A stretch of 64,000 nucleotides of DNA, taken from Gonatopus flavifemur (Eukaryota; Arthropoda; Insecta; Hymenoptera; Dryinidae). Below, one piece after another: positions 1 to 64,000 of the stretch. The DNA lies in NCBI GenBank assembly GCA_018340375.1, contig JAFFJZ010000001.1:15890001-15954000 (forward strand). Direction: 5' to 3'. Position 1 is the first letter of the stretch. Each line of letters opens with the position of its first letter. The position numbers were made by a program, and so were the translations under genes. Below the pieces are notes generated by a model. It saw only the letters and a program-made list of their open reading frames with translations, did no database searches and was not told the origin of the DNA.

Positions 1-162
1 CTTCCTCATAAGTAGTTTGTGTTTCATAATCTCAGGTCCAAGAAAAATGACACATATTTGACGTTCGGGTCTTCCAAGAACATCTACAGATGTGTATCCA
101 AAATATTTGAGTGAGTCAATTAGGATTAATGTTTTATGAGAACTTCTCTCGAGAGAGAGAAC
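1..162 (-). CDS. Candidate internal exon running off the left edge
   Basis: An uninterrupted minus-strand frame of 54 codons runs from 162 to the window edge. Just upstream on that strand is a pyrimidine-rich TTCTTATTATTCGTAG, a plausible 3' splice site, and the in-frame TAG of that site is the nearest stop. The peptide has mixed protein-like composition, including SLKYFGYTSVDVLGRPERQ and ICVIFLGPEIMKHK. I do not recognise the family. About 54 open codons are not common by chance at this base composition, but the evidence is only an open frame plus an acceptor. It may be an exon of a host gene lying mainly to the left, or a transposon fragment. Confidence 0.38.
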
Positions 163-1080
163 CTACGAATAATAAGAATTTTTCATTGCTCAACAAAAAT
201 CGAATTCATCATCATACAACTCGTCCAAAGATTAATATCCTTTGTAACATATAAGGAATTCAGTTGAGAATTCCTAATACATTCAAGTGAAAATGAAAGG
301 TCCAGGGAAAGTATGAGACATGTTGAAAACATTCTTTCTTCCCTCAGGTAGTCATTCGAAACATTGTAGAAACATAAAATCATCCAATTCAAATGTCTTT
401 TCGAATATATGTATTCAGTATTCAAATGAAAATGAAAGTGCATTAGTAGTATTATGTCAAAATACTTTGGAATGATACTGTATGTGAGTGATAGTTTAGG
501 TCATGGTCACTATTGGATGAATCTTTGTCGGTTGAGGACTTCGATATGAATATCAATAAGATTGAGAAATTTTATCTCCTGCTTTCCCTATGCAAGGTAT
601 TCAGTGTTGACCATCATATGCATACATATTAATTATAATGCAACTTTGATATGACGCAAAGAAAAATTGTAAAAAGTTTTATTTGTTTGTATCGCACAGC
701 TGTTCGTTGTTTTTGAAATGTCTTTTCAAGGCTCAACGGATTGACTGTTTCAAGTAGAAAATGTGCGTTTTCACCACAGATCGTGCAGTGAAAAAATATG
801 TGATTATTGTAAAGATCTGAAGTATGATTAGAGCAGTGAACTTTATGCACACTGAAATGAACACTGGCGAGATTAGTTGCGTCAGAGAGGAATAGTTGAA
901 GGTTGTGTGTTGAAAAGAGGTTAAGATATCCTGACGGGACTTGGATAGCGATTTGGTCGATTAATACTCAAAGAACTCTGTATGATCTGAGCAGAGACAG
1001 AAATATTGGATGGTGTGTATATTCGAAAGAAAAGGGAGTACACCAGGACAATAATATTCGGCTGACGGGATTCAAATATA
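163..1080. other. AT-rich stretch without a recognised gene
   Basis: No repeat termini or recognisable protein were seen apart from the weak candidate exon at 452-538. The open frames here are short and lack support. Confidence 0.5.
452..538 (-). CDS. Weak candidate 3'-terminal exon
   Basis: A minus-strand frame of 28 codons plus TAA follows a possible acceptor (CATATCGAAG at 539-548). The peptide is serine/aspartate-rich (SSTDKDSSNSDHDLNYHSH) and ends in QSILT. The length is well within chance, and it is listed only because its composition resembles the better-supported terminal exon at 6847-6957. No function can be given. Confidence 0.2.
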   Translation of the reverse strand, partial: SSTDKDSSNSDHDLNYHSHTVSFQSILT

Positions 1081-1336
1081 CACTGTAAAAAATTTGTGGA
1101 GTTTTTCTTTACACAGTTGATGGATTCCTTCCCCTCGTCGCGGGGGAATGGTTTTTTTTCCATAAAAAATGAGAGATTTTCCCACCACTTGGAGGAACTA
1201 TTTGGTTCTTCGGGTGTTGAATACCCTACAATTGAAGGGAAAGTCCACCAAATTATGGTGGAAAATTCCCCATCTATGAAGGAACTTTGCTGCCACCATT
1301 TTTTGGGGGAGAATTCCACAATTATTTCTTAGAGTG
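1081..1336. mobile_element. Class 1 MITE, family A, copy 1 (256 bp)
   Basis: Begins CACTGTAAAAAATTTGTGG and ends in AATTATTTCTTAGAGTG, imperfect inverted ends, flanked by TA at 1079-1080 and 1337-1338. A second copy of exactly the same length lies inverted at 41446-41701, and a broken third copy is at about 26036-27012. Frames inside it are incidental. Confidence 0.8.
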
Positions 1337-1338
1337 TA

Positions 1339-2649
1339 GGATATTTCGGGAGTAGGTAGCCTGGGCCACTTATATTTCTTTGAAAAGTATTGGTGGACAA
1401 ATTTTCGATTTTTTATAGGAAGTGAAGAAAGTGATCTGAGCGATGTATATCCAAATTTAAGGAAAAAAATTGGATCTTCTTTTTTCCAGAGAAATATAGT
1501 GATCTCAAATCTGGAAAACGAGAGTAAATTTTTTTCGTTCCAAGTTTTTCTCGAATAAGAGTGGTAAAACTAAATTTTTATTCTTGATTAGGCAATTAAA
1601 AGGGAGCATCTGAAAATACACTTTAATAAATTCAAGGATAAAATCATTTTTACGAACAATTTTATTTGAAAAAAAATATCAGAGTTTAACATCGGGTGCC
1701 TTGTCGGGTGGCTACAATGTCACCAGATGCGTTTCAATTCGACGTTTTATATCTTTTATGAAGTTTTTATGGGAAACAAGCAATCAAAGTCATGGAGAAT
1801 ATCAATTTTCTCCACAAATCAGGTTCCCACGACTCAAAAAACTCAGATTCCTGTTCATCCCGTTCTGAAATCATGATAATAATTTAACATCCATAAACAA
1901 CAACTTTGATCATTTTTGCATCAGTCTGAGCAGTATTGTGTAGAATAATGGTCCATTCTTTTTATTTTTTATGATGTTGAGTATCGGAGAATTTGTATGC
2001 ATTGAAGTGTTGTGCATCGTCAAAAATTGTTCAAAATCCCACCTGGAATTGTCTGAGAACTCACATGAGAATGAATGAACACTCAGAAGCTCCTAGGAAT
2101 TTTCATGTGAGTTCTTATGGAATCCACCTGAATTTTTTTCCCACGACTCACTGGAGCGAATAGTTTCTGGAGCCTTTGAGATACTGCTAATGTCCTACGA
2201 TTGCAAAGTTTCGAATGGAATGTGTTACAGTAACATCTCTAAAACCTTTTTGAAGTATATGAAACATTCTTGCGATGTTTCAGAAATATTATTTCAACAT
2301 TTAATTCAAAATGTTACAAGGAAGGCACTAGCAGTCCCTGGGAAGTTTCAGAAACGTTTCGTAACATTTTATAAGGGGGTGGAGTACGTTGAAACTGAAT
2401 GAACAGATGCGTTTGATCGTTGATTATATTATGTCCAAGGCTCGCCACATGGATAACTTTCACTTCATAAAATGGTGTTTTCCAATATTTTTCTTTCTTT
2501 CTTCACACTGTGGAAACGTTCTTTCAATAATTAATATATATCAGTTTGGAATTCGATCTAATATGGCATGACTTTGAGATTAATCAATTGTCTTCACTCA
2601 TAATACCATTTACTAATAATCAAATGATGAATGACATGATATTTTTATT
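1339..2649. other. AT-rich stretch with one short hairpin
   Basis: No gene seen. An inverted repeat around TGAGAACTCACATGAGAA (about 2051-2072) pairs with TTTCATGTGAGTTCTTA (about 2101-2117). Frames at 2190-2402 and 2389-2571 lack any supporting signal. Confidence 0.5.
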
Positions 2650-2914
2650 CATACGGAAAAAAAGAAATACTTGCAGCAACTACTTAAATAGTCGATTTTC
2701 GATCATCTACTTAAGCAGTTGCTGCAGCTACTTAGTCAGGACAAGTAACTCGATAGTTGCACAAACTAACGTGAATACCTGAGGTATTTTGAATTAGTTG
2801 AGACAGCTAACGTGTTACTTGTCTTGACTACTAAGTAGCTGCAGCAACTACTCAAGTACATGGTCGAAAATCGACTATTTAAGTAATTGCTGCAACTATT
2901 CTTTTTTCCCCGTG
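2650..2914. repeat. Foldback element built on a GCAGCAACTACTTA word
   Basis: Arms of about 120 bp pair across the element: ACTTAAATAGTCGATTTTCG on the left matches the complement of CGAAAATCGACTATTTAAGT on the right. The ends resemble class 1 (ACGGAAAAAAAG ... CTTTTTTCCCCGTG). The interior repeats degenerate AGTTGCTGCAGCTACTTAG units, similar to the foldback at 56702-56926. A clear TSD was not found. Confidence 0.65.
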
Positions 2915-2996
2915 CTTTATTCACCATATTCATGTTTAATGAAACATCACTACTTCATTAACAAATGAGTGGATTATCTTCGAAATTATGCCACAC

Positions 2997-3260
2997 CCCA
3001 AACAGCAAAATGCTAGAGTGATGCACAGTGAATTTGCAACAACTCTGAGCACCCTATTGTTGAGAATTTGCTGCGCGGTTGCGTTGCCAAATGCGTAGCA
3101 TAACAACATGCTGCAAATTACGAATTTGTCATCATGTTGTTGGAAAGTTGCTCGGATACTTCAAGGCCTCAATCATGTATTCATCAAATGTCTAGCAACA
3201 TTCTAACAATTGGGCAATAACAGTCGAAGAAACGTTGTACAGCAACTTTTGCTGTCTGGG
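2997..3260. mobile_element. Class 2 element with AGCAAC/GTTGCT words
   Basis: Ends are CCCAAACAGCAAAA and TTTTGCTGTCTGGG. The interior is rich in GCAACA/TGTTGC words. Flanking dinucleotides are AC and AG, so the 2-bp duplication seen in other CCC...GGG elements is not matched here. Related word-rich DNA lies at about 5240-5575. Confidence 0.6.
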
Positions 3261-3923
3261 AGTTGGTCGGTTAATTATTTAGAGTGCAGATATTATTTGG
3301 GAACACCTTTGTTTACAAGAATAAGAAGCTTCAAAAAGAGTTCAAAGTTTGGGACATTTTCAGTTCATTTAGGAAAATTTGTGCCATTTCAACCCAAACG
3401 CTTGATTTTTTCTCCAAAATTTGAAAGGAAAGATGAAGCGTTTTGGTCAGAATGCATTCAATTTTCCGATATATTGAAGAATAGAAAAAGAACCACTGAT
3501 CTGTTATTTGCTTGCTTCTGTTTTATTATATCGATATTTATCGTACATTTCAATCGAATTTCGATGCACTCGTTGTTATATCAATAAGAATTATAGTTGA
3601 AGTATTCATTGGCATGCCTCCTGTGATTACATTCATATGCATTTCCTGTTTATATTCATTATTTCAGCTAAAAAGTTGAAGTGATTCAATGGAGTGATGA
3701 AAGAATGCGTCGTTGGTAGCACATTATTACAGAAATGATATGTTTGGAATTATTATGCAATGGGCAAAAGTGGAATTCTGTGCGGGAAAAGATTCAATTT
3801 CATTGTGTTAACAGTTATTTGTAGGTTTCACTGATGAATTTCGTTGAAAAATCCGTAATTCATTATTAGTCGATAAACCAACCTACTGAAAAACATCTTA
3901 CGGAGGGAAGAAGATGATCGTTA
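3261..3923. other. No gene recognised
   Basis: Contains a 125-codon frame (3210-3587) that starts inside the preceding repeat, has no recognisable domain and no supporting splice signal. Nothing else seen. Confidence 0.4.
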
Positions 3924-4282
3924 CACGCAAAAAAAGGGTTACTACAAACAATATTCCGAAGGAGCATAGAAGTCGTAAATAAAAACTTGAAGAGTTTCTT
4001 ACGAACTCCAGAGTTTAGAATGAGTTCTCGCAGAATTCTCCCCACGAAATTTGTGCTTTATGAGTCATTATGCTTTATAAAGAAGTGCATGTAAGATTAT
4101 GTATTATATTTCATTATAAAAATTACTACACGCTCTAGTGAAGGGTAACAGAATTCTATTATTGATTGATAGAAAGTATAATAATTTGAATGATGAAATA
4201 TGATACATAACTTTACAATGTGAGCGTGTTTTCACTTTGATGTGAAATTTAGTAGTTTTTTAAGGTAACTTTTTCTTGCGTG
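3924..4282. mobile_element. Class 1 MITE with CACGC ends
   Basis: CACGCAAAAAAAGGGTTACT at the left pairs with GGTAACTTTTTCTTGCGTG at the right, flanked by TA on both sides (3922-3923 and 4283-4284). Non-coding, 359 bp. Confidence 0.72.
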
Positions 4283-4485
4283 TAGAGAATTTTATACATT
4301 CTCATAAGATTTTATAAGAATTCATGCTTTTATAGCGGTATTTGTTCCTTTAGATTGTTACGAGATTTCATGAGATCTGTTATGAGTTTCTATGAAACGC
4401 TTTCCATCGTCTGGGAATGTTCTCAACATATCACATCAATTTCCTACTACCTATGAACATGGAATGTATCCGTAATGCGTTAATA

Positions 4486-4730
4486 CCAAAGTAACACAAG
4501 AATTTGTCGTTATTTTTCACTTTGAATTCACTTCTTCGAACTGAAAACATCGTTTGAAGAATGTACTGCGAGATTTTTGGTCTCTAATAACTGAATATTG
4601 TGTTGTTGGAACACTAATTCGTTTCAATAAACGATCCAAACACCTACAACATTCATTTAGAAGTTCTAAGCGTGCTCGTAGGATTTTCGAAACACGTTCT
4701 TAGCATTTTTATTCTACTGTGTTGCTTGGG
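4486..4730. mobile_element. Class 2 element, family S, copy 1
   Basis: Ends are CCAAAGTAACACAAG (one change from CCCAAG) and GTGTTGCTTGGG, with TA directly repeated at 4484-4485 and 4731-4732. The interior shares GTAGGATTTTCGAAACACG and TTCTTAGCATTTTTA with the other S copies. Confidence 0.75.
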
Positions 4731-5166
4731 TAGTTTCAAAATCGCCAATTTTCACGGGGATCAAATTCGCCATATGTTATTTTTCGGTTAGTTGAAATCT
4801 GGTCGAAAATTAGGCTCTTTACGGTTTTGACCAGATGTTAATGAAAAACAATTATCATAAAATGATTGATTTTATACTGTTTACTACTGAAAAGTTTTCC
4901 AAAAGTAACGGTCTTCCTAATGATCAGTTTTGGATAAAAAACTAAATGTTGACCAAATATTGATTAGAAAGTAACGTTCGCCTATATGAAGTGAAGAGTT
5001 GTATGTTTCGGTATTTTCTGATCGAAAACTATAAAAAAACAACCATAAATTTACAAAAAATAAAGAATTTACCGGGGTGCATAAGAATATTCTCAAACAG
5101 CACCACAGTTCAAGATGAGTTCATAAAAAATATTTCAAGGGCAACGAGAATTCATAAAGGATGCTT

Positions 5167-5225
5167 CCCAAGTAACACAAGAAGTAAGTACTAGGACATT
5201 CTTAGAACTTCTTGTGTTACTTGGG
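5167..5225. mobile_element. Minimal 59-bp family S element
   Basis: A nearly pure hairpin: CCCAAGTAACACAAGAAGT is repeated as its exact complement at the other end, with about 20 bp of loop. Flanked by TT on each side (5165-5166 and 5226-5227). It is the smallest complete element in the window. Confidence 0.8.
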
Positions 5226-5600
5226 TTCATGCATACATGAGTGACTGCTGTGCTGTTTGGGTTGCTGTAATGCGACAATGTCACAGTAATGCCGTAGTAA
5301 TATTTTAAGACATCTTGAAGACGTCAGTGCTGTGTGGTTAGTACCCATACAACAAAAGTTGCTGTGCAACCATCACTCTTATGTTGTTTCTTAAATTCCC
5401 AGCAACACGACAACAACTCGAGCGAAAATCCCAGATTCACAGCATATTGTATATTTTATTTGGCGACGCAACGTCCCTGCAAATTGCTTTAAACTGTGGT
5501 TGTGTGTTTCCAACAATTTGCCGCATATTTGCTCAGCACTTTGCTGTTAGGGTACTCCTCAGAGACGCTTTATTATAAACGTTGTTGAAGTTGGGGATGA
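5226..5600. repeat. Degenerate GTTGCTG/CAACA word-rich DNA
   Basis: Contains TGCTGTTTGGGTTGCTG, CAACAAAAGTTGCTGTGC and CAGCAACACGACAACAAC, resembling the interior and ends of the element at 2997-3260. Ends are too eroded to delimit. Confidence 0.45.
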
Positions 5601-6846
5601 GCGATGTCTGCAAACATCGGTGTTTTTATGTATAATTCTTATCGAATTTAATAAAAAGATCAATGGGAACTAATTCTTTTACATAGAAAGCATTGATCTT
5701 CCCAGACATCAGCAATTCCTATTCAAAATTTAAATTGTATGACAAAACGAATTTAGAATAGAATAAGATTGGAAAAATGTTGACCTAATTCATCGGTATC
5801 AAGAGAAATATATCGAAGGTTTCACTCCGAATCGAACGGTTTAAAAATCCTTCTTTCTTTTTTATTTCCTCAATTTTTTTGACGTTATTCAGTATCTATC
5901 AAAAAACCTTGACCGGGGTGAAATTTGAGATATTTTGATTACCCGTTCAAAAGATATCAAATTAAAAAAATCGCTTCTCCTATTTTTCTTCCTCATAACT
6001 TTCTTGATAATGGTCTGAATTAAAAATTTGTTTACAACATTTTCTCTTATTCATGTATTTTCAGAAGAAAAAACACAAAATAGTTATTCAAAGTGCTGTT
6101 CAAAATGATTTTAAAGTTTTAAACTTTAATTCTTATTTTTAAAAGTGATTGCATATCTTGTTTTTTCTGAAAATCTCCTATCACAAATTCCTCTTTTTTC
6201 AACAATTTTAAACCCCGTTCTAATTGTAGGATCTTGGAAGTTACTATTTTTTTGCGATTTTTGAAAATTTGACAAATTTTTTTTTCTATTAATTATTACG
6301 AATACCAATTTTTGTCCTTGTGTTCTCTTTTTTAACTTATTTTGAATAATTTTGTATGCTTTTTCATTGGTTAACAGGCGTTTGAAATCAACAATTACTC
6401 ATTAAGGTTGTTATATAAACAAAAAATCTCAAATATCAGCAGGAAGGATTTTTTTAATCATAATTTGAAATTGAGGTAATAAAAAAGAATATTTCAAACT
6501 GTATAATTTGGCATAGATTTCCAATATACTAGGTTCATATTTTTTGAATGATGAGAAAATCTAATTCCAACTGGATAACCATGTTAATTCTTTTTAATAA
6601 AAAAAAAAACACTGTCCGATCACGGTACGGCAAAGTTGCATTGTTTGAAGAATCAAATCTTGAATTTTGAAGCAGATGTCTTCACATTTTATTTTTAATT
6701 TTTTGCATAAACAATTCAAAGTTGAACGACATTTGAAGTATGGAAACATATATATATATATATATATATTCTGGTATTTTCATATTACATTTTATATTCG
6801 CTTATAAATTCGTTTTGACAAACGATTTAACCTGCAACAATATTCA
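5601..6846. other. Very AT-rich stretch
   Basis: No gene or element ends recognised. Includes homopolymer runs and the (TA)n run listed separately. If the minus-strand exons at 6847-7584 are real, this would be their 3' side; no single poly(A) signal stands out. Confidence 0.5.
6748..6770. repeat. (TA)n microsatellite
   Basis: About eleven uninterrupted TA units. Confidence 0.9.
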
Positions 6847-6957
6847 TCATACTGTATCACGATCGTTACTGGAATCACTATCCGTATGAAAAATCGTCTT
6901 CAGTTCTTCGTCCAGTTTTCCTTTCACTTTTCTATGACGCCTACTTTCGTTCATCTT
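6847..6957 (-). CDS. Candidate 3'-terminal coding exon
   Basis: On the minus strand a long pyrimidine-rich tract (TTTTCTACTCACATTCCTTC, then CGTCTTCCCTTTC) leads into AAATGAG, a good 3' splice acceptor. After it come 36 codons and a TGA. The peptide is strongly charged and hydrophilic: a basic part (MNESRRHRKVKGKLDEEL) followed by an acidic serine-rich tail (HTDSDSSNDRDTV). It looks like the cytoplasmic C-terminus of a larger protein. The final T-V could be a PDZ-type ligand, which is inference. The acceptor needs a phase-0 donor upstream; the candidate at 8328-8389 would supply one. Family unknown. Confidence 0.42.
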   Translation of the reverse strand, partial: KMNESRRHRKVKGKLDEELKTIFHTDSDSSNDRDTV

Positions 6958-7419
6958 CTCATTTGAAAGGGAAGACGGAAGGAATGTGAGTAGAAAATGA
7001 ATTGAGTTCTATCGACGAATAACCAAAGCGAACAGTAAAAATCAAAAGTTTCATCTCCGGATTTATCAAATTTCAGGTTTTTTATTTTACATGAAACGAA
7101 AAATATGTATATAAGATTCAATTCATATTATACAATTACAATTCGTATATCGGTTGAATAAGAACTATGCTGTGCCAAATAAGACAGTATGGATTCATAT
7201 GCACTTAATTTTCTTTGTTTACCACCATTCAAAATTTTCATTCACTCGTTTTATTGCGTTAAATTCAACATAAACTGATACAATAAGAATCCCCCGTGAT
7301 TTCCAGTCTCATCAATGTGTCATAATACAAGTAAAAAAAATTGTTTTCATATGAAATTACTTTTGAAATGGTCTTGATCTTTGATTTGTATCAGTAACAG
7401 AGCGAGACATTAACTTCGT

Positions 7420-7584
7420 TCATCTGTCTTTGTCCTCCCCGGTTGGTTTGAAAATATACGCTGGTTCTTCAAATGAAAGTCTCGAGGAATGAGCTGTCGA
7501 GGTCACTGTGGCGAAATTGGAAAACATATTGGCACTAGAGATTCCGGAGGTCCCAGGTCGACTGTGAACTGTAGTGGATTTCAT
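7420..7584 (-). CDS. Candidate terminal exon or 54-residue small ORF
   Basis: An ATG at 7582-7584 opens 54 codons ending in TGA at 7420-7422 on the minus strand, in DNA clearly richer in GC than its surroundings. The peptide is Ser/Thr-rich and hydrophilic (TVHSRPGTSGISSANMFSNF, then SSRLSFEEPAYIFKPTGED), typical of a disordered tail. A stop lies two codons before the ATG. Coding could instead begin at an acceptor CACTACAG (exon right end 7568), making it an alternative last exon. I could not join it in frame to the exon at 6847-6957, so they would be alternative 3' ends or separate genes. Function unknown. Confidence 0.38.
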   Translation of the reverse strand: MKSTTVHSRPGTSGISSANMFSNFATVTSTAHSSRLSFEEPAYIFKPTGEDKDR

Positions 7585-7585
7585 T

Positions 7586-8327
7586 TTTCAACAGTTTTGT
7601 AATAATTTTGATTTTAATTTCTCTTCTCTCCAGATGTGCAAATTCACATTATTATTGTGAAGAAGAAGAATAATACACATAAGTGTATGTTGTGCTTCGA
7701 TGAACAAGTATACCGTGATGTCTTTGACTCACTTTTGAACTGATTTTATTATAACTATTCAATATTCATCATTCAAATAACATACTGATGGAAAGCTTAG
7801 AAACATTCTAAACGACAATTGTGAAATTTTCTACCAAAACAATGGTAGCTGCAAAAACTTTCATGGATGACTTTTTCCCATGATTTGGTACAGTTGTGGA
7901 ACATCTCTTATTGTTTATGAATTCACCACTGAAATGAGGATAAATTATTTCTCATTCTTTTTTAATTGTATTGTAAGATATGTAGATATTGATACTTGAA
8001 AAAAAAACTGATCAGAATCGCGACTGATAGAATAGATAGAGAGGATTAAATGATAATTGACAGTTACTTATAATGATTATTTTAGTGTTGACATGATAAA
8101 TTTTTTTCTTATTATACAGAGTATTACTTGTGATAATCACGTCAACAATGAAATAGTGTGAGAGTATCAGTTTCTGACTTTGCTCTTTGGTGCGTCACTA
8201 GAATGTGCTAATAAAAATACAAAAAAATAATATTATTGATTATAAATCGTTGGTATAAAGTCTTTACAAATGTACTGAAAATTCGAAAGAATAAAATATA
8301 ATAGAATGAAACGAAACAAAACTCAAC
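7586..8327. other. AT-rich stretch, no gene seen
   Basis: Nothing recognisable. It would be an intron if the flanking minus-strand candidate exons are real. Confidence 0.45.
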
Positions 8328-8389
8328 CAGAAGGTTCTTTGCGTGTTCATTATTCATAAGTGCTTGGTTGGAATTTGATCGCGGTTGTA
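8328..8389 (-). CDS. Weak candidate internal exon
   Basis: A minus-strand stretch of 20 codons (QPRSNSNQALMNNEHAKNLL) lies between a possible acceptor (GTTCGGATATAG) and a non-consensus donor (CTG/GTTGAG). Its donor phase fits the acceptor at 6957. Short and unsupported by homology. Confidence 0.22.
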
Positions 8390-8757
8390 CTATATCCGAA
8401 CAGGTAATCATTAAGAAACACGTGTCTCAGCAAAAGCAATGATGTTACGTACTCGAACGATTTTGTCAATACGTTATATGATTTCAATCATTAATAATCA
8501 TTTTCACGTTCATTCTCTTTTTTCCGTGACCTTGACATCTTTCGAACATTATTCCAACAGGATTTCGATATAGATTGCACCCGGAATAATAATTTACTTA
8601 AATATGCACCTAGTAGACATTTAATTGCATCCAATAAAATTTTACTTTTTTGAGTCAATTTATTCGGATGAAATACATATTTTATTTGATCCAATTAAAA
8701 CTCTACTAGATTCAGATTCTAAAATAACTTCAGTTGAGTCAAATAAAGTTCACCCTG
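8390..8757. other. No gene recognised
   Basis: AT-rich. A short minus-strand basic peptide (MSRSRKKENERENDY, around 8492-8540) is open but unsupported. Confidence 0.4.
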
Positions 8758-9054
8758 CTAAAAATGCCAGGCAGAACCGTACAGAAAATTGTTGTCAGAC
8801 TTTAAACGGCTTCCTTCCCAGGTAATCCGGGCCAAAACTGACAAACTTTCTACCAGACTGAGTTCGGAATTATCAACTTGGAATATCCTGTCAAAAACTG
8901 ATGAAAAATTTCCTGTCAGGTTTTGACAAGGTACAATATAGTGATTCCGGACCAAATGGGGTAGAAAATTTGTCTGGTTTTGCCTGGATTACCTGAGAAA
9001 GAAACCGTTCAAAGCCCGACCACAATTTTCTGTCCGGTCCTGCCTGGCATTTAG
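8758..9054. mobile_element. Foldback containing a second hairpin element
   Basis: Outer arms of about 60 bp: TAAAAATGCCAGGCAGAACC on the left pairs with the complement at 9035-9054. Inside, CCCAGGTAATCCGGG (from 8817) pairs with GGATTACCTGAG (to 8996), with a word-rich interior of CTGTCAGGTTTTGACA type. The inner flanks are TT and AA, so its TSD is not confirmed. Confidence 0.6.
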
Positions 9055-9559
9055 ATCAGAGCAGTCAATCCGAAATAAATTCAAATATAAATTTATTTGG
9101 TTTGTCCATTGAATAGTACATATGTGTTTTGAAATGGAACATTTTCTCAGTGCATTTGGAAAGCCAAAATGATTATCCTTCTTGTATTTGAAACAAGTAA
9201 TATTGAATCGAAACAACCTTTTCTCTATGTAAATTTAAGACAGTTGACGCTAGTTTGAAAGTTTGTTAGAGAAGTTGAAAAATACTGTAGTAATTAACGA
9301 AAACATGGCTTTCTTATATTGTAGTTCATAAAATTTCGACTCTTGTATCCTATTGGTCAACTTCGAGAAACTGAAAGCTCACTGATTACAGGGACGAGGT
9401 GATCACTGTCACTCAGTGCTTATCAATTGTGAGATCAGTGAATAACGACTCGTTTTTGCAGTGAAAATGTCGCTGATTCAAGTATTGAGAAGTACTTCTA
9501 ACTCCACAACCAGTGATTGTCCAATGATTATGCAGGTAGATTTCACTAATTCCATATAA

Positions 9560-9585
9560 CAGTCCATTCAAAAAGTCCATAGGAT
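9560..9585. repeat. 5' terminal inverted repeat of the mariner
   Basis: Begins CAGTCCATTCAAAAAGTCC. It matches the complement of 10794-10819 with about five mismatches. Confidence 0.8.
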
Positions 9586-9735
9586 GACACATAGATGGCG
9601 TTACTAGAATTTTTCCCATATGATTTTCATTTAGTACTAACCTTCAAACGATACATGTTTAATTTTGATAGCAATCTGACTATTGATTCGTGAGTTATAG
9701 CATTTTGTATGAAGCAACTTTTGTTATTGAAAAAA

Positions 9736-10753
9736 ATGGGAAAAAATAAATTTCGAGTTTTGATAAAGCATTGCTTTTTGATGAAAACAAAATATAGTGG
9801 AAACCAAACAATGGCTTGATAAACATTATCCGGGCTCTGCTCCATCGAGACAAATGGTAGAGAAGTGGATTGCTAAATTTAAACGTGGTCGTACCAGCAC
9901 AAATGGCGCAGAGCACAGCGGACGCCCAAATGAGGCTGCTATTCCAGAAAACATAAAAAAAAAAATTCACAAATTGGTTATGAACGATCGCAAATTGAAG
10001 GTGCACGAGCTAGCTAACGTTGTAAAGATATCGGATGGTAGTGTTTTTACCATTTCACACGAAGATTTGGGTATGCGAAGGTTCTGTGCAAAGTGGGTGC
10101 CGCGTGAGCTCACAGTCGACCAAAAACAACAACGAATTGATGGTTCAGAGGAGTGTTTGGCGCTGTTAAATCGCAATAAAATCGAATTCTATCGTCGACA
10201 TGTGACAATGGATGAAACATGGCTTCACCATCACACACCAGAATCCAAAAGATAGTGAGCTGAGTGGACAGCAGTCGACGAATCAAATCCAAAGCGAGCA
10301 AAGACGCAACAGTCGGCCGGTATGGTGATGGCTGTATTTAGGGATGCTAAGGGAATAATATTAATCGATTATCTCCAAAAAGGAACCACTATCAACAGCG
10401 ACTATTACTGTGAACTTTTGGATCGATTGAAGGCTGAAATCGCAAAGAAACGGCCACATTTGCGTAAGAAAAAAGTGTTGTTTCACCAAGACAATGCATC
10501 GTGTCAGAAATCGATGAAAATGATGGCAAAATTGAATGAATTGGACTTCGGATTGTTTACCCACCCACCGTATTCTCCAGATTTAGTCCTCAGCGACTTT
10601 TTCCTGTTTTCAGATCTCAAGAGAATGCTTGCTGGACAGAAATTCAAGTCCAATGATGAAGTAATCGCTGAAACCGAGGCATATTTTGAAGAGGAAGAGA
10701 AATCGTACTATAAAAGTGGTATCGAAAAGTTGGAAAATCACTATGTTGAATAA
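9736..10753 (+). pseudogene. Mariner transposase pseudogene (D,D34D)
   Basis: A mariner transposase, which cuts and joins element ends using three aspartates. Reading begins at ATG 9736 (MGKNKFRVLIKHCF). One extra A in the run 9784-9787 shifts the frame, and the protein continues as VETKQWLDKHYPGSAP from 9797. An N-terminal helix-turn-helix region is followed by MDETW (first Asp at 10211), HQDNAS (second Asp at 10490) and HPPYSPDLVLSDFF (third Asp at 10595). There are 34 residues between the last two Asp, the mariner signature. Two adjacent in-frame stops, TAG 10253-10255 and TGA 10256-10258, sit where family members usually have Q-S. Frame is otherwise open to TAA 10751-10753. The catalytic triad is intact, so decay is recent, but no active protein is made without correction. 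Confidence 0.93.
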
Positions 10754-10793
10754 TAAAATCGAGTTTTGTCAAACTTTTGTTTTTTTCTTACTT

Positions 10794-10819
10794 ATCCTAC
10801 GGACATATTGAATGACCTG
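10794..10819. repeat. 3' terminal inverted repeat of the mariner
   Basis: ATCCTACGGACATATTGAAT and following bases mirror 9560-9585. Confidence 0.8.
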
Positions 10820-10987
10820 GTGATGATTAACTATTGACTTATTATAACTTCACATTTCAATTCATGTTTTTCCCCTGTCGACTGATTTGATTTTGCAATT
10901 ACAAATTTTGTACATCTTTTTGCTCGTCTTTTTACATCTTATACGGAGAGAATATTGTATTCGAAATTATTATTATTTGTCCAATAG

Positions 10988-11077
10988 ATGTTCGCAGATG
11001 TCCAGACAAGAGAAGTTGTACGAAATTGTCAAATATTAAATTTTGAACTCTGTCCCGGAGGCGTACAAATCAAACAG
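10988..11077 (+). CDS. Weak candidate exon
   Basis: After a possible acceptor (TATTTGTCCAATAG) there are 30 open codons (MFADVQTREVVRNCQI, then NFELCPGGVQIKQ) ending at CAG/GTTTGT, a possible donor. Composition is protein-like and GC is locally raised, but the length is within chance. Not recognised. Confidence 0.25.
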
Positions 11078-12878
11078 GTTTGTAATTGATCCGCAGTCAA
11101 TTTGATCTCGGCTAAATTTTGATTTGACCCACGAACAGCGTCTAAAATTTTTGCAACATACCCTCCCTGAATCGTTTAAAAATCAATTTTGTGGAATATT
11201 GATTTTTCAACATCCCCTGTGGAAAAACTTTCCAGAATTACATACAATTTCTATGTAATAATCGAATGAAAATTATATGTATATAAACTATATTGAGTTA
11301 TACACGAATGATATATAATTGTGAAAATTTTTCCGCATGGTTTACTCACATAATGGTACCGATATCGCTTTGTGATATTATAGAAGTAAATTTGAAGACA
11401 CATTACTACAATGTCTTGTGCTATTACATGCTTTAATGTGCATTTACATTCCTTTTCTTCAGGAGCGACAATAAAAAATATGTTGATCATTTGCATAGAT
11501 CGTTATTCGATTCAGGAATAGGTTTTTGCTGTCCCAGGAGACACAAATTAATTATGGATGCAATAATATCATTCAGATCATTCGATCCAAAGTACTCAAT
11601 TGTGAAATCGTATGTAACTTATGTGTTGGAGGAAAAACGCTGATAAAAAAAATGAATGGCTTTGTAATACGAATGGACATGTATATATTCATATCATGTT
11701 GCTGTTGCATTTTTCGTGGAGAGGTAAAAAAGTCGTTGAAAAATCAATTATCTGATTTTATAATGAATATCTGTATTGGAAAAAAAATGTAACATCGTAG
11801 TCTCTTATCTCACGTGTGATCTCTATAATTGGAGCAAATTGTTTATTCTCAAAAGATTAGAATTGTTGTTATTTAATATGATTCTTTTTATAAAGACTTA
11901 TATTATCATTAAGTTCAAATAACATACTAATATAATTAAAACATGTATATTTGATATCTCGCTTGTATTGTATAACAAAAGTTAATTGAATTATTGAGAA
12001 TTATAATTTGAATAAATGCGGTGAAATGCATATATTGTATGTACTATATTACACGAAGCAAGATGAACTGTGTATGAGTGTTATTTTCGATTGATTATAT
12101 AAAGATATTTGAGAACATTAAAATCATATAAAGGAAGTTGAATAGATCATCATAAAATTTCTCATTTGTATTTTAGAATATGTTGAGTCATTCAATTCAA
12201 TCGTGTAAATTATACGATCGCATAACACTTTCTTTTACCACAAATTATTAAATGAGAAATAAAATCTAATGAAATGTTTTTTTCAATAATTCTAAAGAAA
12301 AGAGAGAAAAATAGTTGACAACTACGTAAACAGGAATTAGCAATTCCTGCAGTATAAATCAAATTGCGATTGGTATTTTATAAATATGCATATAAATTAC
12401 GTATTCGTACTGTAGAGAAGCATAGATATTGTCAAATATCGTTCATCGTCATGCATGAATATTTTAAAACAGAAGGCGAAAGGAAAAGCTGAAACGGAAA
12501 GAGACTTGACAAAGGTTGTGAATATGGACTAACTGAATGTATATACTTATAATTTAAGTCACGCTTAAAATGAATGTTCAATCAGACACTGATTGTTCAC
12601 GTACAGAATCAAGTCAAGGCTGGAACTCTGTTTAAATCTCAAACATACATGGTGCAATAATATTGCTTTATTGGCTATTCATGTCTGAATGATTTCCACA
12701 CATTGGGTGCGGAATTTAAACAAACTGATGGGAATGAATATAATGTATTGGATGTTCGTTTGAACCTCATTCGAAATCTTTCAATTTCAATTAAGTCTCC
12801 TTCGAAATTGTGGTAACATTTGTTCAGAAACTTCAGTATCTTCTGTACAACACTTATGCTATGTCACATTGGTTTATA
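11078..12878. other. AT-rich stretch, no gene recognised
   Basis: Short frames at 11251-11496 and 11526-11792 lack domains or splice support. No element ends seen. Confidence 0.5.
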
Positions 12879-12882
12879 TTAA

Positions 12883-13017
12883 CCTTTAGAGGACGGGAAG
12901 CCTCGAAAATTCTTTTACCATTTTCCCCTCATTCAGAACATCAAATGACTCCTGACAACATGAAAAAGGTGGTTTCCAAAGGTGGTCCCTTTTGAGAACA
13001 GTCCCGTCTGCTAAAGG
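12883..13017. mobile_element. piggyBac-like MITE with TTAA duplication
   Basis: A 135-bp element with inverted ends CCTTTAGAGGACGGGA and TCCCGTCTGCTAAAGG, flanked on both sides by TTAA (12879-12882 and 13018-13021). The TTAA target and CCYT start are the signature of piggyBac-type transposition. It is non-coding and would need a transposase from elsewhere. Confidence 0.88.
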
Positions 13018-13021
13018 TTAA

Positions 13022-14259
13022 CGAATCAGGCGAATCAGACGAATATTTTCAAAAACTGTCTCTAAAGTAAGGCGTATCATAGGGCAATGTCGAAGTCTCA
13101 ACTTTCAATCATCAACTGCACTCGGAAAAATCAATATCCATAAAACTAGCCTTTTGGAATCATTAACATTGTGGCAACAAAAAATTTGAATTGTCTGTAC
13201 ACATAAGGCTTGTGAATCCTAATTTTGCATATGAATTGAATTTTCGTCAAAATATATGAAAATATATGATTCGATAGTGGAATAAATCCCGTGAAATTGA
13301 GCAAAGAATCAATATTCTGTTGAATTTAATGAACATTTTTTAAATCCTTCATTCATTTCCTATACATTTTATGACTCAATTTTGATTCCTTATTGATGAA
13401 ACATCATCACAATGGAATATTTCAACCAAAAACCTACGTGTTCCAACTAAGGACCACGTCCCTCTGATTGAAACAGTTTCAAAAGTTTGGAAAAATGATT
13501 TGTTAATCAACAAATTGTTTGTATTCAAGTTCAATCGTTTCAAAGTGGTCATTGGGCATTGATCTTTGCGTATTATCAGCAAAAAACAAAAAATGTTTCA
13601 ACCAAGCCCTCCCCTAAGGAATATTCATTTTGAAGATGACTAAGTTTTTTGATTCTCGAAACTAAGTGTCCTTGTATCTCATTCATATCAAGCACCCAGT
13701 AAATAAGACTTTATGCGTTTCAAAGCGCCAGTAAATGCTTCTCCTCGGCATTGCAGAGCCATCCACCGCCCATTGAAATGCAAAGAATCAGTGTTTATAG
13801 GAGACACACGCGTTGCAGACAAACGTTTGCAAATTCTCCAGAAATTTGTAAATCAGGATTACGTATATACTCGATTGATTGGTTTCAAAAGTACCAGGAA
13901 GACAATGTTAAATTCACACTGGTTTACATTCTTTTGGACTCGAATACGCATGATTTACAAATAACACTGGTCAACAACCGTTGCTATCTTGAGGTTTGGA
14001 CATTTATTCATGATTATGATGTGATGAGTACGAAAATAAAGTCGAATGCCTCGAATCTTATACATGAACCATTACAAAAAACGTAACAGATATATATTTA
14101 TATCTGAACAATTATAAAAATTGAAAATTTGTTGTTGTCCTGCGGAATCGTTGGAACAATTGTTGAATTTCATCTTCAAAATTTAGATTCTCAAACTTAT
14201 TCATATCGAGGAATAGAATTTGTGAGAAAACATGGTGGTAATGTAAAATATATCCGTAT
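13022..14259. other. No confident gene; one 111-codon frame
   Basis: The plus-strand frame 13751-14086 is the longest (111 codons; includes VKFTLVYILLDSNTHDLQ), overlapped by another frame from 13713. No domain, splice site or repeat end was recognised. Possibly a decayed coding fragment. Confidence 0.3.
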
Positions 14260-14744
14260 CCCGAAGAGAACATGAAGCTTCAGCGAATGTTCAGATTTGA
14301 TCTGTATAGATCGGATCGAAGGTTTATGAAAGTTAACTTTTAGATTCACAAACGTTTGACGAAGGTTCTACGAACGTTGAAATGTCCGCCTCGAAATACT
14401 TCCAGGAAGCATAGATTGAACGTTTGTTGAAGGTTCATCGAAGGTTTGATGAAGCTTCACAAAAATATCTATACTTATGTCAATTTTCATCAATTGAAGT
14501 GAGTAATCAATTAATGAATAAACATAAATCAATTCAAATTGATATAAGTATAGATATTTTCGTGAAGCTTCCATCTATGAACGTTCCATCTATGTTTCCT
14601 GAAACTATTTCGAGACGGACATTTCATCGTTCGTAGAACCTTTATCGAATGTTTGTGAATCTAAAAGTTACATTTGATGAACCTCCGGCCCGATCTATAC
14701 AGATCTAATCCGAATGTTCGCTAAAGCTTCATGTTCTCTTCGGA
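14260..14744. mobile_element. Class 2 element with GAACGTT words (485 bp)
   Basis: Ends CCCGAAGAGAACATGAAGCT and AGCTTCATGTTCTCTTCGGA (last G changed to A) are flanked by AT at 14258-14259 and 14745-14746. The arms extend over about 200 bp and contain repeated GAAGGTT/CGAACGTT words, making a long hairpin. Confidence 0.75.
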
Positions 14745-17353
14745 ATATTATAGAGAATACTGTTCCGAAGCTCATAGCAAGAGGTAATTTTATAGACATC
14801 TGTTTGTTACAGATGAAAATAAATAATCTCAGTGATAAAATTCTCTCAACATCCATTATAATTCAATTCAAATGATTCTAATTACTATCTGTGGAATTCG
14901 ATAAATAATCGAAAAAAATTCGAAAAGTTAGGTTGTATTCACTTCCCTGATGAACAAAGTTTCTCTGAAAATCTCTGAAGATTCCCCTGAATTTCACTGC
15001 AAAACTCTAAATCTAATTGAAAAACATCGAAAAGCCTGAAAGAATCTGGAAAACTCTAAAAACCTATGAAAATTTGGAAAAAACTCTTAAAATTCCTGAA
15101 AAATTCTGAAAACTTTTACTTATTGGGTACGTTTTTCCATTATAAATTTTGAAGAATATTTATGAATATCTCTGAAAAACTCTGAATCTTCCTAAAAATC
15201 ACTGAGACTCTTTGAGAAACCATGAACACCTCTGAAATGCTTTGAAAAACTGTTCACTGAAATTTTTTCGCCGGGGCTTTGAGGTTGAAGTTTCGTTTTT
15301 TAACTTCAAAAAAAAAGCAACGCAATCCAAATCGATAAATTCAACGAAACATAAAAGTAGATCAATTTATTTCGTTGGTATTATTATCTGTAAATAATCC
15401 CAAATATTCCAGAGTCTCAAAATGACATGAAGAGAAAGTAATTATAATACACATTTCTCTGCTTCGAGGCAAGTAAAAGTTAATACATATATAACGTGTT
15501 ACAATGATTACGTAATATTGCTGACTTTTCATGTACTGGCGTTCATGAAATCCAACTCGGTGACATTGATGTTGCTTACATTTTGAAATTCTTGGTTGGT
15601 TCCCTGTAAACTTACTTTGGAATGTTCTTACCTCATGATGGTGTATTGATATACACACGCATGTGTATTGATTTACTTTACTCGAAACCTCAAATCTTAC
15701 GCAGAACATACTCTTCTAAAACTGGCTGACCCGCTTATCAAACCTCTTTAACCAAGTATTCTTATTTCGTCATACGTAATATCGTGTACGGATTTGAACA
15801 TTAAAAAGTACTGAGAAATTGTATATCAACATTTGATGAATATTTCCTAGGAAAACGGTCATTATACATGATAACTTTATCTATGATTAATATAATATCA
15901 TTGGTCAGTAACCACATCTTATTCCAAGTAGAACTGATAGGTAAAAAAATGTCATTTTGACGTCTTTTCGAAGTCATCAAGTATATAAAAAGGTCAAAAT
16001 GGTACACCTGCAAGAATCTATATCACGTCAATCCCATGTAAATACATTTGGACTTTATTTTGATCGTAAAATAACATAATAATTAAAGTAGGCGTACCAG
16101 TGCCTGACTCTGCACCAGTAGCTGGCCCTTTATTTATAGATACGATTTAATGAGGGAAGTATTATTTATTCGTTAAATTTCTATGCAACAAAACTTACGG
16201 ATCGATTTGAAAAATGAAATTTTAATAAATATTTGGCAGATGATGAATTTTTGGCTCTTCAAATTGAATTACTACCCAAAGGGGCAGCTACTTGTGCAGG
16301 GTCTGGTTGCGGTACACTGGAGTCAAAAAGACAATTTCCAAATATGCAATAAAATTTGGAATTTGCACATTTTCTGGACCAAAAATCTATTACCAAAAAG
16401 TTAGTTCTAGAAGAAAACGATCGGTTTTAAAACGTTAAAATGGATAGTTCTTGAAAAATGACTCAATTTTCAGTGGAATGTTTTCCTTGTTCTGTTTATT
16501 TTTCTACATCGAGTATCCAATATTGCCCTGTTACTGAATGAGCTTTTTGCCTCATATCAAGGGATATATTGAGTTCAGTAGTTATATTCATTCTGAGAAA
16601 ATAAGACTTTATGCCCAAAGCAAAATTAAGGAAGGATCGAATAATTCAAAAAATACTTGTCACATACATGTTTTCCGTTTTTTTTTAGAAATCGAGTGTC
16701 CACCGTTTCGGTTAGTTCTTAAATTTCCTTAGAATATGCCCTGATTTCTGACGAACATCTCGATCGTTACTGATATACTGTATGATGGATTTTTGTCCAA
16801 ATGATATAAAAATGATCCCTGACTTTTCTTACAATAGTTTTGAGAAACTATTTCTTTGGTTTCTAATAGTTCCGATCGTATTTTGAGTCACTTATGTATT
16901 CATGGACTGATGAAGTTTTGATTCATAATCGGTAAGTGAATAATCGTCTGTGGAAGAAAATTGCTTAACGCTTAATGACTTGACATCCATGCATACCTGA
17001 GTATTGTAAAATTTATATTGATAGTCCCAATTATTAGGTTTTGTCTTTCTCAATTCCCTCAAGTATACTATTGTAGATGCACTTTGTTGTGAAATTCGAG
17101 CAGTTCATGAAATAACTAATTATGGGTGACTGATTCATTTTTTATAAATCTCTTATCATCATGCTTCATACAGTTGCAAAAAAAAAAATAAATCTCACTG
17201 CGTTTTGGTACTGGAGAATTCCAGTGAATCCATTTTCCTGGACATTTACTGAAATTTTACGGATTTTGTCCTACGAAATTCCGATTTTTGCTGTAAAATT
17301 CCAATGAATGTATTAGAATATTCCAGCAAATGTACTGTAATTATCACCTCAAC
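14745..17353. other. AT-rich stretch, degenerate repeats, no confident gene
   Basis: 14937-15265 holds degenerate CTCTGAAAATCTCTGAA words related to the satellite inside 54369-55566 and 59100-60735. On the minus strand near 15625, ATCATGAG/GTAAGAAC is a good donor-like sequence, but the frame before it (15640-15709) is short. Frames at 15801-16013 and 16183-16404 are unsupported. Confidence 0.4.
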
Positions 17354-17577
17354 CCAAGTAACACAAGAACATTTCAAACATTTTGCGTTAATTCTGAGAT
17401 CATGCATACAATGTGCAGGTGAGACTGTTTCGGATGAATTCGAAAAATACATTCTAAGACCGTGCATAGAATATACTTATCCGCAACAGTCCCATTCGAA
17501 GATTCTATGAATGTTCATAAAATATACTCAGAACTTCAAAGAACCTTCTTAGCATTTCTAACCTTTTGTGCTACTTG

Positions 17578-18113
17578 CCCAAGTAGCATCGGGATATACT
17601 ATGTATGTTCTACGAATATTCGAAGTATATTCCATGCACATTCTAACCCAGATAACGTGTAAGCTTGTCATAACCCTGTCATACTTGTCATTCGATTGTT
17701 TTTGGCTTGTTATTGACAACCTTGTCAGTGTAAAGTTGCTACAGCCCTGCTGCAAGGGTTTTGTAAGCTTGTACCCTTGTCGTGTGTCAACTAGGAGGCT
17801 TATATCAACCTTGTCACAAGCTTGCCTGACAACATTGCAGCAAGGTTGAATTGCTATCTGGGAATGAGACCGTTTCATAGGTGCTATGTACATTCATCGA
17901 ATATACGTAGTCGAATATACGATCGTACGTCAAACGAACGTCGATTGAATGGATATCGTACATTTCGAATATACTATGCACATACTAAGTATACGTAAAA
18001 TAGTCTCATTCAAATATTCTATGAACGTTCATTGTATGCTCTTTGAATCTTATTCGTACATTCTATGAACGTTTCTATTTCGTATATACGTTGAACTTCC
18101 ATTGCTGCTTGGG
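17578..18113. mobile_element. Second S-like element inserted 2 bp from the end of copy 3
   Basis: Ends are CCCAAGTAGCATCGGG and CCATTGCTGCTTGGG, flanked by TG at 17576-17577 and 18114-18115. The interior repeats ATTCTATGAACGTTC-type words. Confidence 0.76.
17647..17862. mobile_element. Class 2 element with CAAGCTTGTC words (216 bp)
   Basis: Ends are CCCAGATAACGTGTAAGC and TTGAATTGCTATCTGGG, with AA at 17645-17646 and 17863-17864. The interior repeats ACCTTGTCA/CAAGCTTG units. This is the innermost layer of a three-level nest. Confidence 0.82.
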
Positions 18114-18130
18114 TGGGAATGTACTGGTTA

Positions 18131-18346
18131 CCCAAGGAGCACAAGAACTCCTCAAATATGCTATGGTGACTCTATGAATGTGAAAGGGATGTGCGAATGA
18201 GACTATTTTTGATAAATTCGTTAAGATATTCTATGGAGGTGCATAGCACATAATTATTCGAAACAGTCTCATTTGGAGGTTCTACGCATGTTCGTAGGAT
18301 TTTCCAAACACGCTTTTAGCATTTCTAACCTCTTCTGCTACTTCGG
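18131..18346. mobile_element. Class 2 element, family S, copy 4
   Basis: CCCAAGGAGCACAAGAACTC to CTTCTGCTACTTCGG (end eroded from GGG), flanked by TA on each side (18129-18130, 18347-18348). It matches 61100-61316 closely, for example CTATGGAGGTGCATAGCA. Confidence 0.78.
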
Positions 18347-18914
18347 TACCGTCTTCCTGCAGGGAAATACTGAGATTTTCCAGTAAAAATTTTCTGCAGT
18401 GTACACTGAGAGAAATAAAATTGGTTAATTCTACCGAAAGGACCCAACCACATTTTTATAGCTATGGTTACTAAAAAAATGATTGTGGTTACCAAAAAAT
18501 GGTAATGGTAAGTAGAAAAATAGTTTAAAAGAGTGCTCTGGTCAATTTTTCCACTAGAAAACCACTAGATCGTTCCAACCGTCTTTTGTCATTAATATTC
18601 AAATCAATACTACATCAAACTTTAGATCAAAAGATTCAGAATTAATCAAACAATCAGGATCTGGTCTGTTTGTTGTTGAACTAAATGATTATAATTAATT
18701 AGAGCGAAATTCCGTTATCAGCCAATTGAACCCCTCTATTTAGTTTCTTTTTGATATTATGACAAATATAACTCGTGTACAATTATTTTGCCACACTGTG
18801 GTCAGACTGACCCCAACATGATTCAATCTTGAATTACCATCGAGAAACTCGATAATTCGAACTCTCCGCGCAATCTGGTGCCACTTTAGAGTTTCTTCAA
18901 CTCACTCCACCCTA

Positions 18915-19152
18915 CATCGAGAAAACTGTTTGGTTAAAACAACAAAACATTTTGATTGATATATGAACAACAAAAAACTTCTGTCCCTTCAATCAAATTT
19001 TTGTGCTTTCAACAAAATTATTTCGTTCCTAAATGTTTTAACAAAAATATTTTGTGTGTAATACCAAATGTTTTGTTGCAACAACAAAAATTTGGTTAGC
19101 ACAACTAAAGTTTTTGGTTGTTCACAGTTCAACAAAACTTTTTTTTCGGTGT
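18915..19152. mobile_element. Class 1 element with CAACAAAA words (238 bp)
   Basis: CATCGAGAAAACTG to TTTTTTTTCGGTG between TA pairs. The interior is degenerate CAACAAAAATTTGGTT/ACAAAATATTTTG words. Confidence 0.65.
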
Positions 19153-19204
19153 AGCGTGACATGATTGTCCATGTTTCATATAATTCTTTTTCATGATACA
19201 GCGA

Positions 19205-19945
19205 TAAGGTCATTTAGAAGCAAAAATATACCCATCGATCGATGAAAACAACCCATGTGTGTATGGACCAATGGCCCAATGATGGACCAAGCCTGGCACA
19301 AGACCTCCCGAGACTTGTCTTGAACAATTTACCAAACTTGGCCCAGGCTTGGGAATGATGAGATCAGGACAAGCGTGGGCCAGTGGTTTTGCCACGCCCG
19401 GTTCAATTAATTTACCGAATACCGTACATGAATTATCTTAAAATGATAGAAAAAATGTGACAAGGCTGGGACAAGCTTGTATGATCATTGGAAAATTTGC
19501 GTTCTTTGATATTTCAATCAATTTTGATTCTATTGTTGAATTATGCTCAAAATAAATTATAGTGTGTAGGATTAATTATGGCAGGAAGATCGGGCCAGCC
19601 CTGGCCCGATGGTTATCCTCAAGTTTTCAGCCATTGTGAATTCAAAATCCAGTCAATATTTATAAACATTATGCCACTCATGTGGGCAATATTGGCACAA
19701 TTGTTCTCAACGAATGCTCGATTTTTACACTTGTGCCAAGCTTGTACCAAATGTAGTGACCATTTCAAAAATATTAACAAATATACCATGACGGACTATC
19801 CATCGGGAACAACGGGACAATCATGGAACAATATTGGGCCAATTGTTCTTCACGGAGGTTTGTTCCTGACACATGTGCCAACCTTGGGACAAGCTTGGGT
19901 TTTTTTCAGTCTTGACAATACCTGCATGGGAAGTGATGCATGTGT
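19205..19945. repeat. Word-rich DNA: GGGACAAGCTTGGGCCA
   Basis: Dozens of degenerate AAGCTTGGGCCA, TTGGCCCAGGCTTG and GGACAAGC units on both strands, bounded roughly by CCCATCGATCGATG and CCTGCATGGG. Flanking dinucleotides (TA, AA) do not match. The 126-codon frame at 19578-19958 follows from this composition. Confidence 0.55.
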
Positions 19946-20325
19946 GCTGCAGAAATAATTTTTTCACAAATTTGAAATGAATTTTTCTTTAGGGAAATTA
20001 TTTGATTGAAAATGGGGATGTTTTTAGTACTTTCTAAAATTTTTCAAGACATATGTATGCAGGAAGCGTGACTTCAGTGTACGTTTACAGTTGGGGTCAT
20101 AATCGACCCCAGTGTGGCAGCTATGTTACACTAGCGAAGTGTGGCAGCTAAGGGTTAATTGAATCTCAATGATGTACAACGGTTGAAACGATCCAGTAGT
20201 TTTGTGGGGAAAAAATCGATCAGGGGATACCCTGAATTTACTAAAAACATGGTTGGGTCCTGTTGTCCCATTTTTCTTGGGTAACAGTGACTAATACTTT
20301 CTTTCAGTGTAGCATTTGAAAGTTA

Positions 20326-20533
20326 CTCGGAGAAAAATAAATTTTTTGAAATTACCACATTCCCATTCAATTGGCAGGATACGAGAAAATACCACTATTA
20401 TTGTTACACTATAATGTTATATAGGCAAATCCTTCATTTTTACCACACTGTCTAACAATAACAGTGGTATTTTCTTGTATCTTGCCAATTTGTTAGAAAT
20501 GTAGACATTTTTTAAAATTTATATTTTTCCGTG
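20326..20533. mobile_element. Class 1 MITE, family U, copy 1
   Basis: CTCGGAGAAAAATAAATTTT to AAATTTATATTTTTCCGTG, TA on each side. It shares ACACTGTCTAACAATAACAG with copy 2 at 27943-28194. Confidence 0.78.
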
Positions 20534-21014
20534 TAGTACATCAGATGGCCTCTTGCAACAAGTTTCGTTGAGATATATGAATGTGGATAGATTTTAGAAG
20601 CACTATTTTCATATACATTGCAAAAAATAAACCAGTGATATGTGCCATCAAAATAGCAATATGTGGACAGACACGAGACAAATGAACGTCAATAGAGTTA
20701 AGTGAATTCAGTGATGGGATTCTTTACGTAGAAAAGAGTATAAATAGCGAACATTGCCAGGAACAGGAATTAAATCAGCTCATCCTTTTCATAATTGATA
20801 TTCATTTGTTCCGTGTGTCTCCTCAAAGTGCTATTCAGGTAGCGGATATTACTGACTCATTTTGCTTATTCAAGATTAATTGTCTCTGTGTATTTAACAT
20901 GAAGAATCATACTATTATCCATAGGATATGGTTAATAAATGTGATGAAAATTGATTAAATGGATAAATGTAGTGAATAATGGATGAAGTTATGATATATT
21001 AGCCTCAGTCTTAT

Positions 21015-21110
21015 CCTAGTAGAAATCGCTCTAGTCATTCTCCAATATATTACAAGGTCTTATTAGTAGGGATTGCAAGACCTAGAAAATGACTAGAGTG
21101 ATTCCCGCTG
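21015..21110. repeat. Short hairpin with TAGTAGAAATCRCTCTAG arms
   Basis: CCTAGTAGAAATCGCTCTAG at 21015 pairs with CTAGAGTGATTCCCGCTG near 21110. Similar arms flank the nest at 28430-29660. Confidence 0.55.
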
Positions 21111-21460
21111 AAGAAAATAAATATAAGTTAACCAGTGATATAAAAAGTGATGAAGAATGATGCAATTGACAAAAAAAGCCAACAAATTTCGTGCGCTCTG
21201 TACGTGATCTCGAATGTAGTCAAAAATACCTATTTTTCAAGCAAATAACTTCAAATATCTCAAAATCTACCTACCTATAGGTGAAATACCTATAGTGGGT
21301 CCAACTCCGTACAGTAAAATTAACTGCATACTTGAATTTATTTAGTTATTGATTGCATTTGAACGTATTCAATTGTTCCGTGTACTCAATTGAACTTTCC
21401 TTTCTCTCAATTTTAATATCAAGGACAGATTCCAGCGTGCGTACCTTGATAACAAATTTT

Positions 21461-22810
21461 TCATGAATTTCTCTGAAAATTCCAAACTTCAAGAAGATCT
21501 ACAGATTGTCTGATAACAATTGGAGATATACATTCGCGGAAAATTGAGTGATCGAAAAAGAATCTGTGGATTTGGAGTCGAGTATTTTGCGTGATGTTGG
21601 AATGAAAAAGTCCAAAGCAGGGAACCAAGGGAAATTTACATGAATCCCATGTAAAGTATTTAAGTGAAGTTTGGATAGAAAATTCCATACAAACTCAAAT
21701 CAAGTTTTATAAATTCAAAGGAAGATTTCCAAGAGATTCAGGAAAACTAAAAAAAAATCAAGATGTAAGGATCTCATAGGTGAAATCAGAGATAAAGAAT
21801 TGACAAGAAATTCAGTGACAGAGAGATCTGGAAAATTTCAGAGTCATGTATTTCGCGTTGATGTCGAGGAAAAAACATTGTAGAAAAATTTAGAAAAATC
21901 AAGGGTCCGTATTCGAGGTGGAAAATCAAAAAAAGAAATCCAAGAAAGTTCGAAAGGATTCAAATGAACCCAGATGAAAAATTCCGGAGGGATTAAGAGG
22001 AATCCGATATTGATCATTTCTGATATCATAGATCAATTTTGCAGAACCGCGAACAGAGCGAATAATTGATATCGAACGGATTCGTCATTTGTTGATTGGT
22101 TTCATTGCCTGTTTGATCACAGAATTTTGAAAAATCTTATCAAGGAATCAATTCAACAAATACACACTGAGAAAAATGAAATGTTGAAATAATCTCTATT
22201 TCGTATATTTTTTACCCGTCAAATAATAAAAACTGAAATCAGCCTCTCACAAGACCTAAAAGATGGTATTTATCACCTAACTCATGGTAATAATAACCAA
22301 AATAATGTATTTTCCACCGTCAAATACATTACAATATTGAAACATGATTTCTACAATGCAGATTTTCCTCAGTGCAGTATCAAAATTCAATCAAATTTGA
22401 TAAGACCCAAAAAAGGACGGTACAAAAAAGTTGGGAAAATTCACACGATTTCGGAAGGATTTTAGAGAAATTTAAATCAATAAATTCTGAGATGTTTAAG
22501 GAGAGTTCGAAGCAGTTGCCAAGATTCGGAGTTTATCCGAAAAATCCCGGAAGATTACATAATTATTTTCGAAATTGAATTTGAAGGATTTGGGAAAATT
22601 CGTAAGAATCCGGAAGATTCAGAAAGAAAGAATAGAGGGAGAATAGATCAGAAGGTGTTAAGAAAAATCGAAGAATTTCTGAGGAATTCCGAAATAGGTT
22701 GGAACAATTTGGAAAATCAAATGTAATGGATTCGAAGAAATTTAGAAGGATTCAGAGAGAAGTATAAGGAGAATCAGAGCAAATCAGAAAGCCTCGAGGT
22801 TCTTTCTGAA
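21461..22810. repeat. Degenerate GGATTC/AGAAATT satellite-like tract
   Basis: Words such as GGAAGATTCAGAAAG, AAGGATTTGGGAAAATTCG and GAGGAATTCCGAAAT recur without a clean period on both sides of the MITE at 22165-22374. No element ends could be fixed. Frames here are by-products. Confidence 0.45.
22165..22374. mobile_element. Class 1 MITE, family L, copy 1
   Basis: CACTGAGAAAAATGAAATG to AATGCAGATTTTCCTCAGTG with CA on both sides. Near-identical blocks recur in 43641-43882 (CTCATGGTAATAATAACC). Confidence 0.82.
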
Positions 22811-23092
22811 AAATATACACAGGAAACCGTCAATCTGAGGGTAATATGTTAAGAAAAAACGTTTTTATAAATGTTTAACGTTTCGGAAGATACGAAGTTA
22901 ATAAAGGCGTCTGTCTTGTTTGCCATACTACTCCTGTATCGACGTTTTTTCTGTTGATATTTTTTTAAGAATAAGGAGTCATCATGATCTCTCATCATGA
23001 TTTATATGTGAAAGAATGTCCGGAATTATTCGCAGCGATTCAGAGATCCAAACATAAACTTCTTAATCTGAACACGTTTTTATCTCCTACTT

Positions 23093-23302
23093 AAGGGGAT
23101 ACTAGCGGCGTGGCAGCAGTCAAAATGTTTCTTCTAAATTATTTGAAAGTGGTGCAATGAAACCAACCAATTGTCATTTACCTACCTGCTATATGTGTCA
23201 ATATATGTCTCTAAATGAAAATTATTAAATTTTATTGTAAAACTTTCAAATAATTTGAAAGAAACATTTTGGCTGGTGCCACGCCGCTAGTATCCTCTGA
23301 AA
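23093..23302. mobile_element. Hairpin element with GGATACTAGCGGCGTGGC ends
   Basis: GGATACTAGCGGCGTGGCAG is complemented at 23280-23298. The arms continue through GTTTCTT...AAATTATTTGAAAG (about 55 bp). The class and TSD are not clear. Confidence 0.65.
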
Positions 23303-24557
23303 TGCCATGGAGCGAGTATAACTGTAGTTAATCATGATCGAAACTATGATATAGTAATTGGAACGTATTTTAAACAAATATCATATATCAATATATTGCT
23401 TTTTGAAATCCAATGAAAGCCATTAGAAAATTACGATTGTATATAAATTCTCATCAACGGAATATTAAAATAATGATGATTCATAATTTCTCTCAAACAT
23501 AGATCATTTTGTTAGAATTTTTCTCCTAAATCTCACTTAAATGAATGAAAACAGGATGTGGCGTGTAGTCGGCCAATCAGATATTTTAAATTTCATGACT
23601 TCACTTTCAATGTCAATTGATGATAAAATAATAGTTAGATAAGTATGCCAAGAAGTCATTAAAATTGTGACAATAGTTTTACAACATATACTGCGAAATC
23701 GGCAGAGTAAGCGTATAGCGACAAGACGTTCAGTTTACTGTTTTGCAGCGATGTCTAGAAAGTATACAAGTCTCTCTTTTGATCTTTCACGATCTTCCGT
23801 ATTCACGAGTTCTTACGATTTCTTGGCGAAACCTATTTTATCGATCATTATGAATGATTATTTTGCCAAAATCACAACGAACGGAGTCACGACATGTGAT
23901 ACAAAACATATTCAACGCCAAGATACATTCATATTCAGTTTATTTAAATTCGTACTAAGTAAAGTATACATACGGAAAAGAACGGTCAAAAACACAATTT
24001 AGTTGCTGTCGCGTTGTTGGTCTTTTGTCAAATGAGGTGGAAATGTTTTTCAACGTCTGGAAGCGTCGCTTTTTTATTGCCGATGAAAATATGATTGACA
24101 CAAATTATCCTACGAGGATAAAATTGTAGTTCTTATGTAAATTCAACTCAATTTCTATTCATGATTCATGTTGATTTTGCTGTAATTTTTACAAAGTTCA
24201 CGTAAACATTTTTCTTTTTTCATTTTTCAAGTAAAAAAATTGTCGAGCTCAATAGTGACTGAAGACTTAGAAAAACGTCATTCATTTTATAAAGATACAA
24301 TTGGAAAAAATGAATTATATTGATTCATGTAAAATTAATTGGTCTTTGGTACAGATACAGAATAGATTATGTACATATTATGCATAGTTTATACTCAATT
24401 TATGCATCAACATTACACCGAGCATTTAATATTATCGCATATTGCAACAATGTCATTTTCAATTTCTGTTTGGAACATTATAAAGTGGCATCATAACGTC
24501 ATTCATGTGCTCTACAAATGAGATGTTTGCAAACATAATATCATCGCAACAAGGTTA
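23303..24557. other. No confident gene; one 111-codon frame
   Basis: Plus-strand frame 23667-24002 (contains VYCFAAMSRKYTSLSFDL) has no domain, repeat end or splice support. Otherwise AT-rich DNA. Confidence 0.35.
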
Positions 24558-24813
24558 CACTGTAGAAAATTTGCATGGGAAAATTTACATAAATGTTCGG
24601 CAGTAATTAACACATTAACGAGTGAGGAATTTTCCGAATTTAATCGGGAATTCATTGGAAAATGGTAGTAAAAGTCCCATCAAGTTCGGAATTTTTAGTT
24701 ACATTTATGGTTAATTTCATATACATGTACTGGGAATAATTGATTTCCTATTCCATGATCGGAATTTTCCGCTTGCTGCGTACAGAAAAATTCCGGTTTT
24801 ATTTTTTACAATG
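24558..24813. mobile_element. Class 1 MITE, family B, copy 1 (256 bp)
   Basis: CACTGTAGAAAATTTGCATG to TTTTATTTTTTACAATG, TA on both sides. Same family as 26139-26650, 30439-30691, 36537-38171 and more distantly 46044-46241. Confidence 0.82.
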
Positions 24814-25040
24814 TACCTAAATATGACACGCGCAATATTTCGAATGTTTATTATATGTGGGTGTAAATTGTGGCAGCTATCGCCACCATAAGGCTACGTT
24901 AATATTTTGCTTAGTAAAATATTTTGAATCAGGGAGAGCTGTATGTAGGTTAAATATGAAAAATATATCAGTGTGATTATAGAACCTGATTTTCTTGTGC
25001 ACATTTTGCTGAAACGACGAAATCAAACTTTGGAGAAATT

Positions 25041-25615
25041 GTGAAATTGTTCACCGTAAAGGAAATCTTTATGGCTTATAAAGATCATTTTTATATCACT
25101 ACTAAATCGGAATATACACGTGTCACTCGACATGACGGTGCAGTTTCACCCCGTACACTCGAAACATTGGGGTACATGATTTTAATGAACGACTTTCTAC
25201 TCCTCACAATGCTCACTTTTATTCCAATCAATATCATATTCAACTCAGTGGAATACAATTCTAGTTACTGCAAATGAATTCCTGAAAATTTGCAGAATTA
25301 TTTATAATCAGTTTCGTTTTAAATAGTGACCCGGATTTTACCGAGATCTTTTTGATCAATTCTTTTCAACTGCTCGTGGTTCTCTCATTTTTTATCCGAA
25401 AACATGACGTATTCCAGAAAAATAGATGGATATTGTGTATATTGGAGAATCATGATATACGAAAAGATAGGCCGTTGAAAGAAATGATACCACACTTCAT
25501 GAGTTTGTCAAACGTTGAATTTGAGTTTTGTTACGGATGTAACAATCAAGACGATTCATCTGATCAAGTCACCACCGACCGAATTGGATATAATAACCCG
25601 TTGAGCGTAACGTAG
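25041..25615 (+). other. Two adjacent open frames, possible decayed gene
   Basis: Frame 25041-25277 has a hydrophobic stretch (YMILMNDFLLLTMLTFIPIN). Frame 25352-25615 follows in another phase with LLVVLSFFIRKHDVF and a hydrophilic tail. They could be fragments of one membrane protein, but no family is recognised and no intron is evident. Confidence 0.22.
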
Positions 25616-26040
25616 AAATTAGATGCACTGCAATGAAGGATAAAAAATTCCTGCCGCAGCAAATCGAGGGATTATATAAAGGATAGTAAAACCTTTTTGC
25701 TAACCTAGTTGAAAATTTGCTGCCACAGCTAATTGGATTGCTGAGAAAGTAACGTGATTAACGAAAGCAGCAAATTTTTCGCTGGACTTGCAAAGTTTGC
25801 AGTACTATATACAGAATAGCAAACAAATTTTGCTCCCACAGCTGAAGAATCACAGTCATAGCTAACAACCCAAGTGACACCAATATGCGTAAAATATTCT
25901 ACGAACATTCGTAGGATATTTCAACGTTTAACGAACATTCTGTGCTACTAGGGAAGATTGCTGTCATTGCGAAAAATTTGTTGCTCCAGCAAAATTAGAT
26001 TTTGCTGTCACAGGGAATTTCTTTTTTCTCCGTGAGTAAG
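25616..26040. repeat. Degenerate GCTGCCACAGCAAATTTTGCTG tract
   Basis: Words AAATTTGCTGCCACAGC, AAATTTTGCTCCCACAGC and TTTTGCTGTCACAG recur. Bounded by CACTGCAATG on the left and TTTTTTCTCCGTG on the right, possibly a worn class 1 element. Split by the S copy at 25869-25953. Confidence 0.5.
25869..25953. mobile_element. Class 2 element, family S, copy 6 (85 bp)
   Basis: CCCAAGTGACACCAATATG to TCTGTGCTACTAGGG, with AA at 25867-25868 and 25954-25955. Confidence 0.75.
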
Positions 26041-26138
26041 AAAAATGTGTAAATTTTTCTTTATACAAGTGATGAACTTCGTCCCCTGAACGTGGGGGAA
26101 TTGTTTATCCGTTAGGAATGAGGGATTTTCCTTCACTG

Positions 26139-26650
26139 CACTGTAAACAATTTCTATGGAAAAATTCCTATAAATTTATGTGCACGGAGAAAAATTATCT
26201 ATGATAAATTACTAGACTCGCTAGTATATTGAGGATATACTTGCATTTTGAAGTTATATATACCAAACATTCTCTTGAAAAGTACCAGACTTTCTGTGAG
26301 TTAATAGTAGAACAATAACATTTTATAATAGAAAGTCTGGTACTTTTCGAAAGAATGTTTGAGATATAACTTCAAAATGCAAGTGTATCCTCAATATACT
26401 AGCGAGTCTAGTAATTTATAATATATAATCTCTCTCAGTGTGAAGTAATTAACACATACATGCGTTAGGAATTTTTCGCACTTGTCTGGAAATTTCCTGT
26501 GAAATGATAGCAAAAATCTCATAAAATTCGGAATTTTCAGTTAAATTTATGGGAAATTGCATACTTATTTATCGGGAATTGATTTGCCATCCAGTGATTG
26601 GGATTTTCCGGTGGCCGTATACACGAGAATTCCGATTATTTTTTACAGTG
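26139..26650. mobile_element. Class 1 MITE, family B, copy 2, inserted in A
   Basis: CACTGTAAACAATTTCTATG to GATTATTTTTTACAGTG, flanked by TG at 26137-26138 and 26651-26652. Intact A copies carry a single TT or TG-like dinucleotide at this point. Confidence 0.8.
26184..26440. mobile_element. Class 1 foldback, family K, inserted in B (257 bp)
   Basis: CACGGAGAAAAATTATCTAT to ATAATCTCTCTCAGTG with TG on both sides. Intact family B copies have TTATGTGAAG at this point. Arms of about 110 bp pair (AGTCTGGTACTTTTC in the core). Confidence 0.83.
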
Positions 26651-27189
26651 TGTGAGGAACTATTTTGCCTTGCGGGCGTTGAAGTCACTACAAATTAACT
26701 CTCCGTCACTCTCAAAACAAAGATATTTTTTCATCATCATTTATCAAGACTATAACAGACTTACCGACACGCAAGTCATGGTTTTTGAAGGCGGAATAAG
26801 TGCAGTTTGTGACGCACGGATCCATAGGTTTCAAACGTTGAGAGTGTAGGAATGACAATGTGTTTAAAATCAAGTCATGCGTCTTTTTTGCCCTGGTGAC
26901 CGACCTGGTGGGTTGAGAAAATGTTCACCAAATCATGGGGAAGAATTCCACCAACATGGGGGAATTTTGCTGCCACAATTTTTTGAGGGAAAATTTCACA
27001 ATTATTTTTCGAAATATGCAGAATCGGTGGACGAACAGTGGCTTGACAACAAAGTCAGTGAGTAGAAGTAACGAAGAAACGGATGAACGGATAGTATTTG
27101 GTCTTGTTTCTTATACGGATATTTCTTTATTTTTTCCACGTTGCTTCTCCGTCGAAACACCGACTCTGCACCTGGATTTCCCGGGGATG

Positions 27190-27682
27190 CACTGAGAAAA
27201 ATGGGATGTAAAAGGACTATTATTTTGTATATTTTTCATCCGTAAAATGGTGAAGAATAAAGCTCCAGTTTCAACCCTCAGCCTCTACACCACATTCACG
27301 CCACCTCAACCTCCACACGAGTGTGAATTTGGCAGTTTTAATTTCTTTTAAACAAGTCAGATTGAAATTGCAAAATACATGAATTAAAGGTGAAATGTTT
27401 CGAGGAACTCATTGGTAATAATCAGTGGCAGGAAAAATACTATATTCTACCTCAGAATGCAATTTGAAAGCAACGTTCTATGTCAGAGCTACTGATTGTT
27501 TGAATATTTGATGGTGTGAATTTGCACTCGTGCGGAGGCTTGGGGTTAACATGCCTTTGGTTTTATTGAACAATTAAATGGTATTCATTCCCTCAATTAT
27601 CATGACAATCATAAAAATGATGTACATTCTGTTACGTTACCATATTAAACGGTACTTTCCACAACATTGATTTTTCTCCGTG
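27190..27682. mobile_element. Class 1 MITE, family L, copy 2, expanded
   Basis: CACTGAGAAAAATGGGATG to CATTGATTTTTCTCCGTG, TG at 27188-27189 and 27683-27684. The left end matches L copies 1 and 3. The interior of about 490 bp carries other sequence with an inverted CTCCACACGAGTGTGAATTT / GAATTTGCACTCGTGCGGAG pair. Confidence 0.68.
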
Positions 27683-27942
27683 TGTATGGAAAGTTTGAAA
27701 CAGGTGGTACCATTAGAGATGTCCAGAGACAACATATCGGGCGATGTAAACATAGCAATGCGGGCGATGCAAGGGGAAATGACCTTGAAAATGGTAGTGC
27801 TTTTATACTCCCGAAGTACTTTTTGTTTCTTGTGAATGTGTCTTAATATGAGGTTCACAAAAAAAAATGATCCGTATTGAAAATTCTCCGGGGGTATAAA
27901 AGTATTTCCGGGTTACTCATTCCCGTCTCCAACGATAGCATA

Positions 27943-28194
27943 CACGGAGAAGAATGAAGTTTTAAAAATTAGTAAATTTCCACTAAATTCGGAAGATAAA
28001 GAAAATACCGCTGTTATTGATAGATAATGTAGTAGAAATGTGTAATTTATCATGCATAGAGTTGCACGCTCATACTAAAGAATGTTTGTTGAATCGTTTA
28101 TTTTCATCACACTGTCTAACAATAACAGTGGGTTTTTTTTAATCCTGCCAATTTAGTAGAGAATGTATTAATTTTCGACCGTTTGTTTTCAGTG
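27943..28194. mobile_element. Class 1 MITE, family U, copy 2
   Basis: CACGGAGAAGAATGAAG to GTTTGTTTTCAGTG, TA on both sides. Shares ACACTGTCTAACAATAACAG with copy 1. Confidence 0.75.
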
Positions 28195-28476
28195 TATCGC
28201 TTTGCTGCTCGAGAAACTCATCCTTCTTTCTCGATGTTCATTTAAACACATGCGTAAGTGAGGAATGAGTCTCTTGGGCTGCCTCTGGCTGCTCGTGGAT
28301 TAAAACCCTCAAAGGAACCCTATCAAGGTTACCAGATGAATACTACTCACAATAGAATTGATCAATTATACTCTTGTGTTACGAAGAATAGCCAATTCAA
28401 AGCAAATGTTCATTACTACTCTGGCGAGACTAGGTCCTACTTTAGCAGGAATCATTCTAGTAAGCTCTCTAGGCTA

Positions 28477-29607
28477 CACGGAGAAAAATGCAGGTCGAAA
28501 ATATAGTAATCTTGAATAAAAATTGGAGAATATTTCTTAAAATCTAAGAGTATTTCTCAAATGCTTAATAACCCATGAAAAAATTGTCCACGCCTGTTCA
28601 CGCCTGATCAGGCTTCATTCATCAGGCAGGATCAGTCGTGATCAGGCCTCAATTTTGTACCCACGTGATGAGGACTGATCATGCTCAATCACGCCCAATC
28701 ACGCTCAATTATGCTCCATTATGCATTAGGAATTCATACAAAATCAACAAGTTTTCTGTGATAAATGAAACTAACAATGTCATCGAACACTGATTTATTG
28801 TCAATCATTTCTACTTATCATGCTCATGCCGTTTCCATTTTCTAGTTTTCAGGTTTCAGGTATGATCACGCGTGATCAGGCGTACACGCACGCCTTCGGG
28901 GCCGATTTAGCACGATAAAACATGTGTATTCGTGATACAAAAATCAACACAGCGTCATTTTGTATGAATAATTGTCAGTCGGTGAGATTTTGCATGATCA
29001 CAGGCGAGAATGGTTTGTCTGGTGTGATCACAGGCGATTGAGCTTGATCACGGGTTTTCACGTGGGTACAAAATTGAAACGTTTTCAAGTGATGACGATG
29101 CCAAAAAATGAACGACCAGGCGCAGTCAGGCTCAACTACGTGCAGTCAGTATTGAAGACTAATAATTTTGCTGAAAAATGTCCATTATTAGGCTTGCGCA
29201 CACCTGATTAGACCTGAACGATTTTTTCACGGGAAAGATAAAATGGTTCACATTTTTGTGGAATTGTATTCGAAAAACAATGACAAATCATCAATACTTA
29301 ATAAAAAATAGAGAAACATATGAAGTTTCCAAAAGTCATGCGTGAAATTTTACAAAGACAATAACAAAATTTCAATATCCTACTATTCACTTTATAAAAT
29401 TTCATACGCCACTTATGGGAAGTTCATATGTTTCTCTATTTTCTATTAAGTATTGATAACTTTTCCATTTTCTTTCGAATACAATTCCACAAAAAAGTGA
29501 ACCGTTTTATCTTTATTATTCGTTCAAGAAAAACTCTCAGAATTTAAGAAATATTCTCAAATTTTTATTAAAGATTACTATAATTTCGACCTACATTTTT
29601 CTTCATG
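28477..29607. mobile_element. Class 1 long palindrome, family F, carrying an insertion
   Basis: CACGGAGAAAAATGCAGGTC pairs with the complement ending CTTCATG, TA on each side. Together the arms cover about 190 bp: 28477-28571 plus 29234-29330 against about 29415-29607. The left arm is split by 28572-29233. The right arm shows the uninterrupted sequence AATAATAAAGATAAAACGG. Confidence 0.83.
28572..29233. mobile_element. Class 2 element, family E, copy 1 (TGATCAGGCG words)
   Basis: CCCATGAAAAAATTGTCC to GAACGATTTTTTCACGGG, flanked by AA at 28570-28571 and 29234-29235. The interior is built from degenerate CCTGATCACGC units in both orientations. Its target is proven by the intact partner arm. 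Confidence 0.87.
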
Positions 29608-29709
29608 TACTATGAGCCCTCGCAAGGTTTAGAGAATCACTAGAGTGATTTCTACTGGGTTAGTTGGGAATGCTCTAGGTACTTACAAGTTTACAGCGCC
29701 TGTTCTCTA

Positions 29710-29945
29710 TTGAAGAAATGCAGGCGAGAATCCATACAGGAATTCAGATGGATTCCCATGTTTTCCAGTAGGAAGTTCGGATGTTTTCCTATCGATTCAT
29801 TTGAATCCCATGGTTTTCTACGTGAATTCCTATCTGGTTTCTCAGACGGGAAATTTGTTCATGGATTTTCAGGAGTTCCAACTGGATTTTCAAGCTTCCT
29901 ATGGGGATTACGGATGGGTACCTGGATCCCCACCTGGATTTTTTC
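29710..29945. repeat. Degenerate tandem GGATTCCCATCTGGATTTTC words
   Basis: About ten imperfect copies of a GGATT(C/T)CCA-containing unit. No ends fixed. Confidence 0.5.
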
Positions 29946-30438
29946 AATAAGGGTTGTAAACAAAAGTAGACATTTGCAAATGCCTCACCAGTATTTGGCG
30001 AGTAGTCTAGGTTTTTCCTAACACATACTGAGAAAGAAGCGACTTGGTCACAGCAACCATCCTCGCATGGTTAAAGACTTATGGTTGCAGTGACCTGAAA
30101 TCTGGTTATGATAACCGGGAAAACAAGAAAAAATCACGTGAATCTGGTTGTGGCAACTGGATAGAATGTCGCCTAGTTATGCGAACCATATTCTTCTCTG
30201 AGTGCAGAGGTTACATAATATCTCGAACAGTTCTATCAGAAATGTCGTTTATGATATTCTGAATTTACATTCCAACATTAGTCGGTGTTCCTAATGAAAA
30301 TTTTCCATATAGGAAAATTCAGTGTTCTAACTGGGATTTGATAAAAGGTGAAGAACAGAAGTCTCAACGCAGTTTCCAAATTTGAAGCGGTGGAGTTAGG
30401 TATGAAATGAACGATAAAATAAACAGCCATGATTGTAC

Positions 30439-30691
30439 ACACTGTAAAAAATCTCTATGGGAAAATTCGTATATATTTATGTGAAGTAATTAACATTCAT
30501 GGGCGTTAGAAATTTTCCGAACTTGTCTGGAAATTCACTGTGAAATGTTGGGAAAAATCTCATAAAGTTTGGAATTTTCAGGTTTATTCATGGGAAATTT
30601 CATACAAATGTACCGGAAATTGATTTCCCAATCAGTGATTGGAATTTTCCGATCAAACTATACAGGAAAATTCCGATTATTTTTTACAGTG
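30439..30691. mobile_element. Class 1 MITE, family B, copy 3 (intact)
   Basis: CACTGTAAAAAATCTCTATG to CGATTATTTTTTACAGTG, CA on both sides. This is the best uninterrupted reference for family B. Confidence 0.85.
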
Positions 30692-33478
30692 CATATTGTA
30701 ATAATGATTGCAAAAATATTGCTCGTTTCGATTTTCATGTCTTCTTAATGGTATCTCAATTAAGATTCAGGACATATATTCGGTGCCGAAGTACGCGAAC
30801 AATTGGTTTTCAAGGATTAATCCACGCGAAAAAGTATTGAGAATTGTCAGAAATTTTGTAGAATTATGTAGGATAAATTCCGTATACATATCATGTGACA
30901 AAGGGTGAAAAAGACATCGAACTTAGGATCAAGATATTTTTTTGACCTACTATATAGTCAGACACATACAAATGTTTCTGGAAAATGACTGTCCTTGATC
31001 CGTGGAAGGTATTCAAAGCAAAACTTGCTCCTCCTCCGGAATAAAATTTCGAATGTCATCATAATCTTTGCCTTCCTTCAGGGAGAAGTGTCAATACGGA
31101 TTTCGAGAAGACACGATTCCATAAGATTTCTCACGAATTTTGAAAGCTTTTCAACCGAATTTCGATGAACTGTACTGAGTTGTGAAGAATTTTCAACCAA
31201 TCGGGACGGAACCAGCTTTCTAAAGAATGAATCATTCTGAAGACATTATCGAATTTAAACGTTTTTAAATTTGTAACGAAGAATAATTCAACAACATTTT
31301 TAATCATTCACACTTTATTCGGATCAAAAAGTCTGTTCAGTACCATACCGTATTTTCCAAAATTCGTTAATCAACTGAACATTTGGGAGTTAATTGTATG
31401 AAAATAAAGCTCCATCATCTTCATACATGTCCATGTAATTTATTAAATAAATCCGACGATTTAAATTACTTCCAAATTTTTTGTAGTATTCAATAATAAG
31501 AATAATGAAAGGTTTTTGAATATGTAGTTCCCAGGAGAGATTGAGCAAGATTAATCACCTCGTGATCGAAAGGAACAAGAATTTTGCCATCCATACTTTC
31601 GAATATACTGCATACACACGTTTTCCTTTGATAATATTGCAACAAGTTCCTCGTTCTTTGGCGGAAATCAAGTCCGATATTGTGGAAGCGCATATTATAG
31701 AGGAAAGTAAATGGATACTTGTACACACAGATCATATGGATAAGTTTTCACACTTTTTTTAAACTTCAACATTACTTTAGTACGATAGTTTTTAGAAGAA
31801 AAGTAATCGTGAGTACATACGTACGTGAGTGCACACGTACTTGAATATCCTTAGAATGTTCCTCGTGTACTCTGTGGAACTCGAAGAATCGTATTCTAGA
31901 CTACTCCTGATCGGGTCACGTTTGAATTTAGCATCCAGTAAATTCTCAAACATGATTTTCCACACATCTGTTCATATAAATCAAACTGCGGAAAGATGTC
32001 AAATCTCTTTTCATTTGATCGAAAGTCGTCGGTTCGAGTGACAGAATTTGATAAACTCTCCGCGGCAATAATTTTGTCAAAAATGAACCCTTAACACCAG
32101 TGCTTGATGAACTTTTGTGAGATTTTCACAGAACTTCTCTGGGGACTCAATTGAGTAACTTAAATAAGAAATGAATATCATCAAACTTCACGAGATCTTT
32201 CATTTTTCTCACAATCGAGAGTGGGGAAATTTGTGAAGAAATTATGATAATTTCACATGGTCCAAGATCTGATCTGTTACAGAATCCTGTTTCACCGACA
32301 AATCTTACCGGTAAAAGTTGATCGCCTACCTGAAAAGTATCCAATATCCAGACGGTATCTTCCAAATTTGTGACGTCTAAATTCCCTTTCTTCTTTGCTT
32401 ATTCAAAACAATGTTAAGTATAATCCCGACCGGTAGTAGACGTCATTGAACAATCTTTGAGGCTGATAGTCACCATCGATGGTTCCTCAAATGAGATATA
32501 TTGATGTGAGAAGAATTAAAGAACACAACACACACTCTTTTTTTAAGTAATCGAGCACATTGAGGTAACGAGGATTTTCTTATTCCGTTGGTATCAAGTG
32601 AGAAATTGAATAACTTCAACAAAGAGAGAACGAATCATGGAAATTGAATGAGAAGTAGGAATGTCACAGCCACCAATGAAAAAAGCCACTCAGATGAAAT
32701 GCTTAACAAAACCTTCCGCGACTTTCGAGTCCAACCGCGAGACTGAGACTCACTTTTTCGAGCAAACAGAAGCGAACCTCCTTACTAGGTACAAGAAACG
32801 GGCAGTCGTCTTACTCTTTCTCCTCCTTCTTTTCCATTTTGTCCCCCTCTTGCATTTTTAACTTGCTCTTTCTCCTTCTTTCAGTTTAGGCACTCATCAT
32901 GATGATCAGTTGGTGTAATGATGAGGTTGATACTTCTCTTACGAAAGTTCCTTCAAATCGAAAGGATTATCCTCATCGAGTTTCGAATATATGAAATTTC
33001 CCATGGATGTAGTTGAGGATTTTACAGTTTATTCAAGTTCACAAGAACTTGAATTTCACAGGGAGATCACATTTTTGATTCAAAATGTGCTGTGATGCTT
33101 TTGATGAATACTGATTTAGCATGGACCAAAAAGATCTCTAAAAGTTAGTAAAATTCACTCATAAACTTAGAAGAGATTGTCTCAATATGTGACATAATAT
33201 ATTGCTTGATGTCTTAGCGCGCATAAAATTCCAATTCGGTAATAAAAATTATTAGAATCATCAATCTCCATAACTGACTATAAATACATTCTTGAAGTTA
33301 GATTTTATAACATTTCATATTACATGATGATTGAATTACATAGCTCGTTCTATCGAACATGAAAATGACTCGAGGGAATTTTCCATACAATACTACAACA
33401 ATTGAAACAAACATCGTAATGACTTTTAAGAATTTTCCATGGGTCATGGAGAGCTCTTTTGAAATTATGGTGATATAC
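30692..33478. other. No confident gene; several short frames
   Basis: Frames at 30708-30908, 31541-31762 (QQVPRSLAEIKSDIVEAHII), 31829-32041 and minus 32147-32365 look partly protein-like but have no recognised domain. Minus 32322-32365 ends at CAG/GTAGGC, a donor-like site. A decayed gene is possible, not shown. Confidence 0.3.
32661..32861 (+). CDS. Candidate 66-residue ORF with a C-terminal hydrophobic segment
   Basis: ATG at 32661 opens 66 codons: a hydrophilic part (about residues 1-46, with FESNRETETHFFEQTEANLL), then a basic YKKR and a hydrophobic stretch VVLLFLLLLFHFVPLLHF to the stop. It could be a tail-anchored small protein. The DNA under the hydrophobic part is simply pyrimidine-rich and runs into CTTTCTCCTTCTTTCAG (ends 32884), a very good 3' splice acceptor, so the ORF may be an artefact of an intron end. 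The frame after that acceptor is short (LGTHHDDQLV). Confidence 0.22.
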   Translation: MSQPPMKKATQMKCLTKPSATFESNRETETHFFEQTEANLLTRYKKRAVVLLFLLLLFHFVPLLHF

Positions 33479-33480
33479 TA

Positions 33481-34259
33481 CTGTGTCCAGAAAGTAAGGT
33501 GACATAGAATTTATTTTGAAAGATCTTTACTTACTCTCCCAAATCAAGTTCATCGCCTTCAAAGTAATCCCTCCGGGATGTGATGCACTTATGCGAAGGG
33601 ATTTCCCAATCTTCGGAACAGTTGTTAAAGTCGATTTCCGGGATGGCCTTCAACTCTCTCTTCGATCCGGTTTGTACCTCTTCTATCGACTCAAAACGGT
33701 GTCCCCGAAGCGGTCTTTTGAGGTTGTTGAATAACCACAGGTCGTCCGATGACAAATCAGGTGGTTGTAGAACGATATAGGTCGAGTTTTTCGCAAAAAC
33801 CAAGAGTTCAAAATGGTTTTGACTGATTCTTTTGGAATGTCAACATCATCAGCAAGATCTCTAATTGTTAATCAACGACTTACAAGCACCAAATCTTTGA
33901 TTTTTTGAACGTGATCTTCGTCAGTTGAGGTTGATGGTTAACTGAGACGCTTTTCGTTTTCGAGACGTTCACCAAAGGCTTTCTGCACCATCCTCAACGA
34001 ATCAGCAGCAGAAAATTCATTCCACAAACAAAATTTAATGCAATTTAATGCCCAACAAATGCAGACATTATTAAAATCGGAAAATTCAATTTTAGCAGGC
34101 TACAAAACGAAGCGTATCTCAAACATTGATGAATATTTAGATATGACCCTTGACACGGATATCAAAGACAGTCTTACTAATCCAAAAATGGAAGGACTTC
34201 CCCAAATACATTTGCGCACGGAATTTAAATTCAAATGTCACCTTACTTTTTGGACACAG
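33481..34259 (-). mobile_element. Internally deleted mariner with intact ends (779 bp)
   Basis: 25-bp terminal repeats starting CTGTGTCCAGAAAGTAAGGT and CTGTGTCCAAAAAGTAAGGT differ at one position. TA lies at 33479-33480 and 34260-34261. The transposase reads on the minus strand and lacks its middle. It is a different mariner lineage from 9560-10819. The near-identical ends suggest it could still be mobilised in trans. Confidence 0.93.
33531..34060 (-). pseudogene. Truncated mariner transposase remnant
   Basis: Reading the minus strand from about 34060, the N-terminal part NEFSAADSLRMVQKAFG is recognisable as mariner helix-turn-helix. A second piece (HVQKIKDLVL, LTIRDLADDVDIP) follows, with stops between. 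The sequence then jumps to the C-terminus in frame 33803-33531: PPDLSSDDLWLFNNLKRPLR, then GHRFESIEEVQTGSKRELKA. The middle is deleted, taking the first two catalytic aspartates with it; only the third-Asp region survives. The protein cannot be active. Confidence 0.88.
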
Positions 34260-34380
34260 TACTATGGCGGAAGATTAGCAAAAGGAGAAGAATATGGTTC
34301 CAGGAATGGGAAGTTAGTGCACTCCTGGATTATTTGCTATGCTCTAAGTTTCATAGAAATTCTATACAGTGCATTACATA

Positions 34381-34646
34381 CACTGAGAAAACAGATATCT
34401 TGAAAAATACCATAATTTATGGATTTTCAGCGCTGGTCTGACCCGAGTCGGAATATTCACTTGCATGAATCTCTAAACGTACCATAATTTCTTGGACTTT
34501 TTGAAATAAGTATGGTACCTTCCATATAAAAGTCCAAGACATTATGGTACTTTTAGAGGTTTTTTCAGGTAAATATTTAGACTCGGTCAGACCAGCGCAG
34601 AGAATCCATAAATTATGGTACTTTTTAAGATACCTTTTTCTCCGTG
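34381..34646. mobile_element. Class 1 foldback, family J (266 bp)
   Basis: CACTGAGAAAACAGATATC to GATACCTTTTTCTCCGTG, TA on both sides. Arms of about 130 bp include TACCATAATTTATGGATT and GCGCTGGTCTGACC. The two ends are of different subtype (CACTG and CACGG). Confidence 0.83.
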
Positions 34647-34957
34647 TAGAGATACATAATTCATAAGTTGAATATATTTCTACACTCTATATTGACTTTT
34701 CCACATGAGATCATATTGACAAATGTTAGATAATAAAACAATATTCCCTCCTTCATGAATTCCGTTATACAGATTACAAAGTTTGATTTTGTTTTTTCTT
34801 TGCTGGGTAGCAGCAGCTTTATTTCCCATTGTAGAGGTCTTTTTTCCTCGTGCTTGATGAAAATTTTGGGTTGAAATAGATAAATTCCTTCGTATAGTGA
34901 CAGAAGGAGTAATAAAAATAAATCAAAATAAATTATAGTTCGCAATGAAGAACGAAC

Positions 34958-35230
34958 CTACATTACAATTTTGGATCACTCTTTTGGATCATTCTAAAAG
35001 ATATCTTAAAGAATTCGAAAAGATGTCTTATGAAACACCAAAAGATATCTTTTGGAAGTCTTCATGCGAGATTTCTTGGAGTTTTCTGAAGGTATCTTTT
35101 AGAATTCTTAAAGATATCTTCCGTAAGATATCTTAAAGATGTCTTTAGGTGTTTCATAAGACATCTTTTAGAATTCTTTAAGATACCTTTTAGAATATTC
35201 CGGAAGAATTCCTCAAAATTGTTATCTGGG
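34958..35230. mobile_element. Class 2 element with AAAGATATCTTTTAGAATTC words
   Basis: Left end CCTACATTACAATTTTG and right end CAAAATTGTTATCTGGG pair along arms that include AAAGATGTCTTATGAAACAC. AA lies at 34956-34957 and 35231-35232. The right terminus matches that of 17647-17862, while the interior word differs. Confidence 0.7.
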
Positions 35231-35470
35231 AAAGAGCTTATAATTTTTTTACCCGAGAATTCTTAGCTCTTTTTCTACTAAATTCAAACTGATATATAAT
35301 CAGCTAATTGTGGATGATGAATAAAATATGCTCTCTGTATGTGCGATTCACATTACAATTGAAATTTTGCAAGTTCACTCACTTACAAAGAATGGGCTGA
35401 AGAAGAATATTGTTGGATTTGCTAAGAATCCGACTCAACTTTCGAATTCCGTGAAAACACTGATCGTGAT
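35231..35470. other. No feature recognised
   Basis: Short AT-rich spacer. Confidence 0.5.
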
Positions 35471-35684
35471 ATGTTGCTGAAGTTTGAATCGTTTATGGGA
35501 ATGAATTGGTAATCGAACAACAGAATATTCAGCTGTTAAGAACCCACAATCATGCAGTACATTCTTTAAAAAATGGCGTCAGTTCCAAGGTATTAATTCG
35601 AGGAGATTAATAACTATGATTCAATAGATTTCTTCAGTTCAAATTTTCATTTCGTTTTATAAATGATTCAAACTTCAGGAACAT
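35471..35684. mobile_element. Family BB element with a 9-bp target duplication
   Basis: ATGTTGCTGAAGTTTGAATC pairs with the complement of GATTCAAACTTCAGGAACAT. Flanked by identical GATCGTGAT at 35462-35470 and 35685-35693. A 9-bp duplication points to a Mutator-like or similar transposase, by inference. Other copies: 51681-51896 and 59044-61590. Confidence 0.78.
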
Positions 35685-35693
35685 GATCGTGAT

Positions 35694-36536
35694 ATGGAAT
35701 TCTCATCGAATTTTCATTCATTCTTCTTGATTCTAAGTGGGAATTCTATTGAATTTTCATTTTCCGTTGACTGTTTTTTCATTGACTTCAACCAACTTCC
35801 TACGCGAATGATTTTATAAGAACTCTTGAAATTTTTCTTCACAAAACATAAAAAGTGTTATCAAGAGCAATTATATTGTTAAAATAATGATGAATGAAAA
35901 TAGAGATACGACCCATTTAAAGATGCAAAATATATCCTGCAAAAAGAACGTTTTTCTGAGTGACGTGAAGATTATAAAACCGAGCGAAGGTTGAAGTATT
36001 TTTTGTTTAATCTGCGGCCTTTCTAATAACATCCATATTCATGCCTTTTTTTACTTACAACACACGTGGACACTGGTCTCTGACTACGAAGTATGTAAAT
36101 ATTATTTACGTCATTCTTAGAAAAAGTGTGTTTAACCCTATGAATTTAGTATATGGCGTGAGTACTTTTAATGAACTTCAAAGTGATAAAAATGAAGTAG
36201 CGCGCTAGTGCAAGTCTAGTGCCAGAATACTAATCGAATCATTCATCCAAGATTCATAAAAAATTTTTGAGTGTTTCGGAAATATTACTATACTTTTTGA
36301 ATGAACCAAGAGAACTAAGAACTGATTCATCACGATGACATATTTTATACCACTGGAAGGAAAGTTTATTCATAATTGATATATGTATTAACGATCGTTC
36401 CAGAAAACATTCCGAACTTTTCAGGCAGACATTCCTGAATTATAATTAGTACTATTTATTAGAATTACTTTTCCCGTTGGTGGCTTCATTGGAAATTAGA
36501 TAATTTTGGAGTAATATTCCGGCAGCAAATACATTG
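35694..36536. other. AT-rich stretch, no gene seen
   Basis: No open frame or repeat end of note. Confidence 0.5.
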
Positions 36537-36570
36537 CACTCTCAAACATTTTTATGGGAAAATTTGTATA

Positions 36571-37746
36571 CTGGGTGTTTCAGAATTTATCTTCCGGATT
36601 TCTGTGGTGTATTCTGCAGCCAAAATGCAATAATTTCTCGTTTGAAAAAAATTGTTTGGAGGCTTGGTTCTTGAGCTGTGAGTATTTTTAGATGTTTTTT
36701 CAAATCTAAATAACTTAACAGCATTGTGTTCTACATTCTTGACCCTAACATCATTCTCTGAGTTGGCAAACGCCCGATCTCTGGGAAAAAAAATTCCATT
36801 TTCTTATCATTCTTTGTTTCGAAGCAATTTTAAACTATTATAGTTCCGAAACAAAGAATAATAGGATAATTGAATTTTTGCCCGGAGATCCGGCGTTTCC
36901 CAACGTAGATAATGATGTTAGCATCAACCCGTGAAAAAATCCTTCAGGTCTGATTAAGCTTGTTCAAGCCTGATCATTGACATTTTTTGGCAAAATTATT
37001 CATATTCAAAACTGACTGCACGTGGTTAGGCTACGCCTGGTCATCCATTTTTCAGCTTGATCGCAACTGAAAAGACCTCAATTTTGTACACATGTGGGAA
37101 CCCTTGTTTAAGTTTGACCATGTGCGATCATACTAGACAACCCGTTCTCGCTCGTGATCATGCAAAATCGTACCAGATGAGAACTATTCATACAAGATGA
37201 GTCTGTGTTGATTTTTTTATCACGAATGCACATGCTTTATCATGTTAAATCGGCCACAAACGCATTCGCGTACGTCTGATTACGCGTGATTATGCCTCAA
37301 AACTGGAAAATAAACAATGGAAACTGTATAATCGCAATAAGTATAAATGATTGATAATGAATCACCTTTTTATCAAGTTTTCATAGCTTTATTCCTTACA
37401 GAAACCTTATTAATTCTGTATGAATTTTTCATGCATAACGGAGAATAATCGAGCGTGATTAGGCGCAATTGTGCGTAATCAATCCTGATCATGTGGGTAC
37501 AAAATTGAGGCTTGATCACGCCTGATGAACAAGGCCTGATCAGGCGTCATCAGACGTGGAAGATTTTTTCACGAAAAGAATGTAGAACACAATGCTGTTA
37601 AGTTATTTGGATTTGAAAACAAAATCTACAAATGCTCGTAGCTCAAAAACTAAGCCTGCAAAAAATTTTTTTCAAACGCGAAATTATTGCATTTTGACTG
37701 CAGAATATACCACAGAAATCCGAATGATGAATTCTGAAACACCCAG
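36571..37746. mobile_element. Long foldback, family D, copy 1
   Basis: CTGGGTGTTTCAGAATTTAT pairs with the complement ending TTCTGAAACACCCAG, TA at 36569-36570 and 37747-37748. Arms of about 250 bp; the interior shares TTCTGCAGCCAAAATGCAAT with copy 2 at 62227-62797. Confidence 0.83.
36928..37575. mobile_element. Class 2 element, family E, copy 2, inside D
   Basis: CCCGTGAAAAAATCCTTC to GGAAGATTTTTTCACGAA (end eroded), AA at 36926-36927 and 37576-37577. The opposite arm of D reads GGGTCAAGAATGTAGAACAC with one AA, confirming the duplication. Same TGATCA-rich interior as copy 1. Confidence 0.85.
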
Positions 37747-38171
37747 TATATTTATTTGAAGAAATTAACATATACATGCACTGTAAAATATATTCTCAAT
37801 TTTTCCATTCCTATGTAGAGGAAATTTCCCATACTCGTACGGAAAAAGCGAATTCCCGTACAAGTATATAAGAATTTTTACATAAAAATATATCCAAATT
37901 ATTATTTTTATGGAATTCTTACGATGAACTTATGGAAATTTCCTATCCACGTATGTCTTGGTTACTTTACGTACATGTTGTATGAAATTTCTCATGAAAT
38001 TTCTAACCGGAAATTTACTGTAAAATGTTGGAAACAATTCTATAAAGTTGGGAATATTCAGATGAATTCATGGAAAATTTCATACAATTGTTCCGGAAAT
38101 TGATTTCCCCATCATTGAATGAGATTTTCCGATTAATGTATACAGAAAAATTCCGATTATTTGTTACAGTG

Positions 38172-39048
38172 TGCCTATTCCAATAATTAATGAATGTACT
38201 TTTGTAACTTCCACTGATTAATTCAATTGAACTCTGAAATCAAGAATTCTATAGGATTTTCTCGTAAGAAAAAGTATCTTAGTTTTCCTGATACATCAGA
38301 AAACACTGTAGATTCAGCTCTGGCATGGTGAATACTTATTTGGCTGAAATTGGCACAATGAGTTAGTGGTTTTTAACGGAATAAATATTTTTTAATAATT
38401 AATAAATGGAATTTATGATAAGTCAAATATGAGGGGTGTCGTAACCAAACCAACAATCACTATTTTTCACGGATTTTAATTTTCATTCGATTTTAAATAA
38501 AACTGAAATACCTTGTAGAACTATATTCTCAATTCTCAAGTAATTACTACTTGGATGGGTGGAGAATTGATAACAATATGAAACAGTTTTTCCGTGATAT
38601 TGAAGAATTCGTAGGAATAGAGATTGTTGGTTTCGCTACGACAACCTTCATGTTTAGGTTGTGTCATTTTTGGACGATATTTTGTTTTTCTCTGTCATAT
38701 CTGAAAATTTTATATTTCACGGAGAGGAAAAATATTCCCGTTGGAAAAAACATTCTGAGGGAATTAGACACCTTGCTCATCGAGAAATTCGATTTCCCAC
38801 TTGAATACAAGAAACTGGTTAACTTTGGTTTTAACTCGATTTTTTGGTATCGAAAAAATTAATATGAAGAGCTTGTAGGGCATGAAATTTGTCACAAAAA
38901 AGTTCGAATGACATAAACCCGCAAGACCAATAGTTCTGGAGTTACAGAGCTTGAAAGGTGAACTCCAATAAAAATTGACATCAAATCTGCCGAACCAGGC
39001 AAAAAAGTTGTTAATTCAATTTTTTTTTTCGAAAATGAGTTTCTTATA
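38172..39048. other. No confident gene; one 103-codon frame
   Basis: Plus frame 38551-38862 has a hydrophobic middle (FRLCHFWTIFCFSLSYLKIL) and charged flanks. No family recognised and no splice support. Confidence 0.3.
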
Positions 39049-39296
39049 CACTGTAAAAAATATACTTCCTAAACTGCCAAAGAAGTTTGGCAGTTCTTTA
39101 CACAAACGTTTTTTGTAAATTACCAAACAAAAGTTTGTAAACATTGAAAAAATTTTGTGATTTCACGAAGATTTTTGAGAATTCACAAACTTTTGTTCAG
39201 CAATTTACAAAAAAGGTTCGGAAATTATTTTTCCAAACCAAGTTTGTAAATTTCCAAGCATTTTTGTTTGGAATTCAACAAATTTTTTTTACAGTG
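39049..39296. mobile_element. Class 1 MITE, family T, copy 1 (248 bp)
   Basis: CACTGTAAAAAATATACTTC to AATTTTTTTTACAGTG, TA on both sides. The interior repeats CAAACTTTTGTTC/AAGTTTGTAAA words. Confidence 0.83.
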
Positions 39297-40171
39297 TATC
39301 ATGCGATTCAGGGAAGCAAGGCGCGTTTGACTGTGTTAGTAGAAATTAGTTAGCGCTCCTAATTTTTGCATAATAAACATTTTTCTTCTCTGAAAACGAG
39401 TTGAAAATTCAGACAATCACCAGAAAAAAGCCGTAACTTACATCAAAATGAGAAGAACCAACGAATACGTTACCACCTTGTCAGACGAAAAGATCGTAAT
39501 TTGAGTTACGGTTTTTTTGCTCGGTAAAATCAGTGAGGAGCAAATATCTCGTGCTATTTGAAAAACATCTCTTCGAAGTTAGGGTTTCCTTGATTTGTAA
39601 ACCCTTTGAGCCCAGAGCCAATTTACCAAGGAACAAAACCGTAAGTCCATTCGTAGACTTCGGCACAGTTCGGAAATGATCGTGATAAAGACCTTAGGTG
39701 CCATTATTTATGGACTGGAACCGTTAAAGTGAACATTAAAAAAAGGGCAGAATTATTTATACCTGATTCCACGTGAAAGAAATATTACTTTTTGAAATAT
39801 CTAATCTATAGATTTGGAATTCAATTAAATGGTGATTTTCATGAATGTCGCATACCGAGTTGACCTGTTAAATGGAAAAAAAACCCTAACTCGAGTTACA
39901 GTTCTTTTGATAGGTTATTTTTGTTCATCAAACACCTTTAACTAATTTTTTCATTTGTTATTATGAAAAATATTGATTTTTTTTTTAATAATTCAAAACA
40001 GCACTCCTTATTTGCCCTGGAACCACTTTGAGATTGTCAAAATATTAGTTACATCATACAATTTTGATGTGGAATAGTTTTTCTCGGTTTTCTCCGTTCG
40101 AACGAATTTGGAGTTGACAACTTTCTTGCCTGGGACGGCAGACATCCCGTATAGAGAATTTATATGCAATT
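39297..40171. other. No gene recognised
   Basis: AT-rich; frame 39481-39666 on the minus strand is unsupported. Confidence 0.45.
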
Positions 40172-40412
40172 TTTATTAAAAAAAAATGCTTCCAAAACTG
40201 CCACAGAAAGTTTTGCAGTTCTCTTTACACAAACTTTTTTTGGAAATTATCGTGAAAAAGTTTGTAAATAAGTTGTATGATCTTACGGAGATTTTCGAAA
40301 CTTCCCAAACTTTTGTTCGTCAATCCACAAAGAAGGTTCGAAAATGATTTTTCCAAAACAAGGTTGTGAATTCCCAAGCATTTTTGTTCGTAATTCGACA
40401 ACTTTTTTGTAT
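40172..40412. mobile_element. Family T, copy 2, ends eroded
   Basis: Matches copy 1 through AAACTGCCACAGAAAGTTTT, CACAAACTTTTTTTGGAAAT and CCAAGCATTTTTGTTCG. The CACTG ends are lost. Confidence 0.7.
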
Positions 40413-41443
40413 ATAAATTGTATAAAATTATTCTCCAAAAGATGTATTGATAATCAAACCTCCCATTATATGCAATTTTCACAAGACAATATAAAAATTT
40501 GCGCAAACAGATACTTTTTGGAACTCTCATACATGAAAAAGATTTTTTCCAGTTATAGGATTGATATTCAAATTGCATAACCGTTTGAATGAATAAGAAT
40601 GAAAGAATGATAGTTTATTTGGCTTCCGTGAGCACTGAGCACGAGATACAGTTTCGAAAAAATAAAGATTAATGGTATCTGTCAATCTCATTTCCTTGCC
40701 CCAGTCGGAATATTTAATAAGCTTTGTTCTTGCGTCTTCAAATTCGAGAGATATAAACAAACGAAATATCCCTCGAAAGTATAAAATAAGTCAAGAAGTT
40801 AAGATTTCACGTGTATCAAATATTACGCAGAGAATAAATGAGACATTGTACAATCATTTTGATTTTTAATTCATTTCTCAGCAGTGAATATAAAAATTTC
40901 ATCATCTTCATATACCGTAAATTATAGGAACGGATAATTATGATTCTGCTAGTTGCCTAAAAATTGATTTTATTTTAGGTCAAGAATTAACTTGAAACTA
41001 TGGTAATGTCTGGATAGTCTCGACTTTCCCTAGCATTGCGTAAACGTTGCTCTGTACGTTGCACTTATGACTAACGTAATGTTAAACTTGATTAAACCAG
41101 TAACAATCTTGATCCCCGTAAAAACTGATCTAAACACGAGAATGATTTTCGATGGAATAATTTTTCATAAATCTTTCCAGGAGACAGGAGTGGGAAGTGC
41201 GATACGATTACCCTTCGTTAAGTATCGGTATTTACACGTTGTGAAATATGAGCTTGATGAGATTTGCTGATAATTTTCACGACTTGATTTAATATCTCAA
41301 ATCGTTCTACTTGGAAAATTCTTTTTTTGTTGTTCAAGGGGGGTTATTTGAACGAAGAGCACGTGGAATATGGTTGCAAATATTCCATATAGACGTAAGA
41401 AAATACTCAAGTTGAATTCACATGATAAATTATTTTGATATTA
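40413..41443. other. No gene recognised
   Basis: Overlapping short frames (40344-40580, minus 40527-40760, 41067-41270) without domains. Confidence 0.4.
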
Positions 41444-41445
41444 CA

Positions 41446-41701
41446 CACTGTAAAAACTGATTGTGGAATTTCCCCCCCCAAAAAATGTTGGTCGCAAAGT
41501 TCCTCCATAGATGGGCAATTTTTCACCATGATTTGGTGGACTTTCCCTCGATTTGTAGAGGATTTAACACCTACAAAACAAAATAATTCCTCAAAGTGGT
41601 GGAAAAACCCCTCATTTTCGATGGAGAAACAATTTCCCCACGATGAGGGGACGAAATCCACCAACAGTGTGAAGTAAAACTCCACACATTTTTTTAAAGT
41701 G
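41446..41701. mobile_element. Class 1 MITE, family A, copy 2 (256 bp, inverted)
   Basis: CACTGTAAAAACTGATTGTG to ACTCCACACATTTTTTTAAA then GTG, CA on both sides (41444-41445, 41702-41703). Reverse orientation to copy 1 with identical length. Confidence 0.82.
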
Positions 41702-41703
41702 CA

Positions 41704-43638
41704 GAACTAGTCTCAGCAAATTTATCTTTGTTGGATTTGAATTATTTTCATAATTAATCATTGTTAATAATTCAGTGATAGGCGATCTTGATAAAATCGA
41801 TTCTCTGCTACAAAATTCGCATCGAATTTCGATGGAGATCTTATAAAAACTATAATAAAAATTCAACAATATAAAATATTAATCCCTAATAAGTATAATC
41901 GAGATCTAGCCAGCTAGTGCATGTTGATGTTTATCAACGTCGTTTAACGTGAAGAATCTAACAATTTATACTTTCTTCATGTTGATCTCATTCTAAATAA
42001 TGCGTGTTATATAAAAACAGATTACATACATTCTTGTATCGATAATTTCACATAGTCAACGATTGACCAATCGATTCAAAGATTACCAAGAGTTCAATAC
42101 TTATAAAGGAAATGAATGATGAATGGGTGTTAACATTCCAAACTTCAAAAGATAAATATTATTTACCAACATCAAATTGCGTCGAAAAGCTTTGATTCTC
42201 TAATAATTTCTATTAAATATTCCAATGTTTCAAACTATTAAGTTTGGGAAAACACGAGCGTCATCAAGATTGTAAAAACTCAAAAAACACGATTCACACT
42301 TTTCTACTCATTATTTTTCATTTTATTAGATCATTTTCGAGGAAATTGATTGATTTTAGGTCTCTGAAAAAAAGTATACGAAATCATATGAAAAATTCAC
42401 ATAAGGACATATTCATTCGATCTGCCGAGAGGTTATAAAAGGCCATAAAAGGCTAAGTAGATTTTTATAGCAATTAATAAAACATTGATTGAATATTTTT
42501 CGTCTCCACTGAGTGTTTTATGAATTTTTTTCTCATGCAAGCAAAAAATTTTTACAGAGTGGTATCAGGTTCAACATAAAAATGTATACACAATCAAATC
42601 CAAATTCGATTTTCGACAAGTTCCGCAATAATTTTTGATTTCGGTTATTAGAGGTAAGCGTGCAATCTACCCGGAATTGAGTAATCAATAGCTGTCAAGT
42701 GTCAACAATTATTCTCACTCAAATTCAAGATCAATGTACTCGAAGGTTTATCAGTTCACTGAAATCAATGATAAATATCAACATTTATGTTTCCACGCGT
42801 GCCTGGTTTCTTTTGGAATAATTATATATGAGCATAGCCGTATTGATCATGAAATCGATTTTCAATACATTCGTTGATAACGTTCAGGAGTTGGTTGATT
42901 TTCGAATGCAATTGTGAAACGATTGTTTGAATGATAAAGTAAGTCTCTCGTATCATTTATCATCAAAAGACAGAGAACGTGATTTTTAATACATATAGAG
43001 AAGTGAAAAACTCATGCATGATCATAAAATTGATTATCATTCTCCTAAACTAAATTATTGTCACGTCGAGGATTGAAATAAAGCTGGTTTCTTTTGAGAG
43101 ATATCTTCGGATATTCGTCCTATGATTTTTCTTATGCACAGTTTTTCGTTATTGGAAATCATAATATTCGTAAAAACCTTTCACAAGATGATGAAAAGTG
43201 AAAGTATAATTCTTACTTGTGTATCCAATACCAGTCGGAAGGTATATACGTATATCTTCTACTTGATGTTTACACGTACTGAAGTAGATATGTGTAAGGA
43301 ATGTTGAGGACCATTATTTCAATGAAACAGCGTTTTTAAACATTGCTCAAAAGTGGACTCAAAAGCTTTTACATTGAATAACCGCTTCAAAGGTTCATGA
43401 TCTTTAATCGAACACCATTTCTATTGATTTTCTTGTTCTTACTTACGTAATAGTAAGATTCAAAATATTTTAATTAGAATATTATCTTTTTCAGATTACT
43501 TTGTTCATTAAATCGAAGAAAAATTTGATGGCATAAATCGATATTTGTTGCACAAAATAAGAAACAGATTTTTTTTCTGTATTCTGAATTTTTTTAGCAA
43601 ATTGAGTTCATCGACAAGAAAAAGTAATAATGTACAAA
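41704..43638. other. AT-rich stretch, no gene seen
   Basis: Only short unsupported frames (42244-42438, 43122-43307). No element ends recognised. Confidence 0.5.
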
Positions 43639-43640
43639 CA

Positions 43641-43882
43641 CACTGAGAAAAATGAGATGTGAAAATAACCTCTATTTGGTATATTTTTCACCCGTCAAAT
43701 AATGAAAACTGAAGCCAGCCTTTCAAAAGTGAAAAGTACCTTTGCAGTGTTGAATTTCACCGTACATTCGGTTTGATTCACCAAAAATATTGTTTTTATC
43801 ACCTAGCTCATGGTAATAATAACCAAAATAATGTATTTTTCACCGTCAAACATGATTTCTACAATGCAGATTTTTCTCAGTG
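43641..43882. mobile_element. Class 1 MITE, family L, copy 3
   Basis: CACTGAGAAAAATGAGATG to CAATGCAGATTTTTCTCAG then TG, CA on both sides. Confidence 0.83.
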
Positions 43883-45767
43883 CAGGATGTTGTCGTTGAA
43901 CAATGCTGATTTGTTGGAATGGAAACATTTCCAGAGCTTTTATCGTACCACTCCTATTAAAAACTATATCTTCAAAATGTCTGAGAAATTGCTAAAAAAA
44001 GAGGTGGGCGAATCTTTTGTATAGAAAACATGTTTAGTTTGTATCAAATTCTATAAAATCTATATCAAAACTTGACAAGTATTTTATACAAAAGATTCGC
44101 TTCGTCAAGATTCGCGTTATTTTTCTTAAAAAAAACTTGTATAGAATCATGAATATTTTTTTCTTATGATACAATAAAGATAATTCTTTTCTATTCATAT
44201 GATTTCCCATGCCTCAAAAAGTCTGTTCATATATACGAGTGAAGCAATTCACATATTTCATAATATCTAATCGATTTATTATTACGATTTTTCGGAGGAT
44301 ATGTGAGTTATTCTACTATTTTACAACAACTCGTAGAAAGTGTTTTTTTTTATCACGAAGTTTAAATTGATATTCTGTGTCGGATACGAGCGAAAAGGAC
44401 CAAATGTTTGAAGATTGAGTTGACTTATCTTTTATATCTTTCACATGTTTCCTTTCACAAATGAAAATAATATATTGGTCTCCTGGTACACGTATAAACG
44501 AATTGTAATCCATAAAAGTTATGAAATAGGAAACAAATGATTCAGCGTTACAATATTTTTAGATAATGGGGGAAAATGAAGAAATATATCTTGTTATTGG
44601 TAATTGATATTGAAGTGGTAATCGATCCACCCTGCACGGTGGAGGAATAAGAGTCAGAACAGGTAAATAGAGCAGAGGGAATATCGCTATGAGACGCGTA
44701 TATAGTAGAAAATCTGGATGAAAAAATGTCGATTGTCAAGGGGGCAAGTAGTATGAAATGTCACGGGACTAATGGTGCATACCTATCTACCAGCTTTACT
44801 AAACGCGGTCGAAGATACAGCGTAAACGTGAAATGAAAGCGGTCAATCCGGCTGTGGCGATGTTACGTAAATCTCAGGAAGAACGAATCAGTGAAGTCGT
44901 GCTTCAGGTGGGCTTCTTACGTGCAATTCATCGTGTGGTTTGATCGATATTTGATCAGAAGTCACGAAAAACATCAGTGGATTAAAAACAAGTTTTCTGT
45001 GGATATCGTATATAACGTTTTGATTCGTTGCTTGCTCACCTTGTACTTACCAAAATGACACATCATAACAAAACCTTGAATAAAGTACAGGGCTATGAAC
45101 TGAATTAATAAATTCTAAATTATAATATACATTAATATCCTCATACGTCCATGGCTGTTTAACGTTCCAAATATTTCATACAATTCTACGTGTTCGTACG
45201 AAATTCACTCTCATATTTCTCATGTTTCGGAAGGGACATTTTTTGCGTTATCACAATATTGAAAAAACATAAGATCAGGGTCTTTTTCTCTCCTCATGCG
45301 CGCGTTTTGGTGAGCAAAGTGTATTGCCTCATAAAATAAAGTTCAGAAGGGAATCTAGATTAGAATTAAAATAAAATCTCAACATTTCAATGGATAAACG
45401 TATTAGAGAAATCTCAACGTACCCTCCCTCTCAGTATCCTTCTCCATAATGAAAAAATCACTAATGTATCTGATATAGAATTGATTTCGATGAACGATTC
45501 AACCTACGACGATATGGCGATATCTTTTATGTGTCTGTGAATTATTATACATTCCTATCTTATGAAACTTGATTCTTTCTCTTCAATTTTTCCGAAACTA
45601 AGTGGATATAATCCACATAAATCAATATCTGTCTTTCTTCTAACGCTGAGGAGATATTGCGGACGTGACACCAGCTGAATCCTGCGTGTAAAATTTCTTG
45701 ACCCTTTTTCAATCTTCTAAAAATATCATTCCACCCAGTAATCATAAAAAATACAGTGCGCTTTCTG
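43883..45767. other. Mixed stretch with one hairpin and a GC-raised patch
   Basis: A hairpin at about 43999-44105 pairs GCGAATCTTTTGTATA with TATACAAAAGATTCGC. Around 44600-44950 GC content is higher than the surroundings (see 44833-44943). No confirmed gene. Confidence 0.45.
44833..44943 (+). CDS. Weak candidate exon in a GC-raised patch
   Basis: ATG at 44833 opens 36 codons (MKAVNPAVAMLRKSQEER, then ISEVVLQVGFLRAIHRVV). A consensus donor CAG/GTGGGC falls at 44907, so an exon could end there. The peptide looks protein-like but is not recognised, and a stop lies shortly upstream. Confidence 0.25.
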   Translation: MKAVNPAVAMLRKSQEERISEVVLQVGFLRAIHRVV

Positions 45768-47522
45768 TAGAGGTGTGCGAATCGTTCAAAATCGAATTGA
45801 ATCGAAGATTCACCAAGATTCGATTCAATTCGTCAACGAACATTAGGCATTCGTATACGAATTATTCGAAGATTTCGAATCGCAAGAATTCGATTTCCAA
45901 TTGGCGAAGAAAAAAAAACAAATTCCATCGAACCTTACTCAATTTCCGCCTATTTGTTTTTTTCCATCAGAGATCAGGAAAATTCAACGCCAATGTAACA
46001 AAATTTCGATGATATTCAATAATAGTCCATAAGATCTAATACACACTGTAAGAAATTGCTTCCTGAATTTCATATAAATTTATGTGAAGCAATCGAAATA
46101 TGAATTTTGTATTAATTTTCAAAACTTTTCTAACTTTTCATATTGAATTTTATGATAGATGATTGAACTTGATTTCAATTACAAGTTTCAGAATTTTCAT
46201 ATTCATCTGATACATGAAATTCCAGATTCTTTTTTACAGTGCATTGCTGTGAAATTTGTTGACTCTCATCGAAATTTGCTGGATTGCCCTGAAAAAACAC
46301 GGTTTTAGTTGCAGTAACTAAAATCGATATGGAATGAGAAATTTGAGTTGCCTGGACTGGAACATTGTTCGTTATAACAAACATTTTTAGTTGGAAACTA
46401 ATATTTTGTTCAGGCAACTGAATTTCTTATTTGAAATCGCCCAGAGAAAAAGCACGTGATTCTTCACTTAATTTATGATATTGAAAATCACGTTAAAAAT
46501 CACGTGTTATATCGTGATCAGGGTTGGACATATATTTGAAATACAATTATGCGGAAAAGGTATTGGGAATAACATCGGTACTTCGTATTTTGAATTTACA
46601 ATACATTTCTCGTAGTATGTTGTATACCAAGTGTATTTTTCATAGAATTTTATATTTTACAATCGAAAAATATAATTTTGAAATAGATTTCCTGAAGTAT
46701 TTTGTATTTTGTATTTCAAATACATTTTCTGAGGATTTTGACTAATCCTCAAATATTTCAAGGATTAAATACGAAAGATTTTGAAGGAAGCACTTCAAAT
46801 ATAAAATGCTGAAGGAAATATATTTTTAATGTGAGATATATAACACTGGTTTTCATTACAATACGTATTTAGAATGGTTGTATTTCAAATACTTGCTCAG
46901 CCCTGATCATGATAAAATGCACTCCTGGCCACTGCTGCAAAACACATGAAAAATCACGCTGTAAATCACATGATATTTCACGGCATTTTCGTGAGAATTT
47001 TTTAAGAAATGAATTTCGAATGAATGAAGTGTGGAGCAGCTATTAGCAATCGAGTGCAGTTATACGTCGAGATCACGTGGGGAATCAATCAAAAAATTAT
47101 GTCAAAATTGACAAGGTATCCCAGGCATCAAAACCCTCGATAATCAGCTCATCACCGATAATTGGCCGTTTCCTTTTCCCCAGTCCTGGGCCCAAGTTAT
47201 CATCCGGTATTCAGTTATCATCGAAACATTGATGGGTGCCATTGGCCCATCAATGGGTGCCGTTACCGTACGATTAATTCCACCTATGGTCCAGTCATGA
47301 GCCATTATTGGGCCGATCGTAAAGCCCTGTCAGGATAAAAAGAAAAAGACATAATCAAGTTTCGTGACAACCTCCGCTCATCCTGCAGACGCTGGGTTCA
47401 TTTACATTTATAAGATGTGTCTTGAATATTTTTGGTGCTGGAATTCGATTTGAATCGGAAAACTCGATTTATTTTGATTCGATCCGATTCGTGATAAAAA
47501 AAATGCGATTCGCACATCTCTA
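45768..47522. mobile_element. hAT-like element with GATTCGAAT words (1.75 kb, nested)
   Basis: TAGAGGTGTGCGAATCG on the left mirrors CGATTCGCACATCTCTA on the right. Such ends (TAGRGATGTGCGAA) and the 8-bp flanks GCTTTCTG / GCCCTCCG (five of eight matching, all differences T to C) suggest a hAT-type element. It contains a family B MITE, a run of ATCACGTGATTTT words (46450-46520) and GGGCCAAG-type words (47119-47340). No transposase seen. Confidence 0.55.
46044..46241. mobile_element. Class 1 MITE, family B-like, copy 5 (198 bp)
   Basis: CACTGTAAGAAATTGCTTCC to CCAGATTCTTTTTTACAGTG, CA on both sides. Confidence 0.8.
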
Positions 47523-48813
47523 GCCCTCCGAATTGTGCTACAGACCTCTTTCTCGCCTAAATACCTACTTTTGACACAGCTAGGACGACACCATTTGGCA
47601 CTATTCGGAGAGCCGGCTGTATGAAAATGTTTCTAATAAATCTTACACGAAGGATTTGACTAACATTCCATCGCTGGTGTCTTTACTTATAAGACACGAA
47701 ATCTCATACTCCTCTTCTTAAATGGATAGAATAGTGCAAAGAAGCAATGATTGCACTTATGCTTCTGTTTTGATGTCACTTAAACTTATTTCAAGTTACT
47801 TTAAATCCTCCGTCACAACACTGAAAGAATTTTGTTATAAAAATTACTGTGAAATTTCAGTAATCGAAAGACAAGTAAAAATTCTTCAAAAAATTGGTAT
47901 GCAGCTTGTAAAAAAAAGTGAATTTCTAAACAGTTGATAGTGATATTTTCAACAAGTTTCACAGAATGCACAGTAATATTTTAAAAAATTTCTTAAATTT
48001 CACGGTAATTTTTCAAATAAAATTCTTCCAGTGAATAAATCTCAACCTAAATGATTAATTTCATGTTTTTATTAACGGAATAAAAAATCGAGATAATTAC
48101 AATCTCCTAATAACGAATAAAAAGAAGTTCAGAATATACTTTTTATCGTATTGAAAGATCGAGGTTGTTGATATTTAGAAAAAATGATTGTTTATCGAAA
48201 GAAGAAGAATGAAAATATTAAAAGTCTCATTGTGACAATGTCATTTCTCTAAACCTCTCTAAACTCCATACGAGCATTCTTCAGTGATGCTCTTTTTTCC
48301 TGAATTGACAGTCATTTTTTTGAATACTAATGATCTCAGTGTTCTCGTGTATTGATGAAAAAATGCAGCTAGATATAGAATTCTGTTGTATGATGTAATA
48401 TAGGCTATCGTGCTTATTTTACTTCCTTGCGTATTGAATATATTTTTTATTGTTCCCGAAATCGAAAAAACAACATGAACCTAACAATCACGTGCTATTA
48501 TGAAATAATGCAAAAAAATCTACATAAATCAGACATCATTCCTCGATGACAGTGCAAAACTTGAGCTATCCGTCGTTCATTATTGGTGGCTAATATATCA
48601 TGATCATTACATATGACTATGAAGGCATTCAATTGTCTCTATATGAATAAGCTAATCGGAATACTCGGCGTTATTGACGCTTCATGCAAAGTGAAGATGA
48701 AGCTTGATTTAGGCGTATAGGGTATAGTTTTTTCGAAACCCCTGGTATCGCAATGACAAAAAATGATTGTGAAAATTGTCCCTATTGTCGGACATCAAAT
48801 ATTGAACTAGATT
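47523..48813. other. No gene recognised
   Basis: AT-rich. TTGACAGTCATTTTTTTGAA near 48305-48325 resembles the right arm of the element at 49525-50669 and may be a remnant. Confidence 0.45.
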
Positions 48814-48815
48814 GT

Positions 48816-49435
48816 CCCGACTGGAAATTATCATAGGGTTGACCTGACGAATGGTGAGGACCTAACAAGATCATCCAAAATACGGTATACCCGCTGAAAT
48901 CGTAATCAGGATTAGATCTGGATGTCCCACGTAGGGATAAGCCCATTTAATCCTAATTAGGTTTCCCTCAAATTATTCTAGAAGGTTGAAATAGGTTTTC
49001 CTGGCGGTAATCTCATCAAGACCTTGTTAGGTTGTCCTGAGATTATGAACATATATGTTTATAAAGTATAGTTCAATAAAGTGAATGCAAAAATGTCTTG
49101 ATTTCAGATTCTATACTTTCTAGTGAAATACAGTTTTTCTAAATTAGGAAAATCCTTCTGAACAAATGTCAACTGTGTACCTTTCAAGTTGGATCTTTCC
49201 ATGCCGAATACAACATTTTTTGGTTGTGGATTTCCTGTTCATATCCTAATTTCAATTTATTCTGGAGGTTTTGGTATGGGATTCCGCATCAAGTCCTTAT
49301 TAGTCTTGCCTCATAAGATCCTTATATTAGTAGAGCGTGACATGACTTGTCAGGTCCTGACGAGGTTGCCTTACTAGGACCTGGGCTGGATCAAAGTTGA
49401 CCTGATCTTATCCATGGGGTAAATTTCTAGTCGGG
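48816..49435. mobile_element. Class 2 element, family M, copy 1
   Basis: CCCGACTGGAAATTATCA to GGTAAATTTCTAGTCGGG, with GT at 48814-48815 and 49436-49437. The interior is made of AGGTCCTGATAAGG/GACCTAACAAGG words. Confidence 0.83.
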
Positions 49436-49524
49436 GTATACCAAATGAAATAACTGAATCCTATTCCACGTTGAACATACCTTTGATTTGAGAGATACAG
49501 AGAGTTCACATTTTTGTTTATATA

Positions 49525-50669
49525 CACGGAAAGACCCCCGACTGGAAATTTACCCCATGGACCTGATCAGGTAAACCTTGATCCAGCTCAGGTCCTGATA
49601 AGGCAACCTTATCAGGACCTGACAAGTCATGTCACGCTTCACTATTATAAGGACCTCATCAGGAGAGACTAATCGGGCTTTCATGAGGAATTCCATACAG
49701 AAACCTCCAAAATAACTCGAAATTAGGATATGAACAGGAAATCCAAAGCAAAATCAAAAGATTAAAGAGACATCAAACAGATTGAACATCAGTGAATTGA
49801 TTCGATAAAATTTGGTTTCAATACGTTAGGGATAGATTGAACAAAGTAGTCAACAGTGTTGAGAAGTAGGTAATGTATTTGGAATGAACAGATTGAATTT
49901 AAAAATAGGCACACTCAGCTAGAAACGTGACATTTTGTCTTCTCAGGCCCTGCTTTGGGCCAACTTGGCGCGATCTGGGTCAAGTTAGGGCCTTTGATGG
50001 TCCAATTTGGAGGAAGGGCCATTTTTAGCAAGGCAGTTGAGAATCCTTCGAGATTTACCTTCTAATTTGAGGAAAATGTGTTGAATCAAAGAGTGTACAG
50101 TCTACAATCAAGACTGTACATGTTTTATTCAGTTTATTAAACTATCTTCATGATCTGAGGATGAACTAACGAGGTCCCAATGAGGATACAGCGAGGAAAA
50201 CCCACTTCAGCCTTTTAGGATAATCTGAGGAAATCCTGACTAGGACCAAATGAGCTTATTTATACGTGGGACATCCACACCTAATCCTGATCAGGACTGT
50301 AGCAGGTATGCCTCATTTCGGCTGACCTTGTTAGGTCCTCATCATATGTTGGGTCAACCCGATGACAATTTCCAGTCGGGCCGGGTCTATTAATATTTAG
50401 AAAGAATTTATCAACGTTTATAAAAATGACTGCCAATTTAGGGAAAACGAGAATCGCTGAAAAACATTCGTAGTGAGTCTACCGAAAATTCGTAGTCAAA
50501 ATATTAACAGTTGATAGTTTCATCGGTATTTTTCACAGTGAAACTATCAATTGTTAATACATCAACTACGAATTTTTAGTAGAATCACTACAAATATTTT
50601 TTAGCGATCCTCGTTTTCCCTAAATTGACAGTCATTTTTCCAAATATTAATAGACCCGGTCTTTCCGTG
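49525..50669. mobile_element. Class 1 element, family N, interrupted by M copy 2
   Basis: CACGGAAAGACC to GGTCTTTCCGTG, TA on both sides. The right part is a hairpin of TGACTGCCAATTTAGGG and AACTATCAATTGTTAATA words. The right arm reads AAAGACCGGGTCTATTAATA without a break, showing the target before M inserted. Confidence 0.83.
49537..50380. mobile_element. Class 2 element, family M, copy 2 (inverted to copy 1)
   Basis: CCCGACTGGAAATTTACC to GACAATTTCCAGTCGGG, flanked by CC at 49535-49536 and 50381-50382. Its right 300 bp is the complement of the left part of copy 1. It also holds a GGGCCAACTTGG patch near 49950. Confidence 0.86.
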
Positions 50670-51680
50670 TATGGAAAATATAAAATATCCATAAAATACA
50701 ATATATCTACAATATACAAAAAAGGTTTTCCAGTCATTCTATAAATCAATTTGCATTCAGTAGGAAATCATATGAACTTTCGAGAAGTGTATTCCCTAAA
50801 AAAAGGAAAGCGAGTGCGTTAAAATCCTGCTTCAAGGGCTGTGAAAAGGAGCTGGACTTGATTTTTTCAAAGAATCAAAACTTTAAGAACTTGGATCTTT
50901 ATTTTATGAGTGACTTTGACGCAATTTTGTCGGTCCCACTGCAAATCCCAGTGTTTTATTTCAATTTATTTAAAGTGTTTAATTCGGATGGTCACTTTTT
51001 GGACACTTAAAAGTGAGTGAATATGTCGATAATTCAGATGAAATGTTTTCAAATGAAATGTTCTAAGCATTTTCTGGGTACATTCACACATTTTAAAGTA
51101 TTTAAAAAATGACTACAGAATTTAAACCCTCTGACTGTATTAAAATAACACTTGAATTTACAATACCCAGATAGCCACGCTTGTACTCCACATAACTACA
51201 AGGTGTGGTGAACATAATATGAACACAAGCATGCATGATTTTCTACAAATCTCGTTGTACAATTGAAGCGCATATGTGTTACATAAAATTCTGAACTTCT
51301 TAATCTGAGTGCAACTCAACCGTAAGTTGTTCAAAAATCAGGATTCATCACAGTTTGAAAATTAGCCAGACTTTAGTTGGGGTAAATAAAAAATTTATTC
51401 AATGGGAATATAAAATTTAGTTGTGACACATAAAATTTAACTGGCCCCACTGAATGTTTATTTCCAGGGACTAAATTTCTTAGCTGTCGAATATTTGCAT
51501 AGACCCTTTTTCTCAGTGTCAATTTCTCTCCGTGCATAGATGTCTGTCGCAGTCCCACGTACTTGGGAGTGAAATTATTTGAATTGAGAACTGGTCTTAC
51601 TCTTTGGATCTAATTGTATCGTCGAACCTACAAAATACGAAGACGATTTGTCGAGTTACAGTCACGTCATCATCATATTC
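50670..51680. other. No gene recognised
   Basis: A CCCAGATAGCCACGCTTG start at 51166 looks like a class 2 left end, but no partner was found. Confidence 0.4.
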
Positions 51681-51896
51681 AATAATGCTGAAGTTTGAAT
51701 GGTTTATTGAAACGAATTCGTGAACTAAAAACGAAATCCTCGGCTGTTAAACACCAAAAATCTCGCAGTACATTTTTGAAGGATGTTTCTAGTTTCGAGG
51801 AATTAATTGGAGAAAATAATCATCGATAATTTCTCAAATTCGTTGAGTTTGACTTTCCGTTCCGTTTCAATAAAGGTTTCAAACTTCAAGAATATT
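51681..51896. mobile_element. Family BB, copy 2 (uninterrupted)
   Basis: TGCTGAAGTTTGAATGGTTT pairs with TTTCAAACTTCAAGAATA. ATATTCA is repeated at both flanks (7 bp clear). It provides the intact reference for 59044-61590. Confidence 0.7.
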
Positions 51897-52922
51897 ATAT
51901 TCACGATTTATCAATCAACACTATGGACATCCTATCTCAATGAGATCAACTCGACCTCGTGGCAATCTCGGCTCATTTATTTACCTAGTTGAAGTTATTG
52001 AATATTATTTCGAAGTCTATGACGTTAGATGTCAATTAGTTGCATTGGAGTTTGATTAAAACGAACACAAATTCTCTGTGAAACTCTTTAGGATCTAAAT
52101 ATTCGTTTCACTGTCACTAATTTGCATATTTATAGTGGTTCATAGGATGTTCGAACATACCGGTGTTATTTGAGAACTGTGTTCCGTGTCAAGTAATGAA
52201 ATTCTAGATAAAATTCCGCAAAAATTGAATAATTCATGTGGTGATGTATAAAGTGACAAACCATCTTATCCAATCTTTTATAGAATTTTATGAACACAGA
52301 GAAAGTTTTGTGATATGTACTTTTCGGACATATATGACAGTGATATCATATTGTCGTAGTAATTAAATATATTAAAACATGTGAAATTGTTGGATGTAGT
52401 GTATGAAAAACTATTTTTAACATATCAGTATATCATTAAGCTTTTTCAATCTATAGAAATTGGTGAGATAATTTGTATACATTTTTGTTTCCATATATGA
52501 ACATTTATCTTACTGTTGGAAAATATGACGAGGAACAATATTTCTACATCCTCAATTTTTCCACTAATCGTGTTTTGTCTACAAGAATTATTTATTTCCC
52601 ATGTATTCATGAAATACTTTTGATTCGTTACAAATTTATCTAGGGTAGACCAAGGCGAATCGGATGACTTTTTTTTCAATTAATAAAAATGATCAGAAGG
52701 AGAGTTTTTTCAGTGGGGCTGTGGATAACTTCTAATTGTATACATTTTTGACTTAAGATTTATGTGAAAAAAGAATATTCAAATACACGGTTCTTTGTTT
52801 TACAACGAAATAAACATAAAATGGCAAATATCCGATTTGCCCCAAAATCGGGGGCGGAGAGGATCATTAATAAAAATGAAACGTATATTGATGCAAAACG
52901 AATTTACACTGTGGAACTTTTT

Positions 52923-53099
52923 TTATTTCACGCGCTCGCGGCAAATTAACGGTTCAGTGTGACTTTTCTTGCCAGCGCATTTTTCACAAGAGCATTCTTT
53001 ACATCCACTGCCCTGAATCCAGTCTTCGTTGGGTGGTTGTACGGATTTTTCAGAGCAAAATATACCAGTACCAGTCTGTTGATGCACAATCGTTGCCTC
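52923..53099 (-). pseudogene. Cysteine-rich finger remnant, perhaps of a pogo/Tigger-type transposase
   Basis: A 58-codon minus-strand frame ends in TAA at 52923. It contains NEDWIQGSGCKECSCEKCAG and a last Cys in PLICRER (Cys at residues 15, 33, 36, 38, 41 and 53). The pattern recalls the PHD-like finger (DWIxCxxCxxWxHxxC...C) at the C-terminus of pogo/Tigger or jerky-related transposases, with key positions altered. A TGA precedes the frame and the rest of the protein is not readable. The assignment rests on motif memory, not alignment. Confidence 0.4.
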
Positions 53100-53358
53100 T
53101 CAGTCTGATATGACTAAAAAAAACTCAGAATCCCAATCGTGATCCAGTCACTCCATATACTATTTGGGAGAAAACATTCATCTGCTCATGAAGGACGTGA
53201 TAATATTGTCTGAATAATTTAGTTATCTGATTCAGTACATCACGAACTATACATATGAATCGGATTGGCATGATTTTCAACGTATCTTGGCAATGAAAAT
53301 TTCAAGAATCGCGATAGCGTTTTTACATCAGCGATAAAATTCTCCTCTATGGATACGA

Positions 53359-53456
53359 TCCCCAAGAGAACGCAAACCTTCAGGTGAACCATTGAACGTT
53401 CGCGAACCTCCAGGAACATTCAATAAACGTTCCTGAAGGTTTGTGTTCTCTTGGGG
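53359..53456. mobile_element. Class 2 element with GAACGTTC words (98 bp)
   Basis: CCCCAAGAGAACGCAAACC to GGTTTGTGTTCTCTTGGGG, AT at 53357-53358 and 53457-53458. Related by words and ends to 14260-14744. Confidence 0.8.
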
Positions 53457-53458
53457 AT

Positions 53459-54187
53459 GCTACAACTTATATCATTGTTGTTCGTGAGATTTTGTAAGCA
53501 CTTACACGTTAAAAAAGTGTAATTGATACTAAAAATGATCGGCAACAGCGAATTTGCTCATTTTGATCCGATTCGCCTCGGTCTACCCTAGACAAAAGTT
53601 GTAACAAAAACTTATCCTTCCCTGTGAAATATTTGGTATATTTTAAATTATCGAAAGGCGTGTTGAGCACGTACGTTTCCAGAGGAGAAGAGATGCAGCC
53701 CACCTCTTGAAATTTTAGCAACCAAAGTTTCTTCAATTCATGCAAGTTCCATGCATTATAGTTATGACAATTTATAGCTGGTTAAATGATAGTTTTGAAC
53801 ATAACTATAGTATTTCAGCGATAAATAATGATCAATAAAACGGCTTGAAATATATCGTACTTCCGGATATGACATGCAACATAACATGTAATTTGATACA
53901 TGATAACTCAATTATCAATCCACCTCACTAATATTAACTAATTCATCTTTGAACTGATTCATCCGTTTATTCCATTGCTTCCCTCTTATACAAACGAGAA
54001 ATGCACCCTATAAGATTGTTATAGTTCTGAACCAAAATCAAAGACAATAAATATAATGGTAATATGGATTGCTTTATTGGATTATTTGTATGGACACGAC
54101 CTTGTTTTTTTTTGCACATTGTACGGGTAAGAATGCGACAAATTTTTTGTACTTCCCTGAATTCTGGATGTGAAGTTGTCCTAACAA
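53459..54187. other. No gene recognised
   Basis: AT-rich apart from the right half of the inverted repeat ending near 53635. Frames are unsupported. Confidence 0.45.
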
Positions 54188-54189
54188 TA

Positions 54190-55663
54190 CACGGAAAAAA
54201 TAAGTGGTCCAAATTTTCGTTGACTAGTATGCCAATTTTGGACGGAGCACAAGTTTGGAAAGAATTCTTATACTGGATTTCAATAATTCATTAATTGTGT
54301 TCAATATTCGAACAATGGGATCCACTTTTTATTTCCATTATCGAAATGATGAAAAAAGTCAACGAATTCCCTGGTAAAAGAATTTCTCTGAATCTCTCTG
54401 AAAATTTCACGTTTCAGAGAAATTCAGAGCAATTCAGCGTGGTTCAGAGGATTTCAGAGACTAGTGGATTGAGAGAACTTGTGCTCTGAATTTTTCAGAG
54501 GAACTCAGAGAAAGGCAGGGAAATTCAGGGGAATTCAGAGAGGAATGAATTCAGTGAAATTCTTGGTCCTGCATTTCAGAGGCGTTCGAGGAGTGTCAGA
54601 CGCTTCCAGAGATAGATGGATTCAGAAAGATTATGCGTAGAACTTTTCAGAAATATTCAGAGGAATTTAGAGAGATTCAGAGTAATTCAGAGAGATTCAA
54701 AAGAATTCAGAGGGATTCAGAGGAATTCAGAGAGGAATTAATTCAGCTCAATTTTTGGTTCAGGATTCCAGAGGTATTCAGGGAGTGTCAGAGACTCACA
54801 GAGACAGGTGAATTAGGAAGAATTGTGTGTGGGATTTTTCAGAAAGATTCAGAGAGATTCAGCGGAATTCAGAGAGACGCGGGGGAAGTCTGGGAAATTT
54901 AGAGAGGAATAAATTCACTAAAATCTTGGTCCTGCATTTTAGAGGCTTTCTGGAAGTTTGAGAGACTTCCAGAAACAGGTACATTAAGAAAAATTGTGCG
55001 TGGAACTTGTTAGAAATATTCAGATGAATTTAGAAAGATTCAGAGAGATTCACAGGAATTCGGAGAAATTCAGAGGAATTCAGAGGAAGCTTTGAAATCT
55101 GAAAACATTAAATTCCGGAATATTTAGAGGAATTCAGAGAGATTCAGAGAAGTTCAGAGAAATTCAGAGGAATTCAGAAGGAGCTTTGAAATCTGAATAC
55201 ATTAGATTCAGGGAGATTTAGAGAAATTCAGAGAGATTCAGAGAAGTTCAGAGGAATTCAGAGGAATTCAAAAGAAGCTTTGAAATCTGAATACATTAGA
55301 TTCAGGGAGATTTAGAGAAATTCAGAGATATTCAGGTAAATTCAGAGGGAGCTTTGAAATTTAAATATATAAAATTCTGAGGGATTCAGTGATATGCGGA
55401 GAGATTCAGAGAAAGTTGAAGAATTCAGAACGTATCACTATCGGAAAAGTCTCTAACTCCCTCTGAATTACTCTGAATCTCTCTGAAATTTGTCCCAAAA
55501 TATAAAGAGATTCAGAGAAATTCAGAGAGATTTCAGAAAGATTCAAAGAGATTTTTTTCACCAGGGTTATTGAAATCCAGTGTATGAATTCTTCTGCAAA
55601 TTGTGCTCCGTCCAGAAGTGATATACTATTCAACGAAAATTTGGATCACTGTTTTTTTCCGTG
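54190..55663. mobile_element. Class 1 element, arms of about 105 bp, carrying Q copy 1
   Basis: CACGGAAAAAATAAGTGGTC to AGTGTTTTTTT-type right end ending CCGTG, TA on both sides (54188-54189, 55664-55665). Arms share CCAAATTTTCGTTGA, GGACGGAGCACAA and CTGGATTTCAATAA. Confidence 0.8.
54369..55566. mobile_element. Class 2 element, family Q, copy 1 (CAGAGAGATT satellite inside)
   Basis: CCCTGGTAAAAGAATTTC to GAGATTTTTTTCACCAGGG, TT on both sides (54367-54368, 55567-55568). The body is about 1.1 kb of degenerate 10-11 bp ATTCAGAGAG/ATTCAGAGGA units. Frames read as Arg/Glu/Phe/Gln repeats and are by-products. Confidence 0.85.
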
Positions 55664-55665
55664 TA

Positions 55666-56699
55666 CAGGAAAAAAAGTTGTCTCAATTTCACACCCATTG
55701 TTTCATATACAACGAAAAAAATACTGTTCTTGTCCCTAATAAATTTGCTTTGAATCAAGAAAATATTGTTTCGATCCAAATTCAGGTTTCAAATTTCTCT
55801 TCAACTGAAACAATATTCTCTCAATTCAAAGCAAGTTTATTTGAAACAAGAAAAATATCATTTTCCTTGTAGTATATGAGGCAATGGGTGTGGAATCAAG
55901 GGAACATTTTTTTGTGAAATAGGAATATTCAGGTAAGTTCATGGTAAATTGACAACTTGGGAAGCTCAAGGGAAATCGAGAACTTTACTGTATTGGTGTA
56001 ATATTTCAATTCATGTGCATCCACGAGAAAAACACAGTATGGATGATTCAGTGAGGATTACGAAAATCAGTTGGATCAGTAATAGTTGAGGAAAACCTCA
56101 ATTATGAATATTCAACTGATTAATAGTTACAGTGTTTCATCGTGAACGTAATCATGACAAGTAGTCATTTTCACGATAAAAACTATCATACGGACTATGG
56201 AAGAATTAGATTCATTCTCAATCATAGTTCAGTCTTTGTCCAGCTACTTCAATAGTAATTATGACTACTTTTATTTTTTCAAGTGTTGTATATATACCTA
56301 TATACAGCATATATGGTAGCTTACATCGAGATTTGATCATTCAATAATCAAATTGATTCACTGAATTCATCGAGCATCCATCAATTAAATGTATGTGACG
56401 TGTGTGACAAATTTTCCTGTACATAACAAAAATACATAATTCGCAATATTAGCATAGGTATTGATAAAGTTTGAACCGTTTATTCGAATAATTTAATATT
56501 GAATATAAAAACAAAGTATTTGTATCGCAATTATTTACATTTTTTTTCAACGCTTGAATTTTATTTCAAAATACAAGTAATGAACTTATCAAGATCAATT
56601 TTATAATGAATATGCTGAGGTTCAGTTGTAATTTCTTTTTAACAAACGAGTCGAGCTTCACCAATATTTATAGGTAATCAATTCTGTAAATAGGCTCGT
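55666..56699. other. No gene; one hairpin
   Basis: CACACCCATTGTTTCATATA near 55690 pairs imperfectly with TATATGAGGCAATGGGTGTG near 55893, with TTGAATC/GATCCAA words between. Ends not fixed. The rest is AT-rich. Confidence 0.45.
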
Positions 56700-56701
56700 C
56701 A

Positions 56702-56926
56702 CACGGAAAAAATAATTTAGCTGCAGCAACTAAGTAGCTAGCACGGACACGGACAGCCATTAAATTAGCTCCTGCAGCTAAATTTTAGCTGTTACCGCAA
56801 GTAGATTAACTACAAATGCAAATTTTTTTGCTATAACAGCTAAAATTCAGCTACAGGAGCTAATTTAATGGCTGTCCGTGTCCGTGCTAGCTACTTAGCT
56901 GCTGCAGCTAAATTATTTTTTCCGTG
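56702..56926. mobile_element. Class 1 foldback with AGCTGCAGC words (225 bp)
   Basis: CACGGAAAAAATAATTTAGC to AAATTATTTTTTCCGTG, CA on both sides. Arms of about 95 bp are nearly identical (TAGCTAGCACGGACACGGAC). It is one of the two cleanest hairpins in the window. Confidence 0.88.
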
Positions 56927-56928
56927 CA

Positions 56929-58452
56929 GAAACGATGGATCTTGAAGGACAGTATCTATCCTTTTTTATACAAGAAAATTATCGATTCTTCACCAATTTT
57001 TATAGAATAAAAATAAAAATCTGATATATTTTATATATAAAAGAAGAACACTCACTATTCTCTAAGGCCTATTCCCAATACGGATGAGTGGTATGTACAG
57101 TATCGATCCATGCATTTGAAAACATATCGAGTTTTAATCGATGGTATGTGAAAATTCATGTAGATTCTATATTTTTACTGTAGACAAGTATCTATAGGAT
57201 CATCTATTTTTCATGGTTAGTCCCCTGCGTGAAATTTTTCGAAATTATATTAAATGCTGACAATTTCCTTCTTATAGAGTATTTAATTAAGGGGTGTAGC
57301 CACTGTAGAAGGCTCAAAATGATGATTTTTCTCTATAAGGAAATTATTTACTTAAATAAGTGCCCAGCCAGCACAAAAGATCAATTTGAATTCATAAAGC
57401 CTTCTCAAAGATTTCTTGAATAGTTCCCGTTATGCGACCAATGATGAATTCAATAAGGATTGAAGTTTCAATCGAATTTTATAGATTTCAAATTCAATGT
57501 ACTGGAATAGAGGAAAATTTGTTCAATCTTTTGAAACAATTTCTGTATTCAATTCTGTAATTTCAATTTGTCGAAATATTCGTATACGGGGCATTCCATG
57601 CCAAATCTGCAGCGATTTCCCTCCACATCTTCGATGTTTTTCAAATTTTCAGGGTCGATAGAGGAACCCAAATGATGAAGTTCCACCAAATTTTAGCCCC
57701 TTCTGAGCATTTTTGCAAAGTTGACAGGATGAACAAAAGAAATGTTTTTTCGTTTCATTTTGGAATATTTCAAGAATCGAATGATGAAAAATTCATACAT
57801 ATGTATTGCTAGTGACTCTTTTCAGATAAATTTTTTTGAAAAAGAACAACTACAAATTTAATAACAAGTACATTTTTTTTATAAACAAATCGAATTTTTT
57901 AAAAAACGTCCCGTTTAAAAAATTTGAAAAAATTCATAGTGATAGCCTCAAGTTTCACGGCAATTTTGGTTTTTTTTAAATCTGGGGGACTCAAAAATTG
58001 TGGAAGTTATGAATATTTTTGTGGAGTGATGCGCGTGAAATCGCTCCCTGATCGATACCGTGAATAGCGCCTTCCAGTTTCAACGCAAAAAACCATCGAG
58101 GAAACTTCTGATTCCGGAAAACTCCAAACGACAAAGTTTTTCCACTATGTTCGAAGATGGTTTCCTGGAATTCCCAGATTTTTTACTCCAATTTTGAATA
58201 AGGTACGGACGATTTTCTATCACCGGGATCAAAATCATCGATACGCCGCGCTGATGGAAAATCGTGAAATCTAATTCATAGAGTTCAAATGTAGACTGTA
58301 TCAAAATTATACAAAATATTCTCTTTTTCTGGAAATGAATTCTTATACAATGAATACAAAATCTATGAACATCATCTATGGTCACACAACATTCTAAATA
58401 AAACTTAGAAAATTGTTTTTCTAGATAAAATTATATATGAATTATATATGAC
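56929..58452. other. No gene recognised
   Basis: Frames 57229-57423 and minus 58080-58385 are open but have no domain or splice support. Confidence 0.4.
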
Positions 58453-58596
58453 CAGGGACTGGAATGTTATTCACTTACGTTACTTATTATATATAAAATC
58501 TATATAATATATATAATTTGTGTACAATATATATATATATATTATATACATTCTATATATAATGAGTAACGTAAGTGAATAACGTTCCAGTCCCTG
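58453..58596. mobile_element. hAT-like MITE with a perfect 8-bp duplication (144 bp)
   Basis: CAGGGACTGGAATGTTATTC pairs with GAATAACGTTCCAGTCCCTG. Flanked by identical TATATGAC at 58445-58452 and 58597-58604. The centre is AT-rich with TA runs. Confidence 0.87.
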
Positions 58597-58604
58597 TATA
58601 TGAC

Positions 58605-59043
58605 CCTTTGATTATGCGTTATTTTTATATAATTGTATAAAAATTCAGTTGAGGAGATAATGTTCGAACTCCCTGTGTTTTCCTCTCATGTGAGAATATC
58701 AAACCGCCTCAGTCGTGACATCTGTTGAAATACTTATACACTTCATTCATAGAATTCTTGAGACTTAACAACTTTATCAACGTAGGTAGAGTCATTGCAC
58801 AAACCAGTTTCACATTGAGATAATTTATGAGTTGAATGAGATTATGTCTGAGGATAAACGATACTTCAGAGGGTAGCAACTTTTCTGTAATGAGAATATG
58901 TAGTTTATATGAATTTTGTTTCATAAAATATGAGTTCGAATTTAATAAAATACTGTGTACACAAATGTCGGTATAGTAGATATTTAGAATGGAGAATATC
59001 GATATTACTGATAGTTTCGTATGAAATATGCATACAATTTTTA
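58605..59043. other. No gene recognised
   Basis: AT-rich; minus frame 58709-58924 unsupported. Confidence 0.45.
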
Positions 59044-59099
59044 CATGTTCGAAGTTTGAATCGTTTATTGAAACGAATTAGTGATTAAATAACGAGATA

Positions 59100-60735
59100 C
59101 CCTGGTGGAAAACATCTCTCTGAACCTCTCTGGAATCTCTCTGAATTTCTCTGAATCTCTCTATTAAGACAATTTCAGAGAGATTCAGAGTAATTCAGAG
59201 GAAGTTAGAGACTTTTCCGATAGTGATACTTTCTGACTTCTTCAACTTTCTCTGAATCTCTCCGCATATCACTGAATCCCTCAGAATTTTATATATTTAA
59301 ATTTCAAAGCTCCCTCTGAATTTACCTGAATATCTCTGAATTTCTCTAAATCTCCCTGAGTCTAATGTATTCAGATTTCAAAGCTTCTTCTGAATTCCTC
59401 TGGATTTCTCTGAACTTCTCTGAATCTCTCTGAATCCCTCTAAATTCCTCTCAATCTCCGGGAATTTAATGTATTCAGATTTCAAAGCCTCCTCTGAATT
59501 CCTCTGAATCTCTCTGGATTACTCTGAATCTTTCTAAATTCCTCTGAATATTTCTGAAAAATTCCACGCACAATTTTTCTTAATTTATCTCCCTCTGGAA
59601 GTCTCTGAAACTTCCAAGAAGCTTCTGCAGCAAAAAAAAAGAAGCAAAAATGCAGGACCAAGAATTGTAATAAATTAATTCCTCCCCAGACCCCCCGGAT
59701 CTCTCTAAATTCTTCTGAATCTCTCTGAATTTTTTTGGAAATTCCCACGCACAATTCTTCCTAATTCACCTGTCTCATTGAGTTTCTGATACTCCCTGAA
59801 TACCTCTGAAATCCTGAACCAAAAATTTAGCTGAATTAATTCCTCTCTGAATTCCTCTGAATTACGCTGAAGCTTTCCAAATTCTCCTGAATATTCCTGA
59901 AATGCTTTACCCACATATTTTCCCTAATTCACCTGTCCCTGTGAGTCTCTGACATTCCCTGAATACTTCTGCAATCCTGAACCAAAAATTTTACTGGACT
60001 AATTCTTCTCTGAATTTCTCTGAATTCCTGTGAATCTCTTTGAATTACTCTGAATCTTTCTCAATTCCTCTGAATATTTCTAAAAAGTTCCACGCACAAT
60101 TTTCCTTAATGTATCTGTCTCTGGAAGTCTCTCAAACTTCTAGAAAGCCTCTGAAATGCAGGACCAAGAATTCCACTGAATTTGTTCCTCCCTGAATTTC
60201 CCAGAATTTCCCTGTATCTCTTTGAATTCCGCTGAATCTCTCTGAATCTTTCTGAAAAATTCCACGCACAATTTTTCCTAATTCACCTGTCTCTGTGAGT
60301 CCCTGACACTCCCTGAATACCTCTGGAATCCTGAACCAAAAATTTAGCTGAATTAATTTCTCTCTGAATTCCTCTGAATCTCTCTGAATTATTCTGAATC
60401 TTTCTAAATTCCTCTGAATATTTCTGAAAAGTTCTACGCACAATCTTCCTGAATTCATCTATCTCTGAAAGTGTCTGACACTCCTTGAACGCCTCTGAAA
60501 TGCAGGACCAAGAATTTCACTGAATTTGTTCCTCTCTGAATTTCCCAGAATTTCCCTGTATCTCTCGCAGTTCCTCTGAATCTTTCTGAAAAATTCAAAG
60601 CACAAGTTCTCTCAATCCACTAGTCTCTGAGTGCCTCTGAACCACGCTGAATTGCTCTGAATTTCTCTGATTCTTTCTGAATCTCTCTGAAACGTGAAAT
60701 TTTCAGAGAGATTCAGAGAGATTTTTTTACCAGGG
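59100..60735. mobile_element. Class 2 element, family Q, copy 2 (inverted, 1.6 kb)
   Basis: CCCTGGTGGAAAACATCTCT to AGATTTTTTTACCAGGG, TA on both sides (59098-59099, 60736-60737). Filled with CTCTGAATTC/CTCTGAATCT units, the same satellite as copy 1. A block with TCCACGCACAATTTTTC and CCTGAACCAAAAATTTAGC recurs several times inside, a higher-order unit of roughly 200-250 bp. Confidence 0.85.
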
Positions 60736-60773
60736 TACTCAGTTGTTGAAGACTATGAATCTTTCGATGCGAT

Positions 60774-61099
60774 CCCTGGTTAAACTAAACCATTGATCCT
60801 CGCCAAATCTCATTGAATCTTGTACAATGTTCTGACCAAATCCTTTTCAAGCATTTGTCAACCCACATAGCACCACTATTCCAGAAGGATTCATAAAGAA
60901 TTCTCATTGAACTGATTGTGTTCTTTGATGATTTTTCTGAGACTATGGTGCTGCGAGGGAATGAGATTGTCAGATGACAGTATTTCTTCAATGTGATTCT
61001 GATTGAATCTTGCCAAATCTGATTGGATCTTGTACAATGTTCTAACGAAATCCTATTCAATTTCATATCATCAAATTCTATGGATTTTTTTGACCAGGG
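60774..61099. mobile_element. Class 2 element with Q-like ends but a different interior
   Basis: CCCTGGTTAAACTAAACC to GATTTTTTTGACCAGGG. The interior is GAATCTTGTACAATGTTCT and TGATTCTGATTGAATC words, not the Q satellite. After removing the next element its flanks are AT and TT, a near match. Confidence 0.65.
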
Positions 61100-61464
61100 C
61101 CCAAGTAACACAAGAACTTCCCAAATATGCTATGATTATTCAGTGAATGTGAAAAGACTGTACAAATAAGCCTATTCTGGATAAATTCGTCTAGATATTC
61201 TATGGAGGTGCATAGCAGATAATTATTCGTAACAGTTTCGTTTGGAGGTTCTGAGCATATTCATAGGATTTTCCAAACACGTTCCTAGCAGTTTTAACCT
61301 CTTGTGTTGCTTGGGGTAGGGATAGGCAATATTTTGACTGTATCGATATTTTTATAGAAAATTTCGCGAGTTTATATTGAATTTTATATAATATAAATCG
61401 AATTCTTATACAAATTGTATAAAAGTATCGATACTGTCAAAATATCGCCTATCCCTAGCTTGGA
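61100..61464. mobile_element. Class 2 element, family S, copy 5, interrupted
   Basis: CCCAAGTAACACAAGAACTT to GCTTGGA (GGG eroded), GG at 61098-61099 and 61465-61466. Interrupted by a hAT-like MITE next to its right end. Confidence 0.75.
61317..61457. mobile_element. hAT-like MITE in S copy 5 (141 bp)
   Basis: TAGGGATAGGCAATATTTTG pairs with CAAAATATCGCCTATCCCTA. Flanks GCTTGGGG and GCTTGGAG (seven of eight). Confidence 0.82.
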
Positions 61465-61699
61465 GGTTGTTCAAACGATGTTTCCAGTTCCAAGGAGTTA
61501 ATTCACCAAGATAAATAATGATAATTCATCAGATCCTGTGAGATTGGATTTGCGTCTCGTGTTTTAAAACGATTCACACTTAAACAGCATAAATGTTTGT
61601 CAAAATGTTATAAAAAGTCATAAAAACTGGATATATATTTTATAGGAATATATCGATAAATATCGCCTATCTCTAGTAAATATCACTCATTTCTATATA

Positions 61700-61808
61700 C
61701 CCATACAGCAGACCAGTTCAGAAAGAGTTCGTGAAGAACTCTAATAAGGGTTTGAAGACTTCAATATGAATTCTCAAGAATTCTTTCTCAACTCCTGTGC
61801 TGTGTGGG
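61700..61808. mobile_element. Class 2 element with AAGAACTC words (109 bp)
   Basis: CCCATACAGCAGACCAG to CCTGTGCTGTGTGGG, TA on both sides. Confidence 0.75.
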
Positions 61809-61877
61809 TAATTATGACTGTATATACAGATCTCACACAAAGAAATGTAGATCTAAATTTACTATAGGATTATTATA

Positions 61878-62021
61878 TAGGAATGGGCGTTTGAGAAAAG
61901 GGACTATGCTTTTTTATAGAAAATATATGCAGGTTTTATGGATTTTTATAACATCTTGATGAAAGTTCGAGATATTCTGTGTGAAAAAACAATAGCCGTT
62001 GTTTTCGGAATCCCATCCCTA
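61878..62021. mobile_element. Degenerate hAT-like MITE
   Basis: TAGGAATGGGCG to GGAATCCCATCCCTA. Flanks TTATTATA and GGATTATA match at six of eight. Confidence 0.5.
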
Positions 62022-62226
62022 GGATTATAGCAATGGGAAAACATACAAACTTTCTACTGCAATTAACAATAAAATATTGTGAATTTGATCAGAATTTATT
62101 TCTCAAACTGCGAATGTTGAACTGGATCGTATAGCAAATGATACTTGATGATAACGAACACGAATTGAATACCATTTCCCATTGGAAAAATAGGGGGTTG
62201 AAGTGGCATGAGGTAACACATTTATA

Positions 62227-62797
62227 AAGGGGGTCCCAGAATTCGCGGACCAGATTTCACAGGTATATTCTGCAGCCAAAATGCAATAATTTCCCATTCA
62301 AAAAAAATTTTTTCGACGCTTAGTTTTGGAGATATAAGCATTTTTAGATTTTTTTTCAAATCAAAATCATCCAAAAACACTGTATGCTACATACTTGAGC
62401 TTAACACCATCCGCTAAGTTGGAAAACGGCGGATTTGTGGAAAGAAAATTAAACCATTCCATCATTGATAGTTCCGGAGCTATAGCGATTTGAAGTTGCT
62501 GAAATCTGATTGGCTGAAAGCTGAAAAATTTCCAATCGCTATAGCTCCGGAACTATCGATGATAAAATAGTCTAATTTTTTTTACACAGATCCGCCGTTT
62601 TCCAACTTAGCAAATGGTATCAAGCCCAAGTATGTAGCATACAGGGCCTTTGAATGATTAAGATTTGAACAATAATCTAAAAATGCTCATATCTCCAAAA
62701 CTAAGTGTCAACAAAATTTTTTTCAAACGAGAAATTATTGCATTTTGGCTGCAGAATACACCTGTGAAATCCGGTCCGCGAGTCCTGGGACAACCTG
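62227..62797. mobile_element. Long foldback, family D, copy 2
   Basis: AAGGGGGTCCCAGAATTCGC pairs with GCGAGTCCTGGGACAACCTG, TA on both sides. Arms exceed 200 bp (ATTCTGCAGCCAAAATGCAA, TCTCCAAAACTAAG, ATCCGCCGTTTTCCAACTTA). Confidence 0.83.
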
Positions 62798-62835
62798 TAT
62801 ATAAAATATATATTAAAATATATACATATTTTATA

Positions 62836-63056
62836 CACGGAGAGAAATTTGTAGTTAAATTTACTATGTTATTATTGTTCCCGAGGAACAGACTGAATTA
62901 TGACGGGTTCCCCCATGAAACATAGTAAATATGATCAGCATTCTATTGTTGTACCATAGTAAAAATATGCCCTTCATAGTAAAATCCGACAGAATTCAGT
63001 CTGTTCCTCGGGAACAATAATAACGTAGTAAATTTAACTACAAATTTCTCTCCGTG
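62836..63056. mobile_element. Class 1 foldback, family H (221 bp)
   Basis: CACGGAGAGAAATTTGTAGT is exactly complemented at the right end, TA on both sides. Arms of about 66 bp with a single mismatch (GTTCCCGAGGAACAGACTGA). Confidence 0.9.
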
Positions 63057-63639
63057 TAAAGAATAAGTATTATATATAAATTATGTGATAATGGGTGAAA
63101 AGACCACTGACTTCAAGGTTACATCTTTGTTGTGAAGTCAGATTGTTTCTCGGTTACCAGGTATTTCAGATGGGCAATCTTGACATAATCGATTTTTTCC
63201 TACATAAAAATGTATCTAGTTTTTATCGTTGATTTCCATATAATCTTGATCGAAATTTGGTACAAATTTTATAAAAAAGAGCTGATTCTGCTCAAATCAC
63301 CCACACGGGGAGAAAAATACAGTTGAAATTACTGTGGTAGATCACTATCCATGGATCAGATTAGAATTGACAAGAAAAGTTATGGTATTTTCATTTAATT
63401 CTAGATAAATCCTATTTTAATATAAAATATTTACTAAATAAGAAATTTTCCTGAAAATCCATGAATTTCTGAATTTCATGACAGGAATTTCTACTGTGTG
63501 AATTGGAAAACGTACGTATAATCCTTACGGAGAACTATTTTACTGTGTGGAAATATAAATCCTTATGAAAATCAAACCTAGGCCTGGTGTCGATATGAAG
63601 CACGGTAAAAAATATTGTATTTGAAAAGAAAAAGTAATG
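63057..63639. other. No gene recognised
   Basis: CACGGGGAGAAAAATACAG near 63305 looks like a class 1 left end without a clear partner. Confidence 0.4.
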
Positions 63640-63978
63640 GTTTATTGTATCCGTGCATGTGGAAATTGAGACTTGTCCCCATACTGGCGCGGTGCCGTTG
63701 CCGGAGTTACCAACGCTAGCAAATATAGACAACGATCCAAAGTTTGACTGTTTCTGTTTGTTTCTTTGCGGTGTCCAAAGCTTGGAAATTCCGTTACAAG
63801 TAGGAAATTCGGACAAATTGAATTACTTCGCACCAAAGACCATTCGGGAGATTTGCTGTTTGAAATGTATATTTGTAATCGTTGTTTGAACACTGGCATG
63901 ACCCAGGCTTATCATATCAGCGGCATGGGTTCGCCAGAGTTGATTCAGAATCTGGCCATTATCAAGATCCAGTGATGC
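63640..63978. other. GC-raised segment with overlapping open frames
   Basis: Plus frames 63653-63889 (PHTGAVPLPELPTLANID) and 63766-63975 (NRCLNTGMTQAYHISGMG) and minus frames 63535-63816 and 63642-63899 overlap here in DNA clearly richer in GC than its surroundings. One may be a coding or decayed coding segment. I cannot decide which strand or recognise a family. Confidence 0.3.
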
Positions 63979-64000
63979 GTATTGTCTGTTAGGTAAATGG

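Follow-up and report, generated by a model that had tools for sequence, protein, structure and literature searches.

CCC...GGG elements of the window

The window, which is the whole stretch of 64,000 nucleotides of Gonatopus flavifemur DNA that was analysed (C1:15890001-15954000, in an assembly of 636 Mb and 402 contigs), is AT-rich, with 33.8% GC by base counts, and a tRNA search of it with the bacterial setting found none. Twenty places were checked, comprising the 17 elements for which a preliminary description of this DNA had claimed matching flanks, an additional candidate at 34958, and two elements, at 2997 and 60774, that it had itself given as failures. The CCC core is found at both ends of the elements, with one or two bases eroded in a few of them, so that the CCC...GGG ends that they had been said to share were borne out, and their sizes range from 59 to 1636 bp (n=20). 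Their starts lie where they had been placed, except for three that move by one base (17354 to 17353, 53359 to 53360 and 34958 to 34957). The right ends were set mainly by the best inverted-repeat similarity, with three exceptions: the element at 59100 was joined to 60735 via the end motif of its family, the right end of the element at 25869 was shifted by one base to 25953, and the element at 17353 was joined to 18117 through a nested insertion.

Family A is represented by five elements, 4486..4730 (245 bp, TA duplication, eroded left end CCAAAG), 5167..5225 (59 bp, TT duplication), 17353..18117 (a 227-bp element with an AA duplication, split by the element at 17578-18113), 18131..18346 (216 bp, TA duplication, right end CCG) and 61100..61315 (216 bp, literal flanks GG/GT). 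The family A2 elements are 17578..18113 (536 bp, TG duplication), which lies inside the element at 17353 and itself contains 17647-17862, and 25869..25953 (85 bp, AA duplication, right end CCCTAGTAGCACAGAATGTTCGTTAAA). Family B comprises 48816..49435 (620 bp, end CCCGACTRGAAATT, GT duplication) and 49537..50380 (844 bp, CC duplication). To family C belong 54369..55566 (1198 bp, end CCCTGGTRAAAA, TT duplication), which carries TTCAGAG/CTCTGAA repeats, and 59100..60735 (1636 bp, TA duplication), both ends of which match, in reverse orientation, those of a 15.8-kb element described below; 60774..61099 (326 bp) is C-like and has mismatched flanks, AT/CC.

The two family D elements, both with an AA duplication, are 28572..29233 (662 bp, end CCCRTGAAAAAATY) and 36928..37575 (648 bp, eroded right end TTC), the latter inserted in a repeat related to 62223-62801. 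Family E, with AT duplications, is present at 14260..14744 (485 bp, ends CCCGAAGAGAACATGA / TCCGAAGAGAACATGA) and 53360..53456 (97 bp, end CCCCAAGAGAAC). Family F is found at 2997..3260 (264 bp, ends CCCAAACAGCA / CCCAGACAGCA), with flanks AC/AG and hence no exact duplication, at 17647..17862 (216 bp, AA duplication, inside the element at 17578) and at 61700..61808 (109 bp, ends CCCATACAGCA / CCCACACAGCA, TA duplication). Finally, family G has one element, 34957..35230 (274 bp, ends CCTACATTACA / CCCAGATAACA, AA duplication).

Two-base duplications at the flanks

With the corrected end of the element at 25869, identical 2-bp flanks are found in 17 of the 20 window elements, whereas a 3-bp duplication would fit none (0/20) and a 1-bp duplication would fit 10. 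Since flanks are equal at two bases in 17/20 and at three bases in 0/20, the duplication is of two bases. Before that correction the figure was 16/20 (p ~7e-15, taking 7.8% as the chance per site), and at 16 other flank offsets, used as a control at that stage, flanks were equal in 0 to 4 of the 20. Among the 17 elements originally claimed, 16 hold literally, some with ends moved by one base, and the one at 61100 does not; the candidate at 34958 is confirmed as an AA element at 34957, and the flanks AC/AG and AT/CC agree with the reported failure of 2997 and 60774. At least eight kinds of duplicated dinucleotides had been counted, of which seven are found literally (AA, TT, TA, AT, TG, GT and CC). 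GG can be added only by allowing for a nested element at 61317-61457, itself bordered by an imperfect 8-bp duplication (GCTTGGGG/GCTTGGAG), with which the flanks of 61100 become GG/GG.

This variety bears on other known superfamilies with 2-bp duplications, namely Tc1/mariner (TA) and ISL2EU (AT). Both TA and AT occur among the duplications, and the window contains open frames at 9785-10753 that we take to be mariner-like, but with seven dinucleotides duplicated in the window an assignment to either superfamily is extremely improbable. Tc1/mariner, which uses TA only, is ruled out by the AA, TT, AT, TG, GT and CC duplications, as the preliminary description had held. PiggyBac, whose target is TTAA, is ruled out by 2-bp duplications of many kinds and by the 0/20 equal flanks over 3 bp. 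ISL2EU, for which AT duplications and GG ends are described (PMC4482050), is ruled out by its ends and by the varied duplications.

The nest at 17353-18117 shows the duplication directly, with an inner TG and an outer AA. The element at 17578-18113 sits within the right end of the family A element starting at 17353, and excising it together with one TG yields a 227-bp element with a GGG end and AA on both sides. This restored element is identical at 213/227 positions to L016, at 214/227 to L026 and at 214/227 to L018 (94%), three copies located elsewhere in the genome. Joining the flanks of 36928 (family D) minus one AA gives an alignment to a related palindromic repeat at 62223-62500 that runs unbroken across the junction; its identity, 74%, does not suffice to define the junction to the base, so that this case is taken as supporting evidence only.

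It could be argued that the identity of the flanks is due to chance, or to ends having been chosen by eye, given that some ends had to be shifted by one base and that a permissive blind triplet scan of the window alone was weakly enriched and did not single out CCC (6/23 equal flanks, below GGG with 5/16 and GCG with 4/14; 735/7215 for all non-CCC triplets). A blind scan was carried out on 34 pieces outside the window, amounting to 160,873 bases, in which CCC...GGG pairs with up to 3 mismatches in 16 were collected; pairs bearing the family A end were left out, as were redundant loci and pairs in which the repeat ran on outward for three bases, a single shifted pair of family A remained and was scored as a miss, and some of the pairs lie one inside another. 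Equal 2-bp flanks were found in 18 of 38 CCC...GGG pairs versus 41 of 659 pairs of the 24 control triplets (Fisher p 3.5e-11), with CAC (7/39) and CTC (6/39), the best populated controls, and GGG (3/10) above the control mean. Flank equality is thus above expectation outside the window, as had been anticipated, and this result refutes the explanation by chance or by choice of ends, against which the restoration of a known copy from the nest and the family A elements outside the window also stand. For families B to G, the evidence for duplications outside the window is that of the blind scan.

The end of family A (CCCAAGTAACACAAGAA, 17 bases, with up to 2 mismatches) has 2442 + 2461 = 4,903 matches in the genome, compared with 110 + 105 = 215 for its reversed control. 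The first 30 exact end matches in the genome listing, all of them in contig C1, rendered 22 paired family A elements, with equal 2-bp flanks in 17, and three loci without a partner. When the three window elements are set aside, flanks are equal in 16 of 19, and among the three misses are an element whose right end is poor and another that matches over 3 bp (AAT). The exact 17-base end is also present in six viral-contig stretches, a count that a rough estimate puts near chance. The window flanks, the blind scan and the nest all uphold the claim that these are transposable elements producing non-specific 2-bp duplications.

Transposase-bearing units in the same genome

PF02992 (Transposase_21) is the CACTA transposase domain. 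It gave 90 matches in the genome with E up to 0.001 and was found in 0 of 14 control genomes; all 4 open frames scanned exceeded its cut-off. The material comprised 15 loci, each about 3.4 kb in length, together with wider surroundings for 6 of the 90 matches. A transposase bounded by CCC...GGG ends, for which a search had been proposed, was found in two units of this genome, these being the two of the six widely examined loci at which ends were located; because each unit is known from a single copy, its ends could in principle be two unrelated ones flanking a transposase.

The first unit (C394:322316-338112) is 15,797 bp long, with ends CCCTGGTAAAAAAATCTCTCTGAA and CCCTGGTGAAAAAAATCTCTCTGAA, terminal strings that begin CCCTGGTAAAAAAATCTC / CCCTGGTGAAAAAAATCTC, and TA flanks. 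It contains an uninterrupted open frame of 810 aa, in which PF02992 is matched with E 2.9e-9. Of the reverse matches to its left end, the right end ranks first, with 1 mismatch in 14; the runner-up, which lies between the two at 14719, shows 3 mismatches and pairs with a partner of its own at 14451, with a TG duplication. The TTCAGAG/CTCTGAA repeats are abundant in the ends of this unit, and both the ends and the subterminal repeats are common to it and to the window elements at 54369-55566 and 59100-60735, of which 986/1198 and 1045/1636 bases, respectively, are covered by alignments to it. A PF02992 transposase is therefore found between the ends of family C, in this one copy.

The second unit (C68:1873464-1886565, 13,102 bp) harbours the PF02992 match with the highest score in the genome and is bordered by terminal repeats of about 470 bp that are 97% identical and start CCCACGCAGAAAAAAATTGGCTGG and CCCGCGCAGAAAAAAATTGGCTGG. 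Its coding stretch is divided between an open frame of 522 aa and another of 292 aa. ATAT is read at either flank, and the duplication can therefore be AT or ATAT, 4 bp fitting equally well.

Searches for ends in some 10 kb at loci L052, L053, L054 and L055 yielded candidate pairs no better than chance, and no pair was taken as genuine. Near L037 lies a B-like left end (join position 5669), without a good partner within 23.4 kb, and short family B-like stretches were detected there by BLAST. In the PF02992 family formed by L043 and L053, the shared sequence begins (C)ACTAGAAG instead of CCC. In the six of 90 loci widely examined, no transposase was found between ends of families A, B, D, E, F or G. 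Among the best 30 protein relatives of the transposase, those with a species name are all from ants or parasitoid wasps, and the top four bear no species name; transposons are able to cross between species.

The elements as probable animal CACTA transposons

Plant CACTA (En/Spm) elements have subterminal repeats, move by cut-and-paste and generate 3-bp duplications, and a 2007 review reportedly gives CMCWR as the CACTA end motif. An animal group, TRC (Transposon Related to CACTA), was described in 2006 by DeMarco et al. in Schistosoma, Tribolium and Aedes, with a Transposase_21 domain, 2-bp duplications and ends starting with CCC (PMC1636069). According to that description, the domain is common to plant CACTA elements and TRC, whereas the core of the ends is CACTA in the former and CCC, as proposed, in the latter; 2-bp duplications were found in 7 of 14 Schistosoma copies, and empty sites for three (PMC1636069). 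The window elements are like TRC in their CCC core and 2-bp duplications, and the long units of the genome in carrying PF02992 (PMC1636069). They differ in size from the elements there described, of about 4.5, 5.2 and 9.2 kb plus truncated copies, being 59 to 1636 bp in the window and 13.1 and 15.8 kb in the long units (PMC1636069). The window end at 25953 is identical in 23 of 27 bases to the published Tribolium TRC end (PMC1636069), while the runner-up among all window positions, on both strands, reaches 18/27.

Spongebob, which comprises Hydra EnSpm-4N1_HM and insect relatives, has been filed as TRC by its CCC and 2-bp duplication (PMC4298943). It resembles the window elements in both respects, its end being CCCAGCCAACATTGAC (PMC4298943), and has at most 10 of 16 bases in common with the window ends, so that descent is not demonstrable and it is treated as a separate family. 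The preliminary description knew of no superfamily combining such ends with non-specific 2-bp duplications; the combination is in fact the published signature of animal CACTA elements, TRC (PMC1636069, PMC4298943), and with the existence of such a superfamily the view that the elements match none is abandoned.

We consider therefore that the elements are non-autonomous, MITE-type members of TRC, the animal branch of the CACTA (En/Spm) superfamily, with a probability of roughly 0.9. At 59 to 1636 bp they are too short for a transposase frame of about 800 aa. Family C is tied directly to the transposase. Such a tie is strongly suggested for A2 by the similarity of its end to that of Tribolium TRC and, also strongly, for A by the CCCAAGTRRCAC start that it has in common with A2. 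In B, D, E, F and G, what suggests membership of TRC is the CCC core together with the 2-bp duplications.

As an alternative for these last five families, some of them might constitute a separate, undescribed superfamily devoid of a CACTA transposase, which would have converged on the CCC core and the 2-bp stagger. The transposase was not found here inside B, D, E, F or G, and past CCC their ends are unlike the published TRC ones as well as those of families A and C; these two observations would suit such an origin. On the other hand, their core, duplication length and indifference to the target equal those of the families tied to PF02992, and diverse ends are to be expected within the group because the second PF02992 unit, C68, has yet another CCC end, CCCACGCAG. 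We regard a separate superfamily as improbable; if it were real, it would coexist with the TRC type in one genome.

If the elements are TRC, the predicted PF02992 transposase would bind the terminal CCC...GGG repeats, together with the subterminal TTCAGAG/CTCTGAA repeats in the case of family C. The element would then be excised by the transposase in a cut-and-paste manner and joined to a target opened by staggered cuts 2 nt apart, with little demand on its sequence, and repair of the gaps would leave a 2-bp duplication of whichever bases stood there. The same kind of transposase may act on families B, D, E, F and G.

The novelty is confined to the families as such and to how numerous they are in this genome, and no new class is involved. 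The 4,903 matches to the 17-base end of one family illustrate the abundance that animal CACTA (TRC) elements can reach in a single genome, in which copies go down to 59 bp, and two long units with the transposase domain are now supplied, one of them bearing an uninterrupted 810-aa frame. When annotators come across CCC...GGG miniature repeats and 2-bp duplications of any sequence, these repeats should be tested as CACTA elements before they are left unclassified.

Insertions at repeats of the window

The right end of the family A element at 61100-61315 is the insertion site of another element (window 61317-61457), which ends TAGGGATAGGC...GCCTATCCCTA and is flanked by 8 bp that are near-identical on the two sides (GCTTGGGG/GCTTGGAG); judging by the length of this duplication, we take it to be hAT-like. 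In a family A element found elsewhere on the same contig (G000:C1:11109437-11109652), the flanks match over 3 bp (AAT) instead of 2 bp, perhaps as the result of an occasional 3-bp stagger.

Window 62223-62801 is a large palindrome, with arms of 275 nt that are 86% complementary. Its relatives are located at window 36610-36795/37576-37748, as well as at 7103-7664 of L055, a PF02992 (CACTA transposase) locus of the same genome, and one of them is interrupted by the family D element at 36928. Two adjoining open frames with a stop between them, presumably of a mariner-like transposase, lie at window 9785-10753.

PF02992 loci outside the window

An open frame of 725 aa (L055 482-2656) adjoins the PF02992 transposase frame of L055, and could be a second gene of the PF02992 element there, or else another repeat. 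Two further loci carry copies, 99% identical, of another PF02992 family (L053 from 3481 and L043 to 3132), whose common sequence begins at (C)ACTAGAAGAATAAAAG. This start is possibly a classical CACTA-type end, which would then coexist with the CCC type in one genome.
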